DNA of 64,000 nt from Moniliella sp. 'wahieum' (taxonomy: Eukaryota; Basidiomycota; Moniliellomycetes; Moniliellales; Moniliellaceae). A program made the translations under genes and the position numbers. The notes beneath the pieces were generated by a model, which saw nothing but the letters and a program-made list of their open reading frames with translations, was not told the DNA's origin and made no database searches. Shown piece by piece: positions 1 through 64,000 of the stretch (position 1 is the first letter of the stretch; each line of letters opens with the position of its first letter). The DNA is taken from the NCBI GenBank assembly GCA_003971905.1, contig RSEE01000062.1, forward strand, positions 62,001-126,000, read 5' to 3'.

Positions 1-256
1 GATTGTGGGCAGAGCGGGAGAGGGGATTGTGTGCGAGAGACCTGACACGATAAAAGCGATTGGTAGCGAGGGACGCTTAGAGGAAGTGGATCGAGTGGCT
101 AGAAGTTTGCGCAGTGATGGTGTTAAACACACCTGCTATGCTGACCTTTATATATAGCGGACAGCCACGGAAGCCACAAGCTGGTTACGGTTATAACAAG
201 ACATGGAGGATGACCCCACGGCCTGCCCAAGGGAGACTTGGTGCCCGCATATTGGT

Positions 257-294
257 GATGCATGATGTCTGATGTCTGATGTGTGACGTGTGAC
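257..294. repeat. Heptamer tandem array, GATGTCT type
   Basis: Units of 7 bp (GATGCAT, GATGTCT, GATGTCT, GATGTGT, GACGTGT) follow one another and mutate gradually. This is a degenerate member of the 7-bp array family found across the window. Confidence 0.7.
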
Positions 295-995
295 TTTCGA
301 AGGGAGACGTGTGATGTACGATGCATGATCCAAATGATGTGGATGATTCATCGATGATCGATAGTGGATAACGGGCGGTTGCTGAGTCCATGCACCATGT
401 TACACCCGTTTACACCCTGTTCCATGTTACACCTTAATAGCTTCAAGCTTTTCATGCATCATCGATCATGTGCATGGTTTTTGATTTTTAAGGCTTAATG
501 ACTTGTCAATGAACGCGGTTAAGATGATTGTGCTACGTAGCAAGTCCGGAGCGCTGGCACGCGTTTGACGCTCGTGTCGCTCCAGCAGGCCAACCCAACC
601 TGCTGCACCATCCTCTGTGGAGCGCTGTAAGCATGCGATGAGCGCTGAGCGCGAGCGCTCAGGCTGAGGACTGCTTAATGACACCAATGATTAGATCGTA
701 AACATCAGGACAGTTGCACCCTCCCGTAGGTGGCTTCGGGGCCCCATACTCCCAGCGTGGATTTTTGACTCCGCATACAGGGTGTCTTCCTCTTCACGCG
801 CGTAAAACGGGACTTTTCCAAGCGTTCATCGCGATCACCGGGGGTGCTCACGGATCAATGTCACTCCTTGCTGCAGGCCTCGGAGGATCAAGAGCACCCA
901 CCGCCACATCGTGCCCACCGCCAAGGAGCCTGGCCTGGGCAAGTCTGGGCGCCGAGGCCCCCACATGTCGTAAGTCACGCGTGACGTGCCACCGA

Positions 996-1020
996 AACGC
1001 ATAACGCGTAACGCGTAACG
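996..1020. repeat. Heptamer array, ACGCGT + A
   Basis: The palindrome ACGCGT is repeated with a single A between copies (period 7), preceded by the variant AACGCAT. It fits the A-x-y-y'-x'-T plus one base rule. Confidence 0.85.
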
Positions 1021-1890
1021 CCTCAGGCTTGCGAACAACCTCAGTGTCTCAGCGCCTCAGCTCGTCTGTCGTTTCTAATTCGTGTCGCTCCGTACATTCA
1101 GGCGTACCCGCACCGCGTCACACAAAAATGCACGGTACGGCTCTCCTCCACAGGCCTTGGCGTGTCATTTTTACCTTGATCGATAAGATTAGATATGCCA
1201 ATATCTTATGCCAATGCGGCATGGGCACGTCTGTGCTTGGCGTGCTGTAAACTCAAATTGCGTCCGCGGGTTGTATAGACTAGACAAATTCCGAACAGAA
1301 GGAAGACAAGAGCCAACACAACAATTAAACATCCAAGCTTTTGGACTTCAACGTCAAGTTACCATGTGAAATTGGCATTGAAGCGATCGGACGGCGATAG
1401 CCAATCCCCTACTTCGCGCATCGGGGGTACCGGGTACCCTCCACGCCCATCGCACATTGCTTCCGTCCCCCCCCCCCGCGCCACCGCTGGCGTGATTTCA
1501 CAAAAGAAGCTTTTGAAGCTTGGTTCGCTCTCATATAGAGAAAGAGTATAACATGTGTATACAATGCCGTCTACCATGACGGTTATTCCCTTCGATCCCT
1601 ATTGCCCCTACATATAATACAGGATGCCACATGTGGAATGGGTCTTCTGGAGTAATGCAGCACCGGTCATCATGCATCATGGGAAATTTTTAAGGCCAAT
1701 TGGGCTCAAAATGATTGATTAAAGAATGTCGGTTTTTGAGGCAACGGTACTATTAGTGTACTCAGTCTGAGTGTACCTCGTCTCTTCATCTATCAGTACT
1801 CAGTTGTGTATTCAGTGAGTACACTAGTACTGACACCAAGTCACTGGTCACCGGCCGGTAAGGTCTAACCTTCGCTACACTTTACTTACA

Positions 1891-1910
1891 GTTACTAGTT
1901 ACTAGTTACT
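1891..1910. repeat. Heptamer array, ACTAGT + T
   Basis: ACTAGT repeats with a T spacer (GTTACTA read cyclically), about 2.9 units. Nearby, 1755-1850 holds scattered AGTACT and ACCGGT-like words in the same style. Confidence 0.85.
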
Positions 1911-2406
1911 GCCAAGCCGAGCAAGCATGCACTTATCTATGTGTGCATGCTTCCAAAAATAAAGTTTTAAAGGTCCCGGTCACCGGTCACATTCAACGAT
2001 CGAGGATTGTGCCCCAGTGCATATAGTTTGTGGTAATCACGCGTGATATGTGACCAAAAAACGATCTAAGACATGCTACTCACTTCTGAGATCTGACATG
2101 TGCATGTGAGAGCGTAGGTCTTTGTGGGTGCCGCCGGGATTGCTCGCACTTGACCCGTGACCGACAATCTGTCGACACGTCGTCCCAATCGGCTCGGCTG
2201 TAACTAACACTCGACACATGGTGCAGGCATGGAAATATGACGAAGTGCCATCCTCTTGCATCCGTTCAGCAACACCACCTTCCCCTAGTCTATGGTCAGG
2301 ATGAAGTAGTGAAGCTTTTCAAAAGCTTTTCAAGTTGAAGTTCGAAGTGTGACATTTGACACAGGAGTGTCATTCAGCTATAGCGAGCAAAACTTCAGGT
2401 GCACCG

Positions 2407-2441
2407 CAACGCCCTCAACGTCCTCAACGTCCTCAACGTTC
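2407..2441. repeat. 9-bp tandem repeat (TCCTCAACG)
   Basis: Three to four copies of a 9-bp unit, CCTCAACGT, end in an AACGTT palindrome. The period differs from the 7-bp family. Confidence 0.75.
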
Positions 2442-2647
2442 AAACATTTTGTTCACACATCATCCTGATCAGAAACGTACACATGCCAAGCGTCTCTGGG
2501 GAAACAATAATAGATGATTCAAGCACTTTTCTCGTCTCTTCGCTCGTGCCGGTTATGTTGAAGCCTAATGTGTAAATCGCTTATTGGAAGAGTAGAGGGG
2601 TTTTAGCGGGCCTACTTCCTGCGCCATGAAATTCATGAAGCTTGGTA

Positions 2648-2665
2648 CATGATGCATGATGCATG
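2648..2665. repeat. Heptamer array, ATGCAT + G
   Basis: Two ATGCAT palindromes separated by G and flanked by CATGATG. The same array type recurs at 5868-5894 and 56791-56819. Confidence 0.8.
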
Positions 2666-3072
2666 AAAGCTTGATGTATGCGAGAAGCGCGGCGCAATCC
2701 AGCGGATAACGGACACACCTTCAAGCTTCTCTGGCAAGCTTCAATAAGCTTCAATTACGACTTCTCAGCTTCAACATAACGTTCTTCAAGCTTCAACTTT
2801 CCTTCAGTGCCACAATGACGGTCTTTTCGGTTGCTCGCACCGGCTACCGGTTACCGGTCACCATGTACCTTTTGGACTTGAACGTTGAACCTGCCCCCCC
2901 TCTGTCGTTTAATATGTCAGCCTTTTCAACGCCAAGAACTGACATGCTGCCATGATGTCAAGCATATGCTGCGGAACAACGCGATCATCAATCACCGATC
3001 AACGTTCAACGTGTGCAACGGAGCGTTCACGAGCTTCACTATCATGATGCATGATCGTTAGAAACATTTTGT

Positions 3073-3104
3073 GATCGATAATCGATGATCATCGATCATC
3101 GATC
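3073..3104. repeat. Heptamer array, ATCGAT + C
   Basis: ATCGAT palindromes occur at 7-bp steps with mostly C or G spacers, giving alternating GAT-C-ATC odd palindromes. Confidence 0.8.
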
Positions 3105-3585
3105 TCATACCCAATCGGGCGTGCGAGCAACTGTGTCCGAGGACAGGGGCCGCACAGGCTGCTGGCAGATTCTTGTGCGCAGATACCACAGTGTGTGCTG
3201 CGTTTCTCTCGCGCAAGGAAGTTCTCGCTTTTCTTTTTGGTGGCCCCGTACACAGTTGGTCCATGCGCTCAAGCGAAGAGGGTGCCCTGGGGTGCCCGGT
3301 GCACGATGCAACTAGCAATACCCGAAATATCCGAGGCTGAGAGATGCTTGGCCGGAAGGTCCGGCGGAGTGTAGAACGTTATATATGGTAGGGCACCGAT
3401 ACCATCTGAGTTTTGGCGATATGGGGCACGAAGGCCAAAATGAGATATGGCACAACGGTCTCCTCGAGAGACGCATGACGTATGGTGCACTGCATGGTTT
3501 GGGTGCTGCGTTGTGTTGCATGTTGTGCATGCATGTTAGATGGATTTTCTCATCTTTTAGCATGATATGTGATGCACGGCGTGCA

Positions 3586-3613
3586 TCACATGTGACATGT
3601 GACAAGTGACATG
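3586..3613. repeat. Heptamer array, ACATGT + G
   Basis: ACATGT repeats at 7-bp period with G spacer (TGTGACA read across units), ending in a degenerate AAGTGAC unit. Confidence 0.8.
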
Positions 3614-3894
3614 CGTGTATATGATAGCGATAGCTGTACCACAGTGCTACACCCTGCTACATGCACTCTACACCCTACCACGCCCTACTACACCTCGGCC
3701 CCAAGTGCCAAGATTTGGAAGAACAAAGATTTCTTCCCGTTTCAGCAGGGTGCATGTTTCAGTGAGTCCGCCTGGGTCAGCGGGTGCGGCTTTCCCGAAG
3801 GCTTGGCAGGACAACAGAACCCTGGCGTGTTGTCTTGTTCAACGTTCAACCGTTCAACATTCTCAACTTATGAAAAGGTCAATTATATCCTTCA

Positions 3895-3946
3895 AAGCTT
3901 GAAGCTTGAAGCTTTAAGTTAAGGATAAGGCCGGTAACCGGTAAGG
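3895..3946. repeat. Adjacent AAGCTT+G and ACCGGT+A arrays
   Basis: AAGCTT copies with G spacers at 3895-3920 decay into GCTTTAAG. Ten bases later ACCGGT-like words with A spacers (3931-3946) start. Two palindrome types side by side argue for one generating process. Confidence 0.8.
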
Positions 3947-5752
3947 TCTAAGAGGCGCTATAAAGGCTGCTTAAAGCACGCAGACCCCAAGGTGAAAAGA
4001 ACCCAGCTATAAAGTACGCGGCACTCAAGAGTCCTTATGTCATCGATGAGACGCTCCGCCGGCCCAGAGGCCAGCCCCGCAAGGCAGCTCAGGGACCACA
4101 GCTTCACCATCATGAGTTAAGCGAAGTATCAATGTGGTTGGAAGGGAGGTGTGAAGTCCACACGCACTGCAAACGCCCGAGGGAAGAGAGGTATCCATCG
4201 GGCTCTTTGCATATGGTGCGAAGCCTGAAGCTGACTAGTGAGGGTCAATTGATAAGGATTTTTTGTTGGCTATGTGCATATATACACATGTGTGAGAAGT
4301 ATGACAGAGAGTCACCCCGATCGAGACAGCTAAAATAATCTACTTCTCGTTCGCCATCTCTTCGCGTAATCGCGACTCTCACATCAAACCGGCAACCCCG
4401 TTAACATATCCGCATTAATAGGCTAAATTGTATATAGAACTTCAATTAGGGACGAACAAAAGCTGCTCCCGCGGGGCTGGCTCAGCGCTCATCGATCATC
4501 CCGCATATGTCGCCCCAACCCAACCAAAAGGTGTTATATATAGTGGTGTTGCCAGTATATGCCAATACTTCCGAATACATAGTCAGTCGCTTAGAAACTG
4601 GATTTTTATATAGCGCGAGCTGAGACGAATGAGCGTGGTAGACACACGAAGCGATGAACGTTGAACCATCTTCAATGAAACTCTTCTTCAGAGTAAGATT
4701 CTTCCAATTCTCAAAGATCTTGTTGGCAGTCTTGTTCGTGACATAGTACACCTACGTGTTGCCATGACAACATAGGGGGAAGACAATCTCTGAGCGTGCC
4801 CCTGATACTTTTTCATGTAATAACATTCTGCTATCTCCAACGTTCGATTCAGCACCTTTCCCACGGTTCCACTAGCGTTGCCGTCTCATCATATATTCCA
4901 CCTTCGGGTACGCAACATTGATCCCATTTAGTACTTGTATACTCGAAAGTTCTCCATATACTGCGTGGCCCACCTACACATCCCTAATTATCCTAAAGCT
5001 CCTGGTCGTCCCACCCTGGCTCACTCGGTAGCGCTACACATCGCCCAGTCCCCCTGTATCATGGCTCCTACTCATCCACTCCGGAACCGGCTCACTGTTG
5101 AGATTATGTCATCCCGGATGGAGCGCGCAATTTTGAGGACCGTCATCCGTATGCGACCTCGTGCAACGCCTCCGCAATTTGGACTGGGTGAGAAGTTCAG
5201 ACCAATATGGACTCCAACAATGATCTCAATCCACATTGGAACACTTTTTCTGCGCTAGGAACTCCACAGAGCGCATGTGTGGCCCTGAAGACCAATTTGA
5301 GTTGACCCTGTTTTTCGGTGAACTCGAGGCACTTGGACCTGGCGTCGAAGAAAGCAAAGTGTATGGTTGAACGCATTTGCTGTGCTCACAATCACATTGC
5401 CATCCGCCGCATTGAGGTACTTGAGTATAGGTCTTTTTGGTCATTCTCATTTTACATCTTCCAGCCGCTCGGGCACTGGGTTGAAAACGCGTTCACCGTG
5501 CACGCGTCCGTGCGAGCCGCGAAAGATTTGGGATCTAACAGCTCAAGCATCCTATTGCACAGTTAATCCAAGTCGCTCACTCGCTCACTCGCTCGCTCGG
5601 CCATCAGCGCTCTCGTCTGTTCGGACACAAAAAGCAATGAAGTGCTCGCGGCGTTTTCAAGCCACAATCCGCCAACAAGGATGAAGCTTGAAGTTATGTA
5701 AAGCGACCGGTGACCGGAGTATTATTGGCGTGGTCGATAACCGAATCGATCA

Positions 5753-5834
5753 CCAGTCACCGGTCACCAGCTATCGAAAAGCTGGTCACCGGTCAGTACT
5801 CAGTAGTCATAGTCACTAGTCACTGGTCACCGGG
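5753..5834. repeat. Mixed ACCGGT / AGTACT / ACTAGT array
   Basis: A run of period-7 units switches palindrome several times: GGTCACC units (ACCGGT + C), then AGTACT + C, then AGTCACT units (ACTAGT + C), then back to ACCGGT. Confidence 0.85.
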
Positions 5835-5867
5835 GTAATGTGTGCATGTGGCTTGTGATGGTGTGAC

Positions 5868-5894
5868 ATCATGCATCATGCATTATGCATCATG
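5868..5894. repeat. Heptamer array, ATGCAT + C/T
   Basis: Three ATGCAT palindromes at 7-bp period with spacers C and T. Confidence 0.85.
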
Positions 5895-6160
5895 CCACTG
5901 CAAAATGACTGTGGGGCCTGGGGGCGCATATCCCGCCCTGCTCTGGCCTCCGGGCGTATACGGGATGTCCACAATGTCCAACGCTGGGCTTGAGACTGGA
6001 AACGTATGAACGGGCAATATGGTCGGCCTCAGCGCCTCAGCCTGAGGCCTGAAGCCTTGGCATCTCGGCGCCGGTGATGTCACATGGCACAACTAAATGG
6101 CACACATGCCTCTTCAGCGTCTCAGCATGCCACCTCAAGCTCCAACTTGAAGCTTCAAGG

Positions 6161-9100
6161 CCTCCACATTCTATCTTGCGCTCATCTCGATCGATCCGGT
6201 AATCATAAAAAGCACCTTCTCGCTCGGCCTCTCCTCGAAGCAGTGCTCATCAACCTGTGACCGCTGAGCTCACTTTTGCCAGCGCTCAAATGTTCCTACG
6301 CCTGTGGGACCTAATATAAGAATCAGGCCTGAATATCCTGAATCATGAATACTAAGTCCACCGCAGTGAAGGATCGCTCCTGGTGCCTCACAGCCACTGT
6401 CAACGTGTCAACCAAAACCTTCTTGATAACGGCAAAAGTTTCCAGCTGTGTCGTATATATGCTTCTGGATGATATGCTTTTCATGAAGCATTATGGACTG
6501 CCAGGGAGCGAGAGAGAAACAATCTGTTTCTCACAGTTGGAAAACACATATAATAGTAACCCAAAAGAGCACGCCCTCAGCCTGTTCCTCTTCCTCTCCC
6601 TCCCCTGTTTTTGTAGATGACGAAACTTTTGAATGACTACTATATAAGGCAGGTGAGGCCCTGATGCCTGATGCCCCCTCTTTGTCTCCACGCGCGCATT
6701 TTCCCTCTTTCTATGCTCCACGCAAAAGCCTTCAGGGTGCAGGGACCAAATGTTCTCTGTCCATGAGGTAAAGCCACCATTCGCACGCGGTCTTTGTTGC
6801 ACAAATGTATAGTACTATACACCGACACACATGCGTCGAACGTTGTAGTTCGCACTTAGATCAATTTAGTTGTACTGTCCTCGGATATCAGACGCAAAAC
6901 CAGCATAATCGAATACATTTTCACTGAAGGGGAAACGGTGGCAATGGAGGTCAAAGAGACAAGAGTACGAGAGGCTTTCCAAAGGAAAAGCCTGTGTGGA
7001 CAACAGGTCTGATCCGGTGGCCGTAAATTATCTCGGGAAAGCTACAGCAAAACGGTCTCCAATGTAGCCATGGATGCACATAGGGCTAGAGGCTATGCAG
7101 GCAAGACGACTAGGCCAACTATAGGAAGTGTGTTCCCCCTTCCCCCTCTCTCTATGTAGAGTACTGACATAATGCGATGCAGACGGTGTCTGGTGACGCA
7201 TTTGATGCATATAATTGTGCAAGAAGTCAAAAGGAAATTCAATGATGCACATTTGTGCATCAGGGGGATTGAAATGCTCGGGTCAATGTCGATGTACAGC
7301 AAGAGGTCTTTCGACTGAGACGAAGATACTTGTCAAAACATGCCAGTATGGGCGCTGTGGACCTTCGCCAGTGAGCGCCAAGAGCATAGTTGGAGCTTCG
7401 GGCGCTCTCAGTCATAGGCTTCCTCATATCCGCTAGCAACTGGCAGTGTGTGGTTCCCCCGGGCGGAAATCCAACATTTGAGACCCGCCCCATTCTGGAA
7501 TCCTCGGCTATTGTGTTCGCTTCGGCTGTCTTCTTTTCTAACTCCCTTTCATTCCCTCCTTCTCTCTACGCTCTATTCTCTACTTCTACTCTTCACCAGC
7601 AACCAATCATTATCGATGATTCATCTAACCTCTGCTCTTGATTGCCATTTTACTTGGCATCAGCGGGGTTTGTGGCAGTAGTGTGATCGACCCTCTCCGG
7701 CTCACCTGAACGGAAAACGCGTTCGGTTTACCGCATTTTCTCTCTCGCGGCACGATAACCATTGCTGGGGAGGAGGGCCCCTTTGTATGCTTTGACAATG
7801 TTGCTCTCCAGATTGTTCTACACTGGAAATAATGGTTTGCTGGAACATATCTTTCCAATGACGCTGGCCCCCTTTCTTAAATCTCGTCCCACCTTCTCTG
7901 AATACCAGCCATAACCTCTGTTGGTGACATGTGGTCGGTAGCACCGACATTTTCTATCTGGCCAGCCCATGTGCCACTACCAGTGGAACGAGAGGCTGCA
8001 CAGGTCCCGATATCAGACGTTCCTCTTCTCCAGGCCCATCCCCCCCATTCACCAAGACGAGACGAGACCGAATACGACGCAAAGAGTTCGGGCTCGTGTT
8101 GTAGCGTCGCAACACTATATGATCGCACCCCGTAGGAATTTTCGCAACAGTAAGTAAGGTGCACAGCCTGTGTGGTCCCCCCATCATATGTGTCCAGGCA
8201 AAAAAACAAAACCAAAATATTACCGTGTTTTTGTCGAAGGACCAATGGGATCCTTATCTTGAGAATTACTAATGGTATAGGCACGTTTGAAGCATCCCCA
8301 AAGTACAATCTCGTAAAAGGAGTGATGTGGTGTGGCCTGTACAGAGGCCAGAGACAGCTTAATGAGGGTCGATGGGGGGGAACTGGCTCTTGAATTGAAA
8401 GTCCGGTGCTGAAGTACTCTTCGGTTGCTTCCGGATATCTCCCCTAATGTTATACCACATCCATGCGCTGGGGTATTAAGCATGGTGCTCCTCTTGGGAT
8501 CGCTAACAGGATGCGATATTAGTCCATTTGATTGTGACGACTAAGATAAGATGTGGGGCGGATGACCCATCTGAAAAGACAGGTTGTCGAGCCCCCTGCC
8601 TGAGCCTGTGCCCCCCCCTTTGCCTTCCTCGCCCCCGACTTGCTCCCCCCATGTGCCACGGGGCGATACTACGCAGCAGCCACCAGAATATTTCCGTTGG
8701 CGCCGCTGTTGGATATCGCACGCTCTCGGCTTCTGTTATACTAGCCGGTGATCGACGTGATCCGTGTACGCGATCGCGCCGGATTTACCTTCAAAAACCG
8801 ATGTGGTCTCCAACAGACCACAGCTTGGCCGTTTGCCTATTGTGTAGCTCGCGGGCCAACTTTGCCTGCCTACATAAAGACCCCCGCTCTGTACTGAGAA
8901 TTCATAGGGGGCGAGCAACCAATCGTCTTGTCCTGCGCCCCCCGTCAACTGGCCTCGCTTGGACTCAGCCTGGGAACGCGACCGCAAGCAAGGCAGAGGG
9001 GCGACGACCCTTTGGGGGCGAAGCACGCGCTTCGGGCCTACGTTTGATCCCCTTGTCCGGCGAGCTAAGACGGCTGACTCCCTCTCGGGCCATGTCAGAC

Positions 9101-10434
9101 AAGGTTCTCTTCGTCCAGGAGGCCATGCCGTTATGCTACGGATCTACCTCTTATTCCCTGTTCTGACCCCTCCGACCCGATTAGATCGTTCCCAACACCG
9201 TCAACACCTTTACGGTCTTCGATAGTAAAGGAGGCGGATCGCTTTGGATGCCAATGGTACTCACATTCAGGCTGCATGGAATGGTGCTTGATATACCAAA
9301 GGGAAAGGAGAAGCAATCGCACGGTATATCATCGCATGAGAGTCGGAGGGAGAGATACACAAAGGGGTCAAGACCTAGAACAGGGTCACACGCACAGCCG
9401 GTGCGTATGTGTGTGTGAGCCGTCAGACCGATCGTCCTTGCCCGGCGACCGAGGTGGCCATCGACGCGATACGCATCCTTGGCGACAACACAACAGTCGC
9501 ATCTTGTGCCTGTTTGGCTGTCGCTCCTCCAGTACTCACACTGTGCTCTATTTTGGAACACAGGTCGTCTCGCCTCTTTCTACTTTTTCAATCCCTTGCT
9601 TTTCCCCGTTCTTATATATGGCCTTTTGGCTCTCTTTTAGTCCCCGCCGTTTGCCTGTAAAAACGGTTTGGTGCCCTCCTCGCGGTCCATGGCTATTGGC
9701 GTCTTCTCCTCCCGGTTCTCATCAATTATGGTTCAATCCACTGGCATCGTCCTCTTCGAATTGCTTCCATCACCCAATCATCCAACTTCCACCGTTTCTC
9801 CGAGCTCCCAGAACCCAAAAGCAATGATGTCTCCCTCTGCCCCCTCACCTGTACCCGAGTCCGAACCGCGCTTCAGACATGCCACTACTTACCAACGGTA
9901 CAGTACATTACGCAACTTGTCATACAACTAATGAGCCGCTGCATCTGCCAGACACCACAAAAAGCCTCTCCTTGTCCTCTTTTCACTCCGCATGTGTGAG
10001 ATAATTCGATACTGCACCTCTCAGTCGTCGTAGTTCGATGGTTCCCATTGAACCGTCAGTTACGAGAAGTCCAGCGCACTCACGTCCCATATTGACGTGG
10101 AGACGATAACTTGATCTAACCAAACCGTGTGCGCCGCTGACACTAATAGAGGATGCCAGTGTTCTGGCCGTGTGTCTGTGCGCCTTCCTTTTGTGCTCTC
10201 TTGCGTTCCTGTCCCCTCTTCTGTCTTAATTCTCTCCACGACTGACGCCGCTTCCACACGACATTTCGTTCATCTCCGTGCTCATGATCAGCTCCCTAGC
10301 TCTTTCAACCAGTCGAGACCATCTGATTGCGGCCGGCTGAGCAGAGCGCAACTCTACCTACCCACACGCACGCCTTTGGTTTGGTAAATGCATGCTGACG
10401 ACAATTGGGGATTGATCAATGCATCGCGCACCGA
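6161..10434. other. Gene-free stretch
   Basis: I see no supportable gene. The largest open frames (for example plus-strand 8528-9166 and minus-strand 7877-8308) have no recognisable domain, unconvincing composition, and overlapping frames on other strands. No heptamer arrays of note lie here, unlike the first 6 kb. A low-expression or lineage-specific gene cannot be excluded. Confidence 0.5.
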
Positions 10435-11285
10435 CTACTGCGCCATGAAGCCGCCATCGACGAGGTACTCGGCGCCGGTGCAAAACTTGGCCTCGCTGCT
10501 GGCCAAGAAGAGACACATGTTGGCGATGTCTTCCGCTTCGCCCAGGTGGCCAATAGGATGCATATTGACAATGCTCTCGTTGACGACGCCCTCGACCATG
10601 GGTGTTTGAATGAACCTGTTAATGACACCGCTCTGGGGTCAGTATCCCCCCAATGGATCGAGTACACTCTACGACAGCTTCTACAGGGTGGAGAGAGATG
10701 TACGTACCCGGGATGAACACTGTTCACGCGAATGTTATGTTTGGCGACCTCCAGCGCAATTGTCTTGGTCATCAAACGCACACCTCCCTTAGTGGCACTG
10801 TAGGGGGAGAAGGAGGGGAATCCTGCAAAGCCAAGGATCGAAGACATGTTGATGATGCTTGCACCACCCTCTGTCGGAGGCTGGTTCGTCTTCATGAGCT
10901 CTACTGAGTGCTTGCAGCCGAGGAACACGCCCGTCAAGTTGACGGACAAAGTGCGGTTGAAATCCTCAAGGGAAACATGTTCAACTTCGACTTGGGGTCC
11001 CTTGATACCTGCATTGTTAACAAGAATGTCAAGGCGGTGGTCGACCTGCTTGATGGTAGCCAAGGCAGCCTCCCAGTCCGACTCGCTCGAGACATCGAGC
11101 TTGAGGCTGGTGGCTTTGCCTCCCTCTTTGACAATCGCCTCAGCAGCCTTCTCGCTGTGGGCAACGTCGGCAAGCCAGACTTTGGCACCTTGCTTGGCCA
11201 GTACCCGGGAGGTCGCTTGCCCAATCCCGCTCGCAGCGCCCGTGACGAGTGCAACCTTGTTGACAACACGGCCGGGAAATGACAT
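10435..11285 (-). CDS. Short-chain dehydrogenase/reductase
   Basis: Classical SDR of 252 residues, the normal length, probably an NAD(P)-dependent alcohol/ketone or 3-oxoacyl reductase; substrate not predictable. Visible motifs are the TGAASGIG dinucleotide-binding turn (residues about 15-22), the NNAG structural motif (about 90-93), the catalytic Ser in the INMSS segment, the catalytic YSATK pair (Tyr and Lys), and the VNSVHPG loop after it. A 92-bp intron (10707-10616, GTACGT...ACAG) splits the HPG codon; splicing restores HPGFIQTPMV and the C-terminal CTGAEYLVDGG motif typical of SDRs. The unspliced frame would read into noise. This is the one sizeable gene in the window that needs no frame correction. 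It stands alone, with the next gene 1.9 kb upstream in divergent orientation. Confidence 0.9.
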
Positions 11286-13161
11286 TTTTGGTGTATAGTG
11301 CAGATGCTAGACCAGTAAAGTGGCGACGGACGCGGGTGGAGGAGAATCCTTAATTGGGGTGGGTGGAAGTGGATAGATGGAGAGAGTTGGTAAGCGTGAA
11401 GCGTCGGGGTAGGGGGGGGGTAATGATTCCTCATGGATGGAGAGAGGGTATATATATTCCCGAGGTGTTGCAATTAATGGAACCATAGGGAGGCCCGTGT
11501 GCGCTACATGATGGACGCCCCAACGCAGCACATGTTTGGGGAGGCGAGAACTGGCAGATAGTCGGCTATGAAGTTGTGCCACCACAATATACTACGCTGT
11601 ACCTTAAATGGCAAGTGTCACGATTTAAGCTTCCAGACCCCAGGCTTCGAGCCAGCTTGACACATGTCTAAAACGTAGCTTGACAGGTCGCTGGTGCATG
11701 TCATTAGAATGTGGGGAGAGATGCTATCATGGATGCAAAATGTGGGGAGAGATGCAATAAATGCTAAGTGCCATCCTCTCTACGATCGAAGTTCTAATAA
11801 GCGCTAAGCGCCCTACTTCCTCACAGCGCCCTCAGCGCCCTCAGCGTTCAGCGCCTCAGCACCAGCCCTCACGGAATAGCCGGATGCGCCCAGTGCACGG
11901 GCCAGTGTAGCAATGCAAGTATGCCAGAACGCAAGCGAGACATCGGATGAGTCTCTACGATGCAGACAGCGGATACAGCGGATGTGAGAGAGAGGAGGAG
12001 TATCGAGTACAAGCGGGAGCGGGTACAGGTGGTGGGAAGGCAAATACAGGCGTTGCTACAAGAAGAAAAGAACCCTTCTGAGTAGGGAAGCTAACTGAAG
12101 AAGACCTAGCCACAGAGCCACGTGGAAACACCAGGGGGGGGGGGAGGTAGATATGACATACACATTCTTTGGAGTATAGAGAGACCTGGCCCTCCCCAAT
12201 CGCAATTGTTACGGGGCGCTCTCTGGTTATTTTCGGACACTGAGCCCCGCATGTCGTATTAGACATCTCAGCCCAACACACGTCAGTCCTGCTAGACTAG
12301 CGAGAGAGAGAGCCAGACGCGACCTGATCTGAGTCTCAATGGAGATGTGGTTCACCGCTCGTATGTCTACCATCACGCTCATCCGTATCCACACGTTCGG
12401 CCTTGGGTATGGGAACGGATGGCGGGTACCGGAGGGCCCTGATCTCTCCCCTTAAGCTCTGTCAATGATATATGGTTACAGTATAGAGATGAACAAAGGG
12501 GAAAGGGAAGAGCGAGATATCTAGGGGGTGCACAGGGACTTGAGCGCTTGAGCGACGACAGCTTCTCAATCCTGCAATCCGTCGACATCACTTTTGCGAG
12601 ACGCGAGGAATAGGGAAGGACGTAGCGACGAGGCCGAGGGGCAGTCTTGCGCAAAACACGGTGCTTGCTCCTCCATGTCGCACTCGATTGCGGGCACAGT
12701 CTGGCCTGGTGGACAGGACGTCGCTACGCCAGGACATGGGGGGATGCGGGTGGGGTGGGTGGGCGGCCAGCTGGTGAGCAAGCGAGGATCACGTGCGGGT
12801 GCTGCCTGAAAGCGCGTGTTGGGGTCAACGTTTAACGCAGGACGCACTAGGGTTAGCCGTCTGTGCTGCAGTTGGGCTGGGGCGCATGTACTTTCACGGG
12901 GTTGGGTTAATGCAACGCCGCTCACTCGCCCCGTGCAGCGTGCGGGCGGTGGCACGGGGACAGTGGCCGGTGGAGTGCCAGTGTGTGGCTGCCGAGTGCC
13001 GTGCTGTCCGAGGCTGGGCGGCAGACACGCGTTATGCTTCCCGCGTTGCTCGCGGCCGCCTGTGACATGTGATGGCACGGACATGTCAATCATATCAATA
13101 CCAACCCCATATCCGTCGCAGTGCTCACTGGCTTCACTCGCTTCCCTCCCCCTCCCCCGCC
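11286..13161. other. Intergenic between SDR and hydrolase
   Basis: Divergent promoter region of about 1.9 kb. It contains CAGCGCC-type short repeats at 11825-11860 and some G runs, but no recognisable gene. Minus-strand frames around 11955-12654 lack domains. Confidence 0.5.
11449..11457 (-). promoter_or_regulatory. Possible TATA box of the SDR gene
   Basis: TATATATA lies about 165 bp upstream of the SDR start codon in otherwise GC-rich DNA. Position is plausible but not proven. Confidence 0.35.
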
Positions 13162-14869
13162 ATGGCCGTCCAGTCCACCCTGGCCCTCGCCCCCGTCGAC
13201 CCGGCAGTGTACACGGCGGTGCAGAACGCCCATCGCCCCCCCGGCGCCTGTGGCTCTACCTCCTCCGCCTGCTGCTGCAGTATGCCTTCACCCTCCCCGT
13301 CGTCCTCGCCGCCACGCCCTTTGTCATTCTGCGCAACCTCTTCCCCTTTCTGCGCCACCATCCCGCATGGACCTTCAAGACAGGCGTCAGCACCACCTTG
13401 ATCCGCCTCGCCATCATCTGCATGGGCCTCATTCGCTTTGCCCCCGCCCCCCACTCCCAGTCGGGCTGGCTGCAGGGCAACTCGGCCTACAGCGGGCTGC
13501 TGGCCATCCTGCTCCAGCTCACCGCCTGGCGCAGCATGGGCAGCCGCATCTGGGCCGACACCCGTTCTGTGCCGCATTTGAGCCACCTCCATGGTCGCCG
13601 GCTGGACGAGGTGTGGGTCGCGCCGCCTCCGGTTGACTGGCTCCGGGGGCTGTTGGCCGTGCGGGACACGGCACAGCCACTGGACTGTCAGCTGTCCTAC
13701 TCGCCGCTCTACCGGGGCCGGCCCATGGTCGAGCCGGGCTTTGCCAAGCGGCACACCAAGTGCTACTGGTACCTGTCGCGCGGGACCAAGGTCCCGCCCC
13801 TGCCCGAGGATGCGGTGAAGAAACGTACCAAGCCCGTGCTGCTCTACTGCCATGGCGGTGCGGGCGTCAGCTTTTCAGCCGGGGACTTGTTTATGGGTGC
13901 TACGTTGGCTGCCTTTTTGGCCCGAAACGGCAATATCGACGTGTTTACCGTGGACTATGACTTGGCTCCTTATGCCAAGTACCCCACGACGATCGTCCAG
14001 CTGTTTGGTGCCTGGCTGTACCTTGTGATTGACCTGGGCTACGATCCGAGCCAGATCTTCTTTGGTGGTGACTCGTACGGTGGCTTGGCCACCTTACTGC
14101 TGGACCGGTACTTGCGGGACGTTTGGCCGCACCTCACGCCCCTTCGGCACGATCGTTTGCCGTGGCCGACCAGAAGTATACGTCCGAGTGGATTGAGCAG
14201 CGGGTAGCTAAATTCAGTGAGTTGCTAGGCCCGGCACCGGAACGTGCGCCGGTGAGTACGGCTGGCTTGGTCCTCTTTTCCCCCTGGTTGCATATCGAGG
14301 ACGAAGGGGAACTGTTCCTCAGCCGGGCCAAGGCGATGCGGTATGACATTGTTACCACGCGCTACATGCACTGGGGTACCGATAGTCTTCAAATGACCCA
14401 CAAGCACATCAAGTCCAATGCGTTGCCCGCCAGCTCGCCCTGGATCTCGCCCTGCTTTATGCCTGCTGACGAGTTGGCGCACATGCCGCCCATGTGGCTC
14501 GGGAACGGCGGAGCTGAGGCCCTGTTGTCCGAGGGCACCCACTTTGTTCGTTCGGCCCGCGCAGCCGGGGCCGACATTGAGCACCATGTGCTCCCAGGTA
14601 TGCCGCATGACTTTTACAGCATTCCATTTGAGATCAACAACGCCAAGAAGCACTATTCCTTGCTCAAGCCCTGGTTTCAGACCCATTACCAAGCCGCCCA
14701 ACAGAGGCAAACGCATGCCACGCACTCTCCCTCGGAGGAGAAGCGTGCGTTGGAAGCGGCCTGGGCAGATGCGACGAGCACCACCACCTCGGTTCCTACC
14801 GACGTAGAGGCCCAAGCTGCGCTCAGCACCTCGCTCACCGAATCGGGCGTGGTCGTGCCCTCCAACTAA
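13162..14869 (+). CDS. Alpha/beta hydrolase, steryl acetyl hydrolase-like
   Basis: Membrane-anchored alpha/beta hydrolase of the hydrolase-3 group, about 569 residues, likely an ester hydrolase facing an ER-type membrane (Say1-like by architecture). Start chosen at the ATG in a CCGCCATGG context. An N-terminal hydrophobic helix (LLRLLLQYAF onward) and a second hydrophobic stretch anchor it. The oxyanion motif is HGGAG, the nucleophile elbow is GGDSYGG, and the likely catalytic His is in GMPHDFY. The usual acidic position before it reads GNGGAEAL, without an obvious Asp. The frame breaks twice: in a C7 run (13246-13252), where one more C gives PPRRLWLYLL, and in a T3 run (14122-14124), where one more T joins RYLRDV to LAAPHAPS. 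Both look like single-base losses. It converges on the kinase gene downstream. Confidence 0.8.
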
Positions 14870-15230
14870 CTCGTCCTCCCGCTTCCGCACCGCCACAGTC
14901 ATCCACCAAGCCCGACGTTTCAGCGTTGGAACCCCCCCCCCCCCCCCAGGCCCCACTCGACACCTGTGATACAGGCTACTGAGGCCACCAAGCCGAATTG
15001 GATCTGAACTACACAAAACAAACAGTGAATATAGATCGAGCTAATGCAACTGCAACAGGAGCGTAGCGAGGGACTAGGGATGTGGATAGCCATTCATGTC
15101 ATGTACGCATGTACAGGGTCCCAGTTCAAAGGAAGGAAGTGCATTGCTAGCGGCGGCCAAGGTAGATGGGAAGAAGGAAGAGGCGAGGGCGGGGGGGGGG
15201 GGAGGGGGAGACAAGGAAGGGCAACCGGGC
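14870..15230. other. Convergent 3' region
   Basis: Between two convergent genes. It holds long C and G homopolymers (about 14935-14947 and 15190-15203) and no coding signal. Confidence 0.6.
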
Positions 15231-18200
15231 TTACTTGCCACGGAAAAATTTGCTGATGGACTTGCCCGACAAGCCAGTGCGTTTCGGCACGGTCTTAGTT
15301 TCGTCATGGGGGGGCAGGGGGTCGGGTGGGGGGGGTGGCTGGGTCGGCGTCGCTGCGGCGGGCCGAGAGGTCGGAGGAGAGAGAAGGGCGGGTGTGCGAC
15401 GGCCGCGCAGCTGGGCGCGGGGTACGACACTCTTTCGAGGAAAGAGAAGGTGGGTGGATGGATGGGGCGGAAAGCGAGGGTGTCGGGGCGGTCCAAATGG
15501 GTTTAGGTTTGGACTTCCGGGTACGATCGCGGGCGGGAGGAGCACCGTACATGGCCGTTAAAAACGACGCGTCGAGGTCCCGCTTGGGCTCCGAGATGGG
15601 GCCCAAATGTTTCGCCCGCACACGGTGGAAGGAGAGGAGAGAGTTGGGCCGACGCGCATACGCAGCTGGCGCCGAGGCCGTGGTGTAAATGCTGGCTTGG
15701 TCGTCCGAGGTAGAAGACAGACTCAATCGAGAGCCGCGATCGGGCCACAGGACCGACTTGGGAGGAAGACTAGCTCGCTTATCGTCCCACGCACCAGACG
15801 AGGACGAGGCCGAAACCGAAGCCGAAGCTGAGGAGAGAAGGGGACCCGGCCGTGAATGGCTGGAGCTCTTGCGGTGCCCGCGTTTGCGTCGGCGCGGTCG
15901 GCTGGGTTCGACAACCGATCCTTCCTCATCCGATCCTTCCAGCGCATCATCTGGCTGCACCGTGATCGGCGTGGAAGGCGCAGATCCGTCAAAGAAACTT
16001 TGCTCGTGACCCGATGACGACGGATGCGGAGAGGACTCCCTAGCCCCTTCAGGAGCGGAACTGGAAGCTTGCGCGGAGGTAGGCGCGGGGGCAGAGATGG
16101 CAGCAGCAGCGGAGACCGGATCGGAGGGAGGGAGGGGCCGAAATTGAGGCTGAAGTTGGAGTGCAGGTTGGGGCAGGAGCTGGAGTAGATGTGGATGTAA
16201 CGGTTGAGGCAGAGGCAGAGGCAGAAGCAGAGGCAGAGGCAGAGGCAGAGGCAGAGGCGGAGACAGAGGCAGAGGCAGAGGCAGAAGCAGACGCAGACGC
16301 AGAGACACAGGGAGAATCAGGAGCGGAGGCAGATTCAGGGGCAGAAGGGCTGAACCCAAGGGGTGAATGAGGAGAACTGGCACTGCGATCGGGATTGGAT
16401 GCCAAGGCAAGCGATGCTTCAGCTGGCTTGGCCGCCTTGCCATCCCGACCTGCACTCATCGTTCCCTCGGCGCCCAAGGTGGGGTCGACGACGCCAAGGG
16501 TGGGCTTGGCGAGCATGGGCATGCGCGGAGGCCGCATGGGGGTAGCGGACGCCGGAGCAGGAGCAGGAGGGGCAGGAACGGTAGGACCGCGAGGGGCCAG
16601 AGACGAGTCGTCATCGCTTGCACCGTCCGTGGACGGCAGACCGGTTCCCCCTCCGAAAAACTGGATTGGGCCGCACTGGGCGTAGGGGGGATACTGCCTG
16701 GGTACTCGGGCGAAGGGGAAGAAGTCACGCTCTCCTCGCGCACCGTCGACGGCATGTGATGCAATGTATAGCTGCCCTGGGGCGGATGGTCAAACGAAGG
16801 CGGCAGGACACGAGGTTGCGACGCAGGGGATTGGTGGGGCAAGCGCGGGCTAGGGCGGGAGGAAGCAGGCAGCGCCGCGGGCGAGGCCAGGCCGGACGTA
16901 CGCGAGGGAGGACGGGAAAAGCAAAGTGATTCCGTCCGTGACCGCGAGGGCTCAAGGGGGGTAGTGATGCCCATGCTCGCGCCCCTCGAGGGCGCGGGCC
17001 GGTGAGTAGGGGAGGAAACGCCCATGTGCGCCGGGAGCTGGGCCACCCACGTACCAAATTCAGCCGCACTGACGCGCATGCCAGATGAAGCATCGTTGAG
17101 CACGCGCGTGGCGAGGAAGTTGGCAGCCAAAGGCGTCAGGCCATCAAAGGCCGACATGAGAAACCCTTCTGGGTCCTCACGGAAGGCGGCAAAGGAAGGG
17201 CACTTGGCCACCGATGGCTCTTGGAACGGGTTCCGATGGAACAGCATGTTGAGCAAAATCACTCCCAAGGACCACACGTCCGCCACCTTGGGATCATACG
17301 TCGGCTCCACATCGTTGCAGCAGCATTCTAGGGCCCCCAAGCACGGGTTAGTGGACTGTCCAAGTAAGAAACGCAGTGCGACTAAGGGAGAAGGACGTAC
17401 CGTAGGACATGTAAGGCCGTGATCCGCATTCAAAGTCGATGCAACGCTCCTGGTTGGTGGCCAGGCCAAAGTCGGTGAGTTTGACGATTACCTTGCTAGG
17501 CTCGGTGGTGCTGGTAGACGTGTCGGAGACTACACTTGTTGATCCCGCCTCATCCGAAGGCGTCGGCGAGGCCGGCCGAGAGTACAGCAGCGGCAACGCT
17601 CGCCGATCCTCAACGATAAAGTTCTCAGGCTTGAGGTCGCGATGCGCAATGCCGCGATCATGACAAAACTGGACTGCTTCGCACATTTGCTGGAACATGC
17701 GACTGATGAGCCGGAGACGACGCCACGACAGAATGGAGAAGCCATTGGTCATGGCCAGCAGCGAGGGATCGGGCGGGGTGGAGCCAGCGTCAGTCACGGG
17801 CGCGATCAGAGTTTCGTCTTCGGACGACGGCTCGTGATATAAGGGCATGGGACTGTCAATATCATCCTGCGCCTGTTCCAGCCAGTAGAACATGTCCTGC
17901 CCAGGACAATACTCCAGCACGAGGAAGAGCCACTCGGGCGTCTCATACGTGCAGTAGAGGGTCACGATGTTGGAGTGGGGGGGGAGGGACTGGTGGATGG
18001 ACGCCTCAAGCCGTTGCACCTCGAGCATGCGCGGGCTCAAGTCCCGCTTACACAGACACTTGAGTGCAAATTGACGAGGGCCTTGCACGGGCGTCGGAGG
18101 CAAGGTAGCACATGCTCCCCCATTGACGCTCCCCGCTGCACTGGACCCAGGACGGGTGCGTGGATCGGGCCTGTCCAGTTTGTCCTGTCTGTCCAGCTTG

Positions 18201-20376
18201 TCCTGCTTATCCTGCTTCTGGAGAAAGAGGGCGGGGGCTTTGCTCCGGACGAAGAGTAGCCTCGTTGAGCTGGAACCCAGACCAGTCGCCAGAAGTAAAA
18301 TCGTCCTCGTCCTCTTCATCCTCAAAGCGAGACTGCATGCCCATCGGTACCGCGAGGGGGGTTGAGCCAAAGAGGTCCTCAGCATCCGATCCTCGAGGAC
18401 CCTGGACGACCGTATCGACGCTGCCGACGGAGAACATGTCGGAACCGTTGGGAACCGAGCCAGGAGGGGCGGGGTCGAAGGTTGGATGGCCATCGCGCCA
18501 GCTACACTGGGTTCCTGTCCATTGTGCTCCAGGGCACGCCGGCGTAGACGTTCATCCTCTTCCTGCTCGGCAAGGCGCTCAGCTTCGGCGAGCGAGTCTC
18601 TTGGTTCTGTCGTGGGCACTTCTTGCACGAGGTATACACAAGCATAGCTCCCCTCGCCTAACTTGCGCACCACCTCCAATTGGCCCTCAATCTCGCAAAT
18701 CCGTTCCTTAACCCCAGCAGCCGTGTCGGCAACGCGAACGAGGTAGCCATCGTGCCGCATACCGGGAGCCAATCGATCACCCGGCTCAAAAATGTCCACC
18801 ACACCTTCCATGCCCATGCCAGAGGCGAGGCTGGTCCGACGCGACGCAAGGTAGCTGTCGGTGAGACTCATGCTGTCCCTGCTGCCGCGTGACGGCCGGC
18901 CAAATCCCATCCCACGAGCGCCATTGCCTCCATTGGAATCAAGATCGTCCATATCATCCACACCAAACATATACTCCCTCCGGAAAGGGTGGATACTTAG
19001 ATCGGAGCCCAACGACGCCCAGGAGGCCCGGTGCGATCCGAGCTGCCAAGATGGCCGCGGCTCTGGCGCAGGTGGGTCCAGGGTCTCAGTAAGCGTCGTA
19101 TCTTCCGGCGAGGGCCCATCCAGCGCGCTAGGCCGGCGCTGGCCATGCAAGCTTGGCTCCCGAGCCAGATCAAAAGTCTTAGGTGAAGAGAGAACGGAAT
19201 GGACTTCGGTCGGCGAATCGCACTGAGACGGAGGCGGGAAGGACTCGTCGGGCGCCTGAATGGAGAGGGAGGGCTGACGAAAATGGCCTTGGCCACCTCC
19301 TTCCTCATTCTCGCCCTTTGAGAGAGGGGGAGAACCAGGCGGAGGCCGAGGCGAGACGTGGGGTGCTCCTTGGCGTGCCACGCAGCGAGTTGGTGCGCAC
19401 TCCACGATCGTAATGTGCCACGCCGGGAGGGAGCAGGCCAATCGAGTCTTTATGCCGCAAATGGGGAGGACGATAGACTTGGGGTGCATGAGGCGCTTCT
19501 TCTCTCGTCAAGTTTGGTCCCGGTGTAGGGGCGCGCATATCAGGCATGACCGCAGGGGCGTCCGCTGGGATTGGAGACAGCCCTGGTCCACGCGGGAAGG
19601 GGGACAGCCGCCGATTGGGTGGTGGTACGGGGTGAGGCGAGCGGGCTAGGGCCAGCGGAGGACGACACGGAGGTAGGGGCTGGGGCCTGACCAATGGCTT
19701 GCAGGTACAGAGAACTAGCGGACAAAGCAGCGGTGGGAGGAAAGCCCGGATCAGGTGCAGGCGAGTGGGAGTACGCATGCGGGTGGCTCCATCGCGGGGC
19801 AGATGGAGACAGCGCAGGCGAATGAATGGGCGAACGAGAAAAGCCGAGCGGCCGACCAGGCGCACCGGCCACACGGGCAGCCGGGGGGACATACCGCGCG
19901 AGCGGGGGGGCGAGGGTAGGAGCAGTTGCCGATACGGGAGGGGGAGCAGAGCCCGAAGATGATGCGCCGGGCACGGGGGGCTTGGAGATCAGGACAGCAC
20001 TGGCGGCGGGGCCAACGGGAGGGCGGGGGCGGGCGGGAGGCAAGTTGAGGCCAGATGCGGGGGATGGGCGGGGAGGCACGGCGGCAGTGCCGGAAAGGCC
20101 ATTTGGAGGGGGTGGCTGGAACGAGGAGAGGGGGAGGGGGATGGGCCTTGGCATTGGCCTTGGCCCCTGGCGAGTGAGAGCAGCCTTGGCGAACGGGCTG
20201 AGGCCGAGCGGGCGGTCGAGAGTGGAAGCGGGCGGGGGCTTGTGTTTGTTCTTGTTCTTGGCCGCAGCGGAGGCGTGGGTATGGGAGCCAAAGCCAAGCG
20301 TGGCGGCGGCGCGGGAGGCACCGCGGGCAGGCCAAGGCGTCGACGAGGCGTCAGAACGGGCGGATGAGAAGGGCAT
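15231..20376 (-). CDS. Ran1/Pat1-type serine/threonine kinase, very long
   Basis: Protein kinase of the fungal Ran1/Pat1-Sks1-Vhs1 group, which control growth/meiosis or nutrient decisions. Order: a Pro/Ser-rich N-terminal part of several hundred residues; glycine loop KLGEGSYACVYLV; an unusual insertion of about 190 residues (acidic in one frame) before the catalytic lysine in FALKCLCK; HRDLKPEN; DFGLAT; and, across a 73-bp intron (17400-17328, GTACGT...CTAG), the activation-segment end YMSYECCCND followed by VADVWSLGVILLNMLF. The C-terminal tail is Ser/Ala/Pro-rich, contains a GAGGCA hexamer tract, and probably ends SGKSISKFFRGK. Start taken at the ATG giving MPFSSARSD. Several frame changes are needed in the low-complexity parts, mostly near C/G runs, so the exact protein is uncertain; the kinase core is clear. 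Confidence 0.8.
16207..16310 (-). repeat. GAGGCA hexamer tract in kinase tail
   Basis: Imperfect (GAGGCA)n repeats of about 100 bp. On the gene strand they encode alternating Ser-Ala (or Pro-Leu in another frame). Ser-Ala fits the surrounding Ser/Ala/Pro-rich tail better. Likely length-polymorphic. Confidence 0.85.
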
Positions 20377-21814
20377 CAACGCTCAGTGCGGCGCACCTGG
20401 GCTCAGCGCGACGCTCCGACAGCGAGGGGGGGAGAGGGAGGGAGGGGAGAGGAGAGGAGAGGAGAGGAGGAGAGGAAGAGAGGTGGGCGGGGGAGGAAAG
20501 GGAGCGTAGGCGATGGGGGGCACAGCGCAGGCGGTCGGGATGGAGCGTCAGATGGGAGCGGGGGGTGGTGTTGGGTGGGGGTGGGTGGAGGCAACAGCAG
20601 GGGTTGGGTTGGGCAGTGCCGGTTATGTGGCTGTGGCCTGCTGGGCCTGCTGTGGCTGCGGGCGGGCGGCGGTGTGAAGCGTGCAGGGACTGTGCATGGC
20701 TCGAACTCTGAGACGGCGACGTCTTCACGTGATCAGCGTTCCGCCTCCGAAAGAGCAGGCCTTGGGCCTTGGGAGGCATGGCGTGTGACCGTGACACGGC
20801 AGGGTGACAGCGACCGGTGACATGCGACAGAACGCCAGATGGGCGCACCACAGCGCACCTCGCACGACCCCCCACCGCACGATGCATGCCATCCGCGTAC
20901 GTCCCCATGGCTCGGCCCGGAGGGAGCACCAGTCATCGATCACCCATCGTCCCGCTGACGTGTGGCTTTCTGTTGCTTTCTGCTGCGTCTTTGCTTTCTG
21001 TTGCGTTCTGTGCTTTCTTCTGCATCCCACATCCCGTTGGGAGCACTTGTCTCAGAGCAATCCACGGAAGCTCGATAGCGCGAGAGCAGGGCGGAACCAC
21101 ACTAGGCGGAATACTAATAGCCGGCAGAAGGGAATCCCACTGCCGCGTTACGTAGCCAGTGCTCCCCTCTGGCCTGGATCCATTAGCCATAGGTACGTCA
21201 TAGGTCTCCGTCTGGACGTCTCATGCTGTTCAGTCATCTCGCCCTGGCCATATCTACGCTGCGCTACTAGCACGCATTCTTCAGCATTCTGAGTTGACCT
21301 CTATCTTCCCCATGCCTGGTGATGGCTGCAAGACGGAGACAGAGGTAAGCGCTGCAAGAGAACTTACAGAAATAAGGCACGCGGTATATCTACAAGTACT
21401 GCGGTTTAAGCGCTTAGCGCTTAGCCGTCATATACAGTGCCAGGAGAATGACAGCTTTTTGCTAGGCCCCTCAGACAGTGCCGCCTACGGAAAGAAGGCA
21501 TGATAGCATGATGCCATCCATCGACACCTGCAAGCGAGGCTGTCGGGGAGGCATCCTGGGTCTGGTTGGGGCTAAGCGAGGCACATTCGAATCGATGCAC
21601 TCCAACTCAGTGGGATGCAGCCCGTGCGCTCTGTGACAGCCGAAGAAGCACCGCCCTGTGTGCCGCGCGTACGCTTCTATCGGTATCGTGTGCGCAGCCC
21701 CGTTGAGCTATACACAGCATGCGCTACTTGCTTCCGCTCTCTCGACCTGCTCTCTACGCAGCCGCCACCATCTCATCTGTCCTTATCAGCTACCCCCCTC
21801 CCCTCCCCTGCGCC
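20377..21814. other. Intergenic between kinase and unknown gene
   Basis: Divergent promoter region. Immediately upstream of the kinase ATG lies a GA-rich tract (20415-20510; CT-rich on the gene strand), as is common before fungal start sites. An AGCGCT+T array sits at 21407-21426. No gene seen. Confidence 0.5.
21407..21426. repeat. Heptamer array, AGCGCT + T
   Basis: Two AGCGCT palindromes separated by T, extended by TTAAGCG and TTAGCCG degenerate units. Confidence 0.8.
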
Positions 21815-24800
21815 ATGAGCCACACTCCTTCTCACCCGCACACTATCGATTCGCGCACACTGCCAGATGCATTCCCACCGCGACCACTACCAGCTCAACA
21901 GGGTCTCATCCCACCGGCGCCGCCGAATCCCAGCCCACCTTCGGCGGATAGCCCTTGAAACGAACCACGATCGTTTTTTCGTCTACATCCCCGTCAATCC
22001 CCAAGGCGAATATATCCTTTCGGCATCCCTTCCTGATGATAACAGTGGTAATGTTAGTGCCCAAGCTGGTGCTGCTGCTACAACTCCCGGTGGCATCCCT
22101 GATGATCGGATGGGGCGGGACCGTCCTGCTACCGTTGTCAGAAATACTGGGCGGGTTGTCTTTCATACCCCGATGCACAGCTTCCCAGGAATCCGCTCCC
22201 TGCTCGGCTTCTTTCTCACGGTTCGCACCTTTATTGTTTATTCGCAACCTTCCAACGTGGAAGACATACGCCTCTCTATGGTTCATGAACTTCGTCAGGG
22301 AAACCGCAGGTATGAAGCTCTTCGCACCCTCAGTTCTTCTGCGCACGTGCCTGACTGTTTGTTATGGATCTTGCTCTTGTTTGTGGTTGGTAGAATAACT
22401 GTGCGAGTGCACCAAAAAGTGATCTACATTATCCACCTACCAGGCATCCCATTCGTCCATGTTGCTGTTCCCGCCACAGTGACCCTCTTGCTTCGCCTGA
22501 ATGAGGTAACAGAGGTCCCGATCCTGACGGAGTGGAATGTCCAGTACTTGTCTTGGCGCGGAACAGCCGTGCCAGCAAATGTTGGTGACGTACCAACCGT
22601 CACCAGACCTACACAATTCCAATCCTGCTTCTGTTGGCTGGTCCAGACCATCCTGTGTCTCTTTCGTATACTTTGGACAGATATTTTCTCCCACCCCGGC
22701 TCCTTTCAGTCTTCCCCGTACCCGGCTCATCGGCGAACCGGCTCTATTCGATGACGGGGTTATTTAGGACCCCGTACAGTCCCTCTACTGAGGGGGGTGG
22801 ATCCCTCCCCACCCAGCTGGGACAATATACCGGTCGATCTGGTGGACGAGACCTTCTCCTCTATTCTCGCCTTCCCAATGCCGGCCGCACCTCCTACCAC
22901 CCCTCTCCATCATTCCGTGGCTCAGCTTGCACACTGCGTTTGACTCTGCAGGGGATAGACACGCATTGCGTAGCACCGCTCGGAACGTAGCCATAAGGGT
23001 AGGAATGGTCACTGCAAGACAAGCCCCCCCCAACAACCCCCAACAACCTGCAAGAGCCAATCGCCCTGAACCCACCTTTGTCGCTTTGAGCCAAGGCAAC
23101 CCACCGGTGCTTCACGCGCCCAACCCTTTCCCATTGTCGTCGCGGCGTCCGGATCGTAGGCACGTTCCTCCTCGAACCATCTTGACGGATCCAGAAGAAA
23201 TACTCAGACAACGTGCGCATCAGATTCGGCGGCAAATAGCCGCAACACGCTTGCGTGCGCGTTCAAGGCTTGGTGCCGATGTGTCCCTCCCTTCAAGAGG
23301 CCGAGGTGGAAGAGGGGGAGGAAAGTGATCACGAACGAGCAGAAGGGGGCGGCGCGACGGTGACCACGATGTCCTCGGTCACGGGTTAGAGGTGGCGGGT
23401 GGCGGACGATGGGGAAGAAAGTGATGAGGAGGAGGAGCCACCAAGCGACGATACTGGTTCGGTCACGCAGGCTGCTCCCACCCTGGAGAAGCGGGGCAAA
23501 CCATTAGTGCCCGCCCCGTGCCCGTCCCTCCGCGCCCGCAAGTGAGAGTTACTCACCCGCATTCGGGTTCATCAAGTGATTTGGCTCCCCCCCTCGTCAC
23601 CGGGAACGGGGCGGGCACCCTTTTTCCCTTGGCCGCGAATCGGACATCACACCAGCCCCTTTCATCGTGGAGACAAAACCCAGAAAGAGATCCCGCCCTG
23701 CCCCAGGGCAGTGACCAACCCGCACCCGAGACCCAAGTGGACCATCCCAACCGACATCGTCGCTTTGGGTCGCTCGGCACGTGGACCCACCGGCATGCTC
23801 CACCGTGTTAGGGACAGAATCCGATACGCTTCGCGTGAGCGTCGAGTGCTTGGCACTTTACCGCCTCGGGTCTCTTCTCCGATCCACGACCCGAACGAGC
23901 CGACAGGATCGGCACCCCTATTACCAGAGGGTATGGAAGGCCTGCGGGACTTCGTACCGGGTTGCAGCAAGAAGCACCGCCCCTCTCCTTTGGATGGGAA
24001 CGTGCCCCGCGGACACAGCCCCAAACCCAAACCCTCGACCAAGAGGGGCGTATTTTGTTCCCCATGGCTGGTCAGACGGTCGACGCATCCCCCCCAGTAA
24101 TACTGGAGCCAAGTCTACAACTCGATCCAAAAATCTCGCCTCAATAGTATCCCCTGGTGTACTCGAGCCATCACGGCCTGCCCCGCCAGTGCCCACTGGC
24201 GTACTCCGGCCAACACGTCCCGAACCGGTACCATCCCCAAGTCTACTCGAGCCAACACGTCCCGCCCCAGCAGTGCCCACGGACGTACTCGATCCAAGTC
24301 CAACTCCGGGAATATCTCCAGAGTTCCTGGAGCCAAGTCTCGTACCGGTATTACCCCCGGAGCAATTACTAGGTGTGCAAGGTCCGTCTTCGTCACTTTC
24401 CGGTTTCCTCCTGTCGAAGGGGACCCGATGAGTTCGGTGATGGCAAGTCAGGCCCCTCGTGCGCCCTTGCGCCAGGAAGGAACACTGCCAAGGCCCAGTA
24501 GTAGGCCTGGATCAGATCGATTATCATACGAGAAAACGTTCAAAGCCCACCGTCCGGGAGTGGCCAGAGGGGCCCGGCACAGCTCCAGCGTCCGCACAAC
24601 GTACTTTTGTGATTGAACCCATCCAAGAGGGGCAAGAAGAACAGTCGAGCTCGAGTGGTCAACCCTTGAACCCTTGCAGGAAACTCCTCAGCGTCCCAGA
24701 GGGTTCGATGGCGATGAAGAAATTACCGCAAACCCTAATGAGGCATTTGTTCTTCCACCGGGTGGGAGTACCGAAGCTGATCCGAGCCCGCACCCCTTTC

Positions 24801-26000
24801 CAGCCGCCCACCAATCTACCATGTCAGACTCCGGCACTCGTTCCAGTCCCGCATTCAACCCCGATCCTGGATTCCTGGGCTCGTTTGGTGCGAGATCGAC
24901 GTCTAGCATGGTCTTCCCCGGGGGGGTGGAAAGAGCACTCTCTCCGTCGCAAGCGTGGGAAGAGTTGTATCAACTCATGATTACGGATCTAGCCGAGAGG
25001 CGCGTGTGGTTTGGATGCGCAATGTATGGGCTTCGCTTGTCAGGATGTACGGCCCTGATGCCCCCGACGAACTGAGAGCAGGTGTACCGCCTATCAGTCC
25101 ACACCTTGCCAATCGGGCTCGCCCTGTTACCACCCAAAAACCCACCGGGCCCATCTTGGCCACCTCTTCTTCCCCGCCGCAAGGCCGAGAGCGCATTCCG
25201 TCCATCCCTCGCAACACTCCCACTCCCACGTCGTCTAATCCTAACCCGACTCGGAATCCGAATCCGAATCCAACTGGCTCTACTTCTACGTGCCTCCCCT
25301 CCCTCACCCCGCGACCTTGGCACCGACACCTCGTCCTGATCCGCGTGGTCTCCCGACGCTGAACCCCAATCCAGCTCAACAAGTATTTCCAGCACCCTCC
25401 TCCGATCGTTTCCCCCCACCCTTTCGATCCACCCTTTCCCCCGGGGCAGCTGCAGGTGTCCGGTGACCCCGTGGCTGCCGCTCAGCTGCGCACCTGGGAG
25501 ATCCAACGCAGGAACACAGTGGAGTGGCTTTCACTAGCAATGCGTCGCAGATTCCCACCACGGAAGAATGCGTTACTCCCCGACAGAAACGGGTCGCGTT
25601 GGTCGCCCGATACCCCTTCGGATCAGGAAGCCAGTGCAGAAGAGAGCAACCGGGTGATCAAGAGGGTGAACAGGCGCCGGAAGAGGGCGGTGGTCAAGGT
25701 GCGGATGAAGGTGTGGAGGGGTTTGAAAATCTGTCGATCAACCACGGCTGAAGAGGAGGGGGATGAAGGGGTCGAAGAAGGGTCGAAGAAGGGGTCGAAG
25801 AAGGGTGTCAACGGCTGCTCAAGCGGAGCAAGAGGATCAGCGGGCTTGAAGAAGAGGCTGGAGTGGAGATTGGGGAGCAGGAGTAGAAGCGTTGTCGGAG
25901 CCACGGTACAATGTTGGAAGAAGTGCACGTCTGCGAGGCTTCTTTTCGGCCAGCAGTTTGCACCATCCCCAACATCTGTGACCATGTTGTCAATCACCTT
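21815..26000 (+). CDS. Long gene of unknown function, frame-broken
   Basis: I do not recognise the product. Coding character is suggested by long low-stop segments that change frame: a start-like MSHTPSHPHT (21815); a stretch from about 21960 with FVYIPVNPQGEYIL and hydrophobic, possibly membrane-spanning segments near 22200-22700; SWDNIPVDLVDETFSS near 22820; a basic region EEILRQRAHQIRRQIA near 23195; a Pro-rich tandem repeat (24156-24310); WEELYQLMITDLAEARVVWM and YGPDAPDELRAGVP near 24960-25085; and an acidic Glu/Gly tail near 25750. An AATAAAA-like signal follows at about 26028. Each junction would need small frame corrections or introns, so the model and boundaries are rough. It could be a lineage-specific gene or a decayed element. 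Confidence 0.4.
24156..24310 (+). repeat. Imperfect tandem repeat, Pro-rich coding
   Basis: Three to four related units containing TACTCGAGCCAACACGTCCC-like blocks. In the better frame they encode VLEPSRPAPPVPTG-type repeats. Part of the unknown gene. Confidence 0.7.
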
Positions 26001-27191
26001 TTCTCTCTTCCCTGAGCCATCGCCTAAAATAAAAATCAAAAAGAAGAATCATGACCGTTGTGTCGCTTTCTTTCTTTCTCGGCAAGAGCTTGACGGATTC
26101 AATGTCCTGTTGATATCTCGAACACGTATACATACACCCTTCACTCCAGGGTGATTGTTGGCCTATGTGCCAGTCTTTTTATCCTTTTCCGGTTTCCTTT
26201 TTCACCCACATTCTACTCAAGCATCCACTCATTCACTCTCGTTTAAGCATCCATCCACATTCGCTCTCGTTGTTTCTTTTTTCGTTCAGCCCTCGTGTAT
26301 TCCCTCCTTCTATTCATTCCGGTGAATAAAGGACAGGGAGATCGTCCTGTATCGCAACTTATGTTTGAAGTCATTGTTCCAATACCTGTTTTTCAACACC
26401 ATTCCCCATTCTCACCAGTTTCCATGTTCAAGTCAATGAAGAGAAGCGTTCCAGGTTCTCGAGAGGGCACCTGTGTTCGCTTCTTAACTGACAATTCTAT
26501 GATTCCTTTTCATGTCGCTTTGGTTGATGCGTATATAGAAGCCGGTATAATACCCACCTGAAGAACAAATGGGCCCACTGGGACTAGAGCCACAATCGTA
26601 CCTTGGCGGTGTTCTACTGTGGAGCCAGCCAGAGTCGATCTAGGAAAGAAGTGAATTCAATTCAGGCACCAAGGTTCAATGTGCAATGTCAATGTGCAAT
26701 GTGCAATGTTCAATGTTCGCAGCTCCGATTTCATTGGGCCGATGCCAATGACGAGAGGGATGAGGTAAGCAGCAGAGCAGGCGGGGGCACAGCAGCAGTC
26801 TGCCGCCGTCCTATATCTCCGTCGGCCGAGCACGAGGGCCAGAAGCCTGCTGCTACTCCGCTGCTGCCCCTTTGGCTTCGCTGGGGCACATAGGCTTGAG
26901 TAGGCTGAGCTTTGCCGTTGCCTTTGCCTTTGTCGCCCCTCGTCTTGGCCCTCGTCCTCGCCTCGCCCCCGTCCTCGCCCCCGCTCGCCCTCGCCCCCCC
27001 GTCCTCGCCTCGCCCCCGTCCTCGCCCCCGTCCCCGCCCTCGGCTTCATCCCCGCCTTCTCTCGTCTTCCCCCTCACCCTCGCTCTCCCGCTCGGATACG
27101 TGTGGCATTTGCCCTTGCGCTGTGCCACCCCTCACCTCCCATCTCGCTGCGGCTGCCCCCTGCCGTCGCCCTCACCTTCCCTTTGCCACTC
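26001..27191. other. Intergenic before LAMMER kinase
   Basis: No gene seen. It contains a possible polyadenylation signal (about 26028), a 7-bp array at 26675-26718, and a pyrimidine-rich CTCGCCCCCGTC-type repeat (about 26940-27045) that may be promoter-associated. Confidence 0.5.
26675..26718. repeat. Degenerate heptamer array, TGCAATG type
   Basis: Six to seven units of TTCAATG/TGCAATG with one 6-bp unit. Period 7 but not palindromic like the main family. Confidence 0.75.
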
Positions 27192-29099
27192 ATGGCTACC
27201 CCCTCTACGCAACGCGCTCACGCACCTGCTGCGCACCCGGCACGCAGTGTTCGGGAAAACATCAACGGCCGAGACCAGTCGGTCATTTGCCTCGACAGCG
27301 ACGAGGATGCCCATGCTTCTTCTGCGCTTTCCCAGGCCGGTCCTGGTCCCATGGGCCGATCCGATGCGCCCCCTTCCCCCCCCTGGGCACTGAGGACGCT
27401 GGATTTAACCTCCGCCCGCTGCGGTTGCGGAACCTGCTGTGCCGGCCGGACCGCGGCGCTCGACGCGGACACGGGTAACGCGGTATGACCCCGCCACTTT
27501 CACATCTCCTCGGGAGCCACGGCCGCGTGCGCGCAAACGCGCAGCGGAGGACGACGCTCCTCCCGCGACCAAGCGTCTCGTGTGGCTGCTCAACATCCTC
27601 CTCCCCCCTCTGTTCCCTCTGTTCCTTCTGTTCCCTCTCGTCGCCCGGAACGCTGCGCACGGGAGTAGGTGCGGCGCGAATGGACGATCCCTCCTTCTCG
27701 CAAGCGAGTGTGAGTACCAGTGCCAAGCGCAAGCGCGGGAGCGATGTCGATACGCAAAACAAGATTGCTCGTACCACCCGTGCACACGTCCATGCCGATG
27801 CGCCCAACTCCCTCTCTTCCTTACCCTCCGTCACCTCTTCCTACCCTATCCCTCCCGTCCCGGCTACCACCTCCACCCGCGGTGCTGTGTCGGCCCATCA
27901 TACCCGCCCCCGGCGGATCAAGCCATTGCTTTTCCTCGGTACGTTGCACCCCCTTTCCCCTCCCCCTCCCCTTCCCTTGGGCTGCCGAAACTGACTTGCA
28001 AGGTAGAATGTTCTCTCCCCGGATGTCCCTCCCAAGACGGGTCTGCCGGTAGACGATGAAGAGGGCCACTTTATTGTTCGTTTGGGCGACAGTATCACGC
28101 CTCGGTTCAAGATTTTGTCTCAGCTGGGGCAGGGTACGTTTGGCAAGGTGGTGGAGTGTTTTGACCGAACGCAACGGACCCGGGTGGCAATCAAGGTGAT
28201 CCGGGCCGTTCAAAAGTACCGCGATGCGTCGCAGATTGAGATCCGTGTGTTGCGGACGTTGCGCGAGCACGATCCACGCAACGAAAATCGATGCCACCTC
28301 GTCTCGACGTTCACTACAAGAATCATGTTTGCATCGTTTCCGAGTGCTGTCCAAATCCGTGTTTGACTTTTTAAAGGAGAACGAGTTTCATCCGTTCCCT
28401 TCGACCCACATTTGGAGTTTTGCCAAACAACTGCTCAAGAGTGTCGCTTTCCTTCATTCCCTTCAACTCGTCCACACGGACCTTAAGCCTGAAAACATTC
28501 TTCTTGAGGATGCCGATTTTGTAACCAAGCCGTTCTTCCGCACTGCCAACTCGAAGCGGTGGAAGATCTCAAGAACACTGCTTCGCCTGATTGATTTTGG
28601 TTCGGCGACGTTAACGACGAGTACCATTCGGCCGTGGTCTCGACGCGGCACTACCGCGCTCCAGAGATCATGCTGGGCATGGGCTGGTCGTTCCCCTGCG
28701 ACGCATGGAGCATTGGGTGCATTCTCATCGAGTTCACACGGGCGATGCGCTGTTCCAGACGCACGACAACCTCGAGCACTTGGCTATGATGGAAGCTGTG
28801 CTAGGCCCTATGCCCGAACCTTTTCGTCAGCGTGCTGAACGGTCCAAGCCCGAGTGGTTCCGCCACGGTCGCCTTCACTTCCCCAACAGCCAAACGTCCC
28901 GCAACTCCCAACGCTACGTGCGCGGCATGAAGAAAATCGGTGACACCCTCACTTACCCAGGCGCGTACCATAAACCAAACATCCACTTCCTTCATCTTCT
29001 CCGTGTCTGCTCGAGTACGACCCAGCCAAGCGGATCACGGTGCACGATGCACTTCGGCACCCTTACTTTGACCTAAGCGCCAACGAGTTTCCCCCCTGA
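27192..29099 (+). CDS. LAMMER-family dual-specificity kinase
   Basis: CLK/Lkh1/Kns1-type kinase, known to phosphorylate SR-type splicing factors and other nuclear targets. N-terminal Ser/Arg/Lys-rich region ([25 protein letters not shown]), then an intron near 27940-28003 (GTACGTTG...TTGCAAG). The catalytic domain shows [33 protein letters not shown] (HTDLKPEN is a LAMMER hallmark), [20 protein letters not shown], and the signature [14 protein letters not shown]. The C-terminus reads [19 protein letters not shown] in a corrected frame and ends at the TGA at 29099. At least five single-base losses are needed in the catalytic part (near 28311, 28347, 28612, 28733 and 29005). Every correction restores a conserved block, so the gene is probably intact in the organism. 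Confidence 0.85.
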
Positions 29100-29880
29100 C
29101 CGGGCGACCCGCGCAGAGGGATACGTCTCCCTGGCCGTTTGTATCATCTGCAATCTCAGCTCTCAGCTCTCAACTCTAACTCTTAACTCTCAGCGCTCAA
29201 CTCTAGCTCTCTGCTCTCTGCTCTCAGCTCTTAGCAGGGCCGTCGAGCCGGAGCGTGTGCTCTCCCTGTATCCTCCCCCCCGCCCCCTCGCGCTTCTCAT
29301 TTCCCTTCTCTTTCCTCCCCCGCGTTGACACTTGGCAGTGTATGGCTCAATGTATTCTACCCGTCTGGCTGCCGTTGCGTCTGGCTGGGCTGGAGCGAAT
29401 CCAGCTGGTTTGGTCGTGAGCTAGGGAGCGTCGGATGAACTGGAATTCATCGATGAAATGAGCCAATAGCAATGCCATCGGCTGTTGGACAGAAAGCGGC
29501 AGACGTCAGACGCGCCAGATGTCAGATGTCAGATCCGAAGGACGTTCAACTTGAACGCTCAATGTTCAACGTGGTGTTGTTGAGTTCATTGGTTCGCTAT
29601 CAGTATTAAGCACACGGCCGCCTGCGGCAGACTTCTACATTAAAAATTGAGTGGGGATTAGTCGATTAGAGAGTATCGATTAGGCCTTCGGCCTTAGGCG
29701 GCTGAGCACAGCCTAGCACCCCACTTACGGGTACTCTGGTTTGCAAGGCGGGTAAATTGCCGCGAAGGAGGGAGCGAGACAGGAACCGGTATAAAGCGGG
29801 CCAGGGCGTAGAATGAGGTAATGAGGTGGGGTGCATCGCCTTCAAGCTCCACTATCGACCATTCCTGCTTTGGCACCACC
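29100..29880. other. Intergenic with degenerate arrays
   Basis: 3' region of the LAMMER kinase and promoter of the racemase-like gene. It contains the CTCAGCT-type array and GATGTCA/GTTCAAC-type words at 29515-29575. No gene seen. Confidence 0.55.
29153..29236. repeat. Degenerate heptamer array, TCTCAGC type
   Basis: About twelve near-7-bp units (TCTCAGC, TCTCAAC, TCTTAAC, TCTCTGC and similar), starting 54 bp after the kinase stop codon, so likely in its 3' UTR. Confidence 0.8.
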
Positions 29881-30896
29881 ATGTCGTTCCCCACTCAGCC
29901 CTTTTGGATCGAAACGGAAGACTGGCATACGGGGGGAGAGCCGTTCCGTGTGGTGGCCGACTTGCCGTCCTGGGCAGTGCCGGCTGGGACGACGGTAGCC
30001 GAACGACGGAAAAACAGCAATGGCGGGCCACCATCCGCTGGATACGCTGCGGCAAGCGTTGGCCCACGAACCCTGTGGCCATGCTGACATGTACGGTGGG
30101 TTCCTGGTACCCCCGCGGAGGGGCGGATCTGGGCGTGCTCTTCTTCCACAAAGATGGGTTCTCCACCGCCTGTGGCCACGGGACGATCGCACTGGGTTGT
30201 GGGCGGTGCGGCACGGTAAAGTGGCCGTCGAGGAAGGCAGGACGGACGTGACGATTGATGTGCCGTCGGTCGGGTGGTGGCACGGGTACGTGTGAGGCGC
30301 CAAGCAAAGAGGCCGAGTTTGTCAATGTGCCTTCGTACCCCATCGCATGGCATCTGCCCCTCCACCTCCCTTCGGCCCGCACCAGCTCACCGTCGACCTG
30401 GCCTACGGGGGGTGTATGCGGTGTGTGCGGCAGGCGAGGCAGGTGTGCAGCTTACCCCGGCCGGCGTGGACCGCGCCATCGAGCGAGGACGGGAGATCAA
30501 GGCGGCCCTACGGACCTTACGAGAGGAGAGGTGTACGGCACGATCTTTGTCGAGGACCACTCGGACCCGGCCGAGGCAACGGGCGTAGTACGGCAGACGA
30601 ATGTGGTCATCTTTGCTGATGGCCAGGTGGACCGGTCGCCGTGTGGGTCGGGCACGTCGGCGCGCGTGGCGCAGCTGGTGGCGCAAGGCCGGCTCCGGAC
30701 GGGGGGCAAGTTGGTGCATACCTCGGTGGTGGGCTCGACGTTTGAGGCGTGGTGGAAGCGGGGGGGCGGGGAAAAGGGGGAGCGGGGGAAAAGGGGGGTG
30801 GTGCCGTGTGTCAAAGGAACGGCGCACCTGGTGGGACAGATGAGGTTCTACTTGGACCCACACGCGCCGCTTTTCCCAGGCTTTGTTCTGCGCTGA
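29881..30896 (+). CDS. Proline racemase-family enzyme
   Basis: Cytosolic PLP-independent enzyme acting on proline or hydroxyproline. In order: DWHTGGEPFRVV near the N-terminus (hallmark HTGGEP), LAHEPCGHADMYGGFLVP, LGVLFFHKDGFSTACGHGTIALG with the first catalytic Cys, then GVQLTPAGVDRAI, GTIFVEDHSD, and DRSPCGSGTSARVAQL with a second catalytic Cys. Two Cys fit racemase/epimerase chemistry; trans-3-hydroxyproline dehydratases usually have Thr at the second position. The ending MRFYLDPHAPLFPGFVLR matches the family. Start at ATG in CACCACCATGTCG. Several frame corrections are needed between residues about 40 and 200, so it is either error-affected or decayed. It lies between two other plus-strand genes. 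Confidence 0.8.
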
Positions 30897-31259
30897 GCGT
30901 GGGGGCAAAGAAGGCAGAAGAATGCGAATGGCACAGGCAAGCCCAGCGCCTATATCCACCACGTAGCAGCAGCAATCATAGCAGCCTGTCCTGAACTCCA
31001 GCCGATTTTCAACGATCAAGCTTCACGCTCAAGCTTCAAGTTGGGTCGCGCGATCCTCGGCCTGGCAGCGTTACCTAATCGCCCCACACCGCCGCATGCG
31101 CCCTGGGACGCTGCGCGGGCAAGCACCCGACACAGGCTGGGTAGATCTGGCGTCGGGCTCGCCTCGGCTGTCCGTCTCTGCGCCCAGCGCCGCGCCTGGG
31201 CAGCCCAACGCTGCTCACTCCGACCGATCGTGGGAGCTGCGCTGCGTCTTCTCCTCGCG
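30897..31259. other. Short intergenic region
   Basis: Between two plus-strand genes; contains AGCTTCA words near 31020-31040. No gene seen. Confidence 0.55.
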
Positions 31260-31854
31260 ATGGGCATTGCGCTCTCCACCCTCTGGAGCTCCCTCTTTGG
31301 CACCAAAGATCTCAAGGGTGAGTCCGTCCCCGCCCTCCCCCGCCTCGGCTTGCGTTGCCACCCCGACTGACCAGCCCCTTAGTCTGCATTCTCGGTCTGG
31401 ACAATGCGGCAAGACGACGCTCATGTACCGCATGACCTTGGGCCAGGTCGTAGCCACTGCCCCTACGATCGGATCGCAGGTGGAGGACTTTGAGTACAAG
31501 GGCATTCGCTTCACGCTGTTTGACGTGGGTGGCCAGACGTCCCGCGCGCCTCGTGGGGTGCCTACCTGGCCGGTGCGAGCGCCGTGATCTTTGTGGTTGA
31601 TGCGACCGACCAGGCTCGGATGGGGCTGGCCGGGAAGACTGCATCACCTTGTGGCGGAAGATGTCGGGGCCGGGGTACCGGTGCTGTTTTGCCAACAAGC
31701 AGGATGTGCCGGCGGCCCTGACGCCACCGATCTCTTTCCGCCCTGCACTGCCCACCCTGTCTGTTTCCTGTCACATCCAACCTTCGTCCGCAACTACAGG
31801 TCAGGCGTTTTGGACGGCCTCGACTGGCTGGCAGCCCAATTGGGCTCGAACTAG
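31260..31854 (+). CDS. Arf-like small GTPase, Arl5-like
   Basis: Membrane-trafficking GTPase of the Arf/Arl family. It starts MGIALSTLW, with Gly2 available for myristoylation. A 65-bp intron (31318-31382, GTGAGT...TTAG) precedes VCILGLDNA and, after restoring one G at 31408, the GLDNAGKTT P-loop. Switch regions: APTIGSQVEDF and FDVGGQTS. Then RASWGAYLAGASAVIFVVD, the NKQDVPAAL guanine-specificity motif, and HIQPSSATTGQ with the C-terminal LDGLDWLAAQLGSN. The SSW and HIQ...TTG blocks resemble Arl5 more than Arf1 or Arl1 by eye. At least three single-base corrections are needed. It converges on the G-gamma gene. Confidence 0.8.
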
Positions 31855-32884
31855 TCCCCCCTTCGCCCTTTCTCCTAGCTTCTCCCTTGGTCATTCTTGT
31901 ACACCCTTGTTGCTGTCGGTCCCCCACCTACTTGTTCCCCGACCAATCGATACCAGGTACACGTTACCAACCCCATAGAGCCATGCCCAAGGCCAACTGA
32001 ATCGCACCTCGCCATCAAGGCACGCACCGCCTTCGTATCCACCAGTCCTATCGGCGGTTCCTCCGCTACTGGTCGGGTGCAATCGGAGAGATACCTGGTC
32101 AAAGGCTGAAACGAAAGTGTTTCCAAGACCACCAATTATATGGCTCTAGAGGCTCCACGGGCCCTGCTCTTCGCCCTCCCAACCAGTACGCCTGGCCCCG
32201 GCCTTGTGCAGATCCACAGCCAACAAGTCCCAACTTGAACGTAAGCCACCGCAGACGCGTGGACGCGTCTCTTGCCCGAACGTATCGCTGCCAGGGTATG
32301 AGAGAGTAGCGACACGGGATAGTTATTTGCTGTTCGCTCACTGCCAGTATACTTGCGTCAATCGTCTCTCGTATATATGTGGTGGGAGCTTCCACCGCAA
32401 AGCGGGACGTGGCCACCAGCGGCGCAAGAACAGTCAGCTGTGATGGCTGAAAATGGTCCATGATGCACGCTAAGGACCAATGACCGACTCGCTCCGACTC
32501 GCCTTTCCTCTTCCTCTTGCTGGTTCTCAGCCGGCCCAACCGGCAGGCCGGGGGTCTACGGGCGAAATGGCAGGCAACTATGCCTAGGTAGAAAAGGGTG
32601 AGCGCTCAGGCTGCCCCTAGTCTTTGTCACGAGCAACTAAAGCAGGGCATAGTGCTCCTCAAGGAGGATAGGGAGACCAACAGAGGGATGTGTCAACTAG
32701 TCCAGTGGGCAATCCATTCCTGAAGGGGCGGGGAGGTATAGAGGGCAAGGTGCAAAGCAGAGCAGCGCTTGATGGACGCAGGGAGGTGCAAGGTGGTATC
32801 GATGGTAGATCTTGCACCAGGACGCAAAGGGGGAGGAGGGGGGAGTACTTTTTTGGGCGATCCTCCCGTGCGCCAAGAAGAGGG
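31855..32884. other. Convergent intergenic region
   Basis: About 1 kb between the Arl gene and G-gamma. A minus-strand frame of 146 codons (32099-32539) has no recognisable feature. Nothing else seen. Confidence 0.5.
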
Positions 32885-33316
32885 TTACATGATGGTGCAC
32901 TCGCACATTGCGGCCTGCTGTGGCGCTACGGATCGTCCTTCTTATCGGGCAGGCCCCAGACCGACGGAACAAGCGGGTCGTGGGTTTTTTGGCAGTATCC
33001 GATCAGCCTGGACAAGCGGTAGCTAGTTAACGTGTGCCCGTGGCGCCCCGACACAAACACGGGATAGGTGGGGTAGGTGGGGTAGGTGGGGGAGGTGGGG
33101 GAGGTGGGGAGGTGGGGGGTGGGGGAGGTGGGGGAGGTGGGGGAGATGGGGGAGGTGGGGGAGATGGGGGGGCAAGGGCAGGGGGGACGTACGAGGCGCT
33201 GGCCTCGGATACTTTGATCCGGCGCCGGCTCAGCTCTCTTGGAGCCGCGCATTGTTTTCGGTCAGACGGCGGAGCTTCATCTCGGCCACATTCTGATTGC
33301 GTGGAAGCGCCGACAT
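32885..33316 (-). CDS. Heterotrimeric G-protein gamma subunit
   Basis: Small gene of about 82 residues in two exons. Exon 1 (33316-33193) starts in a CCACCATG context and encodes MSALPRNQNVAEMKLRRLTE (up to residue 20), followed by NNARLQ and ELSRRRIKVSEASA. Exon 2 (33007-32885) gives SLIGYCQKTHDPLVPSVWG, then DKKDDP, and ends CECTIM, a CaaX prenylation box with an upstream Cys for palmitoylation. The product pairs with G-beta in pheromone or nutrient signalling at the plasma membrane. The 185-bp intron (33192-33008) contains the G-rich tract described next. Two single-base losses break the frame (near 33237 and at 32926); restoring them gives RLQEELSRRR and DDPYAPQQ, matching the family. Confidence 0.85.
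33063..33175. repeat. G-rich GGTGGGGGA microsatellite in intron
   Basis: About 110 bp of GGTGG(G)GGA/GTAGGTGGG units on the plus strand, fully inside the G-gamma intron, so the transcript carries the C-rich strand. The plus strand has many runs of four or five Gs, enough for several G-quadruplexes. Confidence 0.85.
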
Positions 33317-33576
33317 GGTGGCCGCTGTGTTGGAAAGGCGCAATGGGGTGGGATGGGGGGGGTGGGGTGGCGATGGCACTTGCCAGATAGTGACTAGTGA
33401 CTCTGGCCCTGGCGATGGCCACCCGCCCTCGTGCGGCTACCCGACTTGCTCCCTCCCCCCAGAACGCGAACACAAGCGGAGCGCGGATTACTTCAGCGCG
33501 CCTCCTCACTCGCCCTGTACCTGTGCCTGGCAAGTGTGAAACGTTCATCCCGCAGGGGGGCGCAGGCGCTTGATCT

Positions 33577-33635
33577 GCATCATGCATCACATGTCACATG
33601 TCACGCATCGTCCACATGGCTGTTACGCGTTACGT
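33577..33635. repeat. ATGCAT, ACATGT and ACGCGT heptamer arrays
   Basis: ATGCAT then ACATGT at 7-bp period with C spacers (to 33610), followed by GTTACGCGTTACG. Three palindrome types lie within 60 bp. Confidence 0.8.
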
Positions 33636-33883
33636 AGCCACCGAAAACCTTCGCCCTCTCCAATCTCACCTTGGAGGCACCATAGCTGCCGGAACGATGG
33701 AGCCTCCGCTTTGCCCCCGTTGCAATGTCAGAGCGCTTGCCGACCAGCCGGAGCATGAGCATGATCATGATGCATGACGTTTCAATGTGACAGGAAGTGA
33801 TGCCAGCAGTCCGTCGAATGCTCATGCGCTCATGGACCCTGATCAAGTCAATGAGGCCTGAGAATGAATGGTTCCCATTCAAG

Positions 33884-33920
33884 AATGAGTACTCACTGAA
33901 TACTGAGTGTACTGAGTGAG
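33884..33920. repeat. Heptamer array, AGTACT/ACTGAGT type
   Basis: ACTGAGT and ACTCACT units around AGTACT palindromes, period mostly 7. Confidence 0.8.
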
Positions 33921-34267
33921 CAAACATGGATTGCCCATGGGCCTGATCTGCCATCGGCAGCACCACCCAACACGCCTTATAACGCGTCTAACCTGGAAAG
34001 GCTCAAAGGCCCCGCTGGTCCAGCGATATGGCCGCTTCTGTTGCCCGCGCATCGAGCACGGCCATGAGACAGCAATTACGTCAAGCAGCCTGCGGCGCCA
34101 TCCATGTCATCCTTGCCGTATCCATCATCGGTCATCCGCTTATTAGTGAGACGATCCGCTCATCACAGGCAGCCAAGGCTCAGTCGCTCATCAAAGCATC
34201 AAATCCCATCCCATCCCATCCATCCACAACCATCCCCATCCGCATCTCCATGCCCCCCACCCCCACC

Positions 34268-35837
34268 ATGCGTCTGGCCCTCGCCTCCCGTCTGCCACGC
34301 ACACCCTCCGCCCTGGCCAGCAAGCCCATCCTTCGCCCCATCCCACCTCCTTGCTCGCCCGCCCCGCTGCCCCGTCGTCCCAATGGCGCTCCCTCAGCTC
34401 CTCCACTGCCACCTCGCCTCCGCCCGCGCCGCCGCCGGCCGATCCCAAGACCGCCGTGCCACCAGAGGTCCCTACAACGCCCTCGTCCCCCGCCGAATCT
34501 CCTGTTCCAATCCCGTCTGCGCCGCCGAGACGCGCGATGCTCTATGTGCCGGGCAGCTCGGAAAAGATGATTAAGCGGGTACGTCCCTATCTCCTTTTGG
34601 TGCGCCTCCGCTCACTCCCTCGCCCCTTCCCATCAGGCTCTTGGGTTGCAGGTCGATGCCCTGATCTTTGATCTCGAGGATAGCGTCGCAATGCACCGAA
34701 AGAACGTGGCCCGAGAGACGGTCATGTATGCCCTGGGGGTACGTTGGGCCTTGCGTTGTCGTACGTAGTAATTCAGCTGATCTCCCTTTTTGGATCCACA
34801 GGCTGCGCCCCGTCCTGGACCGGAACTTTGGTGCGGATCAACCCGCCTTCGGGGGACGCATCGCTCGCGCAAGATGATTTGGAGGTGGTGCTGCCCTCGA
34901 CCCAGCTGCAGGCCTGCTTCTGCCCAAAGTCGAAAGCGCCAATGATATTCGTATGGTTATCGAGCGGGCAGAGAGCCTGCGTCCTAACTTGGAGTGCGTT
35001 CTCTCCCTCTCATGTTGATGGTACCTAACAACGAACATTGTATGAGCAGTGTGCATCCTCCTTTATCGCTCGTGCTTTCCATTGAGTCGGCCGCCTCGCT
35101 GCTGAACATGCAAAGCATTCTGCAAGAAGTTCGGTCCTGGGGAAAGTCGCATGTTGCCTACGTATCGGCGCTGTTGTTCGCAAGTGAAGACTACTGTGCG
35201 TCGACGGGCATCGTGCGGACCAAGTCTCGTCGCGAACTGCTCTTCCCGCGCGCACAGATGGCCACGATCGCCAAGGCTCACCAGCTAGAAGCGATCGACA
35301 TGGTATGCGTCGACTACAAAGACGAGGCGTACTAGTGGAAGAGTGTCGTGATGGCCGTGAGTTGGGGTACGATGGTAAGCAGGCCATTCACCCGTCTCAA
35401 GTGGCCACCATCCACCACGCCTTTTCCCCTTCGGAAAGCGACATTCTCTGGGCGCGCGCATCAAGCATGCCTACCTCGAATCGGTACGGAACAATCGCGG
35501 GGCAGTGGGGTTGCAGCAGGGCGAATCGATGGTGATGATCGACGCTCCGATGCTCAAGCAGGCTGAATCTACCTTGAGCAGAGCTCAGGCCGCTGCCTTG
35601 CCCATCCCCGATGTTCCCCACGAAAGAAGCGTAGGCGGTACCGCTCGTCTCAAGAAGGATGACAATCCACGTCCACGTTTGCGTCCACGTCTGCGTCCAC
35701 GTCTGCGTCCACGTCTGCGTCCACGTCTACCACCGCTCCCATATCTGTTCATGCTTCAATGGAATCGGCACTTGTACCTGACATGGTATCGTTCACATGT
35801 ATCGGGGGGGCAAAAAGGGACAGATAGCAGGGCCTAA
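34268..35837 (+). CDS. CitE/HpcH-family lyase, CLYBL-like
   Basis: Citrate-lyase-beta/HpcH family; in eukaryotes this type (CLYBL) is a mitochondrial citramalyl-CoA lyase. The Arg/Ser/Pro-rich, acid-poor N-terminus (MRLALASRLPRTPSALAS) looks like a mitochondrial targeting peptide. Motifs: RRAMLYVPGSSEKMI, VDALIFDLEDSVA, VRINPPSGD, LPKVESANDIRMVIERA, a conserved SIESAASLLNM block, and LGYDGKQAIHPSQVATIHHAF. Introns: 34579-34651, 34739-34801 and 34994-35049. Several single-base corrections are needed (for example around 34350 and 34830). Where it ends is unclear: the continuing frame runs through a 12-bp repeat to 35837, but a frame error could put the stop nearer 35630. Confidence 0.8.
35665..35735 (+). 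repeat. 12-bp tandem repeat (CGTCTGCGTCCA)
   Basis: About five to six copies at the end of the lyase gene. If translated they give RLRP repeats; otherwise they lie in the 3' UTR. Confidence 0.85.
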
Positions 35838-36578
35838 AGACCTGTTCAGCCGCTCCCTTTGATCTTCCGTCTGTAGAGAGAAGAGTTCCCCCGCGAGCTC
35901 GGACGAAGGTCACAGGGCGTCTACCGTACCCCCATTCCCAGAAAGTACTGGGAAACGTAGACGCAACGCATAGACACGTTCTAGTGAGCGCAAGCACCAG
36001 CCATCTGGAACGTTGGCACGTCATTTCCCCTTCTCGGCTATAGTACCCCCATGTTTCCCCCCACCAGCGCCGCATCCTAATACGAAAGCTGGACATTCCA
36101 TTGGAAGGCACTCGTATCGGGCATCTGCCAGACGACCGACCCAAGCAAGGCCATGGATCCATAGACCCGTCCCAAATCCGATGTTCTAGGCCGAGCCACA
36201 GAGAGCTCAGCCGCCCTTCACACAGCAGAGAGGGGTACTCGTTCGCCTCGGCATTTTCCCGCTAGTGTCCCTGGGGGGCTTGGCCAGGTCTAGTACAGGA
36301 CAGAGAACCACAATGGGCCCGAATCAAGGAAGTCAAGGGGTGCGACTGCCAAAAAAGCCCTCCGAGTCTCGATGCGTTGACCAGCATCCCTGGACATCTT
36401 ACTCGCTTCCGCCTACTACAAAAAATCTATCTTGGTACTAGACAATGCTTCCAATAAGAGTTGATGCAGTTGTGGGCCCAGGCTGAACAAAATGATGACC
36501 AAGTCACTAGGCAAGAATACAGGATCAGGACCCACGTCCCCAATGGCTTTACAGTGACCAAGGTAAGCCCAGCGCAGG
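35838..36578. other. Convergent intergenic region
   Basis: Between the lyase and Grc3 genes. A minus-strand frame continues past the likely Grc3 stop to 36416 but matches no family. No other gene seen. Confidence 0.5.
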
Positions 36579-38863
36579 TCAGCGACGATGTACGCCCCGC
36601 TGCACGTTCCGCGCGTGGTCCGTTTCTTGTGCCCGAGCGCCTTGGGCGCCTCTCTTCCCTGGGGCAAGAACTCGTCGGGCCAATCGAGAAAGGGGGCCAA
36701 CGAAATTGGGGTACCAGCCAAGGAAAGTTCTGGCAGCCCTTGGGCGCGGTCGTAGCGCCACCATTGTCGTCGGGCCAACCAGAAGGATGCGCGGCACTCG
36801 GGCGCATCTAGAAAGGCCCATACAGGTGTCGAAAGCGAAGGGCCGGCCGTGACGAGGCCGAGGTCGTTCCCAGCAGCCACGAGGAGATCCGGTGGGATCG
36901 GGGTCAGGAGCTGTACCGCCTCGATTCCGGCTGGACCTACCTCGACTGCCCGGATCAGGCCCAGACCCAAACATTCAGAGTGCGATGCATACCGCGGATC
37001 GCCCGCTGACCTGATCACGCCAACCAAGCGAGCATTGATCTCGGTCGCGGTGCCATGCGTGCGACCCGCATGAAGAGGAAGGTGAATTCCTCGAGGGAGG
37101 GCGTGGGAAGACGAGCGACCAGGGGGGACGGGCAAGGAGCGGGATGGAAAAGTCCCAGGATGGAAGGGGCGGGTAGGACCAGCATAGTGGGTAAGGAAGA
37201 GATATGACATGATTCCCAAAGCCCGAGAGTAGGCTGCAAAGTGGACACCTTCTTTCTTCCGTGGGCTGGGACAGTGAGCAGAGCCTGTTTGTTGACCCCA
37301 AGCTCGGCAGGGGTGAGCTGATTAACGTCTCCCTTTCCATCCGAGACACAGATCAGGTGAGTGGGTCGGGTAAGCTGGGCCAACTCCCGCTCCAAGTCGG
37401 CACCTAGACCCTTGGTCCCCCATGTGTGTTGACCACCAAGGGCATCCGCGTTTGTCCTCCCAGTTGAGGAGCGACGTCCGACTTCCATTTCCTCCGTTTT
37501 CCTTCCCTGGAAACTGGAAACCGGGGCCGGACGCCCGAGGCAAAGGGACTGGTACAACTGCACCAAGTCCTTGGCCGCGTCGAGGTAGGACCGGGGATCA
37601 TCTTGTCCACTGGACGTGCCAAGCCAATGGGCACGGCGTGGCATGTGCAGCGTCGTCCACCGAGGACCGACAAAACTTCCTCCTCGGCTCAAACATGTGC
37701 AAAGCCACTTGACCAGGAGGACCAAACTCGGGCTGGCCCGGATCGAGATCAAGAAAAGCAACGGGTCGGTGGAGCTGGTACGAAGCGCAGTGAGTAGCCT
37801 TCGCGCCATAGTCGATTTCCCTGCCCCCTTGGGGCCGTGGAGAAGGACGATGGGAGGATCGGGGTGGGAGACCACTTTGTTTTGGACCACATCCCATTCG
37901 ACATCCTCCTTCACCGAGCGCAATTTTCCGTACACAGAGTTCTTCCCTCCAGTGCGTAACGGCGCTGTGAATCGCTCGTGCACTGGCACAAACAGGGGCT
38001 TGACCAATTGCTTCGCATCTGAACCCGCAGGAATGGGCCAGTCAAATGGCGAAGGCGAGCAAGGGGCACCGTCCGCCGTCTGTGGCGCCACTCCCAATGC
38101 AATTGGACAGACAAGACCAATTTGTTCCAACCCCACCGTTCCTGGCTGGAAAGGAGTGACCCGGATGGTGCAGGCAAACATGCTTTTGTTCCAGTTTTCC
38201 GGTAACGTGGCCGAGGGAAGCTTGGAATGCTTCTTTTCTGTGCTGGAAACCAGAACAGGAACAGGAGCGGAGCGGGGACAGACGAGATTGATCGCTTGAG
38301 GCGCAGAGAGCGGGACCATCCAAGAAGGCGTGGCCTGCCAGGAGTTGAATGCGGGCCATGCCAACGAACGCAAACCGCTCCCCCGGCGCCAACCCCAGAA
38401 CAAAGGAGGCACCCTCATCAATGCAGTTTCGCTTGGCACCACCAAAGTGAACAGAGAACGTGCTGAGTGGTTCGTCATCTTCCTGCTGCACAGCCTCGTC
38501 TTCGTCGGAAGAGGACGCCGACTCGGCCGCCGCATCCTCCTCCGAGTCGGAGTCCGAGTCCGAGTCTTTGCTGGCCCGATGGCTGTCGGACCGGGCCAAA
38601 ACACGCCGCTTTTTGATACTGCGTTCCTCGTCCTGCTCGGTGGGAGGAGATTGGGTGGATGGGGCGGCAGGGCTGGGGAGGTCGGCTGTGCTGGACTGCG
38701 AGGTGCGGGGCCTCTTGGACGTGGCAGCGGGATCCGACGAGGAGGCCAGGGGCGCAGGGCGGGCCGCAATCGACACGAGCGGTGCATCGACACCGTTGGC
38801 TGGGCTGTCCTTCTTTGCCTGGGCGGCACGCAGCCGGCGGGCCTCGATGGCACTGATGGCCAT
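36579..38863 (-). CDS. GRC3: Polynucleotide 5'-hydroxyl kinase Grc3/Nol9
   Basis: Nucleolar kinase that phosphorylates the 5' end of cleaved ITS2 rRNA during 60S ribosome assembly. Start chosen at MAISAIEARRLRAAQAKK, typical of fungal Grc3. A long basic/acidic linker (KKRRVLARSD; DSDSDSEEDAAAE) follows, then APGERFAFVG, Walker A GPKGAGKST, the catalytic block FLDLDPGQPEFGPPGQVALH, WDFSIPLLARPPW-like and CLGLGLIRAVEV segments, and a basic end reconstructed as KRTTRRNVQRGVHRR. Several frame corrections are needed, most of them in regions where the conserved block reappears one frame over. The upstream gap to the divergent CENP-N gene is only about 215 bp. Confidence 0.85.
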
Positions 38864-39079
38864 GATGGTGTTAGTGGGGTCGGGCGGTGGGAGCGGCGGC
38901 CGCCGCCCCGGCACCCAGGAGCCCTGCCTGGACTGGACTTTGTCTGGCCCAAAAAAAAAGGCTGGCGGAATCGGCGGCGCAGACCCAAAGAATGCGTTCC
39001 GCCCGGCTGCACCCAGAACCACCGATTTCAGATTTCAGCCTTCAGCTGTCCGACTGGGATTGCACATTTCAGATCTGCA

Positions 39080-40688
39080 ATGCCCACCGTCAATGGCCCC
39101 AGCTGGCCCAGCCTGCGAGACGCGTCGCGTGCGAGCGGCCACGCACCACCACCATCGCCTCCCTCCATGGTTGCCGCCGAGCCCGTCGTCGATCTCGGCC
39201 CGCGCCAGCCGGCCTACCGCGGCAGCACGCTCTCCGTCCCCAGCGCAGCCGCCCGCCGCATGCTCGCGCGTCTCGACAAGCCCCAACTCATCGAGCTCGT
39301 CCTCCACTGGATGCGCGGTCTGGACCCCGACCGCCATCCCCCCCACCTGTCCCGCGCCTCCCGTGCCCCGGCGCTGCCGACCAGGACGATCCAGCCTCCT
39401 TCCCCGAGCTGGCCGATGCCATCAGCAAGGAGCGCCGCGTCGGCTCCTTTGCTGCCGCTCTTGCTCTTTGGGACGGGCCGATGCGCGACGATCGCGTCCC
39501 CAAGGTCCGCGCGCTGGATCGCATCCTCACTGTCGACTGGCCCCATGGTCTCTCCTTCACCATGATTGCCGACATTGACGCCGTCTATCTCGCTTCCCAC
39601 CCCGAGTCACGCCAATGGGCTGCCGCCAAGCTTGTGTTTGACCAGGACAACGGTGTGTTTTTCTTTCTCTTCGCCGCTCCTCACTGACCCACCTCACCCC
39701 CCCCCCGATCTGGACCCATCCAAGCTACAGACCAACCTATCACGTGAACTCAACTCTACTTTGGGCACTACGCGTACCTTTTCCCTCCCGCCGCCGCGGC
39801 CGACAAGGCCTTTGCCACCCCGCAAGCCAATGGGGTAGGGCCCGCCTGGTTTGGCGTGTTTACCGCCATCCGCGTCTGTGCTGCCCCCTTGCCTAATGAT
39901 GTGTGTGGACGAGGTGGTGGGGGGGCACTGTGGTTGCTCTTCATCCCCCACACCCCGTGGGTGCTCTACTCGGGCGCCATGGGACGGCAAGAGTCCCCCT
40001 CGGAAGCAAGAAAGCTGGCGCTGCATGCGTTTGCCAAGCTGTCGGTGCTCAAAGGGTCTCTCTCCCGTCGCAAGCCACTGCGTCGTCCCCTCCTGCGTCG
40101 GAACTCAAGGGAAGGGATGCACTGGGCCTGCGTCTTGCCATCTTGCAGTCTCAAGCTCCTTCCGGAGGGCATGGGACTCAAATGTTAGCTGGCACTGCAG
40201 AGGATGGACCGTTGACGGACGCTTCGCTTCGACGGCGAGAGAGGGACCCAGTACGTGCCTACGGTGTGCCGAGTGCGGTGGCAGGGGAAGCAGAGCGTGT
40301 CCGAGCCGTGCGAGAACGCGAAGCGGCCGACTTATTTGGCACGGGACGAACGCAAGGTCCGGAACAAGCAGAAACCGATGACGGCCTGCCACGGGTACGG
40401 AGGATAGAGTACGAGATGCGCCTCCCGTTCCCCCCCGGTTTGTTGGGGGAGGACTACCGCCTGCCCCCCCACGAGTTGCTGGTTGCCAACCCGATTCAGC
40501 TCCGGTTCGACGGGACCCATGTTGCGTCGGGCTTGCGAAAAATTGTCCTGGCCGGGCTGGATGTGGATGAACCCACCTCCTACCTCGGATTGGACGATGA
40601 AGAGCCCCCTCCCACTGTACGGCAGGGGTTACCTCTCTGGTTGGCTGAAGTGAGAGGGACCAACATCGTGGTTGGACTGCAACAATGA
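39080..40688 (+). CDS. Kinetochore protein CENP-N/Chl4 (Mis15)
   Basis: Inner-kinetochore (CCAN) subunit that binds CENP-A nucleosomes with Iml3/CENP-L. The N-terminal part shows ARRMLARLDKPQLIELVLHW and TVDWPHGLSFTMIADIDAVY, the middle part YFGHYAYLFPPAAAADKAF and LLFIPHTPWVLYSGAMGR. The strongest match is the C-terminal NPIQLRFDGTHVASGLRKIV block, the family's FEGT-hVF-GhR core. One intron is likely near 39654-39731 (GTGTGT...CTACAG). Alternative start at the Met 88 bases downstream. Frame corrections are needed after GLDPDRHPP (C run) and around the intron. It shares a short divergent promoter with Grc3. Confidence 0.75.
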
Positions 40689-40948
40689 GTAATGATGGAG
40701 AATTGATCTGCACAACATATTGTTTCATGACCGAGCGCAGAATGCTACTAGTACTAATACAGATCCAACACCCACACCGCACTGCTATAAGTATCAGACG
40801 ATTTCATGTCCAATCCGGGCCATCGAGATTGCCAGCAAGGATTGCTGGTTTTGGGAGGGTAAACCTGCGGGCCCCCAACATTGGAAGCAACGGAGATGCC
40901 AGTGCGCGGTGGGGGGAATACATAACACGTCGATAAAAAAGAAGATTA
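40689..40948. other. Convergent 3' gap
   Basis: Only about 260 bp separate CENP-N and the SNG1-like gene; no feature seen. Confidence 0.6.
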
Positions 40949-42515
40949 TTACAGAGGCCAGCGTTTTCCAACGGGACCACCAGCCGCCTTGATGGCAGCC
41001 CGTTGTTCATGCAAAATCCAGATGGGGAACGTGAGGAACAGAATGGCCAAAAATGCCCAGAGAATACCAAAGTGCTTCAGGATGTGGATCCTCTGTCCCA
41101 CATCAAAGATGATTGTGGTGTAGATGGCCTTCATATTGTAGAAGGGCATGGCGTACTCCCATTTGTCTGCCGAAGAAGAAGAAGAAAGCAAGGTTAGTAT
41201 GCAGCCCAAGAGGCAGCGAGATAAAGACGTACAAAACGAGTTGAGCATCTCCACAGGATAGTTGGCTCCCGCCACACCGGTACAGATAACAATATCAGCC
41301 CAAACGCAATGAACCGCGGCGTCATGATCGAGATGAGGCATTCAATCCAAAAGCCCAACACGAGGAAACCGACGTAGGTCGCAGAGAAAAAGGCAAAAAA
41401 CCCGGCGGCATTGTTAGGCCCCATCTTGTTAAACTTGACATGGAAGGGAAGGTTGATCATGGAGAACATGAGCGCAATCGGCGCATAGGCAATAATCGGC
41501 ACCCCAAAGCGCAGGAGGATAAGCGCACGTGGGGTGAGATAGACTTGCAGCCGTTGTCGCATCTGGTATAGCGCCATGGTCAAGTTAAATGTCAAGATGG
41601 CAGAGTAGATGAGCCCAACAAAGGTGGTGGCGACAGTAACGCTTTGATTAAAGGGGCGGAGGTCTTGGACGGTGTACCAGATGGGTTGGGTGACGGTTTG
41701 AGGAGCGGCCTGGGCCGCGGCGAGGAGCGTAGTCGCGTTGGGCGCACTGGCAACTTGGTTCAGCCAGTGGGTCAATGACGGATTGAGTTGCTTAAGAATG
41801 CTCTCAATGATGCCCGTTGTTGGTTCGAGGATGTAGGTGGTGGCAGCGTTGAAGTTACGGGACGAGGCTTGGTAGACCGTTACAAGGCTAGATGGGTCCC
41901 AAGACGCATCCCCGGTTGCGCGTGCCTGCTCCAGCAGGGCCGTGGCGTTGGGTGCGATGCGAACAATGACCCAGGCAGCAAAACTGCGGACCACAGTATG
42001 CTCAATCGCTGGAATAGGATACTCGCTAGCGGGTTTAGATACCAGTGCAACCGCATCGGGTTGGAAGGGTTGTCAGTGGCTAGGATGCCATGTTCCAACG
42101 CCTGTCCTACTGCACCGTTGGGGTCCCCGTTAACCACCCACGCCGGCAAGCCGGGGAGTGAGATTGTACAATGACCCCCACTGGACAAAAGGTCAGTGTA
42201 TGCGTTGGCAAAACCGGCAGGATAAGCACTCACGTAGATGGGGAAGAGCCCCCAGATGAGAGGCCCACACAAGATCATGACCATGGGGATCACCCCTTCT
42301 TAAAAATACCCGTGAGCATAGGTCGGATACGCGGATCGGAGAGCGTATGTGACTTGAACTGCAGCTCACCGCCGGTTTGGCGCCTTCAGTATCCTCCTGT
42401 TGGGATGGAGCATCAATTTTCTCGTCGTCGGGGAGAGTTGTTGAGAATCATTCTCCCTGAGCGTGTCGTTCCGCTCAAGCTGGAAGACAGGAACAGAAGG
42501 CGTAACCACCACCAT
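40949..42515 (-). CDS. SNG1-type membrane protein (DUF3533)
   Basis: Multi-pass membrane protein of the fungal SNG1/DUF3533 family, linked in yeast to drug tolerance and membrane asymmetry. A hydrophilic N-terminus (SHTLSDPRIRPMLTGIFKKG) leads to the first helix VIPMVMILCGPLIWGLFPIY. An intron then restores the family motif YWGSLYNLTP. A large extracytoplasmic loop carries VVNGDPNGAVGQALEHG and NATALLEQARATG. Several C-terminal helices follow: VATTFVGLIYSAILTFNL, ILLRFGVPIIAYAPIALM, FFAFFSATYVGFLVLGFW. A last intron (GTACGT...GGCAG) gives SFYKWEYAMPFYNM, and a final helix FGILWAFLAILFLTFPIW ends the protein. Three or more single-base losses are inferred. The start is tentative (an upstream in-frame Met at 42602 is possible). 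Confidence 0.8.
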
Positions 42516-42702
42516 CGGGGCCAACGTAGTGTGGAAGAAGCGGAGAGGTGATGGGATGGAAGGGGTGGGGGTGGGGCGGTGGGAGTGCCAGAGGTTCGCC
42601 ACGGCCGCTTAAATCCAGATGGTTCGGCACGGGTGATATCCGACCCAACAACCACCCTCCCGTTGCGCGTTGCGCGCGATCAGCCGGGGTGGGGGCAGAG
42701 TT

Positions 42703-42799
42703 GGCAGGGGGGCAGTAGGATATCAGTTTCGGATGTCGGCCTTGCTCGGGCATGGTCGCGGCAGGGGGGCAGTGAAGCGATCAGTTTCAGATGTCGGCC
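42703..42799. repeat. Two-copy 40-bp direct repeat
   Basis: Copy 1 at 42703-42741 and copy 2 at 42760-42799 share GGCAGGGGGGCAGT, ATCAGTTTC and GATGTCGGCC. They lie about 190-290 bp upstream of the SNG1-like start and could be duplicated regulatory sites. Confidence 0.75.
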
Positions 42800-42825
42800 A
42801 TATTCGGACGGTATCGGACCTGAGC

Positions 42826-42867
42826 GGACATGGACGGATATGGACGGACATGGGCGGGCATGGGCGG
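42826..42867. repeat. 10-bp tandem repeat (GGACATGGAC)
   Basis: Four imperfect 10-bp units drift from GGACATGGAC to GGGCATGGGC, about 310-350 bp upstream of the SNG1-like start. Confidence 0.8.
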
Positions 42868-43309
42868 AACTCCCTATACTGAGCCCTAAAGCGAGCGATG
42901 TAGACTGTCGTTCACGCATTCGCCGGGCTCTTCCCGGCGGTCACCGAAACACAGGCGTCACTTCAGTCCCTGAGGGCCTCTGGCCTCTGGCCCCCAAGCT
43001 CTCAGATACCAAGCCTCAAGCGACGCCTTGGGCAACTGTGACGATTTCGAATAGGCGCATGGATCTCTCTGTATAGTCCAAATCTGATGGGGGAGAGGCC
43101 AGCAGTAGTGCAAGCATAACGTTTTTGACAGCAAAATAATCGAAGAACTATTATATCGTCACCTATATGTTGTGTGCATTCCATTGACAGAGCTTAAGGC
43201 TGGGACAGGGGGAACGCTACGTCTAAACCGAACCGTTCATCTTGCGGGGGGTTGTTTGGAAGCGCCACTAAGGTCAAGGAACCAGGGGGATTGCCAGGAT
43301 ATCAGGACC

Positions 43310-46215
43310 CTACGGCTCTCGCCATCCGGTCCCGTACCCTAGGAAGCGCGTGTGGACACGGAGGAACGTGGTTGACATACGAGCGAGGAACCATTTCCAC
43401 TGAGACTTAGTAGCCAACTCCTTCCAATGCGCAAACAACTTGCCCGCCGTCTTGGTGCCGTAGTATCCTCGCGTCGTCAAAACCAGGGGGAAAAACGGTT
43501 CTTGAGTGCGTCTCTGGTACTTGACGTTCTTATCGCATTCTGTTTGTTCAAGCAGCCGAAGCAGTTCCTTCTCCCGGCGTTCCAAAGGCGACGCAGTGCT
43601 CTCATGCACCACCCGCCGGTATGCGCTCTGCGCCTCCTGCGATCCCGTGTCGCGCAGCGTGTGGTCTACCTCCATTCCGGTTCCTCCCAGTGCTCCGGGC
43701 CCCATCACTCTGTAATCGGTGCGCTGTGCCTTCCGTCCGCGCCTCGTCCCATCCTCTTCCTCCACCATAGGTTCGTTGTGGACGTGGGTGTCGGGGATGG
43801 AGCGTAGGAGCTGGAGAATGGGCTCCCGCACTGCCTCATGCAAATCACCAAACTTGGCCTGGGTGCGGGTGCAGGACATGATGTGTTCCAGCGAGGACAT
43901 GGCGCCGCACTTGCACATGCTGCGCGTGGTCCGGCACAGCGTGCGGAGCTGGAGACCAAACTGGACCTGCTGGTCAGAGAGCTTGAGGTACGGGACGGAT
44001 GGAATGGCGGAGAGCCAGTTGTGGCTCAGCGGGTTGCTGTGCTCAACCACATGGCGACCATCGGCAGCGTCCAGCTTCTGGAGCAGCTCCTGTCGACTTT
44101 GCTCCCACATCTCGCGGCAGCGCTGGCGTTGCTTCGTAAATGCGTTGGCCCTTGCCGTTTGCGGTCCCGAACGGTCAACATAAGTGGTAATAAGATAGTC
44201 GTTGACCTCGTTGGCCGCGGCACGGGCGGGGGCGCGATATACGAGTAAAGCGGGCTGCCACTCCTCCCAGCCGAAGAGGCAGGCTCATGAGCATGTCGAA
44301 GTGGTCGTCCTTGGCACCTTGGGGATCCTCGTCGCCCCGGATCCGTCTGAACTCCGCACAGATGAAGGCATCAATCTCGGCCAGCACGTCGTCTAGCTCT
44401 CCTTCCATCTGCATGGTGCGGAGCAGGTGGCGCAGCTTGGTCTGAGTGCTGAGCCGCCATAGTAAGAGGCGTCCCTGGCGGGTGATGCCATCAAACTTAG
44501 GCATGTTCTCCCTCAGACTGGCCAGTTGGGCCGGAGCCACGATCGACGACAGTCTACCCCTCCCACACAAGTACCCAGAACCTGCAGACCATCCTCCCGA
44601 ATCTGGTCCCGGTCCCGCTCGACACACTTACGCAGGTTGAGCTTGAGGCCTGACGCGTCGTCTTCCAAAATCTCCGCGGCTAGGCCGGTAATGCTTGGCC
44701 CTGGACCGAAAATCGTAATGTCGTCCAGGTATGCCATCACCAGGTGCCCCGGCGGCAGGTCTTGTTCCAGTTTCTCCAGCGTGGGCCGCACTGCGATGAG
44801 AAGAAAAAGGGGGCGAGGGGTCGCCCTGCCGTACGCCCTCTGCCGACAGGACGTTGGTCTCATTTCCGCCCGACGCGACCCAGAGCTGGGTGGGGGAACC
44901 ATAGATCCATCGGCCCAAGGTGAGGAGATGGGGGGCGTAGGCATGGAGCGCCTTGGCGAGTGTGCGACGGCGCACAGTGTTGAAGGCGTTGGTAAAGTCG
45001 AGCATGGCGACGTGGCTGAAGTCGCCCAGTTCCGCATCGTTCTCCCCGCCTGGCGCTGTCATGCGCTCGACCATCCGTACGATAGGCTCCACCCCGTTTT
45101 GCGATGCTACTCCCAACTGGTGGGGAGAAGCCAGCTGTTGGGGGCGATCGCTCGAGCGATGGCCTTGGCGCACAGGCGGTAGACCAGCTCCCCACAGGCG
45201 ATGGGGCGGATGCCTCCCGATGCCTTCTCCAGGGGGGTAAGGCGGGAGGCCAACAGGAGCTCGCGTCCTGGGGCAGTGCCGTGGTAAATACTCTTGGTGA
45301 GGGCGGTGAGAAAGGTGACGAAGCGCTTGCATTCAAGGGCCGTTCTTAGGAGGGGCTGGGTCCACCCGGATAGACCTGCCCCAACGTCGATTCTGAACGT
45401 GGCAATCAAGGCAACAAAGTCGATTTCGTCCAAGTCCACCACGATACGGTCACTGTCCGTCGTGTCGGTGAGGGTGGTGCCCGGCGGTACCACGCGGCCT
45501 GTGTGGGTGGGACTAGTGCGGGTGGTGGTGTTGCCAAAGGCTGTGCCCGGGCCGAGGCTGAAGGGGTTCGCCTCTCCAACGGGGTGGAGCTTTTCCAGGC
45601 TTGCCTGGGTCTCGGGGGTGAGAGGGGCAATGGTGGATTGGCCGACGAGGGTACTTGCTGCGCGGCTGAGGCAGCCCTCCCGAATGAGGCGGTCGGCCTT
45701 GGTGACTGGGTCGAGAGCCTCGCGCGTTGAGAAGTCGGGGGGCGGAGGGAGTTGCCAGGCGCTGTTGGGGTAGTCCCGATGAGGTTATTGTCCTTGTTGT
45801 GGTGGCGGAGTAGTACTTCCTTAGGCACCGCTAGAATATCCATCAGGTGTGCTGACGAGGGCTCCTGCAAGTAAGCATCGCCAGACGGCCGAGCATCTGA
45901 AGGAAAGGGCGCTTCAGGTGTGGCGGTATCTTGCGTGTGCCTGGGCGTTCGGCCAGGGCGGTGAAACGGGGAGGAGGTCGGCCCCCATGTCGGTCGAGGG
46001 GTTGCGCGGCCGTCTGGTGGCGGTGGTGGTGGGGGCGGTATATGTAATTGTTCGTGGCAAACGTAGCACGTGCTGAACCTGCTTGTTTGTGTGGGCGGGG
46101 CGAGGTCGTCCCTTTCGTAGGCATGCGAACACGCCTGTGAGGGAAGGAGCACGATGCCTCGGGCTAAGACGGGGGCTTGCGAGCCCTTCTCGGGACCGAG
46201 TTTGGCCGAGCCCAA
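43310..46215 (-). CDS. Reverse transcriptase / restriction-like endonuclease polyprotein
   Basis: N-terminal part: Cys/His-containing segment CSHAYERDDL...CYVCHEQLH (a possible zinc knuckle), then a Pro/Ser-rich linker. Reverse transcriptase from about 45360 downward: LTPLEKASGGIRPIACGELV, LDFTNAFNTVRR (motif A Asp), EGVRQGDP (motif B), and MAYLDDITIFG (catalytic YLDD, 44709-44737). After it comes a linker with LRLGGVAARF. The C-terminus has CKCGAMSSLEHIMSC (CCHC finger, 43871-43917), RTDYRV, MEVDHTL and KNVKYQRRTQEPFFPLVLTTRGYYG spread over 43455-43530 and upstream. These follow the order finger, (P)D, VD, K...RG of restriction-like endonucleases in R2/CRE-type elements. The sequence switches frame at least four times. 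Activity cannot be judged. Confidence 0.75.
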
Positions 46216-47293
46216 AAGCTCTTTTCCCTCACAGTAGTGCCATGGCGGACAAGATGCAGTAATAGGGCCCCGGATCCGGCGGCTGTGTGTCTACGTATGA
46301 TGCCCCCCGCAGTGGCAGTTCGCCTTCATTGCACCGGCCTTGTCCCCTTCAGGAACTACACACGGCTGTCCTGGTGGTTCTATTAACCCCTCCGAGCTGG
46401 GACGACAGCTGGCTCCCAACCCAACAAAGTCGCGATCGTAGACAAGTCGTCATCCACGATAAGTCTCCTCTTTAATGCATCCCGCAGGGTCCCCCGATTG
46501 CTCAGTCTCGCTATTCCCGTTCCAGTCCCAGTCCCATCCGGGGTCCGCGCACGACAAAATAACGATGGTAGAACGGACGCTATAATGGTGGAAGCCAACA
46601 CTAGTCCTCATCACTCTGGGGTGGATGATATATGTACTTGCCAAACTCCATCACGCGTCTGTACAGCGTTCCTGGGCTCGTCTGCCCTCCACCTTCTCCG
46701 ACATGGAGATGAGTGAGGAATTCGCCTGGCTTGCACTGGGAGCAGGGGAATCATGGACGATAGAGGTTCCCAGGCTGTGTCCCCTGAAGCAGAAGGAGGT
46801 GCAGGAGGGGTGGTGTGAGAGCTCGTGAGGTCCCGGGCGCCAGTTCCCCATTGGCGTGGGCGGAGGCAGTACTACTCAGCCGCCTTCGTTTTCGCGCCTG
46901 ACCCGAATTCCCTCGCCCTGCCCCAGAAGTGCGAGGGGCACGCCTCTGCGGCCAATCACCTGATTGGCCGCCAATTGAGCCTGAGCGGCTTCGACTTACG
47001 GTAGTTTCGGGCTTGGGCTGGTTGGTTGTTCCGAGCGGAGCTAGGGACGAGGAGAGAGGGATTTGGTGGGGCGGCTGCACGACGTGTGGCGAGACTGCGT
47101 CTGCACCGGCTTGTGCCGTAGTAACGTGTCTGAAGCCTCTGGGACTTAGGGACGGGAGGAGGCAGTGGCAGAAACACTGCCTCAACTGAGACTGGATAGA
47201 GACTGGAAATGGACGTGGCCAGAGGAGGGCTCGCGCGACTGGACTGACGGATTGCTGGAGGACAAGGTGGGAGGACAAGTCGGACGCTAACAA
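43310..47293 (-). mobile_element. Non-LTR retrotransposon with restriction-like endonuclease
   Basis: Element boundaries are approximate. The 3' half encodes reverse transcriptase then a C-terminal restriction-like endonuclease, the arrangement of the early-branching R2/CRE-type LINEs rather than AP-endonuclease LINEs. The 5' part (46216-47293) has degenerate coding-like segments (TLRDALKRRLIVDDDLSTIA; CSQCKPGEFLTHLHVGEGG) that may be its start. I could not define target-site duplications or a 3' tail. Several frame breaks mean either sequence errors or a dead copy. Confidence 0.75.
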
Positions 47294-48532
47294 GAGGAGG
47301 CTACCTGTACTGGATCAGTTGGCTGGAAAACGGGCAGGAGTCGGACAGGATAGGTGGGAAGGGGAAGGAGACAGGAGACGAGAGAGGACGAGAATGGAGC
47401 GTGGACGAGAGAGGACGAGAATGGAAGGTGGGGAAAGGATCCCCATCAACCAGGGGTACAGGCAAGATCAAAAGGGAAACGGATACAAGAGGGCGTGTAC
47501 AAACGAAGACACTTCAAAAGAGGGGTTGGTCGCCGCAGGCGCGACCGAGAGAAAGGAAAAGGAAAGGGGGCGGGGCGACAGTCGTCGCAACGACACTGGA
47601 AGCTCGGTGGCCTTATTTAGGCCAGCCGACTTGGATTTGGGCGGGGGGACTATTGTCGCGCGGTTGCATGGCCCTTCGGACCACGGACTATTTTAGCCCA
47701 CCATCATCGCACTTGGTTGGCCTGCGGTGCACGCTCTACTGGTCATGTGAGGAGCAGGTGGGCCTTAGCTTGGGTCGGACCATCTCGGGTCCGCCGCAGC
47801 CCGTAACAATGAGAGGAATGGCGAATGAAATACCAGGTGTCAGGGGGGAGAAGGGGTCCGTAGTATAGCGTCTCCCTCATGCATCACCATGACGCACCTT
47901 TCAACACTCGATATACTTCGACCATCGTCCACCCTCCCTTTGGCCTCAGTGCTCGTACTCAGCTCCCTAGCACTTTCATCCGTACTCAGTACTCAACCAG
48001 GAGGCCATAGGTGCCATCAGATTGAGGCCATCAGTTGGTCACGGGGGACTGTACCGAAGACTTTTCTTAACTTCAGCTCCACTCCCACCACCCCGTTTGG
48101 GTTTGGGCGACGCACAGAAGAACTAGAACTACATTGTTTGCTGTTTGCCCGTAAAAGCACGGTGTGGGCAGTGCAATCGGCTGCTAGCTCTGGGTGGCAG
48201 ATAGAGGGGTGAGGCCAGAGGAGCGGAGGGAGTGGAATGTAGAAGAAGAACACATGTACCTATCAAGAACCCCGGGGGACTGGTAAAACACCAATCTATA
48301 CTAGGACACGTGCACTATCCACCAGGCTCTCACCACACAGAGTGAACCTTTATATATAATGCCCTATTAACCCTCAGCAAAGACGGACTGACCTTGTGCT
48401 GTGTCGGACCTTGAGTCCCTCTAATACGTTATTAGAATCCCAAACGGGGTGTGCACCACTCTTTTACATCAGCATTGCGTAAGCCACCGGTGCGCAGCCA
48501 GCCACCCCAGCCACCCCAGCCAGCGCGTATCG

Positions 48533-48717
48533 GTGATATAACTACGCTGGCGAAGGGGGGAACGGTGGCTAGGTGGCGACGGGGACCGGGGAACGGTGGC
48601 TAAGGTGGCGACGGGGGAACGGTGGCTACGGTGGCGGCTGCGAGCAGCAACCAAGCTGGGGCGAAGCCCCAGCTGACCGGGCCGTAGGCCCGGTGGTCTC
48701 CTCGTACGTTATATCAC
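48533..48717. mobile_element. Candidate 185-bp MITE with nested hairpins
   Basis: Perfect 10-bp terminal inverted repeats: GTGATATAAC at 48533-48542 and its complement GTTATATCAC at 48708-48717. Inside are three copies of a GGGGAACGGTGGCTA/GGTGGCGAC minisatellite (48555-48636) and two perfect hairpins: 9-bp arms AGCTGGGGC with GAA loop (48654-48674) and 8-bp arms ACCGGGCC with GTA loop (48676-48694). No coding capacity. A target-site duplication is not clear. It could instead be a structured RNA or a repeat junction. Confidence 0.45.
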
Positions 48718-49050
48718 GCGTCACCTCCGTCTAACGAGAGCGGTCGCGGTCGGCGACCAGTCGGGGCATCAGTGGCAACAAGTAACAGGTTCCCCTCTTC
48801 AGTCGATAGTCTCCATATTCAATCCACACGCACAGGACCATTGATAAGCTGTCATATATATCAGCTGATAGCTCCGCCGATATCCGATATCCGGTCCCGG
48901 CTTTCCCGCCCCCAGTCGCTGGGAGCTCTTGCGTACCGCCATGCATCGGTACCATCAGTATTCAGACTGAGTACTCCTCCCTCGACACTTTCAAATGCTT
49001 CGTCGTTCATCGATCTTCATCAGTCTCGCAGCTTCTGGCAACAGTCCTTG

Positions 49051-49106
49051 GTCACACGTCACACGTCACATGTCACATGTTACATGTTACATGTCATGCA
49101 TGTCAC
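49051..49106. repeat. Mixed ACGTGT/ACATGT/ATGCAT array
   Basis: Eight consecutive near-7-bp units (CACACGT, CACACGT, CACATGT, CACATGT, TACATGT, TACATGT, CATGCATG) in which the palindrome mutates stepwise. Confidence 0.85.
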
Positions 49107-49477
49107 AGCGCAGCTTCCGTCCCGGTTGCTGCTCCAATCGCAGTCAGGCCCCAGACTCAGGGCTATGTGTGTTCCTCGCTACCGCGCTACCTCTTCTTCC
49201 GTCCGCGAGATGCCGAACGCCTTTTCAGGCACAACGACGTCACACGTCTCAGCTCTGCGCAAACGCCGCGGATCAGAGTCTACACAGGTCTACGCAGCTT
49301 CGCATCGAGCCCCACACACAAGTCGCCTTAATGCATTATCGATGTTACATGTTACGTGTTATACACCCAAAGACCTTTCTCGCATAGCTAGTAACTAATA
49401 GTAACTCCCCTCGGACTCGGTACTCAGTACTCACCGGTCATCACCAACACCCCAAAGCTCGAACATGCTGTGCATGT

Positions 49478-49524
49478 GAGTACTGAGTGTACTCAACTGA
49501 GTACTGAGTACTGAGTACTGAGTA
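49478..49524. repeat. Heptamer array, AGTACT + G
   Basis: AGTACT repeats with G or C spacers; four consecutive GAGTACT units at the 3' end are perfect. Confidence 0.9.
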
Positions 49525-49777
49525 TCGACCGTTCCGACCTCCAAAGGGGTTTGGATCCCTTTGATAACTAGTATGTATACCCCCCACACCAGACTGGGCG
49601 CAAGGCGCACTCAGATGTCAGAGGGGAGTGTGCCCGTCTATGATGCATGATGCCTGACAGTCCCAGGCACGCGGCAGGTGCGGCTACCTCATAGACTCCA
49701 TCCAGTATATACTCTCACATACACTGCAAGCTGTCCAACGTCCTACTCTACTAAGTAGACTTGCACGTGCCCGTGAA

Positions 49778-49830
49778 ATCATTAATCATTAATCGTTAAT
49801 CTAATCAGGCCTCAGGCCTCAGGCCTCAGG
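49778..49830. repeat. Adjacent ATTAAT+C and AGGCCT+C arrays
   Basis: ATTAAT units (49778-49802) run directly into three AGGCCT + C units (49806-49830). Confidence 0.9.
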
Positions 49831-49882
49831 GAAGATGGAAATACGCGCGCGGGACCTAGTTAACCTAGTTACGCCGCGCAGT

Positions 49883-49900
49883 GAAGCTTGAAGCTTGAAG
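49883..49900. repeat. Heptamer array, AAGCTT + G
   Basis: Two AAGCTT palindromes with G spacer, extended by GAAG on both sides. A similar array lies at 50336-50355. Confidence 0.85.
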
Positions 49901-50004
49901 CCGGTGAGGAAAAGGCCTGGGAGGCCTGGGGAGGCATGAGACCTGAGGCCTCGGACACGGGCGCCCTCCGAAGTCAGCTTTTGACTATTGGTCCCCTACC
50001 ACAT

Positions 50005-50107
50005 GTCACTAGTCACTAGTCACTTGTCACTTGCCACGACTGTATTCGTCGCTGTGGGGTCACCGGTCACCACTCGGTACTCGGTACTCGCAGGTCACCG
50101 GTCACCC
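50005..50107. repeat. ACTAGT+C, ACCGGT+C and AGTACT-like arrays
   Basis: ACTAGT with C spacers at 50005-50032. After a short gap ACCGGT + C, then CGGTACT units, then ACCGGT + C again (50059-50107). Confidence 0.85.
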
Positions 50108-50829
50108 GTGTCTGCTGGTCATTCTGCCGCAGCCGGGGCGGGCAAAAATGCCAAGACTTGCATCACTGGGCTTTGGGGGAGCGTAAGATCGGGTAGAGCC
50201 GCTAAGACAGTATTTGTGGGGTATTTGGCTTGGCGCTCACCGATCGACGATGGCTGAGACCCGAGGGAACACATGGGTGGTGGCGCAGAGGGTGGGAAGC
50301 TTGAAGCTGTGACATCTGATGCTGCTTGAAGCTCTTGAAACTTGAAGCTTGAAGATGCGATGCCGGGCGGCAGCCTGCAACACCCAGTCGCAGATCTTTA
50401 CTTTTTGGATGCCACGAAAGACAGTTGCCACCGAGGTTGTCGGTCGTCGGTCGTCACCCGGTGCGAGCATCGCAAAGTGCCAAGTCCTACTTCAGGGTCC
50501 GAAAGGTCTGATTAATGATTAGTACTTAGTCTCTGATCTATACCATCGCGGTTAATGATCGATCACTGGCTCATGCGCTCATGAGTAATGGATTAATGAT
50601 TCATCAAGAGGGGAGGATGCGACGCCCATCTCCGCAGCCGCAACGACTGTTGCCGGACCTGCTCTCCCACCGTTTGACGCACCAGTGGTTCTTTCTTGAC
50701 GCTTGAGGCCTGACCCCCACTGCGCCCGTGCCTTGGACAGTGGAGAGTACTATCCAACGTTCACCATAGTAGGGCACGCCTACCGGCAGAGGATAGGACC
50801 GAAGACCCGAAAGACGATGGAACCAAACA

Positions 50830-50837
50830 TATATAAA
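50830..50837 (+). promoter_or_regulatory. TATA box of aspartic protease gene
   Basis: TATATAAA lies 109 bp upstream of the protease ATG in a GC-rich context. Confidence 0.5.
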
Positions 50838-50945
50838 TCAGGAATCGCTGCATGGATAAACTGGCTTAGAGTAGATCACCGCCCTTCTTCTGCCCTTTCT
50901 GCTCTGCTCCTTCACCTCTCGAACGCACTCCAATCCCGTCCCAGT

Positions 50946-52697
50946 ATGCGCGCCCTTTCCCCCTTTGTTCTTCTGGCGATTTGCCTGGCGGCCGAACCGG
51001 TGGTGAACGCCTTGCCCATGGCAGGCGAGTCGGGTCAATCTCCCATCAAGCGTTTGACAGTGCCGCTGTATCGTCGTGAAACCGCAAGTACGAATAAGCG
51101 CGGCTTGCAGGCATCCCACGAAGAAACGGTGGCCCGAGCCAAAGCTGAAGTTGCCCACCTGCGCGCCAAGTACTCCGTGGGTCAATCCAATGACTCGACC
51201 GTTGCCACCGCGGGTCAGGCCAGCAACAATAAGCGTCAAAAAGAGGTCTTGACGACGGTTGGGCGCGATCGCTTCTACTATGCGCCAGTTACGTTCGGCA
51301 ACCCCGGGCAGACACTGGCTGTTGTGCTCGACACGGGCAGCTCGGACGCGTGGGTGGTAAGCGACAAGTGCTGGGGTAAGTATGTGACGAAGTGCCCAAG
51401 TTCTCTTCCGACGCGTCGACGACATTTAGGATTTCCGACCAGCCGTTCACGTCGGTTTACGGCATTGGAAGGCTGAGGGCACACTGGTCTTGGACACTGT
51501 CTCGATGGGCGGCGCAACGGTTGACCGTATGTCGTTTGGCTTGGCGACCTATTTGTACGACAACCCGGTGTACGCGCCCGCAGCGGGCCTCGTCGGTATG
51601 GGTCGACAGGAACTGAGCGGAATGGGCGTCACGCCATTCTGGCAGGTACTGAGTAAGCTCCATGCCATCGATCCTGTGTTCTCGTTCCAGCTTGCGCGCA
51701 ACCCCGATCCACGCAACCTTACTGTCGAGGCCCCGGGAGGTATTTTCACTCTGGGTCAGCTAGACTCGGAGCAGTACTCGGGCGAGATCACTTGGATGGA
51801 TGTTGATCAACACTCCAAGTACTGGGCCGTGGAATTGGACGAAGTCACAACGATGGGAGACAAACGGCAATACAGCTCCAGCACGACCGTCCTTGACACA
51901 GGTATGTGTGTCTAATAAGTGCGACCATATGTGATTGAGCCTCCAGCAAACTGACGCGGTTTGCCATTGTAGGGACCACACTGATCAGCATGTCGGGTAG
52001 CATGATCAGTGATCTTTATGGTGCCATTCCTGGTTCGGGGCACTACAAGGACGACGCCTCGAGTGGTCTGTACACGTTCCCATGCGATACTGAAGTTAAG
52101 CTGTCGTTCACTTTGGCCGGGAAGGAGTACGCTGTCGATCCTGTCGACTTCAACTATGGCCCTGCGGACGACGCAGGGACCAACTGCCTCGGGGCGGCAT
52201 TCGACGTTGGCTTGACCGGCAGCGGTATGCCCACTGTAGTCATGGGCGATACTTTCCTCAAGTCGTACTTTACTGCTTTCCGGACCAACGACCAGGGCCA
52301 AGCACAAGTAGGTCTGGCCGCGCTCAAGTCGGGAACAGCGGCGCAGACGGCGCAGACGACTGTACCCATTGCGACTGCAACGGATGTGACGGCGTCGCGA
52401 CACAATTACGTCACGACGGACTACAGTCAAACCACTGAGTCAGCCGCAGGTACCGGTATCTACTGGGCCACGGACTTCTCTGCCCCCATCGCCTCAGGAA
52501 CGGGCGGTGTGGCTACAGCTACCTCGGCCCCGTTCGATCCTTCCGCCGCAGCTTCTGCTTCAGCAGCCTACGGCTCGGCCAGTGCGAGCGCGATGAGTTC
52601 AACTACGAGCGCTGGGTCGGTGACTGCCTCTGCCTACTCCCCCCCCATCGTCATTCTTCTCGCAGTGTTCGGAGGAATGGCTGCTGTCTATCTCTAA
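50946..52697 (+). CDS. Secreted, probably GPI-anchored pepsin-like aspartic protease
   Basis: A1-family aspartic endopeptidase of about 560 residues. Signal peptide MRALSPFVLLAICLAAEPVV ends near NALP. A basic propeptide carries kexin-type KR sites (ASTNKR; NNKRQ) before the mature domain, which opens FYYAPVTFGNPGQTL. First active-site Asp in VVLDTGSSDAW, second in VLDTGTTLISM, separated by SMGGATVDRMSFGLA and TPFWQVLSKLHAI segments. A 71-bp intron (51902-51972, GTATGT...GTAG) splits the second DTG. The C-terminal Ser/Ala/Thr-rich stalk ends in a hydrophobic segment PPIVILLAVFGGMAAVYL, a GPI-attachment pattern, so the enzyme is likely held at the wall or plasma membrane. Two single-base losses (CCC at 51395; near 51468) must be restored. 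Start chosen because the signal peptide begins there. Confidence 0.9.
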
Positions 52698-53806
52698 ATG
52701 CGTGCTGGTTGTATGTCTCTCTATTACTTGAACTATATGCTCGTTTCCATATGAAGGTCCCTTCTCTATGTAAAGCGTGCGACGCGCACAATAATTGCAT
52801 TATGATGAAGAGTTGTGGCGTTGTTTGATGTCCTAGTACTGGCGATGGCTTTGCCTCTCCCTTCGACCATGTGACCGCATTTCCATAACACAATGTAACA
52901 ACACTTCTAGGCAAAATTCACGTTTGGGTGGAAACGCGCGTCATACTGATTCTGTCCGTGGCAGCCAACTCTCCAGGCTGTGGGAATTCGAATCGACCGC
53001 CCCTGTATGGCGCCGATATGGGAATGGGATTCTTTACGGGGTATTGTCTTTACAAATCATAGGGGTGAACTCAGCACGGTCCACAGGGGATTGGGTCTGG
53101 GCCAGTTTTCTGTACGAGTAATGATATCGCAACAGTAGATGGCCACCGGGCCTATACGGTCCGGCTTGGGAGGTATACTAGGGAGATCATCTACAGTCCA
53201 CCTTTTCCCATCGTCTGTGACCCCCTTACTCTCCTGTGGCTATCGAAGCCAGCGCGACTCAAAAGGAATCGCCAGATCGCAAGTGCTATAATATCTGTTG
53301 TCCGTGGGGTTTTCAAGGACCTGTGTCGTCCCTTACTAGGCTTTATGCCTGTCATATGGTGACTTTTGATACTCTTCCCCGAGAAATGACCTGTGACTAC
53401 ATGGCCGACAAATGACCACTGGGTTTTCGGACTTATGGCGTCGACCTTGTGTTCGATCCGGCTCTGTACAACGTCCGTCTGCCAGCAAGCCCGGCGGGAA
53501 ACGCACGAAGAAAGCTTGCACAATTCCAACAGCGTTCCGAGCCGACACTCCTGTTTTAATGAATCACTCGGCCACGGAATCCAAACGCAAGTCAATTGGC
53601 CAGGCTTGTTGAAGCGTCTTGACCCTAACCCGCTCAAAAATGCTACGAACACAGACGAATAAGTTGCTTAATGCAGCATAATTTTTGGAAAGGGTGGTGG
53701 TGGAACAAGCCTGTCACTGAGCACAGAGCGCTGAGTAGAGGCTACAGAACAACGACGATCTGAGCAAAGGAGCCACTGTGCTCGACGCGGCTCACCATTC
53801 CCAACC
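52698..53806. other. Convergent intergenic region
   Basis: Between the protease and eS25. Minus-strand frames of 70-150 codons (for example 53191-53652) show no domain. Nothing else seen. Confidence 0.5.
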
Positions 53807-54329
53807 TTAGTCCGAGGTGGCGCGAGTGTAGACCAATTGAGCATGGTGGTGAACCACACGCTTAATCTGGCCTTCTTGCTCGAGGTGCTTAATGGCACGA
53901 CGGGCGAGGGAGCCATTGATCTTCAACCGGTCAATCAAGGTGGACTGGGATGAACTTGAAGGTGGGCACCTCCTTGATGATCCGGTCGTACGTGGCCTTG
54001 TCAAGCACGACATTGTTCTGAGCCTTGTCCTTCACCTTGCCCTTGGACCACTTCTTTTTCTTCGCCGACTTGGTGGCCGAAGCCAGGATTGCAGACTTCT
54101 TAGGAGGCACTGCAAAAACGAGACTGGGGTCAGCTACCGTGTCGGCCCAGCGATCGTCCATCGTCGTCCCGCCACTTGGACTGGGGACAAGCGACGACCA
54201 AGGCGGCAAGGCGGCCTGGGCGTAGGGGAAAGAGGGGCACGGCGTATGCCCCGCACTGCGCTACGCGCAGAATGGGTTGTGCCTCTCGTTCATCGCCGAC
54301 ACCGCTTTGGATAAGGAGGAAAACTCACT
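53807..54329 (-). CDS. RPS25: Small ribosomal subunit protein eS25 (RPS25)
   Basis: 40S ribosomal protein of about 101 residues. Exon 2 (54109-53807) encodes [20 protein letters not shown], then [53 protein letters not shown] and a YTRATSD end, matching eS25 throughout. The start codon seems to be split by an intron: exon 1 ends in A at 54329 (CACAA, then GTGAGT), the intron runs 54328-54110, and exon 2 begins TG after TTTTTGCAG. Near 53947-53949 the frame breaks; adding TC restores FISQST. In a single-copy essential gene this is much more likely a read error than a mutation. Other copies elsewhere cannot be excluded. The upstream in-frame Met MDDRWADT would give an unnatural extension. Confidence 0.92.
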
Positions 54330-55907
54330 TGTGACCACTCCGGGAAATAGGCCTGGTGGGGAAGAAGAGCGGACTGGGCTGCCCACGACCCGGTAAGGTT
54401 TTCGCTCGGGCGGGTGGCGGGGCGGGTGAAACGTAGGGTTACAGAGGGTGACAGGCTCCATGCCAAAGCCATTGTTATTGCGCCTCTTCCGCAGCACCAT
54501 ATGCGTGCTAGGGTTATGCATGAGCAGCCGATGACTAGTGACTAGTGACTAGTGACTAGTGACTAGTGACTAGTGACTACTGCTGCTCCTTGTTTTCCGC
54601 TGGCGCGGGTTGGTTTACCCACCAGGCTCCTGGTTCTGTGCCCCTGCTGCCACTGTTAGGATGCTCGTCCCTACAATTGTCAGGATGACTTGCATTTCTT
54701 CATTTTGGTAGGCACTCAAAGCGCATTCGCTCGGGCTGTGAGGACCAAACATCACTATACCATCACTAGATCACTACTGAATGGTGCAAGCATGCCTTCA
54801 TTTGAACGTTTTGAACACAGGTGCGGCGGACCCCCATTCATCCGCAGCCCTCCACATCGCCGGCGGCTCACAACGATAATTGTTTTGACGGCGATCGATC
54901 AATATTCAATGCGCGGTGGCGGTGGCACAACAAAAGAGCTGTGGACTCCTAGCCTATAAGTGGAGGAGTTCTCAGCTGAGATTCAGCCCTGAGGTTCAGG
55001 CCATTCAAACCTTTCAGGGGTTCAGGGTTAGGATGGTTGGGACACTGAAGGGATCCGTCATGCATCTTGGGCTTGAAAGCATCTTCCAGCCTCGAGGGAC
55101 AGGCGACATGAAACCTGAGGATCAGGAATGAAGCTTGAAGCATGGGCCCATGGTGCGCGGTGCATGAGCTATGCGAACTTAGGACAAGAGATCATGAGAA
55201 GAGTGCTAGTGCTAGTGAACGTTGAGCACGTTCAACACGTACAGGCAACACTGCAGTCTGTCACATGAAGCACCACACCTGGGGCTTTACGCGGTACGCA
55301 GTACGCTTTATGCGCGACCGCCAATATCTGTCACAAGGGGGCTGGCTTTCTGGACCGGCCAATGTGCAAGCAGAGGCAGGCCGACCGTTAAGAGTGGAGA
55401 AAGACCACATGCTAATACCATACTAGAGGGGGCAAGAGGAAAAGAAAAATGCAAAATGAGTGAGGGTGGTGACGAGGGTTAGGGGCAGGGAGGTGGACCA
55501 AGTCCAGCTAAGAAAAAACACAAATACTGGACCAGAGCCCACGGATGGCAATAACAGAGAAGGGGGACAGCCCCGTCCACTTGACCGAGGCCGAGGCGTG
55601 GAGCAAGACATTGGCCCTAGGATACCTCGCGAGTAACGGGGGCAAAGCCAGAAATGACAAACAAAAGATAGCAGTGCAGCAAGTAGCATGTGGCATCTCG
55701 TCACCAGGACGAGAGACGAGATGGGAAGGTGTGGACAGATCTGATCTGGGTGTTCGACTACCGGGAGGGAAGGGGGGCATGCGCGTCCCGGTTCAGTACG
55801 CTGCCCAGACTGGAGATGGACAGAGAGCGTTGAAGCCAGAGAGAAAGCACCATGACAAAAAAACGCCATGGATGCATAACAAGAGAACCGGGGAGGAGGG
55901 GATGCGC
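54330..55907. other. Intergenic with perfect ACTAGT array
   Basis: No gene seen. It contains the ACTAGT+G array (54532-54579), GGTTCAGG-type words (54985-55035), and AACGTT words (55215-55240). A minus-strand frame at 55423-55869 has no domain. Confidence 0.55.
54532..54579. repeat. Perfect heptamer array, ACTAGT + G, six copies
   Basis: Six identical ACTAGTG units in a row, then one decayed unit (ACTACT). It lies about 200 bp upstream of the eS25 transcription unit. This is the cleanest example of the array family. Confidence 0.95.
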
Positions 55908-56626
55908 TTAGAAATCGTCGGCCGACAGAACGCGGTAACGCAGCGGCTTGAGCACGCCCACGTCGAGGTCGGCAAGCTCCCGGAAGACGCCCTTGGTCAT
56001 GTCGACACTAGACGAGAACAATGATGTGACGGTCAATATGGAGATCATCTCAAAACAGGGAAAGTAAACGTACCTGTGGCGACCGCAGCCAGCACATTGG
56101 TCAACAACCTTGGCGGCAACCATCTTGCCGTTGCTAGAGGTAAGAAGAAGCAAGTCAGTATAAAATGCACGCACAAAGTCACTTATGGTGAAGCCAAATA
56201 CGAACTAGTCTGGGGAGAGGAAAACAGGTTAGTGCAAGGTCGATGAGAGAGGCAATGAAGGAGTCAGTTGGGAGGGGTAGGACATACGAAGATGGAGCCA
56301 GCTGCCGCATGGGGGGCCGCCAGCGGGAACGGCAACAACCATGTCGTTGTCAGAGGGGGTGGGGCCGCCGCAGGCCGGGTTGTCGAGCTGCGAGCAAGAA
56401 GCACAAGTTAGCGAGCGTGAGAGACTGGGAATGGAGAGAGAGTGCGCACCTGGCCACCATAGTAGTAGGTGCCCTGGCCGCCCGAGTAGACGCGGTAGCG
56501 CTTCTCGAGCGCCGTCTCCGAGTGGCGGGCCTTGCGCTCCAGAGCGCGCGCCTCGCCCGAGTTGAGGAGGTCCGAGGCAGCAGCGAACGAGGCGGCGGCG
56601 AGAACAAGGAGGCTGGCAAACTTCAT
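55908..56626 (-). CDS. Secreted double-psi beta-barrel (RlpA/barwin-like) protein
   Basis: Small secreted protein, about 152 residues in the preferred model. Signal peptide MKFASLLVLAAASFAAAS; a basic pro-region with KR before YRVYSGGQGTYYYGG; then NPACGGPTPSDNDMVVAVPAGG, NNGKMVAAKVVDQCAGCG, SVDMTKGVFRELADLDVG and the end YRVLSADDF. Such proteins bind or act around cell-wall polymers; some inhibit cysteine proteases. Exons: 56626-56450, 56387-56288, a small exon, 56133-56074, 56007-55908. For the small exon, 22 nt (56204-56183) keeps the frame without any correction; an 8-nt version (56209-56202) or no exon would each require an indel in the C6 run near 56311. The ATGCAT array lies about 165 bp upstream. 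Confidence 0.8.
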
Positions 56627-56790
56627 CGTGGCAAAGAGAATGGGTGGGAGGGGGGAGGCTCTGGCTAGCAGAGGGCGGACGAGAGAGTGTGGTGGGGAGA
56701 GGAGATGGGAGAGCAGGCTCTCTCGCTGTTTTCTGGGCAGACGAGGGTGGGGAGGGTGGGTTGGCTGGGCTGATGCGCTGATGCGCCGGT

Positions 56791-56819
56791 GCATGATGCA
56801 TGATGCATGATGCATGATG
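56791..56819. repeat. Heptamer array, ATGCAT + G
   Basis: Three perfect ATGCATG units with partial units at each end. Confidence 0.92.
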
Positions 56820-57022
56820 GCGCTGGCCCTTGGAGCTGTGTGCTGTGGTGTGCTGTGGGGTGTTGCTACTGGCGCGGTGGCTCCGCGGTGGCTCGCGGCA
56901 GAAGGGCAGTGGGGCGCAGCAAGACTCGCCACATCATGCATCAAGCTTCAAGCTGCATGCACAGCGCTCATGCTCATGCGTCACCCTAGTGGCTGGCTTT
57001 GCCCCCAGGTGTGCTGTGCTGC

Positions 57023-57066
57023 CTTGAAGCTTTAAGCTTCAAGAGCTTTAAGCGCTAAGCTTTAAG
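57023..57066. repeat. Degenerate AAGCTT/AGCGCT array
   Basis: TTGAAGC, TTTAAGC, TTCAAGAGC, TTTAAGCGC and TAAGC units: AAGCTT and AGCGCT words interleaved. Confidence 0.75.
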
Positions 57067-57597
57067 GTGCGTTACATTACGCGTTGCGTTTCAGTAGCTT
57101 CCCTATTCCATGTGTTAGTGGCGCCGTGCGCGGTGGACCGAACAGCACAGCACAGCGGCGCAAGCGGCGCTGCGGCACAGGGCGTTGAGGGCGTTGAGCC
57201 GGTGGGAGCGTGTGAGCATGTGAGATGTGAGAGTGCTGCAGCGCCTGTGGGGCCGCCTGGGGCACCCCTCGGCCACGGTGGCGATCGGGAGGGTTCGGCG
57301 CTTCTCCGGCCACCGGCCACCCTTGTCCTCGGCGAGTCGGCGCACCGCTCGCAAGGCACCAGGGCAGTCGGCGATGTGGATCCGGGCGGTGTCGGCCACA
57401 GGGGAAGTGTCCTCTACTTTGAACATACTCACTCACATGTGATGCGGGTGATTGCGATTGAGCACTTGCGCGCGGGAGCGCTCTCCTGCGGCCGGCGCTG
57501 GCCATGTGGCCATGTGATGCGCGTGACACGTCACACAGAAATCCCACGAGCAGCCGAGGATCGACACTATCTCATCAATCATTAATCATCGATCCAT

Positions 57598-57625
57598 CCT
57601 CAGCGCCTCAGCGCCTCCGCCTCAG
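57598..57625. repeat. 8-bp repeat (CAGCGCCT)
   Basis: CCTCAGCG units at period 8. A similar repeat occurs at 11825-11860. Confidence 0.7.
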
Positions 57626-58078
57626 TATCAATGCTCCATTTGACCGGCTCAGCGGTGGGGGCAGGTGGAGCCTGGTGGCTAGTATCTAGTACCTAGTGGA
57701 GCCAGTGGAGCTACGAGCTCGCAACCGCTCCTTTTACATTTCAATGTTCCCTCATGCCCCCCTCGCCACTGCCAGTATTATGTTACCTCAGCACATTCGG
57801 CGCTCGGAATCGGCGTAGCGCGTAGACGGATAGCGCCGGTGCAATCATTAATCAAGTGCGGTTCAATTTCCATACTGAGCGCACGAGCCTCCGCCACACG
57901 AGTTCCAGATAGCAGAATCCAGATACCGCAAGTGATGCTCGCACAGTGATGTGATGGACCGGGAGCGCCGGCATCGCCATCCCTCCCATATTGGTTGCTA
58001 GCCCTGCAGCACACCCATCTGGCTCTCTCCCGGCCCTGCCCCCGCATCCTCTCTTAGAAACAGCACGCATGCGTCACG

Positions 58079-59530
58079 CTAGAGATCCTCCCTGCTCCCG
58101 CGGAGCACCGAGCGCACACGCTGCCACCAGCGCTGCCCCGAGCCGTCGGCCCGAGCCCCCCGAGGCTCGAGGATGTGGCGACCGGCGGGCGGGAGCGCCG
58201 TGAGGTCTGGTGCGGTCACTCGCAACCCCGTAACCAAGTACACCCGATCCTCTCCTAACAGCGCCATGCGTCCAGCTCCGGCAAATGCCATGTTAGCCGC
58301 GCCGGTGGGAACGAACATTTTGAACAGCGCCGCGCCCGATGCGCCATCGTACACTTGCACGCCGTCGGCAGTGCCGGCATACACACGTCCTTCGTCGTCC
58401 ATCTTGATGCCATCGCAGATGCCCGAGTGGGGCCAGGCGAAGACGCTGCGTGGGCCCAAGGAGTGGGTCAGGTTGCCATCGGGCAAGAGGTGGTGTGGAC
58501 GTCAAACGAGTAGATGGCTGCGTTCTGCCGTGGGTTCAGTCCAAAGCCTACGGGGGCCGTGTCGCACACCAAGGCGCGTTTGCCATCGGGGCTGACCACC
58601 ACCCCGTTGGGCACATGCACTGTATCGTCCAGCACGCGCAGCGCGCCCGTCACCGGGTCAAAGCTCCATGTCATCAGCGGCATCGAGGGCTCGGGACGAA
58701 AATGTTGCACATAGCCATACCAAGCATCGGTAAGAAGATGTGGCCCGAGATGGGATGAATCGAAGCATCGTTGGGCGAGGCAAAGGGACGTCCAAACGCA
58801 TTGTTGAGTAATACAGTGGGAGGATGGTGAGGATGATCTTTGTGTACGAGCGAGAGGGTGCCCGGGAGCGAGCCGCGTCCTTCACTAACGAGAAGCACGT
58901 GGTTTTGACCATAGGGAGTGCCGCCATTGATCATCTGGAGCGCGAGGGAATCCAGCGCAATTTGCACTACTGCCCCGTCGAACGATGCTTGCTGCCCTGC
59001 CTCGGCCTGCTGGGCCACGCGCGTCACGTTGGGCAGTTGGAACAAGGCGTTATTCTTGTCGAGCCCGTTGCGCCCAGCGGGCGCACCGGCATTGGAAGAA
59101 AACAAGAGGGTCTGGTGTAGAGGAATCAAGTAGGCAGATGAGCGTGGTAAGTTTCCCAGATCGCCAGTCTCAAGACAGCACACGTACATCCTTCTCGGGA
59201 TCGTATACGGGGCCTCGTGAGCAAATGCCCACCCGGTCGGTTCGCACACCAGCTCAATGATCTTGGTGTCGGGAGCGAGCAAGTCGGCTGCAAACGGGGC
59301 CTGGATCTGAAAGTGAGGGTGCTGCGTACTTGCCTCTTGTCCCTTTTCAGCCGAGGTAGGATGGGAAGGAACGAACGGTGGCCCCAGGGACGAGGGTCAA
59401 GGGGAAGAGGAAGCACTGCATCCTCCACATGTTCAGCGTGCACTTTCGTGGCCCAGACAATGTCCGAGGCGCGGGCAAGCACAGTGAAGAGCGTGCCGAG
59501 CGCAAGCACCAGTTGGGCGCCCTGAACCAT
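58079..59530 (-). CDS. SMP-30/gluconolactonase-like secreted lactonase
   Basis: Six-bladed beta-propeller of the SMP-30/gluconolactonase/LRE-like family. Signal peptide MVQGAQLVLALGTLFTVLAR (start chosen for this). Blocks in order: QAPFAADLLAPDTKIIELV; EPTGWAFAHEAP; GRPFASPNDASIHPISGHIF with TDAWYGYVQHFRPEP; VHVPNGVVVSPDGKRALVCD; GICDGIKMDDEGRVYAGTAD; GVQVYDGASG; and an end RVRSVLRGSREDL. The PND and PNG/CDG motifs are the usual metal-site loops. An intron lies at 59187-59112 (GTACGT...CCAG), and an upstream intron ends before ATCCAGGCC near 59300. One or two missing bases near 58725 and 58490 are inferred. Substrate unknown. Confidence 0.8.
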
Positions 59531-60346
59531 TTTACCACCGATGAAGTGGGCGGGAACGCAAAGCCCAATGGCCGCGCCGGGAGACAGTAAGGCAGATACC
59601 GGGGCAGGGAGTGGTGCGTGCGGTAGTGAGTTGGACACGGTTACTGGTCTGGTTACCGGTTACCGGATGACTGCTGCGTACGTCATTAACGTCATTACTC
59701 ATTGCCCGTGCAAGTGTCCGTTAGTACCGGTGAAGTGCACATCAGAATGGCGTTCAAACGTTCACTTTTGCGCGATGGTAATCAGAGCCTTATACACAGT
59801 ACTGACATGTCTCAAAAACTCAGTACGAACACCCTCTCATAATTCAGTGGAGAAGAGAGCCAACTAGCTGCGAGCGTTACATCGATGTTGCTGTATGTTT
59901 GAGAGAGTAGTCAGGGCCAACTTGGCATCCAAATATGGGCAAAGTAAAGGTGATTCTTACAAGATCGATGGCAGAAAAGACAGAGTAATCAAGGAGAACA
60001 GAGTGTCTAGTCTTTATAGGAGAGTATCCTACTGTTGGTACACTAAAATTGGCCAGCGTGTGTGCAAGGTGCGTAAAAAGAGAGAAAGAGGCGGGGAAAC
60101 AAAGCCTTAGGGGTCATTGAGACGCCATCCGTATCGGAGCCAACCCAAGTGCAAGAGGAAGACAGAACGAAGGAGGGGGGGTACTAGACAAACGATGGTT
60201 ACACCTGTTGTCACAAAAAACATGACCAGCGCACCCTGTTTTCATAGGGAACGGCCAAAGATCTGTTTTCGCATCGAGCTGGATAAAGACTGTAACCGCA
60301 GATGTTTCGTCCGTCCGGAAGGCGGGGAGAGAGGATCCCCTGCGTC
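59531..60346. other. Intergenic region
   Basis: Contains a short ACCGGT+T array (59651-59668). AT-richer than neighbouring genes. No gene seen. Confidence 0.55.
59651..59668. repeat. Heptamer array, ACCGGT + T
   Basis: GGTTACC units around ACCGGT, about 2.5 copies. Confidence 0.8.
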
Positions 60347-62096
60347 TCAGCTGGTTACGACAAAACTATTTCGAAACGCGTCAAGAGTTTGACCCCCTCC
60401 CCCGTTATCGGAACTCTTTTTAGTTAGGCAGAAGACGGGACGAGTAAGGGTGGAGGTCGTAGGGCTCTTCTTCTGCCCGGCAGAATCCCGTTCTTCCTCT
60501 TCCACCAGTTCTTCCAAAAAGATCCGAGTCGGTTGTCCACCTTCAACGTCATCCATCACGATGCCGTTCTCAATCCTTGGGCCTTGATGCGGATTGCGAG
60601 CGGTGGGAGTAAGAGCCGGAGGGGTATTAACGGGGAAATAGGTCGCTCTGCTCATCCAGTTCTTCGTCCACCAGTTGGTCCCATTCGGCTTTTCTGGATC
60701 GACCAGCGCTGGGTCAGGTTGAATCGAGGCGGAGCCATTCACTGGTGGATCATTGCTCTTTCTCGCAACTTCTTCAGTTGATGGGGTGGGGTGGAGACGG
60801 GTGCAGTTGGTCCTTTGATGGTCCCACCATCTTCTGGGGTACGGGGCTCTTGCATCGCAATTTGTCCGCTCTCTTCTTTCTCTCTTCTTCTTCTCTCCTT
60901 TCTCTCCTTTCTCTCCAGCCAACCCAACGGTATCGACCGAAGAGAGGGGGGAAGTGCCAACGGTAGACACGGGGGTGAAGAAACTTCCAATCCGACCACT
61001 CCAAATCTTGAGCGTGTCGGACGCTTGGCGCGCCGGCTGGGAAAGTGCAGTGGGGTTGGCAGGATTGGGAGATCCAACGGCAGGTGTCGAGACTGATGAG
61101 AGAGAGTTGGAATCGTGGGCCAGGGCTAACGTTGACGTGGCCGACTTTTGCCATTGGTTACGCAACATTCTCAACTCCTGTTCCTGTCTCGTGACTTCTA
61201 CAATAAAGGGAGAGAATCGCATGTCAGCTGAGGCTCAACCCTCAGGGGAAGGGCAATTAAGGGTGATGAAGTCGAACCAGGAACTCGGTGACAGCAAAGC
61301 ACGTACCTTCTTTCAAGTCCAGCAGGCGCCGTTCGCGGCCTGCAATTTCGCTCAACAGATCGTGGCTACGTGACACCAATGTTTCCCCTGCAGGGCGTCC
61401 TTGTGCGATGGGGACAGCAGGATCGAGTCCCCTGCCGTGGGGGTAGATGCTCCTTGACCCGCACCAGGCGGGATGCGACCAGAGGGCTGTCCTTCCTCCC
61501 GCCCGGAACGTTGGTAGCGCAACGAAGGAGAGCGACCGATACGGCTCGGCGTGCTAGCTACGGACGAGACAGAGGTACTGCGTGAGAGGCGCGTGGTGCT
61601 GTGCAGGTAGAAAGGGTGGTCGGATGCGGCGCTGGAGAGACCTTGTTCGGCCTGGAGGCCTTCTGTGACGAGACGGAGAGAGGGGCACGGGAAGGTGGTT
61701 GCGTATGGGAAACGTACGAAAGACTTCCCCGTCTGGCCTGGTGTGGCGCTCGGCGGCCCCTGGCCGAGCGCTGCGAGGCACTTCGACCGGGCAGGCCAGT
61801 GTCCGAGGGATGAATGGAAGCAGTAGGCAATAGGCGATGTGGTAGCTGGCCGTCGGCGGAGCTGGTCGAGTTGGGGTGGGTGAGCATATCTTGATCCGGG
61901 CTGAGGCTGGTGGAGGATGAGCTGCCCTCGGCGTCGGGCTCGGCTTCCTGGTCGCTTGGGGTGCCGGATGAGGAGGCATGTGGGGCCAGATAGGGACCGC
62001 TGTGGTCGCGAGGAGGGAGGACGAGGGCGCGGGGGGGATGGGGGGCAGTCGCTGGGCGATGTGGCCGATGCCGAGGTCAGAGCTGCCTCCTGCCAT
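60347..62096 (-). CDS. Coiled-coil protein, DUF4048-like
   Basis: Ser/Pro-rich protein with a central coiled coil; function unknown. Start MAGGSSDLGIGHIAQRLPPI. Then a long Ser/Pro/Arg region (STSVSSVASTPSRIGRSPSL), then SRSHDLLSEIAGRERRLLDL continuing KEEVTRQEQELRMLRNQW. The RERRLLDLKEEV...LRMLRNQW pattern resembles fungal DUF4048 proteins. A 109-bp intron (61306-61198, GTACGT...GTAG) sits inside this helix (DLKE|EVT). After it come an IWSGRIGSFFTPVST segment, a Lys/Glu-rich patch, GTNWWTKNWMSRATYFPV, and an acidic stretch EELVEEEERD. Frame corrections are needed in the N-terminal third. Confidence 0.65.
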
Positions 62097-62489
62097 GGCT
62101 GGCGTAGAACAGGTGCCCGTAAGCGATGGGGGGCAGGGAAACGGCAATGGTGTGCGATCGATAGCCCTGTCGGCGGTGCGTCTCTCTTCTGCCCGACGTC
62201 CCACACATGGCGCTTGGGCAAGCATGCAGCGCTGCGCTGCCCCTGCCGCACAGCGCCACTCATCGCCACCCCCCGATCGGCTGCTGCCCCACACACAGCC
62301 CCCGCGCTTTCCCTCGCCACACCCCCCCCCCACGGCGCCAGTCTCCCCCCGCGCTGCAGTCCTGGCGGTCGCTCTCTCTGGCCCCTTGCTGGCCCTCGGG
62401 CCTACTGCCCATACTGCTACACCCGAGGTGCGCCCACTCTCTCGCGACTGGGCCGTCATCATCAACGGGGAACGTCAAGAATGGTTGAT
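62097..62489. other. Short intergenic region
   Basis: Promoter of the coiled-coil gene and 3' end of the asparaginase gene; C runs near 62320. No gene seen. Confidence 0.55.
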
Positions 62490-64000
62490 TCATTGATTGC
62501 CTTCCGAGCTGCTTGAGCGCGTCCAAGCCTGTCTCCCTCTCCGGGCACCCCTCTTCCCAGCACAACTTACATCTCTGTCGCGCAGGCCAGCGCACGCCCC
62601 ACTTCCGGCCGGGCAGCCGCCAGCGAGGTCAGGATGGCCTGTTCGTCGCCCTTCAACGACGCCACCGGTCGCGACCAGCAGTTGGGCGACACTGGTGTGC
62701 CCACCTCGAATGGCCGAGAAGAGCGGGGAGAAGCCGTACATGTCGCGCAGGTGTACGCTCGCGCCGCCTCCAACAACAGTCCCACCAGGTTCGTCGTGCC
62801 TGCCATCGCGGCCACGTGAAGCGCACATTGTTGGTCCAACATCGATACGGGTCCCCCAATCGCCTCCCCCCGGGCAAACGGGAGACCTGTTGTTGCTCCT
62901 CGATTTTGCTCAAGTAGTGCCGTACCGCCACCTCGTCTTCGCTCTGCACTGCTCGCAGCAGCAGCAAAGGCAGCATCACCCGTTCCGCCGCCGATTGCAC
63001 ATCGTGCGCCGTGATGGACCAGGGGCGGCGGGCGTCTGGGCTCCTTCTTGGTCGTTTCCGGGGCCAATGAGGTGGGAACGAGTGGCGTGCAGGATTGAAC
63101 AGAATGTCGCCCACGAGTTGCTGCACCCCAGGAAGCTTCAATGGCATATTGCCTTCCTCATCCGCCTCCAAGCCAGGTGGGTCGGCGGTCAACTCGCCCC
63201 GAAGCGAGGCACCGACCAAGGTACGTACCTGGTCTCGACTCAACTCGGGTTGCCCAACAGATAGGCCAACTTCATCAGGGCACACTCGGGAGTCATATCG
63301 GCTCCCGACACAACTCCTGCCTCGGCCAACTGTTTGCCAGCGGCATAAATCCCACTCACTGTGCCTTGCAGGCACTGGGTCACGTTGACCAGAACCACGC
63401 CTCGTTGGACGCCTCGGCAAACAAGTCTAGCAGGCTGGCGCCGGCATTGCCCGCTCCAAACGTCTCGATCACAGCGCCCTGGACAGGCGGCGCAGCGCTC
63501 GCACTGCGGTCCGCGACAAGCCCGGCACCAAGCGTAAGATCACCACGTCGGGACTGAGCCGGGTGGCAGGACGAAAACGACGCAAGTCACGTGGCCTCTG
63601 CACCAGCTGCCAGTTGACGCTAATGTCGATCCCTACGACCGCCAAAGGAGGCATGTTGGGCGAGTCAACGCGGCCAAGGCATCGTTGGATACCTTGGTGG
63701 ACCGGTTGCCTCGGAACAGCTTGGAGGCAAAGTACAGCGTCACTTCTGGAATGATGTACTTGCCCGCAAGCGTCAAGGCGCCGAGCACATTCTCGATCGC
63801 ATCGTTGCGCAGTTCGCTTAGAGGGACTTGGGCCCCTGTCACAATCACCGACTTGCCCAGATTTTCCAACAGCATAGACAAGGCACTTGCTGTGTAGGCC
63901 ATCGTGTCGGTGCCGTGGAGAACGATGAAAGAGTCAAAGTTGCATAGTTTAGTCCAATGTCCCGAGCCATACGCTTGTAATCGTCAAATCCATCTCGGAC
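62490..64000 (-). CDS. L-asparaginase with C-terminal ankyrin repeats, 5' partial
   Basis: N-terminal part lies beyond the window end. Visible blocks: DGFDDYKRMARDIGLNYAT, FDSFIVLHGTDTMAYTASAL (the TDTM active-site motif), VIVTGAQVPLSELRNDAIEN, EVTLYFASKLFRGNRSTKVS, and VQGAVIETFGAGNAG. Then ankyrin units: QCALHVAAMAGTTNLVGLLL, EAGASVHLRDMYGFSPLFSA, IRGGHTSVAQLLVA. This asparaginase-ankyrin layout is shared with ASPG-type enzymes and hydrolyses asparagine to aspartate. A final 62-bp intron (62570-62509, GTAAGT...GCAG) gives the C-terminus ACATEISEGNQ. Frame breaks near 63940, 63650 and 63400 need single-base corrections. Confidence 0.85.

Follow-up and report, generated by a model that had tools for sequence, protein, structure and literature searches.

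Seven-base-pair palindromic repeats as the probable trace of a highly regular error in DNA copying

What kind of process repeats short palindromes at intervals of seven base pairs, when the palindromes themselves differ from place to place? The question is raised by the window analysed here, a 64,000-nucleotide stretch whose positions serve as coordinates throughout and in which an initial annotation described more than twenty period-7 arrays of hexamers of the form A-x-y-y'-x'-T. The window contains 23 exact period-7 tandems (at least two units) of palindromic hexamers; 21 of these, of 11 kinds, belong to the A....T class, the two others being GGTACC (1426-1438) and GATATC (48879-48891). Such repeats are confirmed to be real and genome-wide. 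Across the main statistical set of 314 kb (the window and 25 samples of the same genome), palindromic hexamers of the A..T class recur at distance 7 in 80 cases, against a shuffled mean of 0 (0 to 0.2 across classes) and against five for the other classes together (G..C 4, C..G 1, T..A 0), and a genome-wide pattern search matched three-unit ACTAGT arrays at 344 places and three-unit TCTAGA and GCTAGC arrays at none. Among exact period-7 runs (at least nine matching positions, counted in 264 kb), 37 of 72 are palindromic and the remaining 35 are ordinary, non-palindromic repeats; no other period between 2 and 20 has more than five palindromic runs.

The annotation's list of hexamers fares less well. 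Eleven of the twelve kinds reported from arrays were recovered as such, but AACGTT appears as isolated hexamers, each set between a pair of TNA triplets (2999-3010 and 3837-3850, both the same in the second copy of the region discussed below), and AGATCT, thought to be missing, forms three-unit arrays at 58 places genome-wide (reversed-pattern control). At 270 TNA-tetramer-TNA sites, 15 of the 16 possible tetramers occur and TATA alone is absent. Unlike hexamers of the A..T class do lie side by side at distance 7, as claimed (28 against 1.8 expected; controls, observed/expected: C..G 5/6.0, G..C 3/7.8, T..A 2/2.2), and the view that what spreads is a rule and not a single sequence is supported.

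The palindromic-hexamer rule is a by-product of an elementary 12-mer, xyTNA-y'x'-xyTNA, in which a five-base word (x and y variable, N any base) is followed by the complements of its first two bases in reversed order and then by the word again. The A and T of each hexamer are the edges of the TNA triplet, itself the loop of the repeated unit; the grammar of palindrome plus spacer derives from this simpler one. With TNA, the 12-mer occupies 178 loci against 1.2 expected in 314 kb, whereas the ANT, CNG and GNC controls stay near background (6/2.4, 3/3.0 and 7/2.6 observed/expected), as does the TNA form in E. coli (3/1.0 in 150 kb) and pSymB (0/0.6 in 100 kb). One loop length and one insert length dominate when the loop ends are T..A: a stem of 2 with a loop of 3 accounts for 179 loci against 2.4 expected, and beyond these, stem 3 with loop 3 and stem 2 with loop 4 each occur at one further locus (0.2 expected). 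Of 336 TNA-palindrome-TNA sites, 271 have the same N left and right of the palindrome (11.2 expected); the identity of N is nearly free, the four bases giving between 4.5 and 10.3 loci per 1000 background 5-mers. Of the 16 possible xy classes 14 are represented, and the loop preference is for TNA and then, weakly, TNG. Energy does not explain TNA, because the evaluation returned a single value for all loop classes, and priming via any Watson-Crick pair is insufficient, as CNG and GNC, with strong pairs at the loop ends, are not favoured. The preference for TNA, then TNG, resembles the UNR turn of RNA, which makes an RNA or primer-bound intermediate conceivable. When all loops are counted without clustering, other shapes also exceed expectation (stem 2 loop 5, 52/3.0; stem 3 loop 3, 23/2.0), and so does a mirror-image control incapable of hairpin formation (stem 2 loop 3, 164/47; stem 2 loop 5, 84/3.0), which indicates that ordinary tandem repetition is common in this genome as well.

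Most instances are isolated 12-mers rather than the arrays of the annotation, 137 of 162 homogeneous chains having a single tetramer. Loci of the unit lie at 1978-1989, 11798-11809, 13061-13072 (within the ORF 12810-14207), 31029-31040, 33623-33634, 33766-33777, 47984-47995, 49641-49652, 54899-54910, 55129-55140, 57049-57060, 57577-57588 and 57843-57854, and further units are formed by CTTGAAG (50341-50354), GGTTACC (59651-59664) and GGTAACC (3933-3944), the last close to a CTTGAAG array (3898-3911) in a segment, 3895-3946, that had been singled out for its adjacent unlike hexamers. Arrays are built from AGTTACT (1890-1910), GATCATC (3087-3100), TGTGACA (3591-3604), AGTCACT (5811-5824), GCTTAGC (21412-21425), AGTGACT (33389-33402), TGTCACA/TGTTACA with a varying spacer (49066-49091), AATCATT (49777-49790) and CATGATG (56792-56819); a fold-back chain of AATGATT spans 50509-50530, and the longest array of the window, AGTGACT with six ACTAGT hexamers, spans 54532-54578.

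Where the bases y'x' come from is indicated by the flanks. The palindrome continues into the left flank only in 46 of the 137 single-tetramer chains, into the right only in 45, into both in 23 and into neither in 23, while each of the 25 homogeneous chains with several tetramers extends into one flank or both. The seven fully palindromic heterogeneous chains, with one tetramer switch each, fit the left flank in six cases and the right in four, where chance is 1/16: both flanks fit at 4480-4500 (TCA-GCGC-TCA-TCGA-TCA) and 56932-56952 (TGCA to AGCT), and the left alone at 33578-33603 (TGCA to CATG) and 49422-49433 (GTAC to CCGG); unlike tetramers (CCGG, GTAC) are also chained at 5784-5804. Together, the 12-mer statistics and this one-sided matching identify the inserted bases as the reverse complement of neighbouring bases on the same strand. 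The same result largely refutes excision footprints of DNA transposons, in which a target duplication (3-bp TNA, or 5 bp) would enclose two leftover bases from the element tip or P-nucleotides. A short palindromic insert between direct repeats is how such footprints look, and N is mostly duplicated unchanged; yet the two inserted bases follow the genomic flank and so do not come from element tips, xy takes 14 of its 16 possible forms, the insert is two bases long, P-nucleotides would be expected at the opposite end of the repeat too, and tandem repetition would require many insertions at one spot, which leaves this origin improbable.

A second copy of the region, about 7% diverged, lies on contig C17, and a search for a third gave nothing beyond this pair. 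Of the nine 7-bp gaps that separate the copies, eight touch a 12-mer, in columns that make up 11% of one alignment and 19% of the other, and the length differs within 12 columns at 30 of 40 window loci. In three clean pairs the shorter allele is the five-base word alone, lacking y'x': TGAAC-GT-TGAAC against TGAAC in C17 (4655-4666), TCAGG-(CC-TCAGG)x3 against TCAGG without CC (49805-49830) and, in the opposite direction, AGTAA in the window (around 1651) against AGTAA-CT-AGTAA. Either allele could be ancestral, and at each polymorphic site a 7-bp loss between 5-bp direct repeats would be as possible as a gain. Six 12-mers are unchanged in C17 (at 256-267, 1793-1804, 2085-2096 and 49343-49354 besides the two with AACGTT), which, given the divergence, argues against an assembly artefact. 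Untidy gaps near arrays (8, 9, 10 and 16 bp) are many. C17 is shorter by 3 bp at 639-650, by 8 bp at 1668-1681, by 16 bp at the TAACGCG array (1002-1020) and by 7 bp at the TCACC repeats (5757-5768) and a CTTGAAG array (49882-49900); it lacks a second TGAAC-GT-TGAAC (2879-2890, an untidy 9-bp gap), the unit at 5682-5693 (8-bp gap) and a block with a unit (49477-49488) and an ACTGAGT array (49496-49523). It carries two additional bases within 2784-2795, is longer at 3043-3054 and, by 6 bp, at 6041-6052, and differs at both GGTCACC units (50058-50071 and 50093-50106).

Some of these differences are plain changes in unit number, namely at CATGATG (2648-2666, one 7-bp unit fewer in C17), CATCATG (5867-5880, 14 bp longer in the window) and AGTCACT (50006-50024, 7 bp longer), and indicate that replication slippage probably adjusts length later. 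As the source of the whole pattern, ordinary slippage of chance palindromic heptamers can draw on these cases and on the 35 non-palindromic period-7 runs; however, the TNA class stands about 25 to 60 fold above ANT, CNG and GNC, and clean short alleles such as TCAGG without CC would, if ancestral, offer no unit to slip, so that slippage of a pre-existing microsatellite leaves the start unexplained, as the initial annotation had argued, and this origin is quite improbable. Its suggestion of binding sites for a protein with a 7-bp pitch is not supported. Selected site arrays would accord with the position of 57 of 58 window loci outside ORFs of at least 250 amino acids (33% of the window), a distribution attributable to avoidance of frameshifts; but xy and N vary freely, the flank sets x and y, and many loci differ between the copies, which makes selection for binding very improbable. 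Its other suggestion, a replication or repair process that templates palindromes, is near to the reading preferred here.

The arrays are probably scars of a recurrent fold-back duplication of fixed geometry. A 3' end terminating in x-y-T-N-A, either growing or broken, would leave its template and fold into a seven-base mini-hairpin with TNA as the loop, so that xy is copied as y'x'; the stem is proposed to stop at two bases because the following base remains bound to the template. With the hairpin held at the junction and the 3' end directed again towards the template, xyTNA would be copied a second time, converting xyTNA into xyTNA-y'x'-xyTNA with a net gain of 7 bp, and repetition of the same step would lengthen an array. 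If the opposite strand were used at that TNA, a right flank ab would give TNAab-b'a'-TNAab, and unlike palindromic tetramers would thereby come to flank one spacer base. The 12-mer unit, its TNA core, the stem and loop sizes, the mostly constant N, the templating by one flank and the length differences between the copies are shown, whereas the single-strand fold-back, the priming from a 3' end, the order of steps and a gain of sequence, not a loss, at every site are inferred. Among the observations that speak against fold-back are the 23 single-tetramer chains that match neither flank and an excess of same-N non-palindromic TNA-4-TNA sites (253 against 126).

What would carry out the reaction can be suggested tentatively: a dedicated or lineage-specific enzymatic activity that makes seven-base mini-hairpins at T-N-A 3' ends and would have left tens of thousands of scars of the same geometry. 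A six-frame search for family A polymerases (PF00476, which would include Pol theta), of a kind that may miss split genes, gave no matches. A rather unlikely variant postulates a nuclease or recombinase with a two-fold symmetric T-N-A preference that cuts either strand immediately 3' of the A, the end then folding back and being repaired from the sister or homologue, so that a specific enzyme would start the events behind the same scar; the symmetric TNA requirement with its nearly free N, the fixed geometry typical of enzymes and the about equal use of the two flanks all favour it.

Fold-back templating is usually inferred from break junctions with variable lengths; here a single fixed geometry comes together with a TNA sequence rule. 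By extrapolation, the genome total exceeds 30,000 loci of one geometry; the basis is 121 loci in 250 kb of sampled sequence beyond the window (two samples adjoin it, and most come from the largest contigs). The rule (TNA, two-base stem) is sharp enough to seek the responsible enzyme by it, suggests how tandem arrays rich in palindromes and differences in intergenic length can arise from unique sequence without a prior repeat, and makes the fixed T..A, five bases and two bases a testable question.

Among known systems, the heptamer repeats (STRR) of cyanobacteria likewise have 7-bp tandem units, but consist of a few fixed sequences not known to follow the xyTNA rule, and ab initio synthesis of palindromic DNA by polymerases, an in vitro reaction, yields palindromic repeats via hairpin elongation. 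Stem-loop synthesis by Pol theta is reported to start from two terminal pairs (PMC11292364) and fold-back inversions by Pol delta/NHEJ in yeast from 2 bp upward (PMC11724301); in both, as proposed here, a 3' end copies the immediately preceding bases of its own strand into a short inverted copy. The loops reported there, with 6 nt preferred in Drosophila (cited in PMC11292364) and 41 nt in yeast (PMC11724301), and the insert lengths vary, unlike the fixed three-base TNA loop, two-base insert and ensuing five-base direct repeat at, by extrapolation, tens of thousands of loci. Small inverted triplications (SIT) of FEN1/rad27 mutants, for which end fold-back is one origin offered by the authors, have the same duplicate-inverted-duplicate layout, but with medians of 148/160/148 bp, 30-bp spacers and 6-bp reverse-complementary junctions (PMC13334657) against 5/2/5 bp here, where a three-base loop with at most one T:A pair replaces the inverted junction homology of about 6 bp and the spacer of about 30 bp. 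In quasi-palindrome mutations, template switching likewise makes inverted repeats more nearly perfect, but these mutations act on existing imperfect ones (PMC3820800, PMC8604942), whereas here the palindrome arises where the short allele has none.

The assembly holding the window as C62:62001-126000 (69.5 Mb in 223 contigs) contains actin genes, many of which match as separate pieces and which mark it as eukaryotic; an actin ORF has counterparts in many eukaryotes among the best 60 of 171 matches, and a search with an rRNA pattern found nothing. The DNA sampled from the assembly is 58% GC. Within the window there are 23 exact palindromic hexamer arrays of period 7, in keeping with the more than twenty described in the initial annotation, and 21 of them belong to the class A....T. 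Two window arrays only break this rule: GATATC at 48877-48893 and GGTACC at 1426-1438. Across 264 kb (the window and twenty 10-kb samples), there are 72 period-7 runs, of which 37 are palindromic; every other period from 2 to 20 yields at most five palindromic runs. Upon adding five more samples, two of which adjoin the window, to give a 314-kb set, palindromic hexamers recur at distance 7 in 80 cases for A..T, 4 for G..C, 1 for C..G and 0 for T..A, versus shuffled means of 0 to 0.2. The same bias holds for three-unit arrays in the whole genome (forward-strand places, overlapping ones counted), with 126 for ACGCGT, 344 for ACTAGT and 58 for AGATCT, compared to 0 for TCTAGA, GCTAGC, TGCGCA and CGATCG and 2 for TGATCA; the values for AGATCT, TGCGCA, TGATCA and CGATCG come from controls in which the searched pattern was reversed. 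Given these shuffled means and the near-zero counts of the other classes, the A....T period-7 rule survives both comparisons by which the initial annotation proposed to challenge it (shuffles and other hexamer classes); AGATCT, which it had listed as missing, is merely rarer. Its observation is thus confirmed, and its interpretation is right in part.

In 45 of the 46 palindromic period-7 runs with at least eight matches in the 264 kb, the odd centre is TNA (TCA 20, TGA 17, TTA 5, TAA 3), the remaining one being CCG. A palindromic tetramer between two TNA triplets with the same N occurs 271 times (11.2 expected), compared to 34 (10 expected) with complementary N and 31 (12.2 expected) with other N; same-N counts in control frames that replace TNA are 11/9.0 (observed/expected) for ANT, 21/25.8 for CNG and 30/34.2 for GNC. 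Non-palindromic tetramers in the same-N TNA setting are also in excess (253 versus 126), which may derive from decay of older units or from other repeats. At 123 isolated sites, the commonest extension of the repetition is exactly two bases on one side, with (left, right) values of (2,0) in 24 cases, (0,2) in 19, (0,0) in 11 and no other combination in more than 7. The elementary scar is therefore a 12-mer of the form xyTNA-y'x'-xyTNA or, as the reverse complement, TNAab-b'a'-TNAab, in which a five-base word is followed by two complementary bases and by the word again, so that TNA would form a loop and xy a stem. Clustered 12-mer loci number 178 in the 314 kb, versus 1.2 expected (ANT 6 versus 2.4, CNG 3 versus 3.0, GNC 7 versus 2.6), or 179 versus 2.4 when clustering and shuffling are done somewhat differently; in prokaryote controls there are 3 versus 1.0 for E. 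coli (150 kb) and 0 versus 0.6 for Sinorhizobium pSymB (100 kb).

When stems of 1-4 and loops of 2-6 bases are considered with T..A loop ends, stem 2 with loop 3 accounts for the 179 loci, and counts outside them are low. These are, for stem 1, 29/26, 11/17, 16/5.4 and 10/1.0 with loops of 2, 3, 4 and 5; for stem 2, 7/2.0, 1/0.2 and 3/0.2 with loops of 2, 4 and 5; and for stem 3 with loop 3, 1/0.2. With all loop ends and no clustering, the values are 533/40 for stem 2 loop 3, 335/140 for stem 2 loop 2, 52/3.0 for stem 2 loop 5 and 23/2.0 for stem 3 loop 3; a mirror-image control gives 164/47, 376/111, 84/3.0 and 29/2.3, respectively, so this genome also has elevated tandem repetition in general. 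Outside the TNA loci, loop ends are TNG in 23 cases (3.6 expected), TNC in 14 (3.0), CNA in 14 (5.8), GNA in 10 (1.8) and at most 10 for each of the rest. In 64 pure 12-mers N is near background (C 26, G 25, T 7, A 6), and an apparent G/C preference at this position mostly reflects how frequent TSA is in the background. Per 1000 background 5-mers, stems occur at rates of 3.8 with no G/C, 9.8 with one and 6.2 with two; stems TT and TA are found at 0 of 1165 and 0 of 754 sites, with another clustering yielding one pure TT 12-mer. Matching beyond the two-base stem is slight, at 0.28-0.36 for the third and fourth positions on either side (chance 0.25). No hexamer palindrome in the 314 kb is more over-represented than TATATA (64 versus 14 expected), and despite this excess TATA is the sole tetramer absent from TNA sites. 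Calculated hairpin energies were uninformative about the preference for TNA, the parameters giving 1.99 for every loop class.

Such a unit could arise if a 3' end xyTNA folded back over TNA, copied xy as y'x' and then resumed on the template at x. The extruded xyTNAy'x' would stack its two-base stem where the primer left the template, and a second microhomology would be unneeded because the 3' end would already face the next template base; if five bases fray, the stem is thereby limited to two, and the size of the unit would be fixed. The same product would be expected if a 5-base flap were left unprocessed at an Okazaki junction, or if the DNA broke immediately 3' of TNA and the sister served as template for its repair. 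Watson-Crick priming by itself would admit CNG or GNC as well and does not account for the T..A requirement; the TNA loop may, speculatively, be likened to a UNR turn.

The fold-back rule predicts growth in both directions from one TNA with constant N, generating tetramers y'x'xy on the left and abb'a' on the right. Once chains with a varying N or any non-palindromic tetramer are set aside, 162 homogeneous and 7 heterogeneous ones are left. The 137 single-tetramer chains continue into the left flank only in 46 cases, the right only in 45, both in 23 and neither in 23, and each of the 25 homogeneous chains with several tetramers extends into at least one flank. Each of the seven heterogeneous chains has one tetramer switch, with the left flank fitting in six and the right in four (chance 1/16 each); neither flank fits at window position 452. 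The side-by-side placement of different hexamers noted by the initial annotation (28 pairs versus 1.8 expected) is accounted for by such two-way growth. Two other readings were rejected: transposon footprints, with TNA as target duplication and the tetramer as element tips, since the tetramer instead follows the flank; and self-annealing 7-mers ligated into TNA ends, because N should then alternate with its complement and is mostly constant.

Contig C17 carries at 710-767 kb a second, inverted copy of three queried parts of the window (1-6800, 48700-50700 and 53500-60000), 85-95% identical, which is either a haplotype or a segmental duplication. Two pieces of it, totalling 8.4 kb, were compared with the window; over window 1-6800 the two copies agree at 92.6% of ungapped positions. 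The clean allele pairs are TGAAC-GT-TGAAC at 4655 versus TGAAC in C17, AGTAA at about 1651 versus AGTAA-CT-AGTAA in C17, and TCAGG-(CC-TCAGG)x3 at 49805 versus TCAGG in C17, with five further bases differing alongside. A net length difference within 12 columns is seen at 30 of 40 window loci and none at the other 10; C17 lacks one large block that contains three of these 30, and a fourth (49343) is counted solely because it borders that block. An array-rich stretch of about 200 bp, at 49362-49578, is absent from C17. Six 12-mers, at 256, 1793, 2085, 2999, 3837 and 49343, are identical in the two copies. A 12-mer is touched by 8 of 9 gaps of 7 bp, 2 of 3 of 14 bp, 9 of 14 of 8-13 bp and 9 of 117 of 1-3 bp, motif columns making up 11.2% and 19.4% of the two alignments; gaps near arrays are often untidy (8, 9, 10, 15 or 16 bp). 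An exception to TNA is found at about 389, where a 7-bp difference corresponds to CCATG-CA-CCATG in the window, which gives a TNG loop when the opposite strand is read.

Judged from its sequence, the window/C17 pair would fit either the long or the short allele as the new one at a given polymorphic site; the 12-mers are nonetheless 75-150 times above expectation, and gain must therefore have produced them at some point. Third copies were sought by a BLAST search of every 12-mer locus and its flanks against all sampled genome pieces, in which spanning matches linked only the window with C17, and neither piece of an actin-region pair (L026/L027) contains a TNA 12-mer. In a polarity test by eye, none of six copies of an LTR-like repeat of about 840 bp had gained one. 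This repeat, which starts with TGT and ends with ACA, lies at window 46991-47816 and in the genome pieces L008, L009, L014, L032 and part of L011, the L009 copy having a 5-bp flanking repeat, AGAGC. A dispersed repeat of about 310 bp (53806-54115) has at least nine other copies besides C17, at 85-90% identity.

Of the 58 loci in the window, only one falls within an ORF of at least 250 aa; such ORFs cover 33% of the window, and some of them are spurious. The 12-mers cluster at 0.25-6 kb and 49-50.5 kb. Outside the window, 25 samples (250 kb) contain 121 loci, present in 22 of them; roughly 34,000 loci would follow for the assembly, a figure extrapolated from samples mostly of large contigs rather than counted. 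At least three tandem repeats of the window, among the matches listed, fall outside the TNA rule, namely AGGTGGGGG 9-mers (33066-33185), a 12-bp array (35666-35728) and a GAGGCA hexamer array (16206-16345); a CAACGTCCT-type 9-bp repeat at 2404-2439 matches a longer array elsewhere in the assembly (G000:C6:94443-94637). An exact-array search elsewhere returned 6 + 7 stretches of viral contigs, with 19 TNA, 3 ANT and 1 GNC loci, and 78 of prokaryote genomes, with 81 TNA, 46 GNC, 35 CNG and 0 ANT loci; these stretches held little beyond the seed array, with at most three loci per contig.

A six-frame search of the whole genome, which may miss split genes, gave no match to the family A DNA polymerase profile PF00476, an absence that would be odd for a eukaryote, if true; with this caveat, Pol theta is for that reason an unsupported candidate. 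Among the titles and abstract openings listed from the open-access literature, none described the TNA-tetramer grammar, which is not proof of its absence. In the sections consulted, Pol theta is described as performing fold-back synthesis of such a kind from two terminal base pairs (PMC11292364), yeast fold-back inversions as starting from 2 bp (PMC11724301), and rad27 mutants as producing small inverted triplications whose parts are ordered as in the 12-mers but are about 150 bp long (PMC13334657); those sections of the three papers report neither a fixed quantum nor a TNA loop. In comparison with these systems, the scars are a variation on a known type of mutation, unusual in their regularity and abundance.
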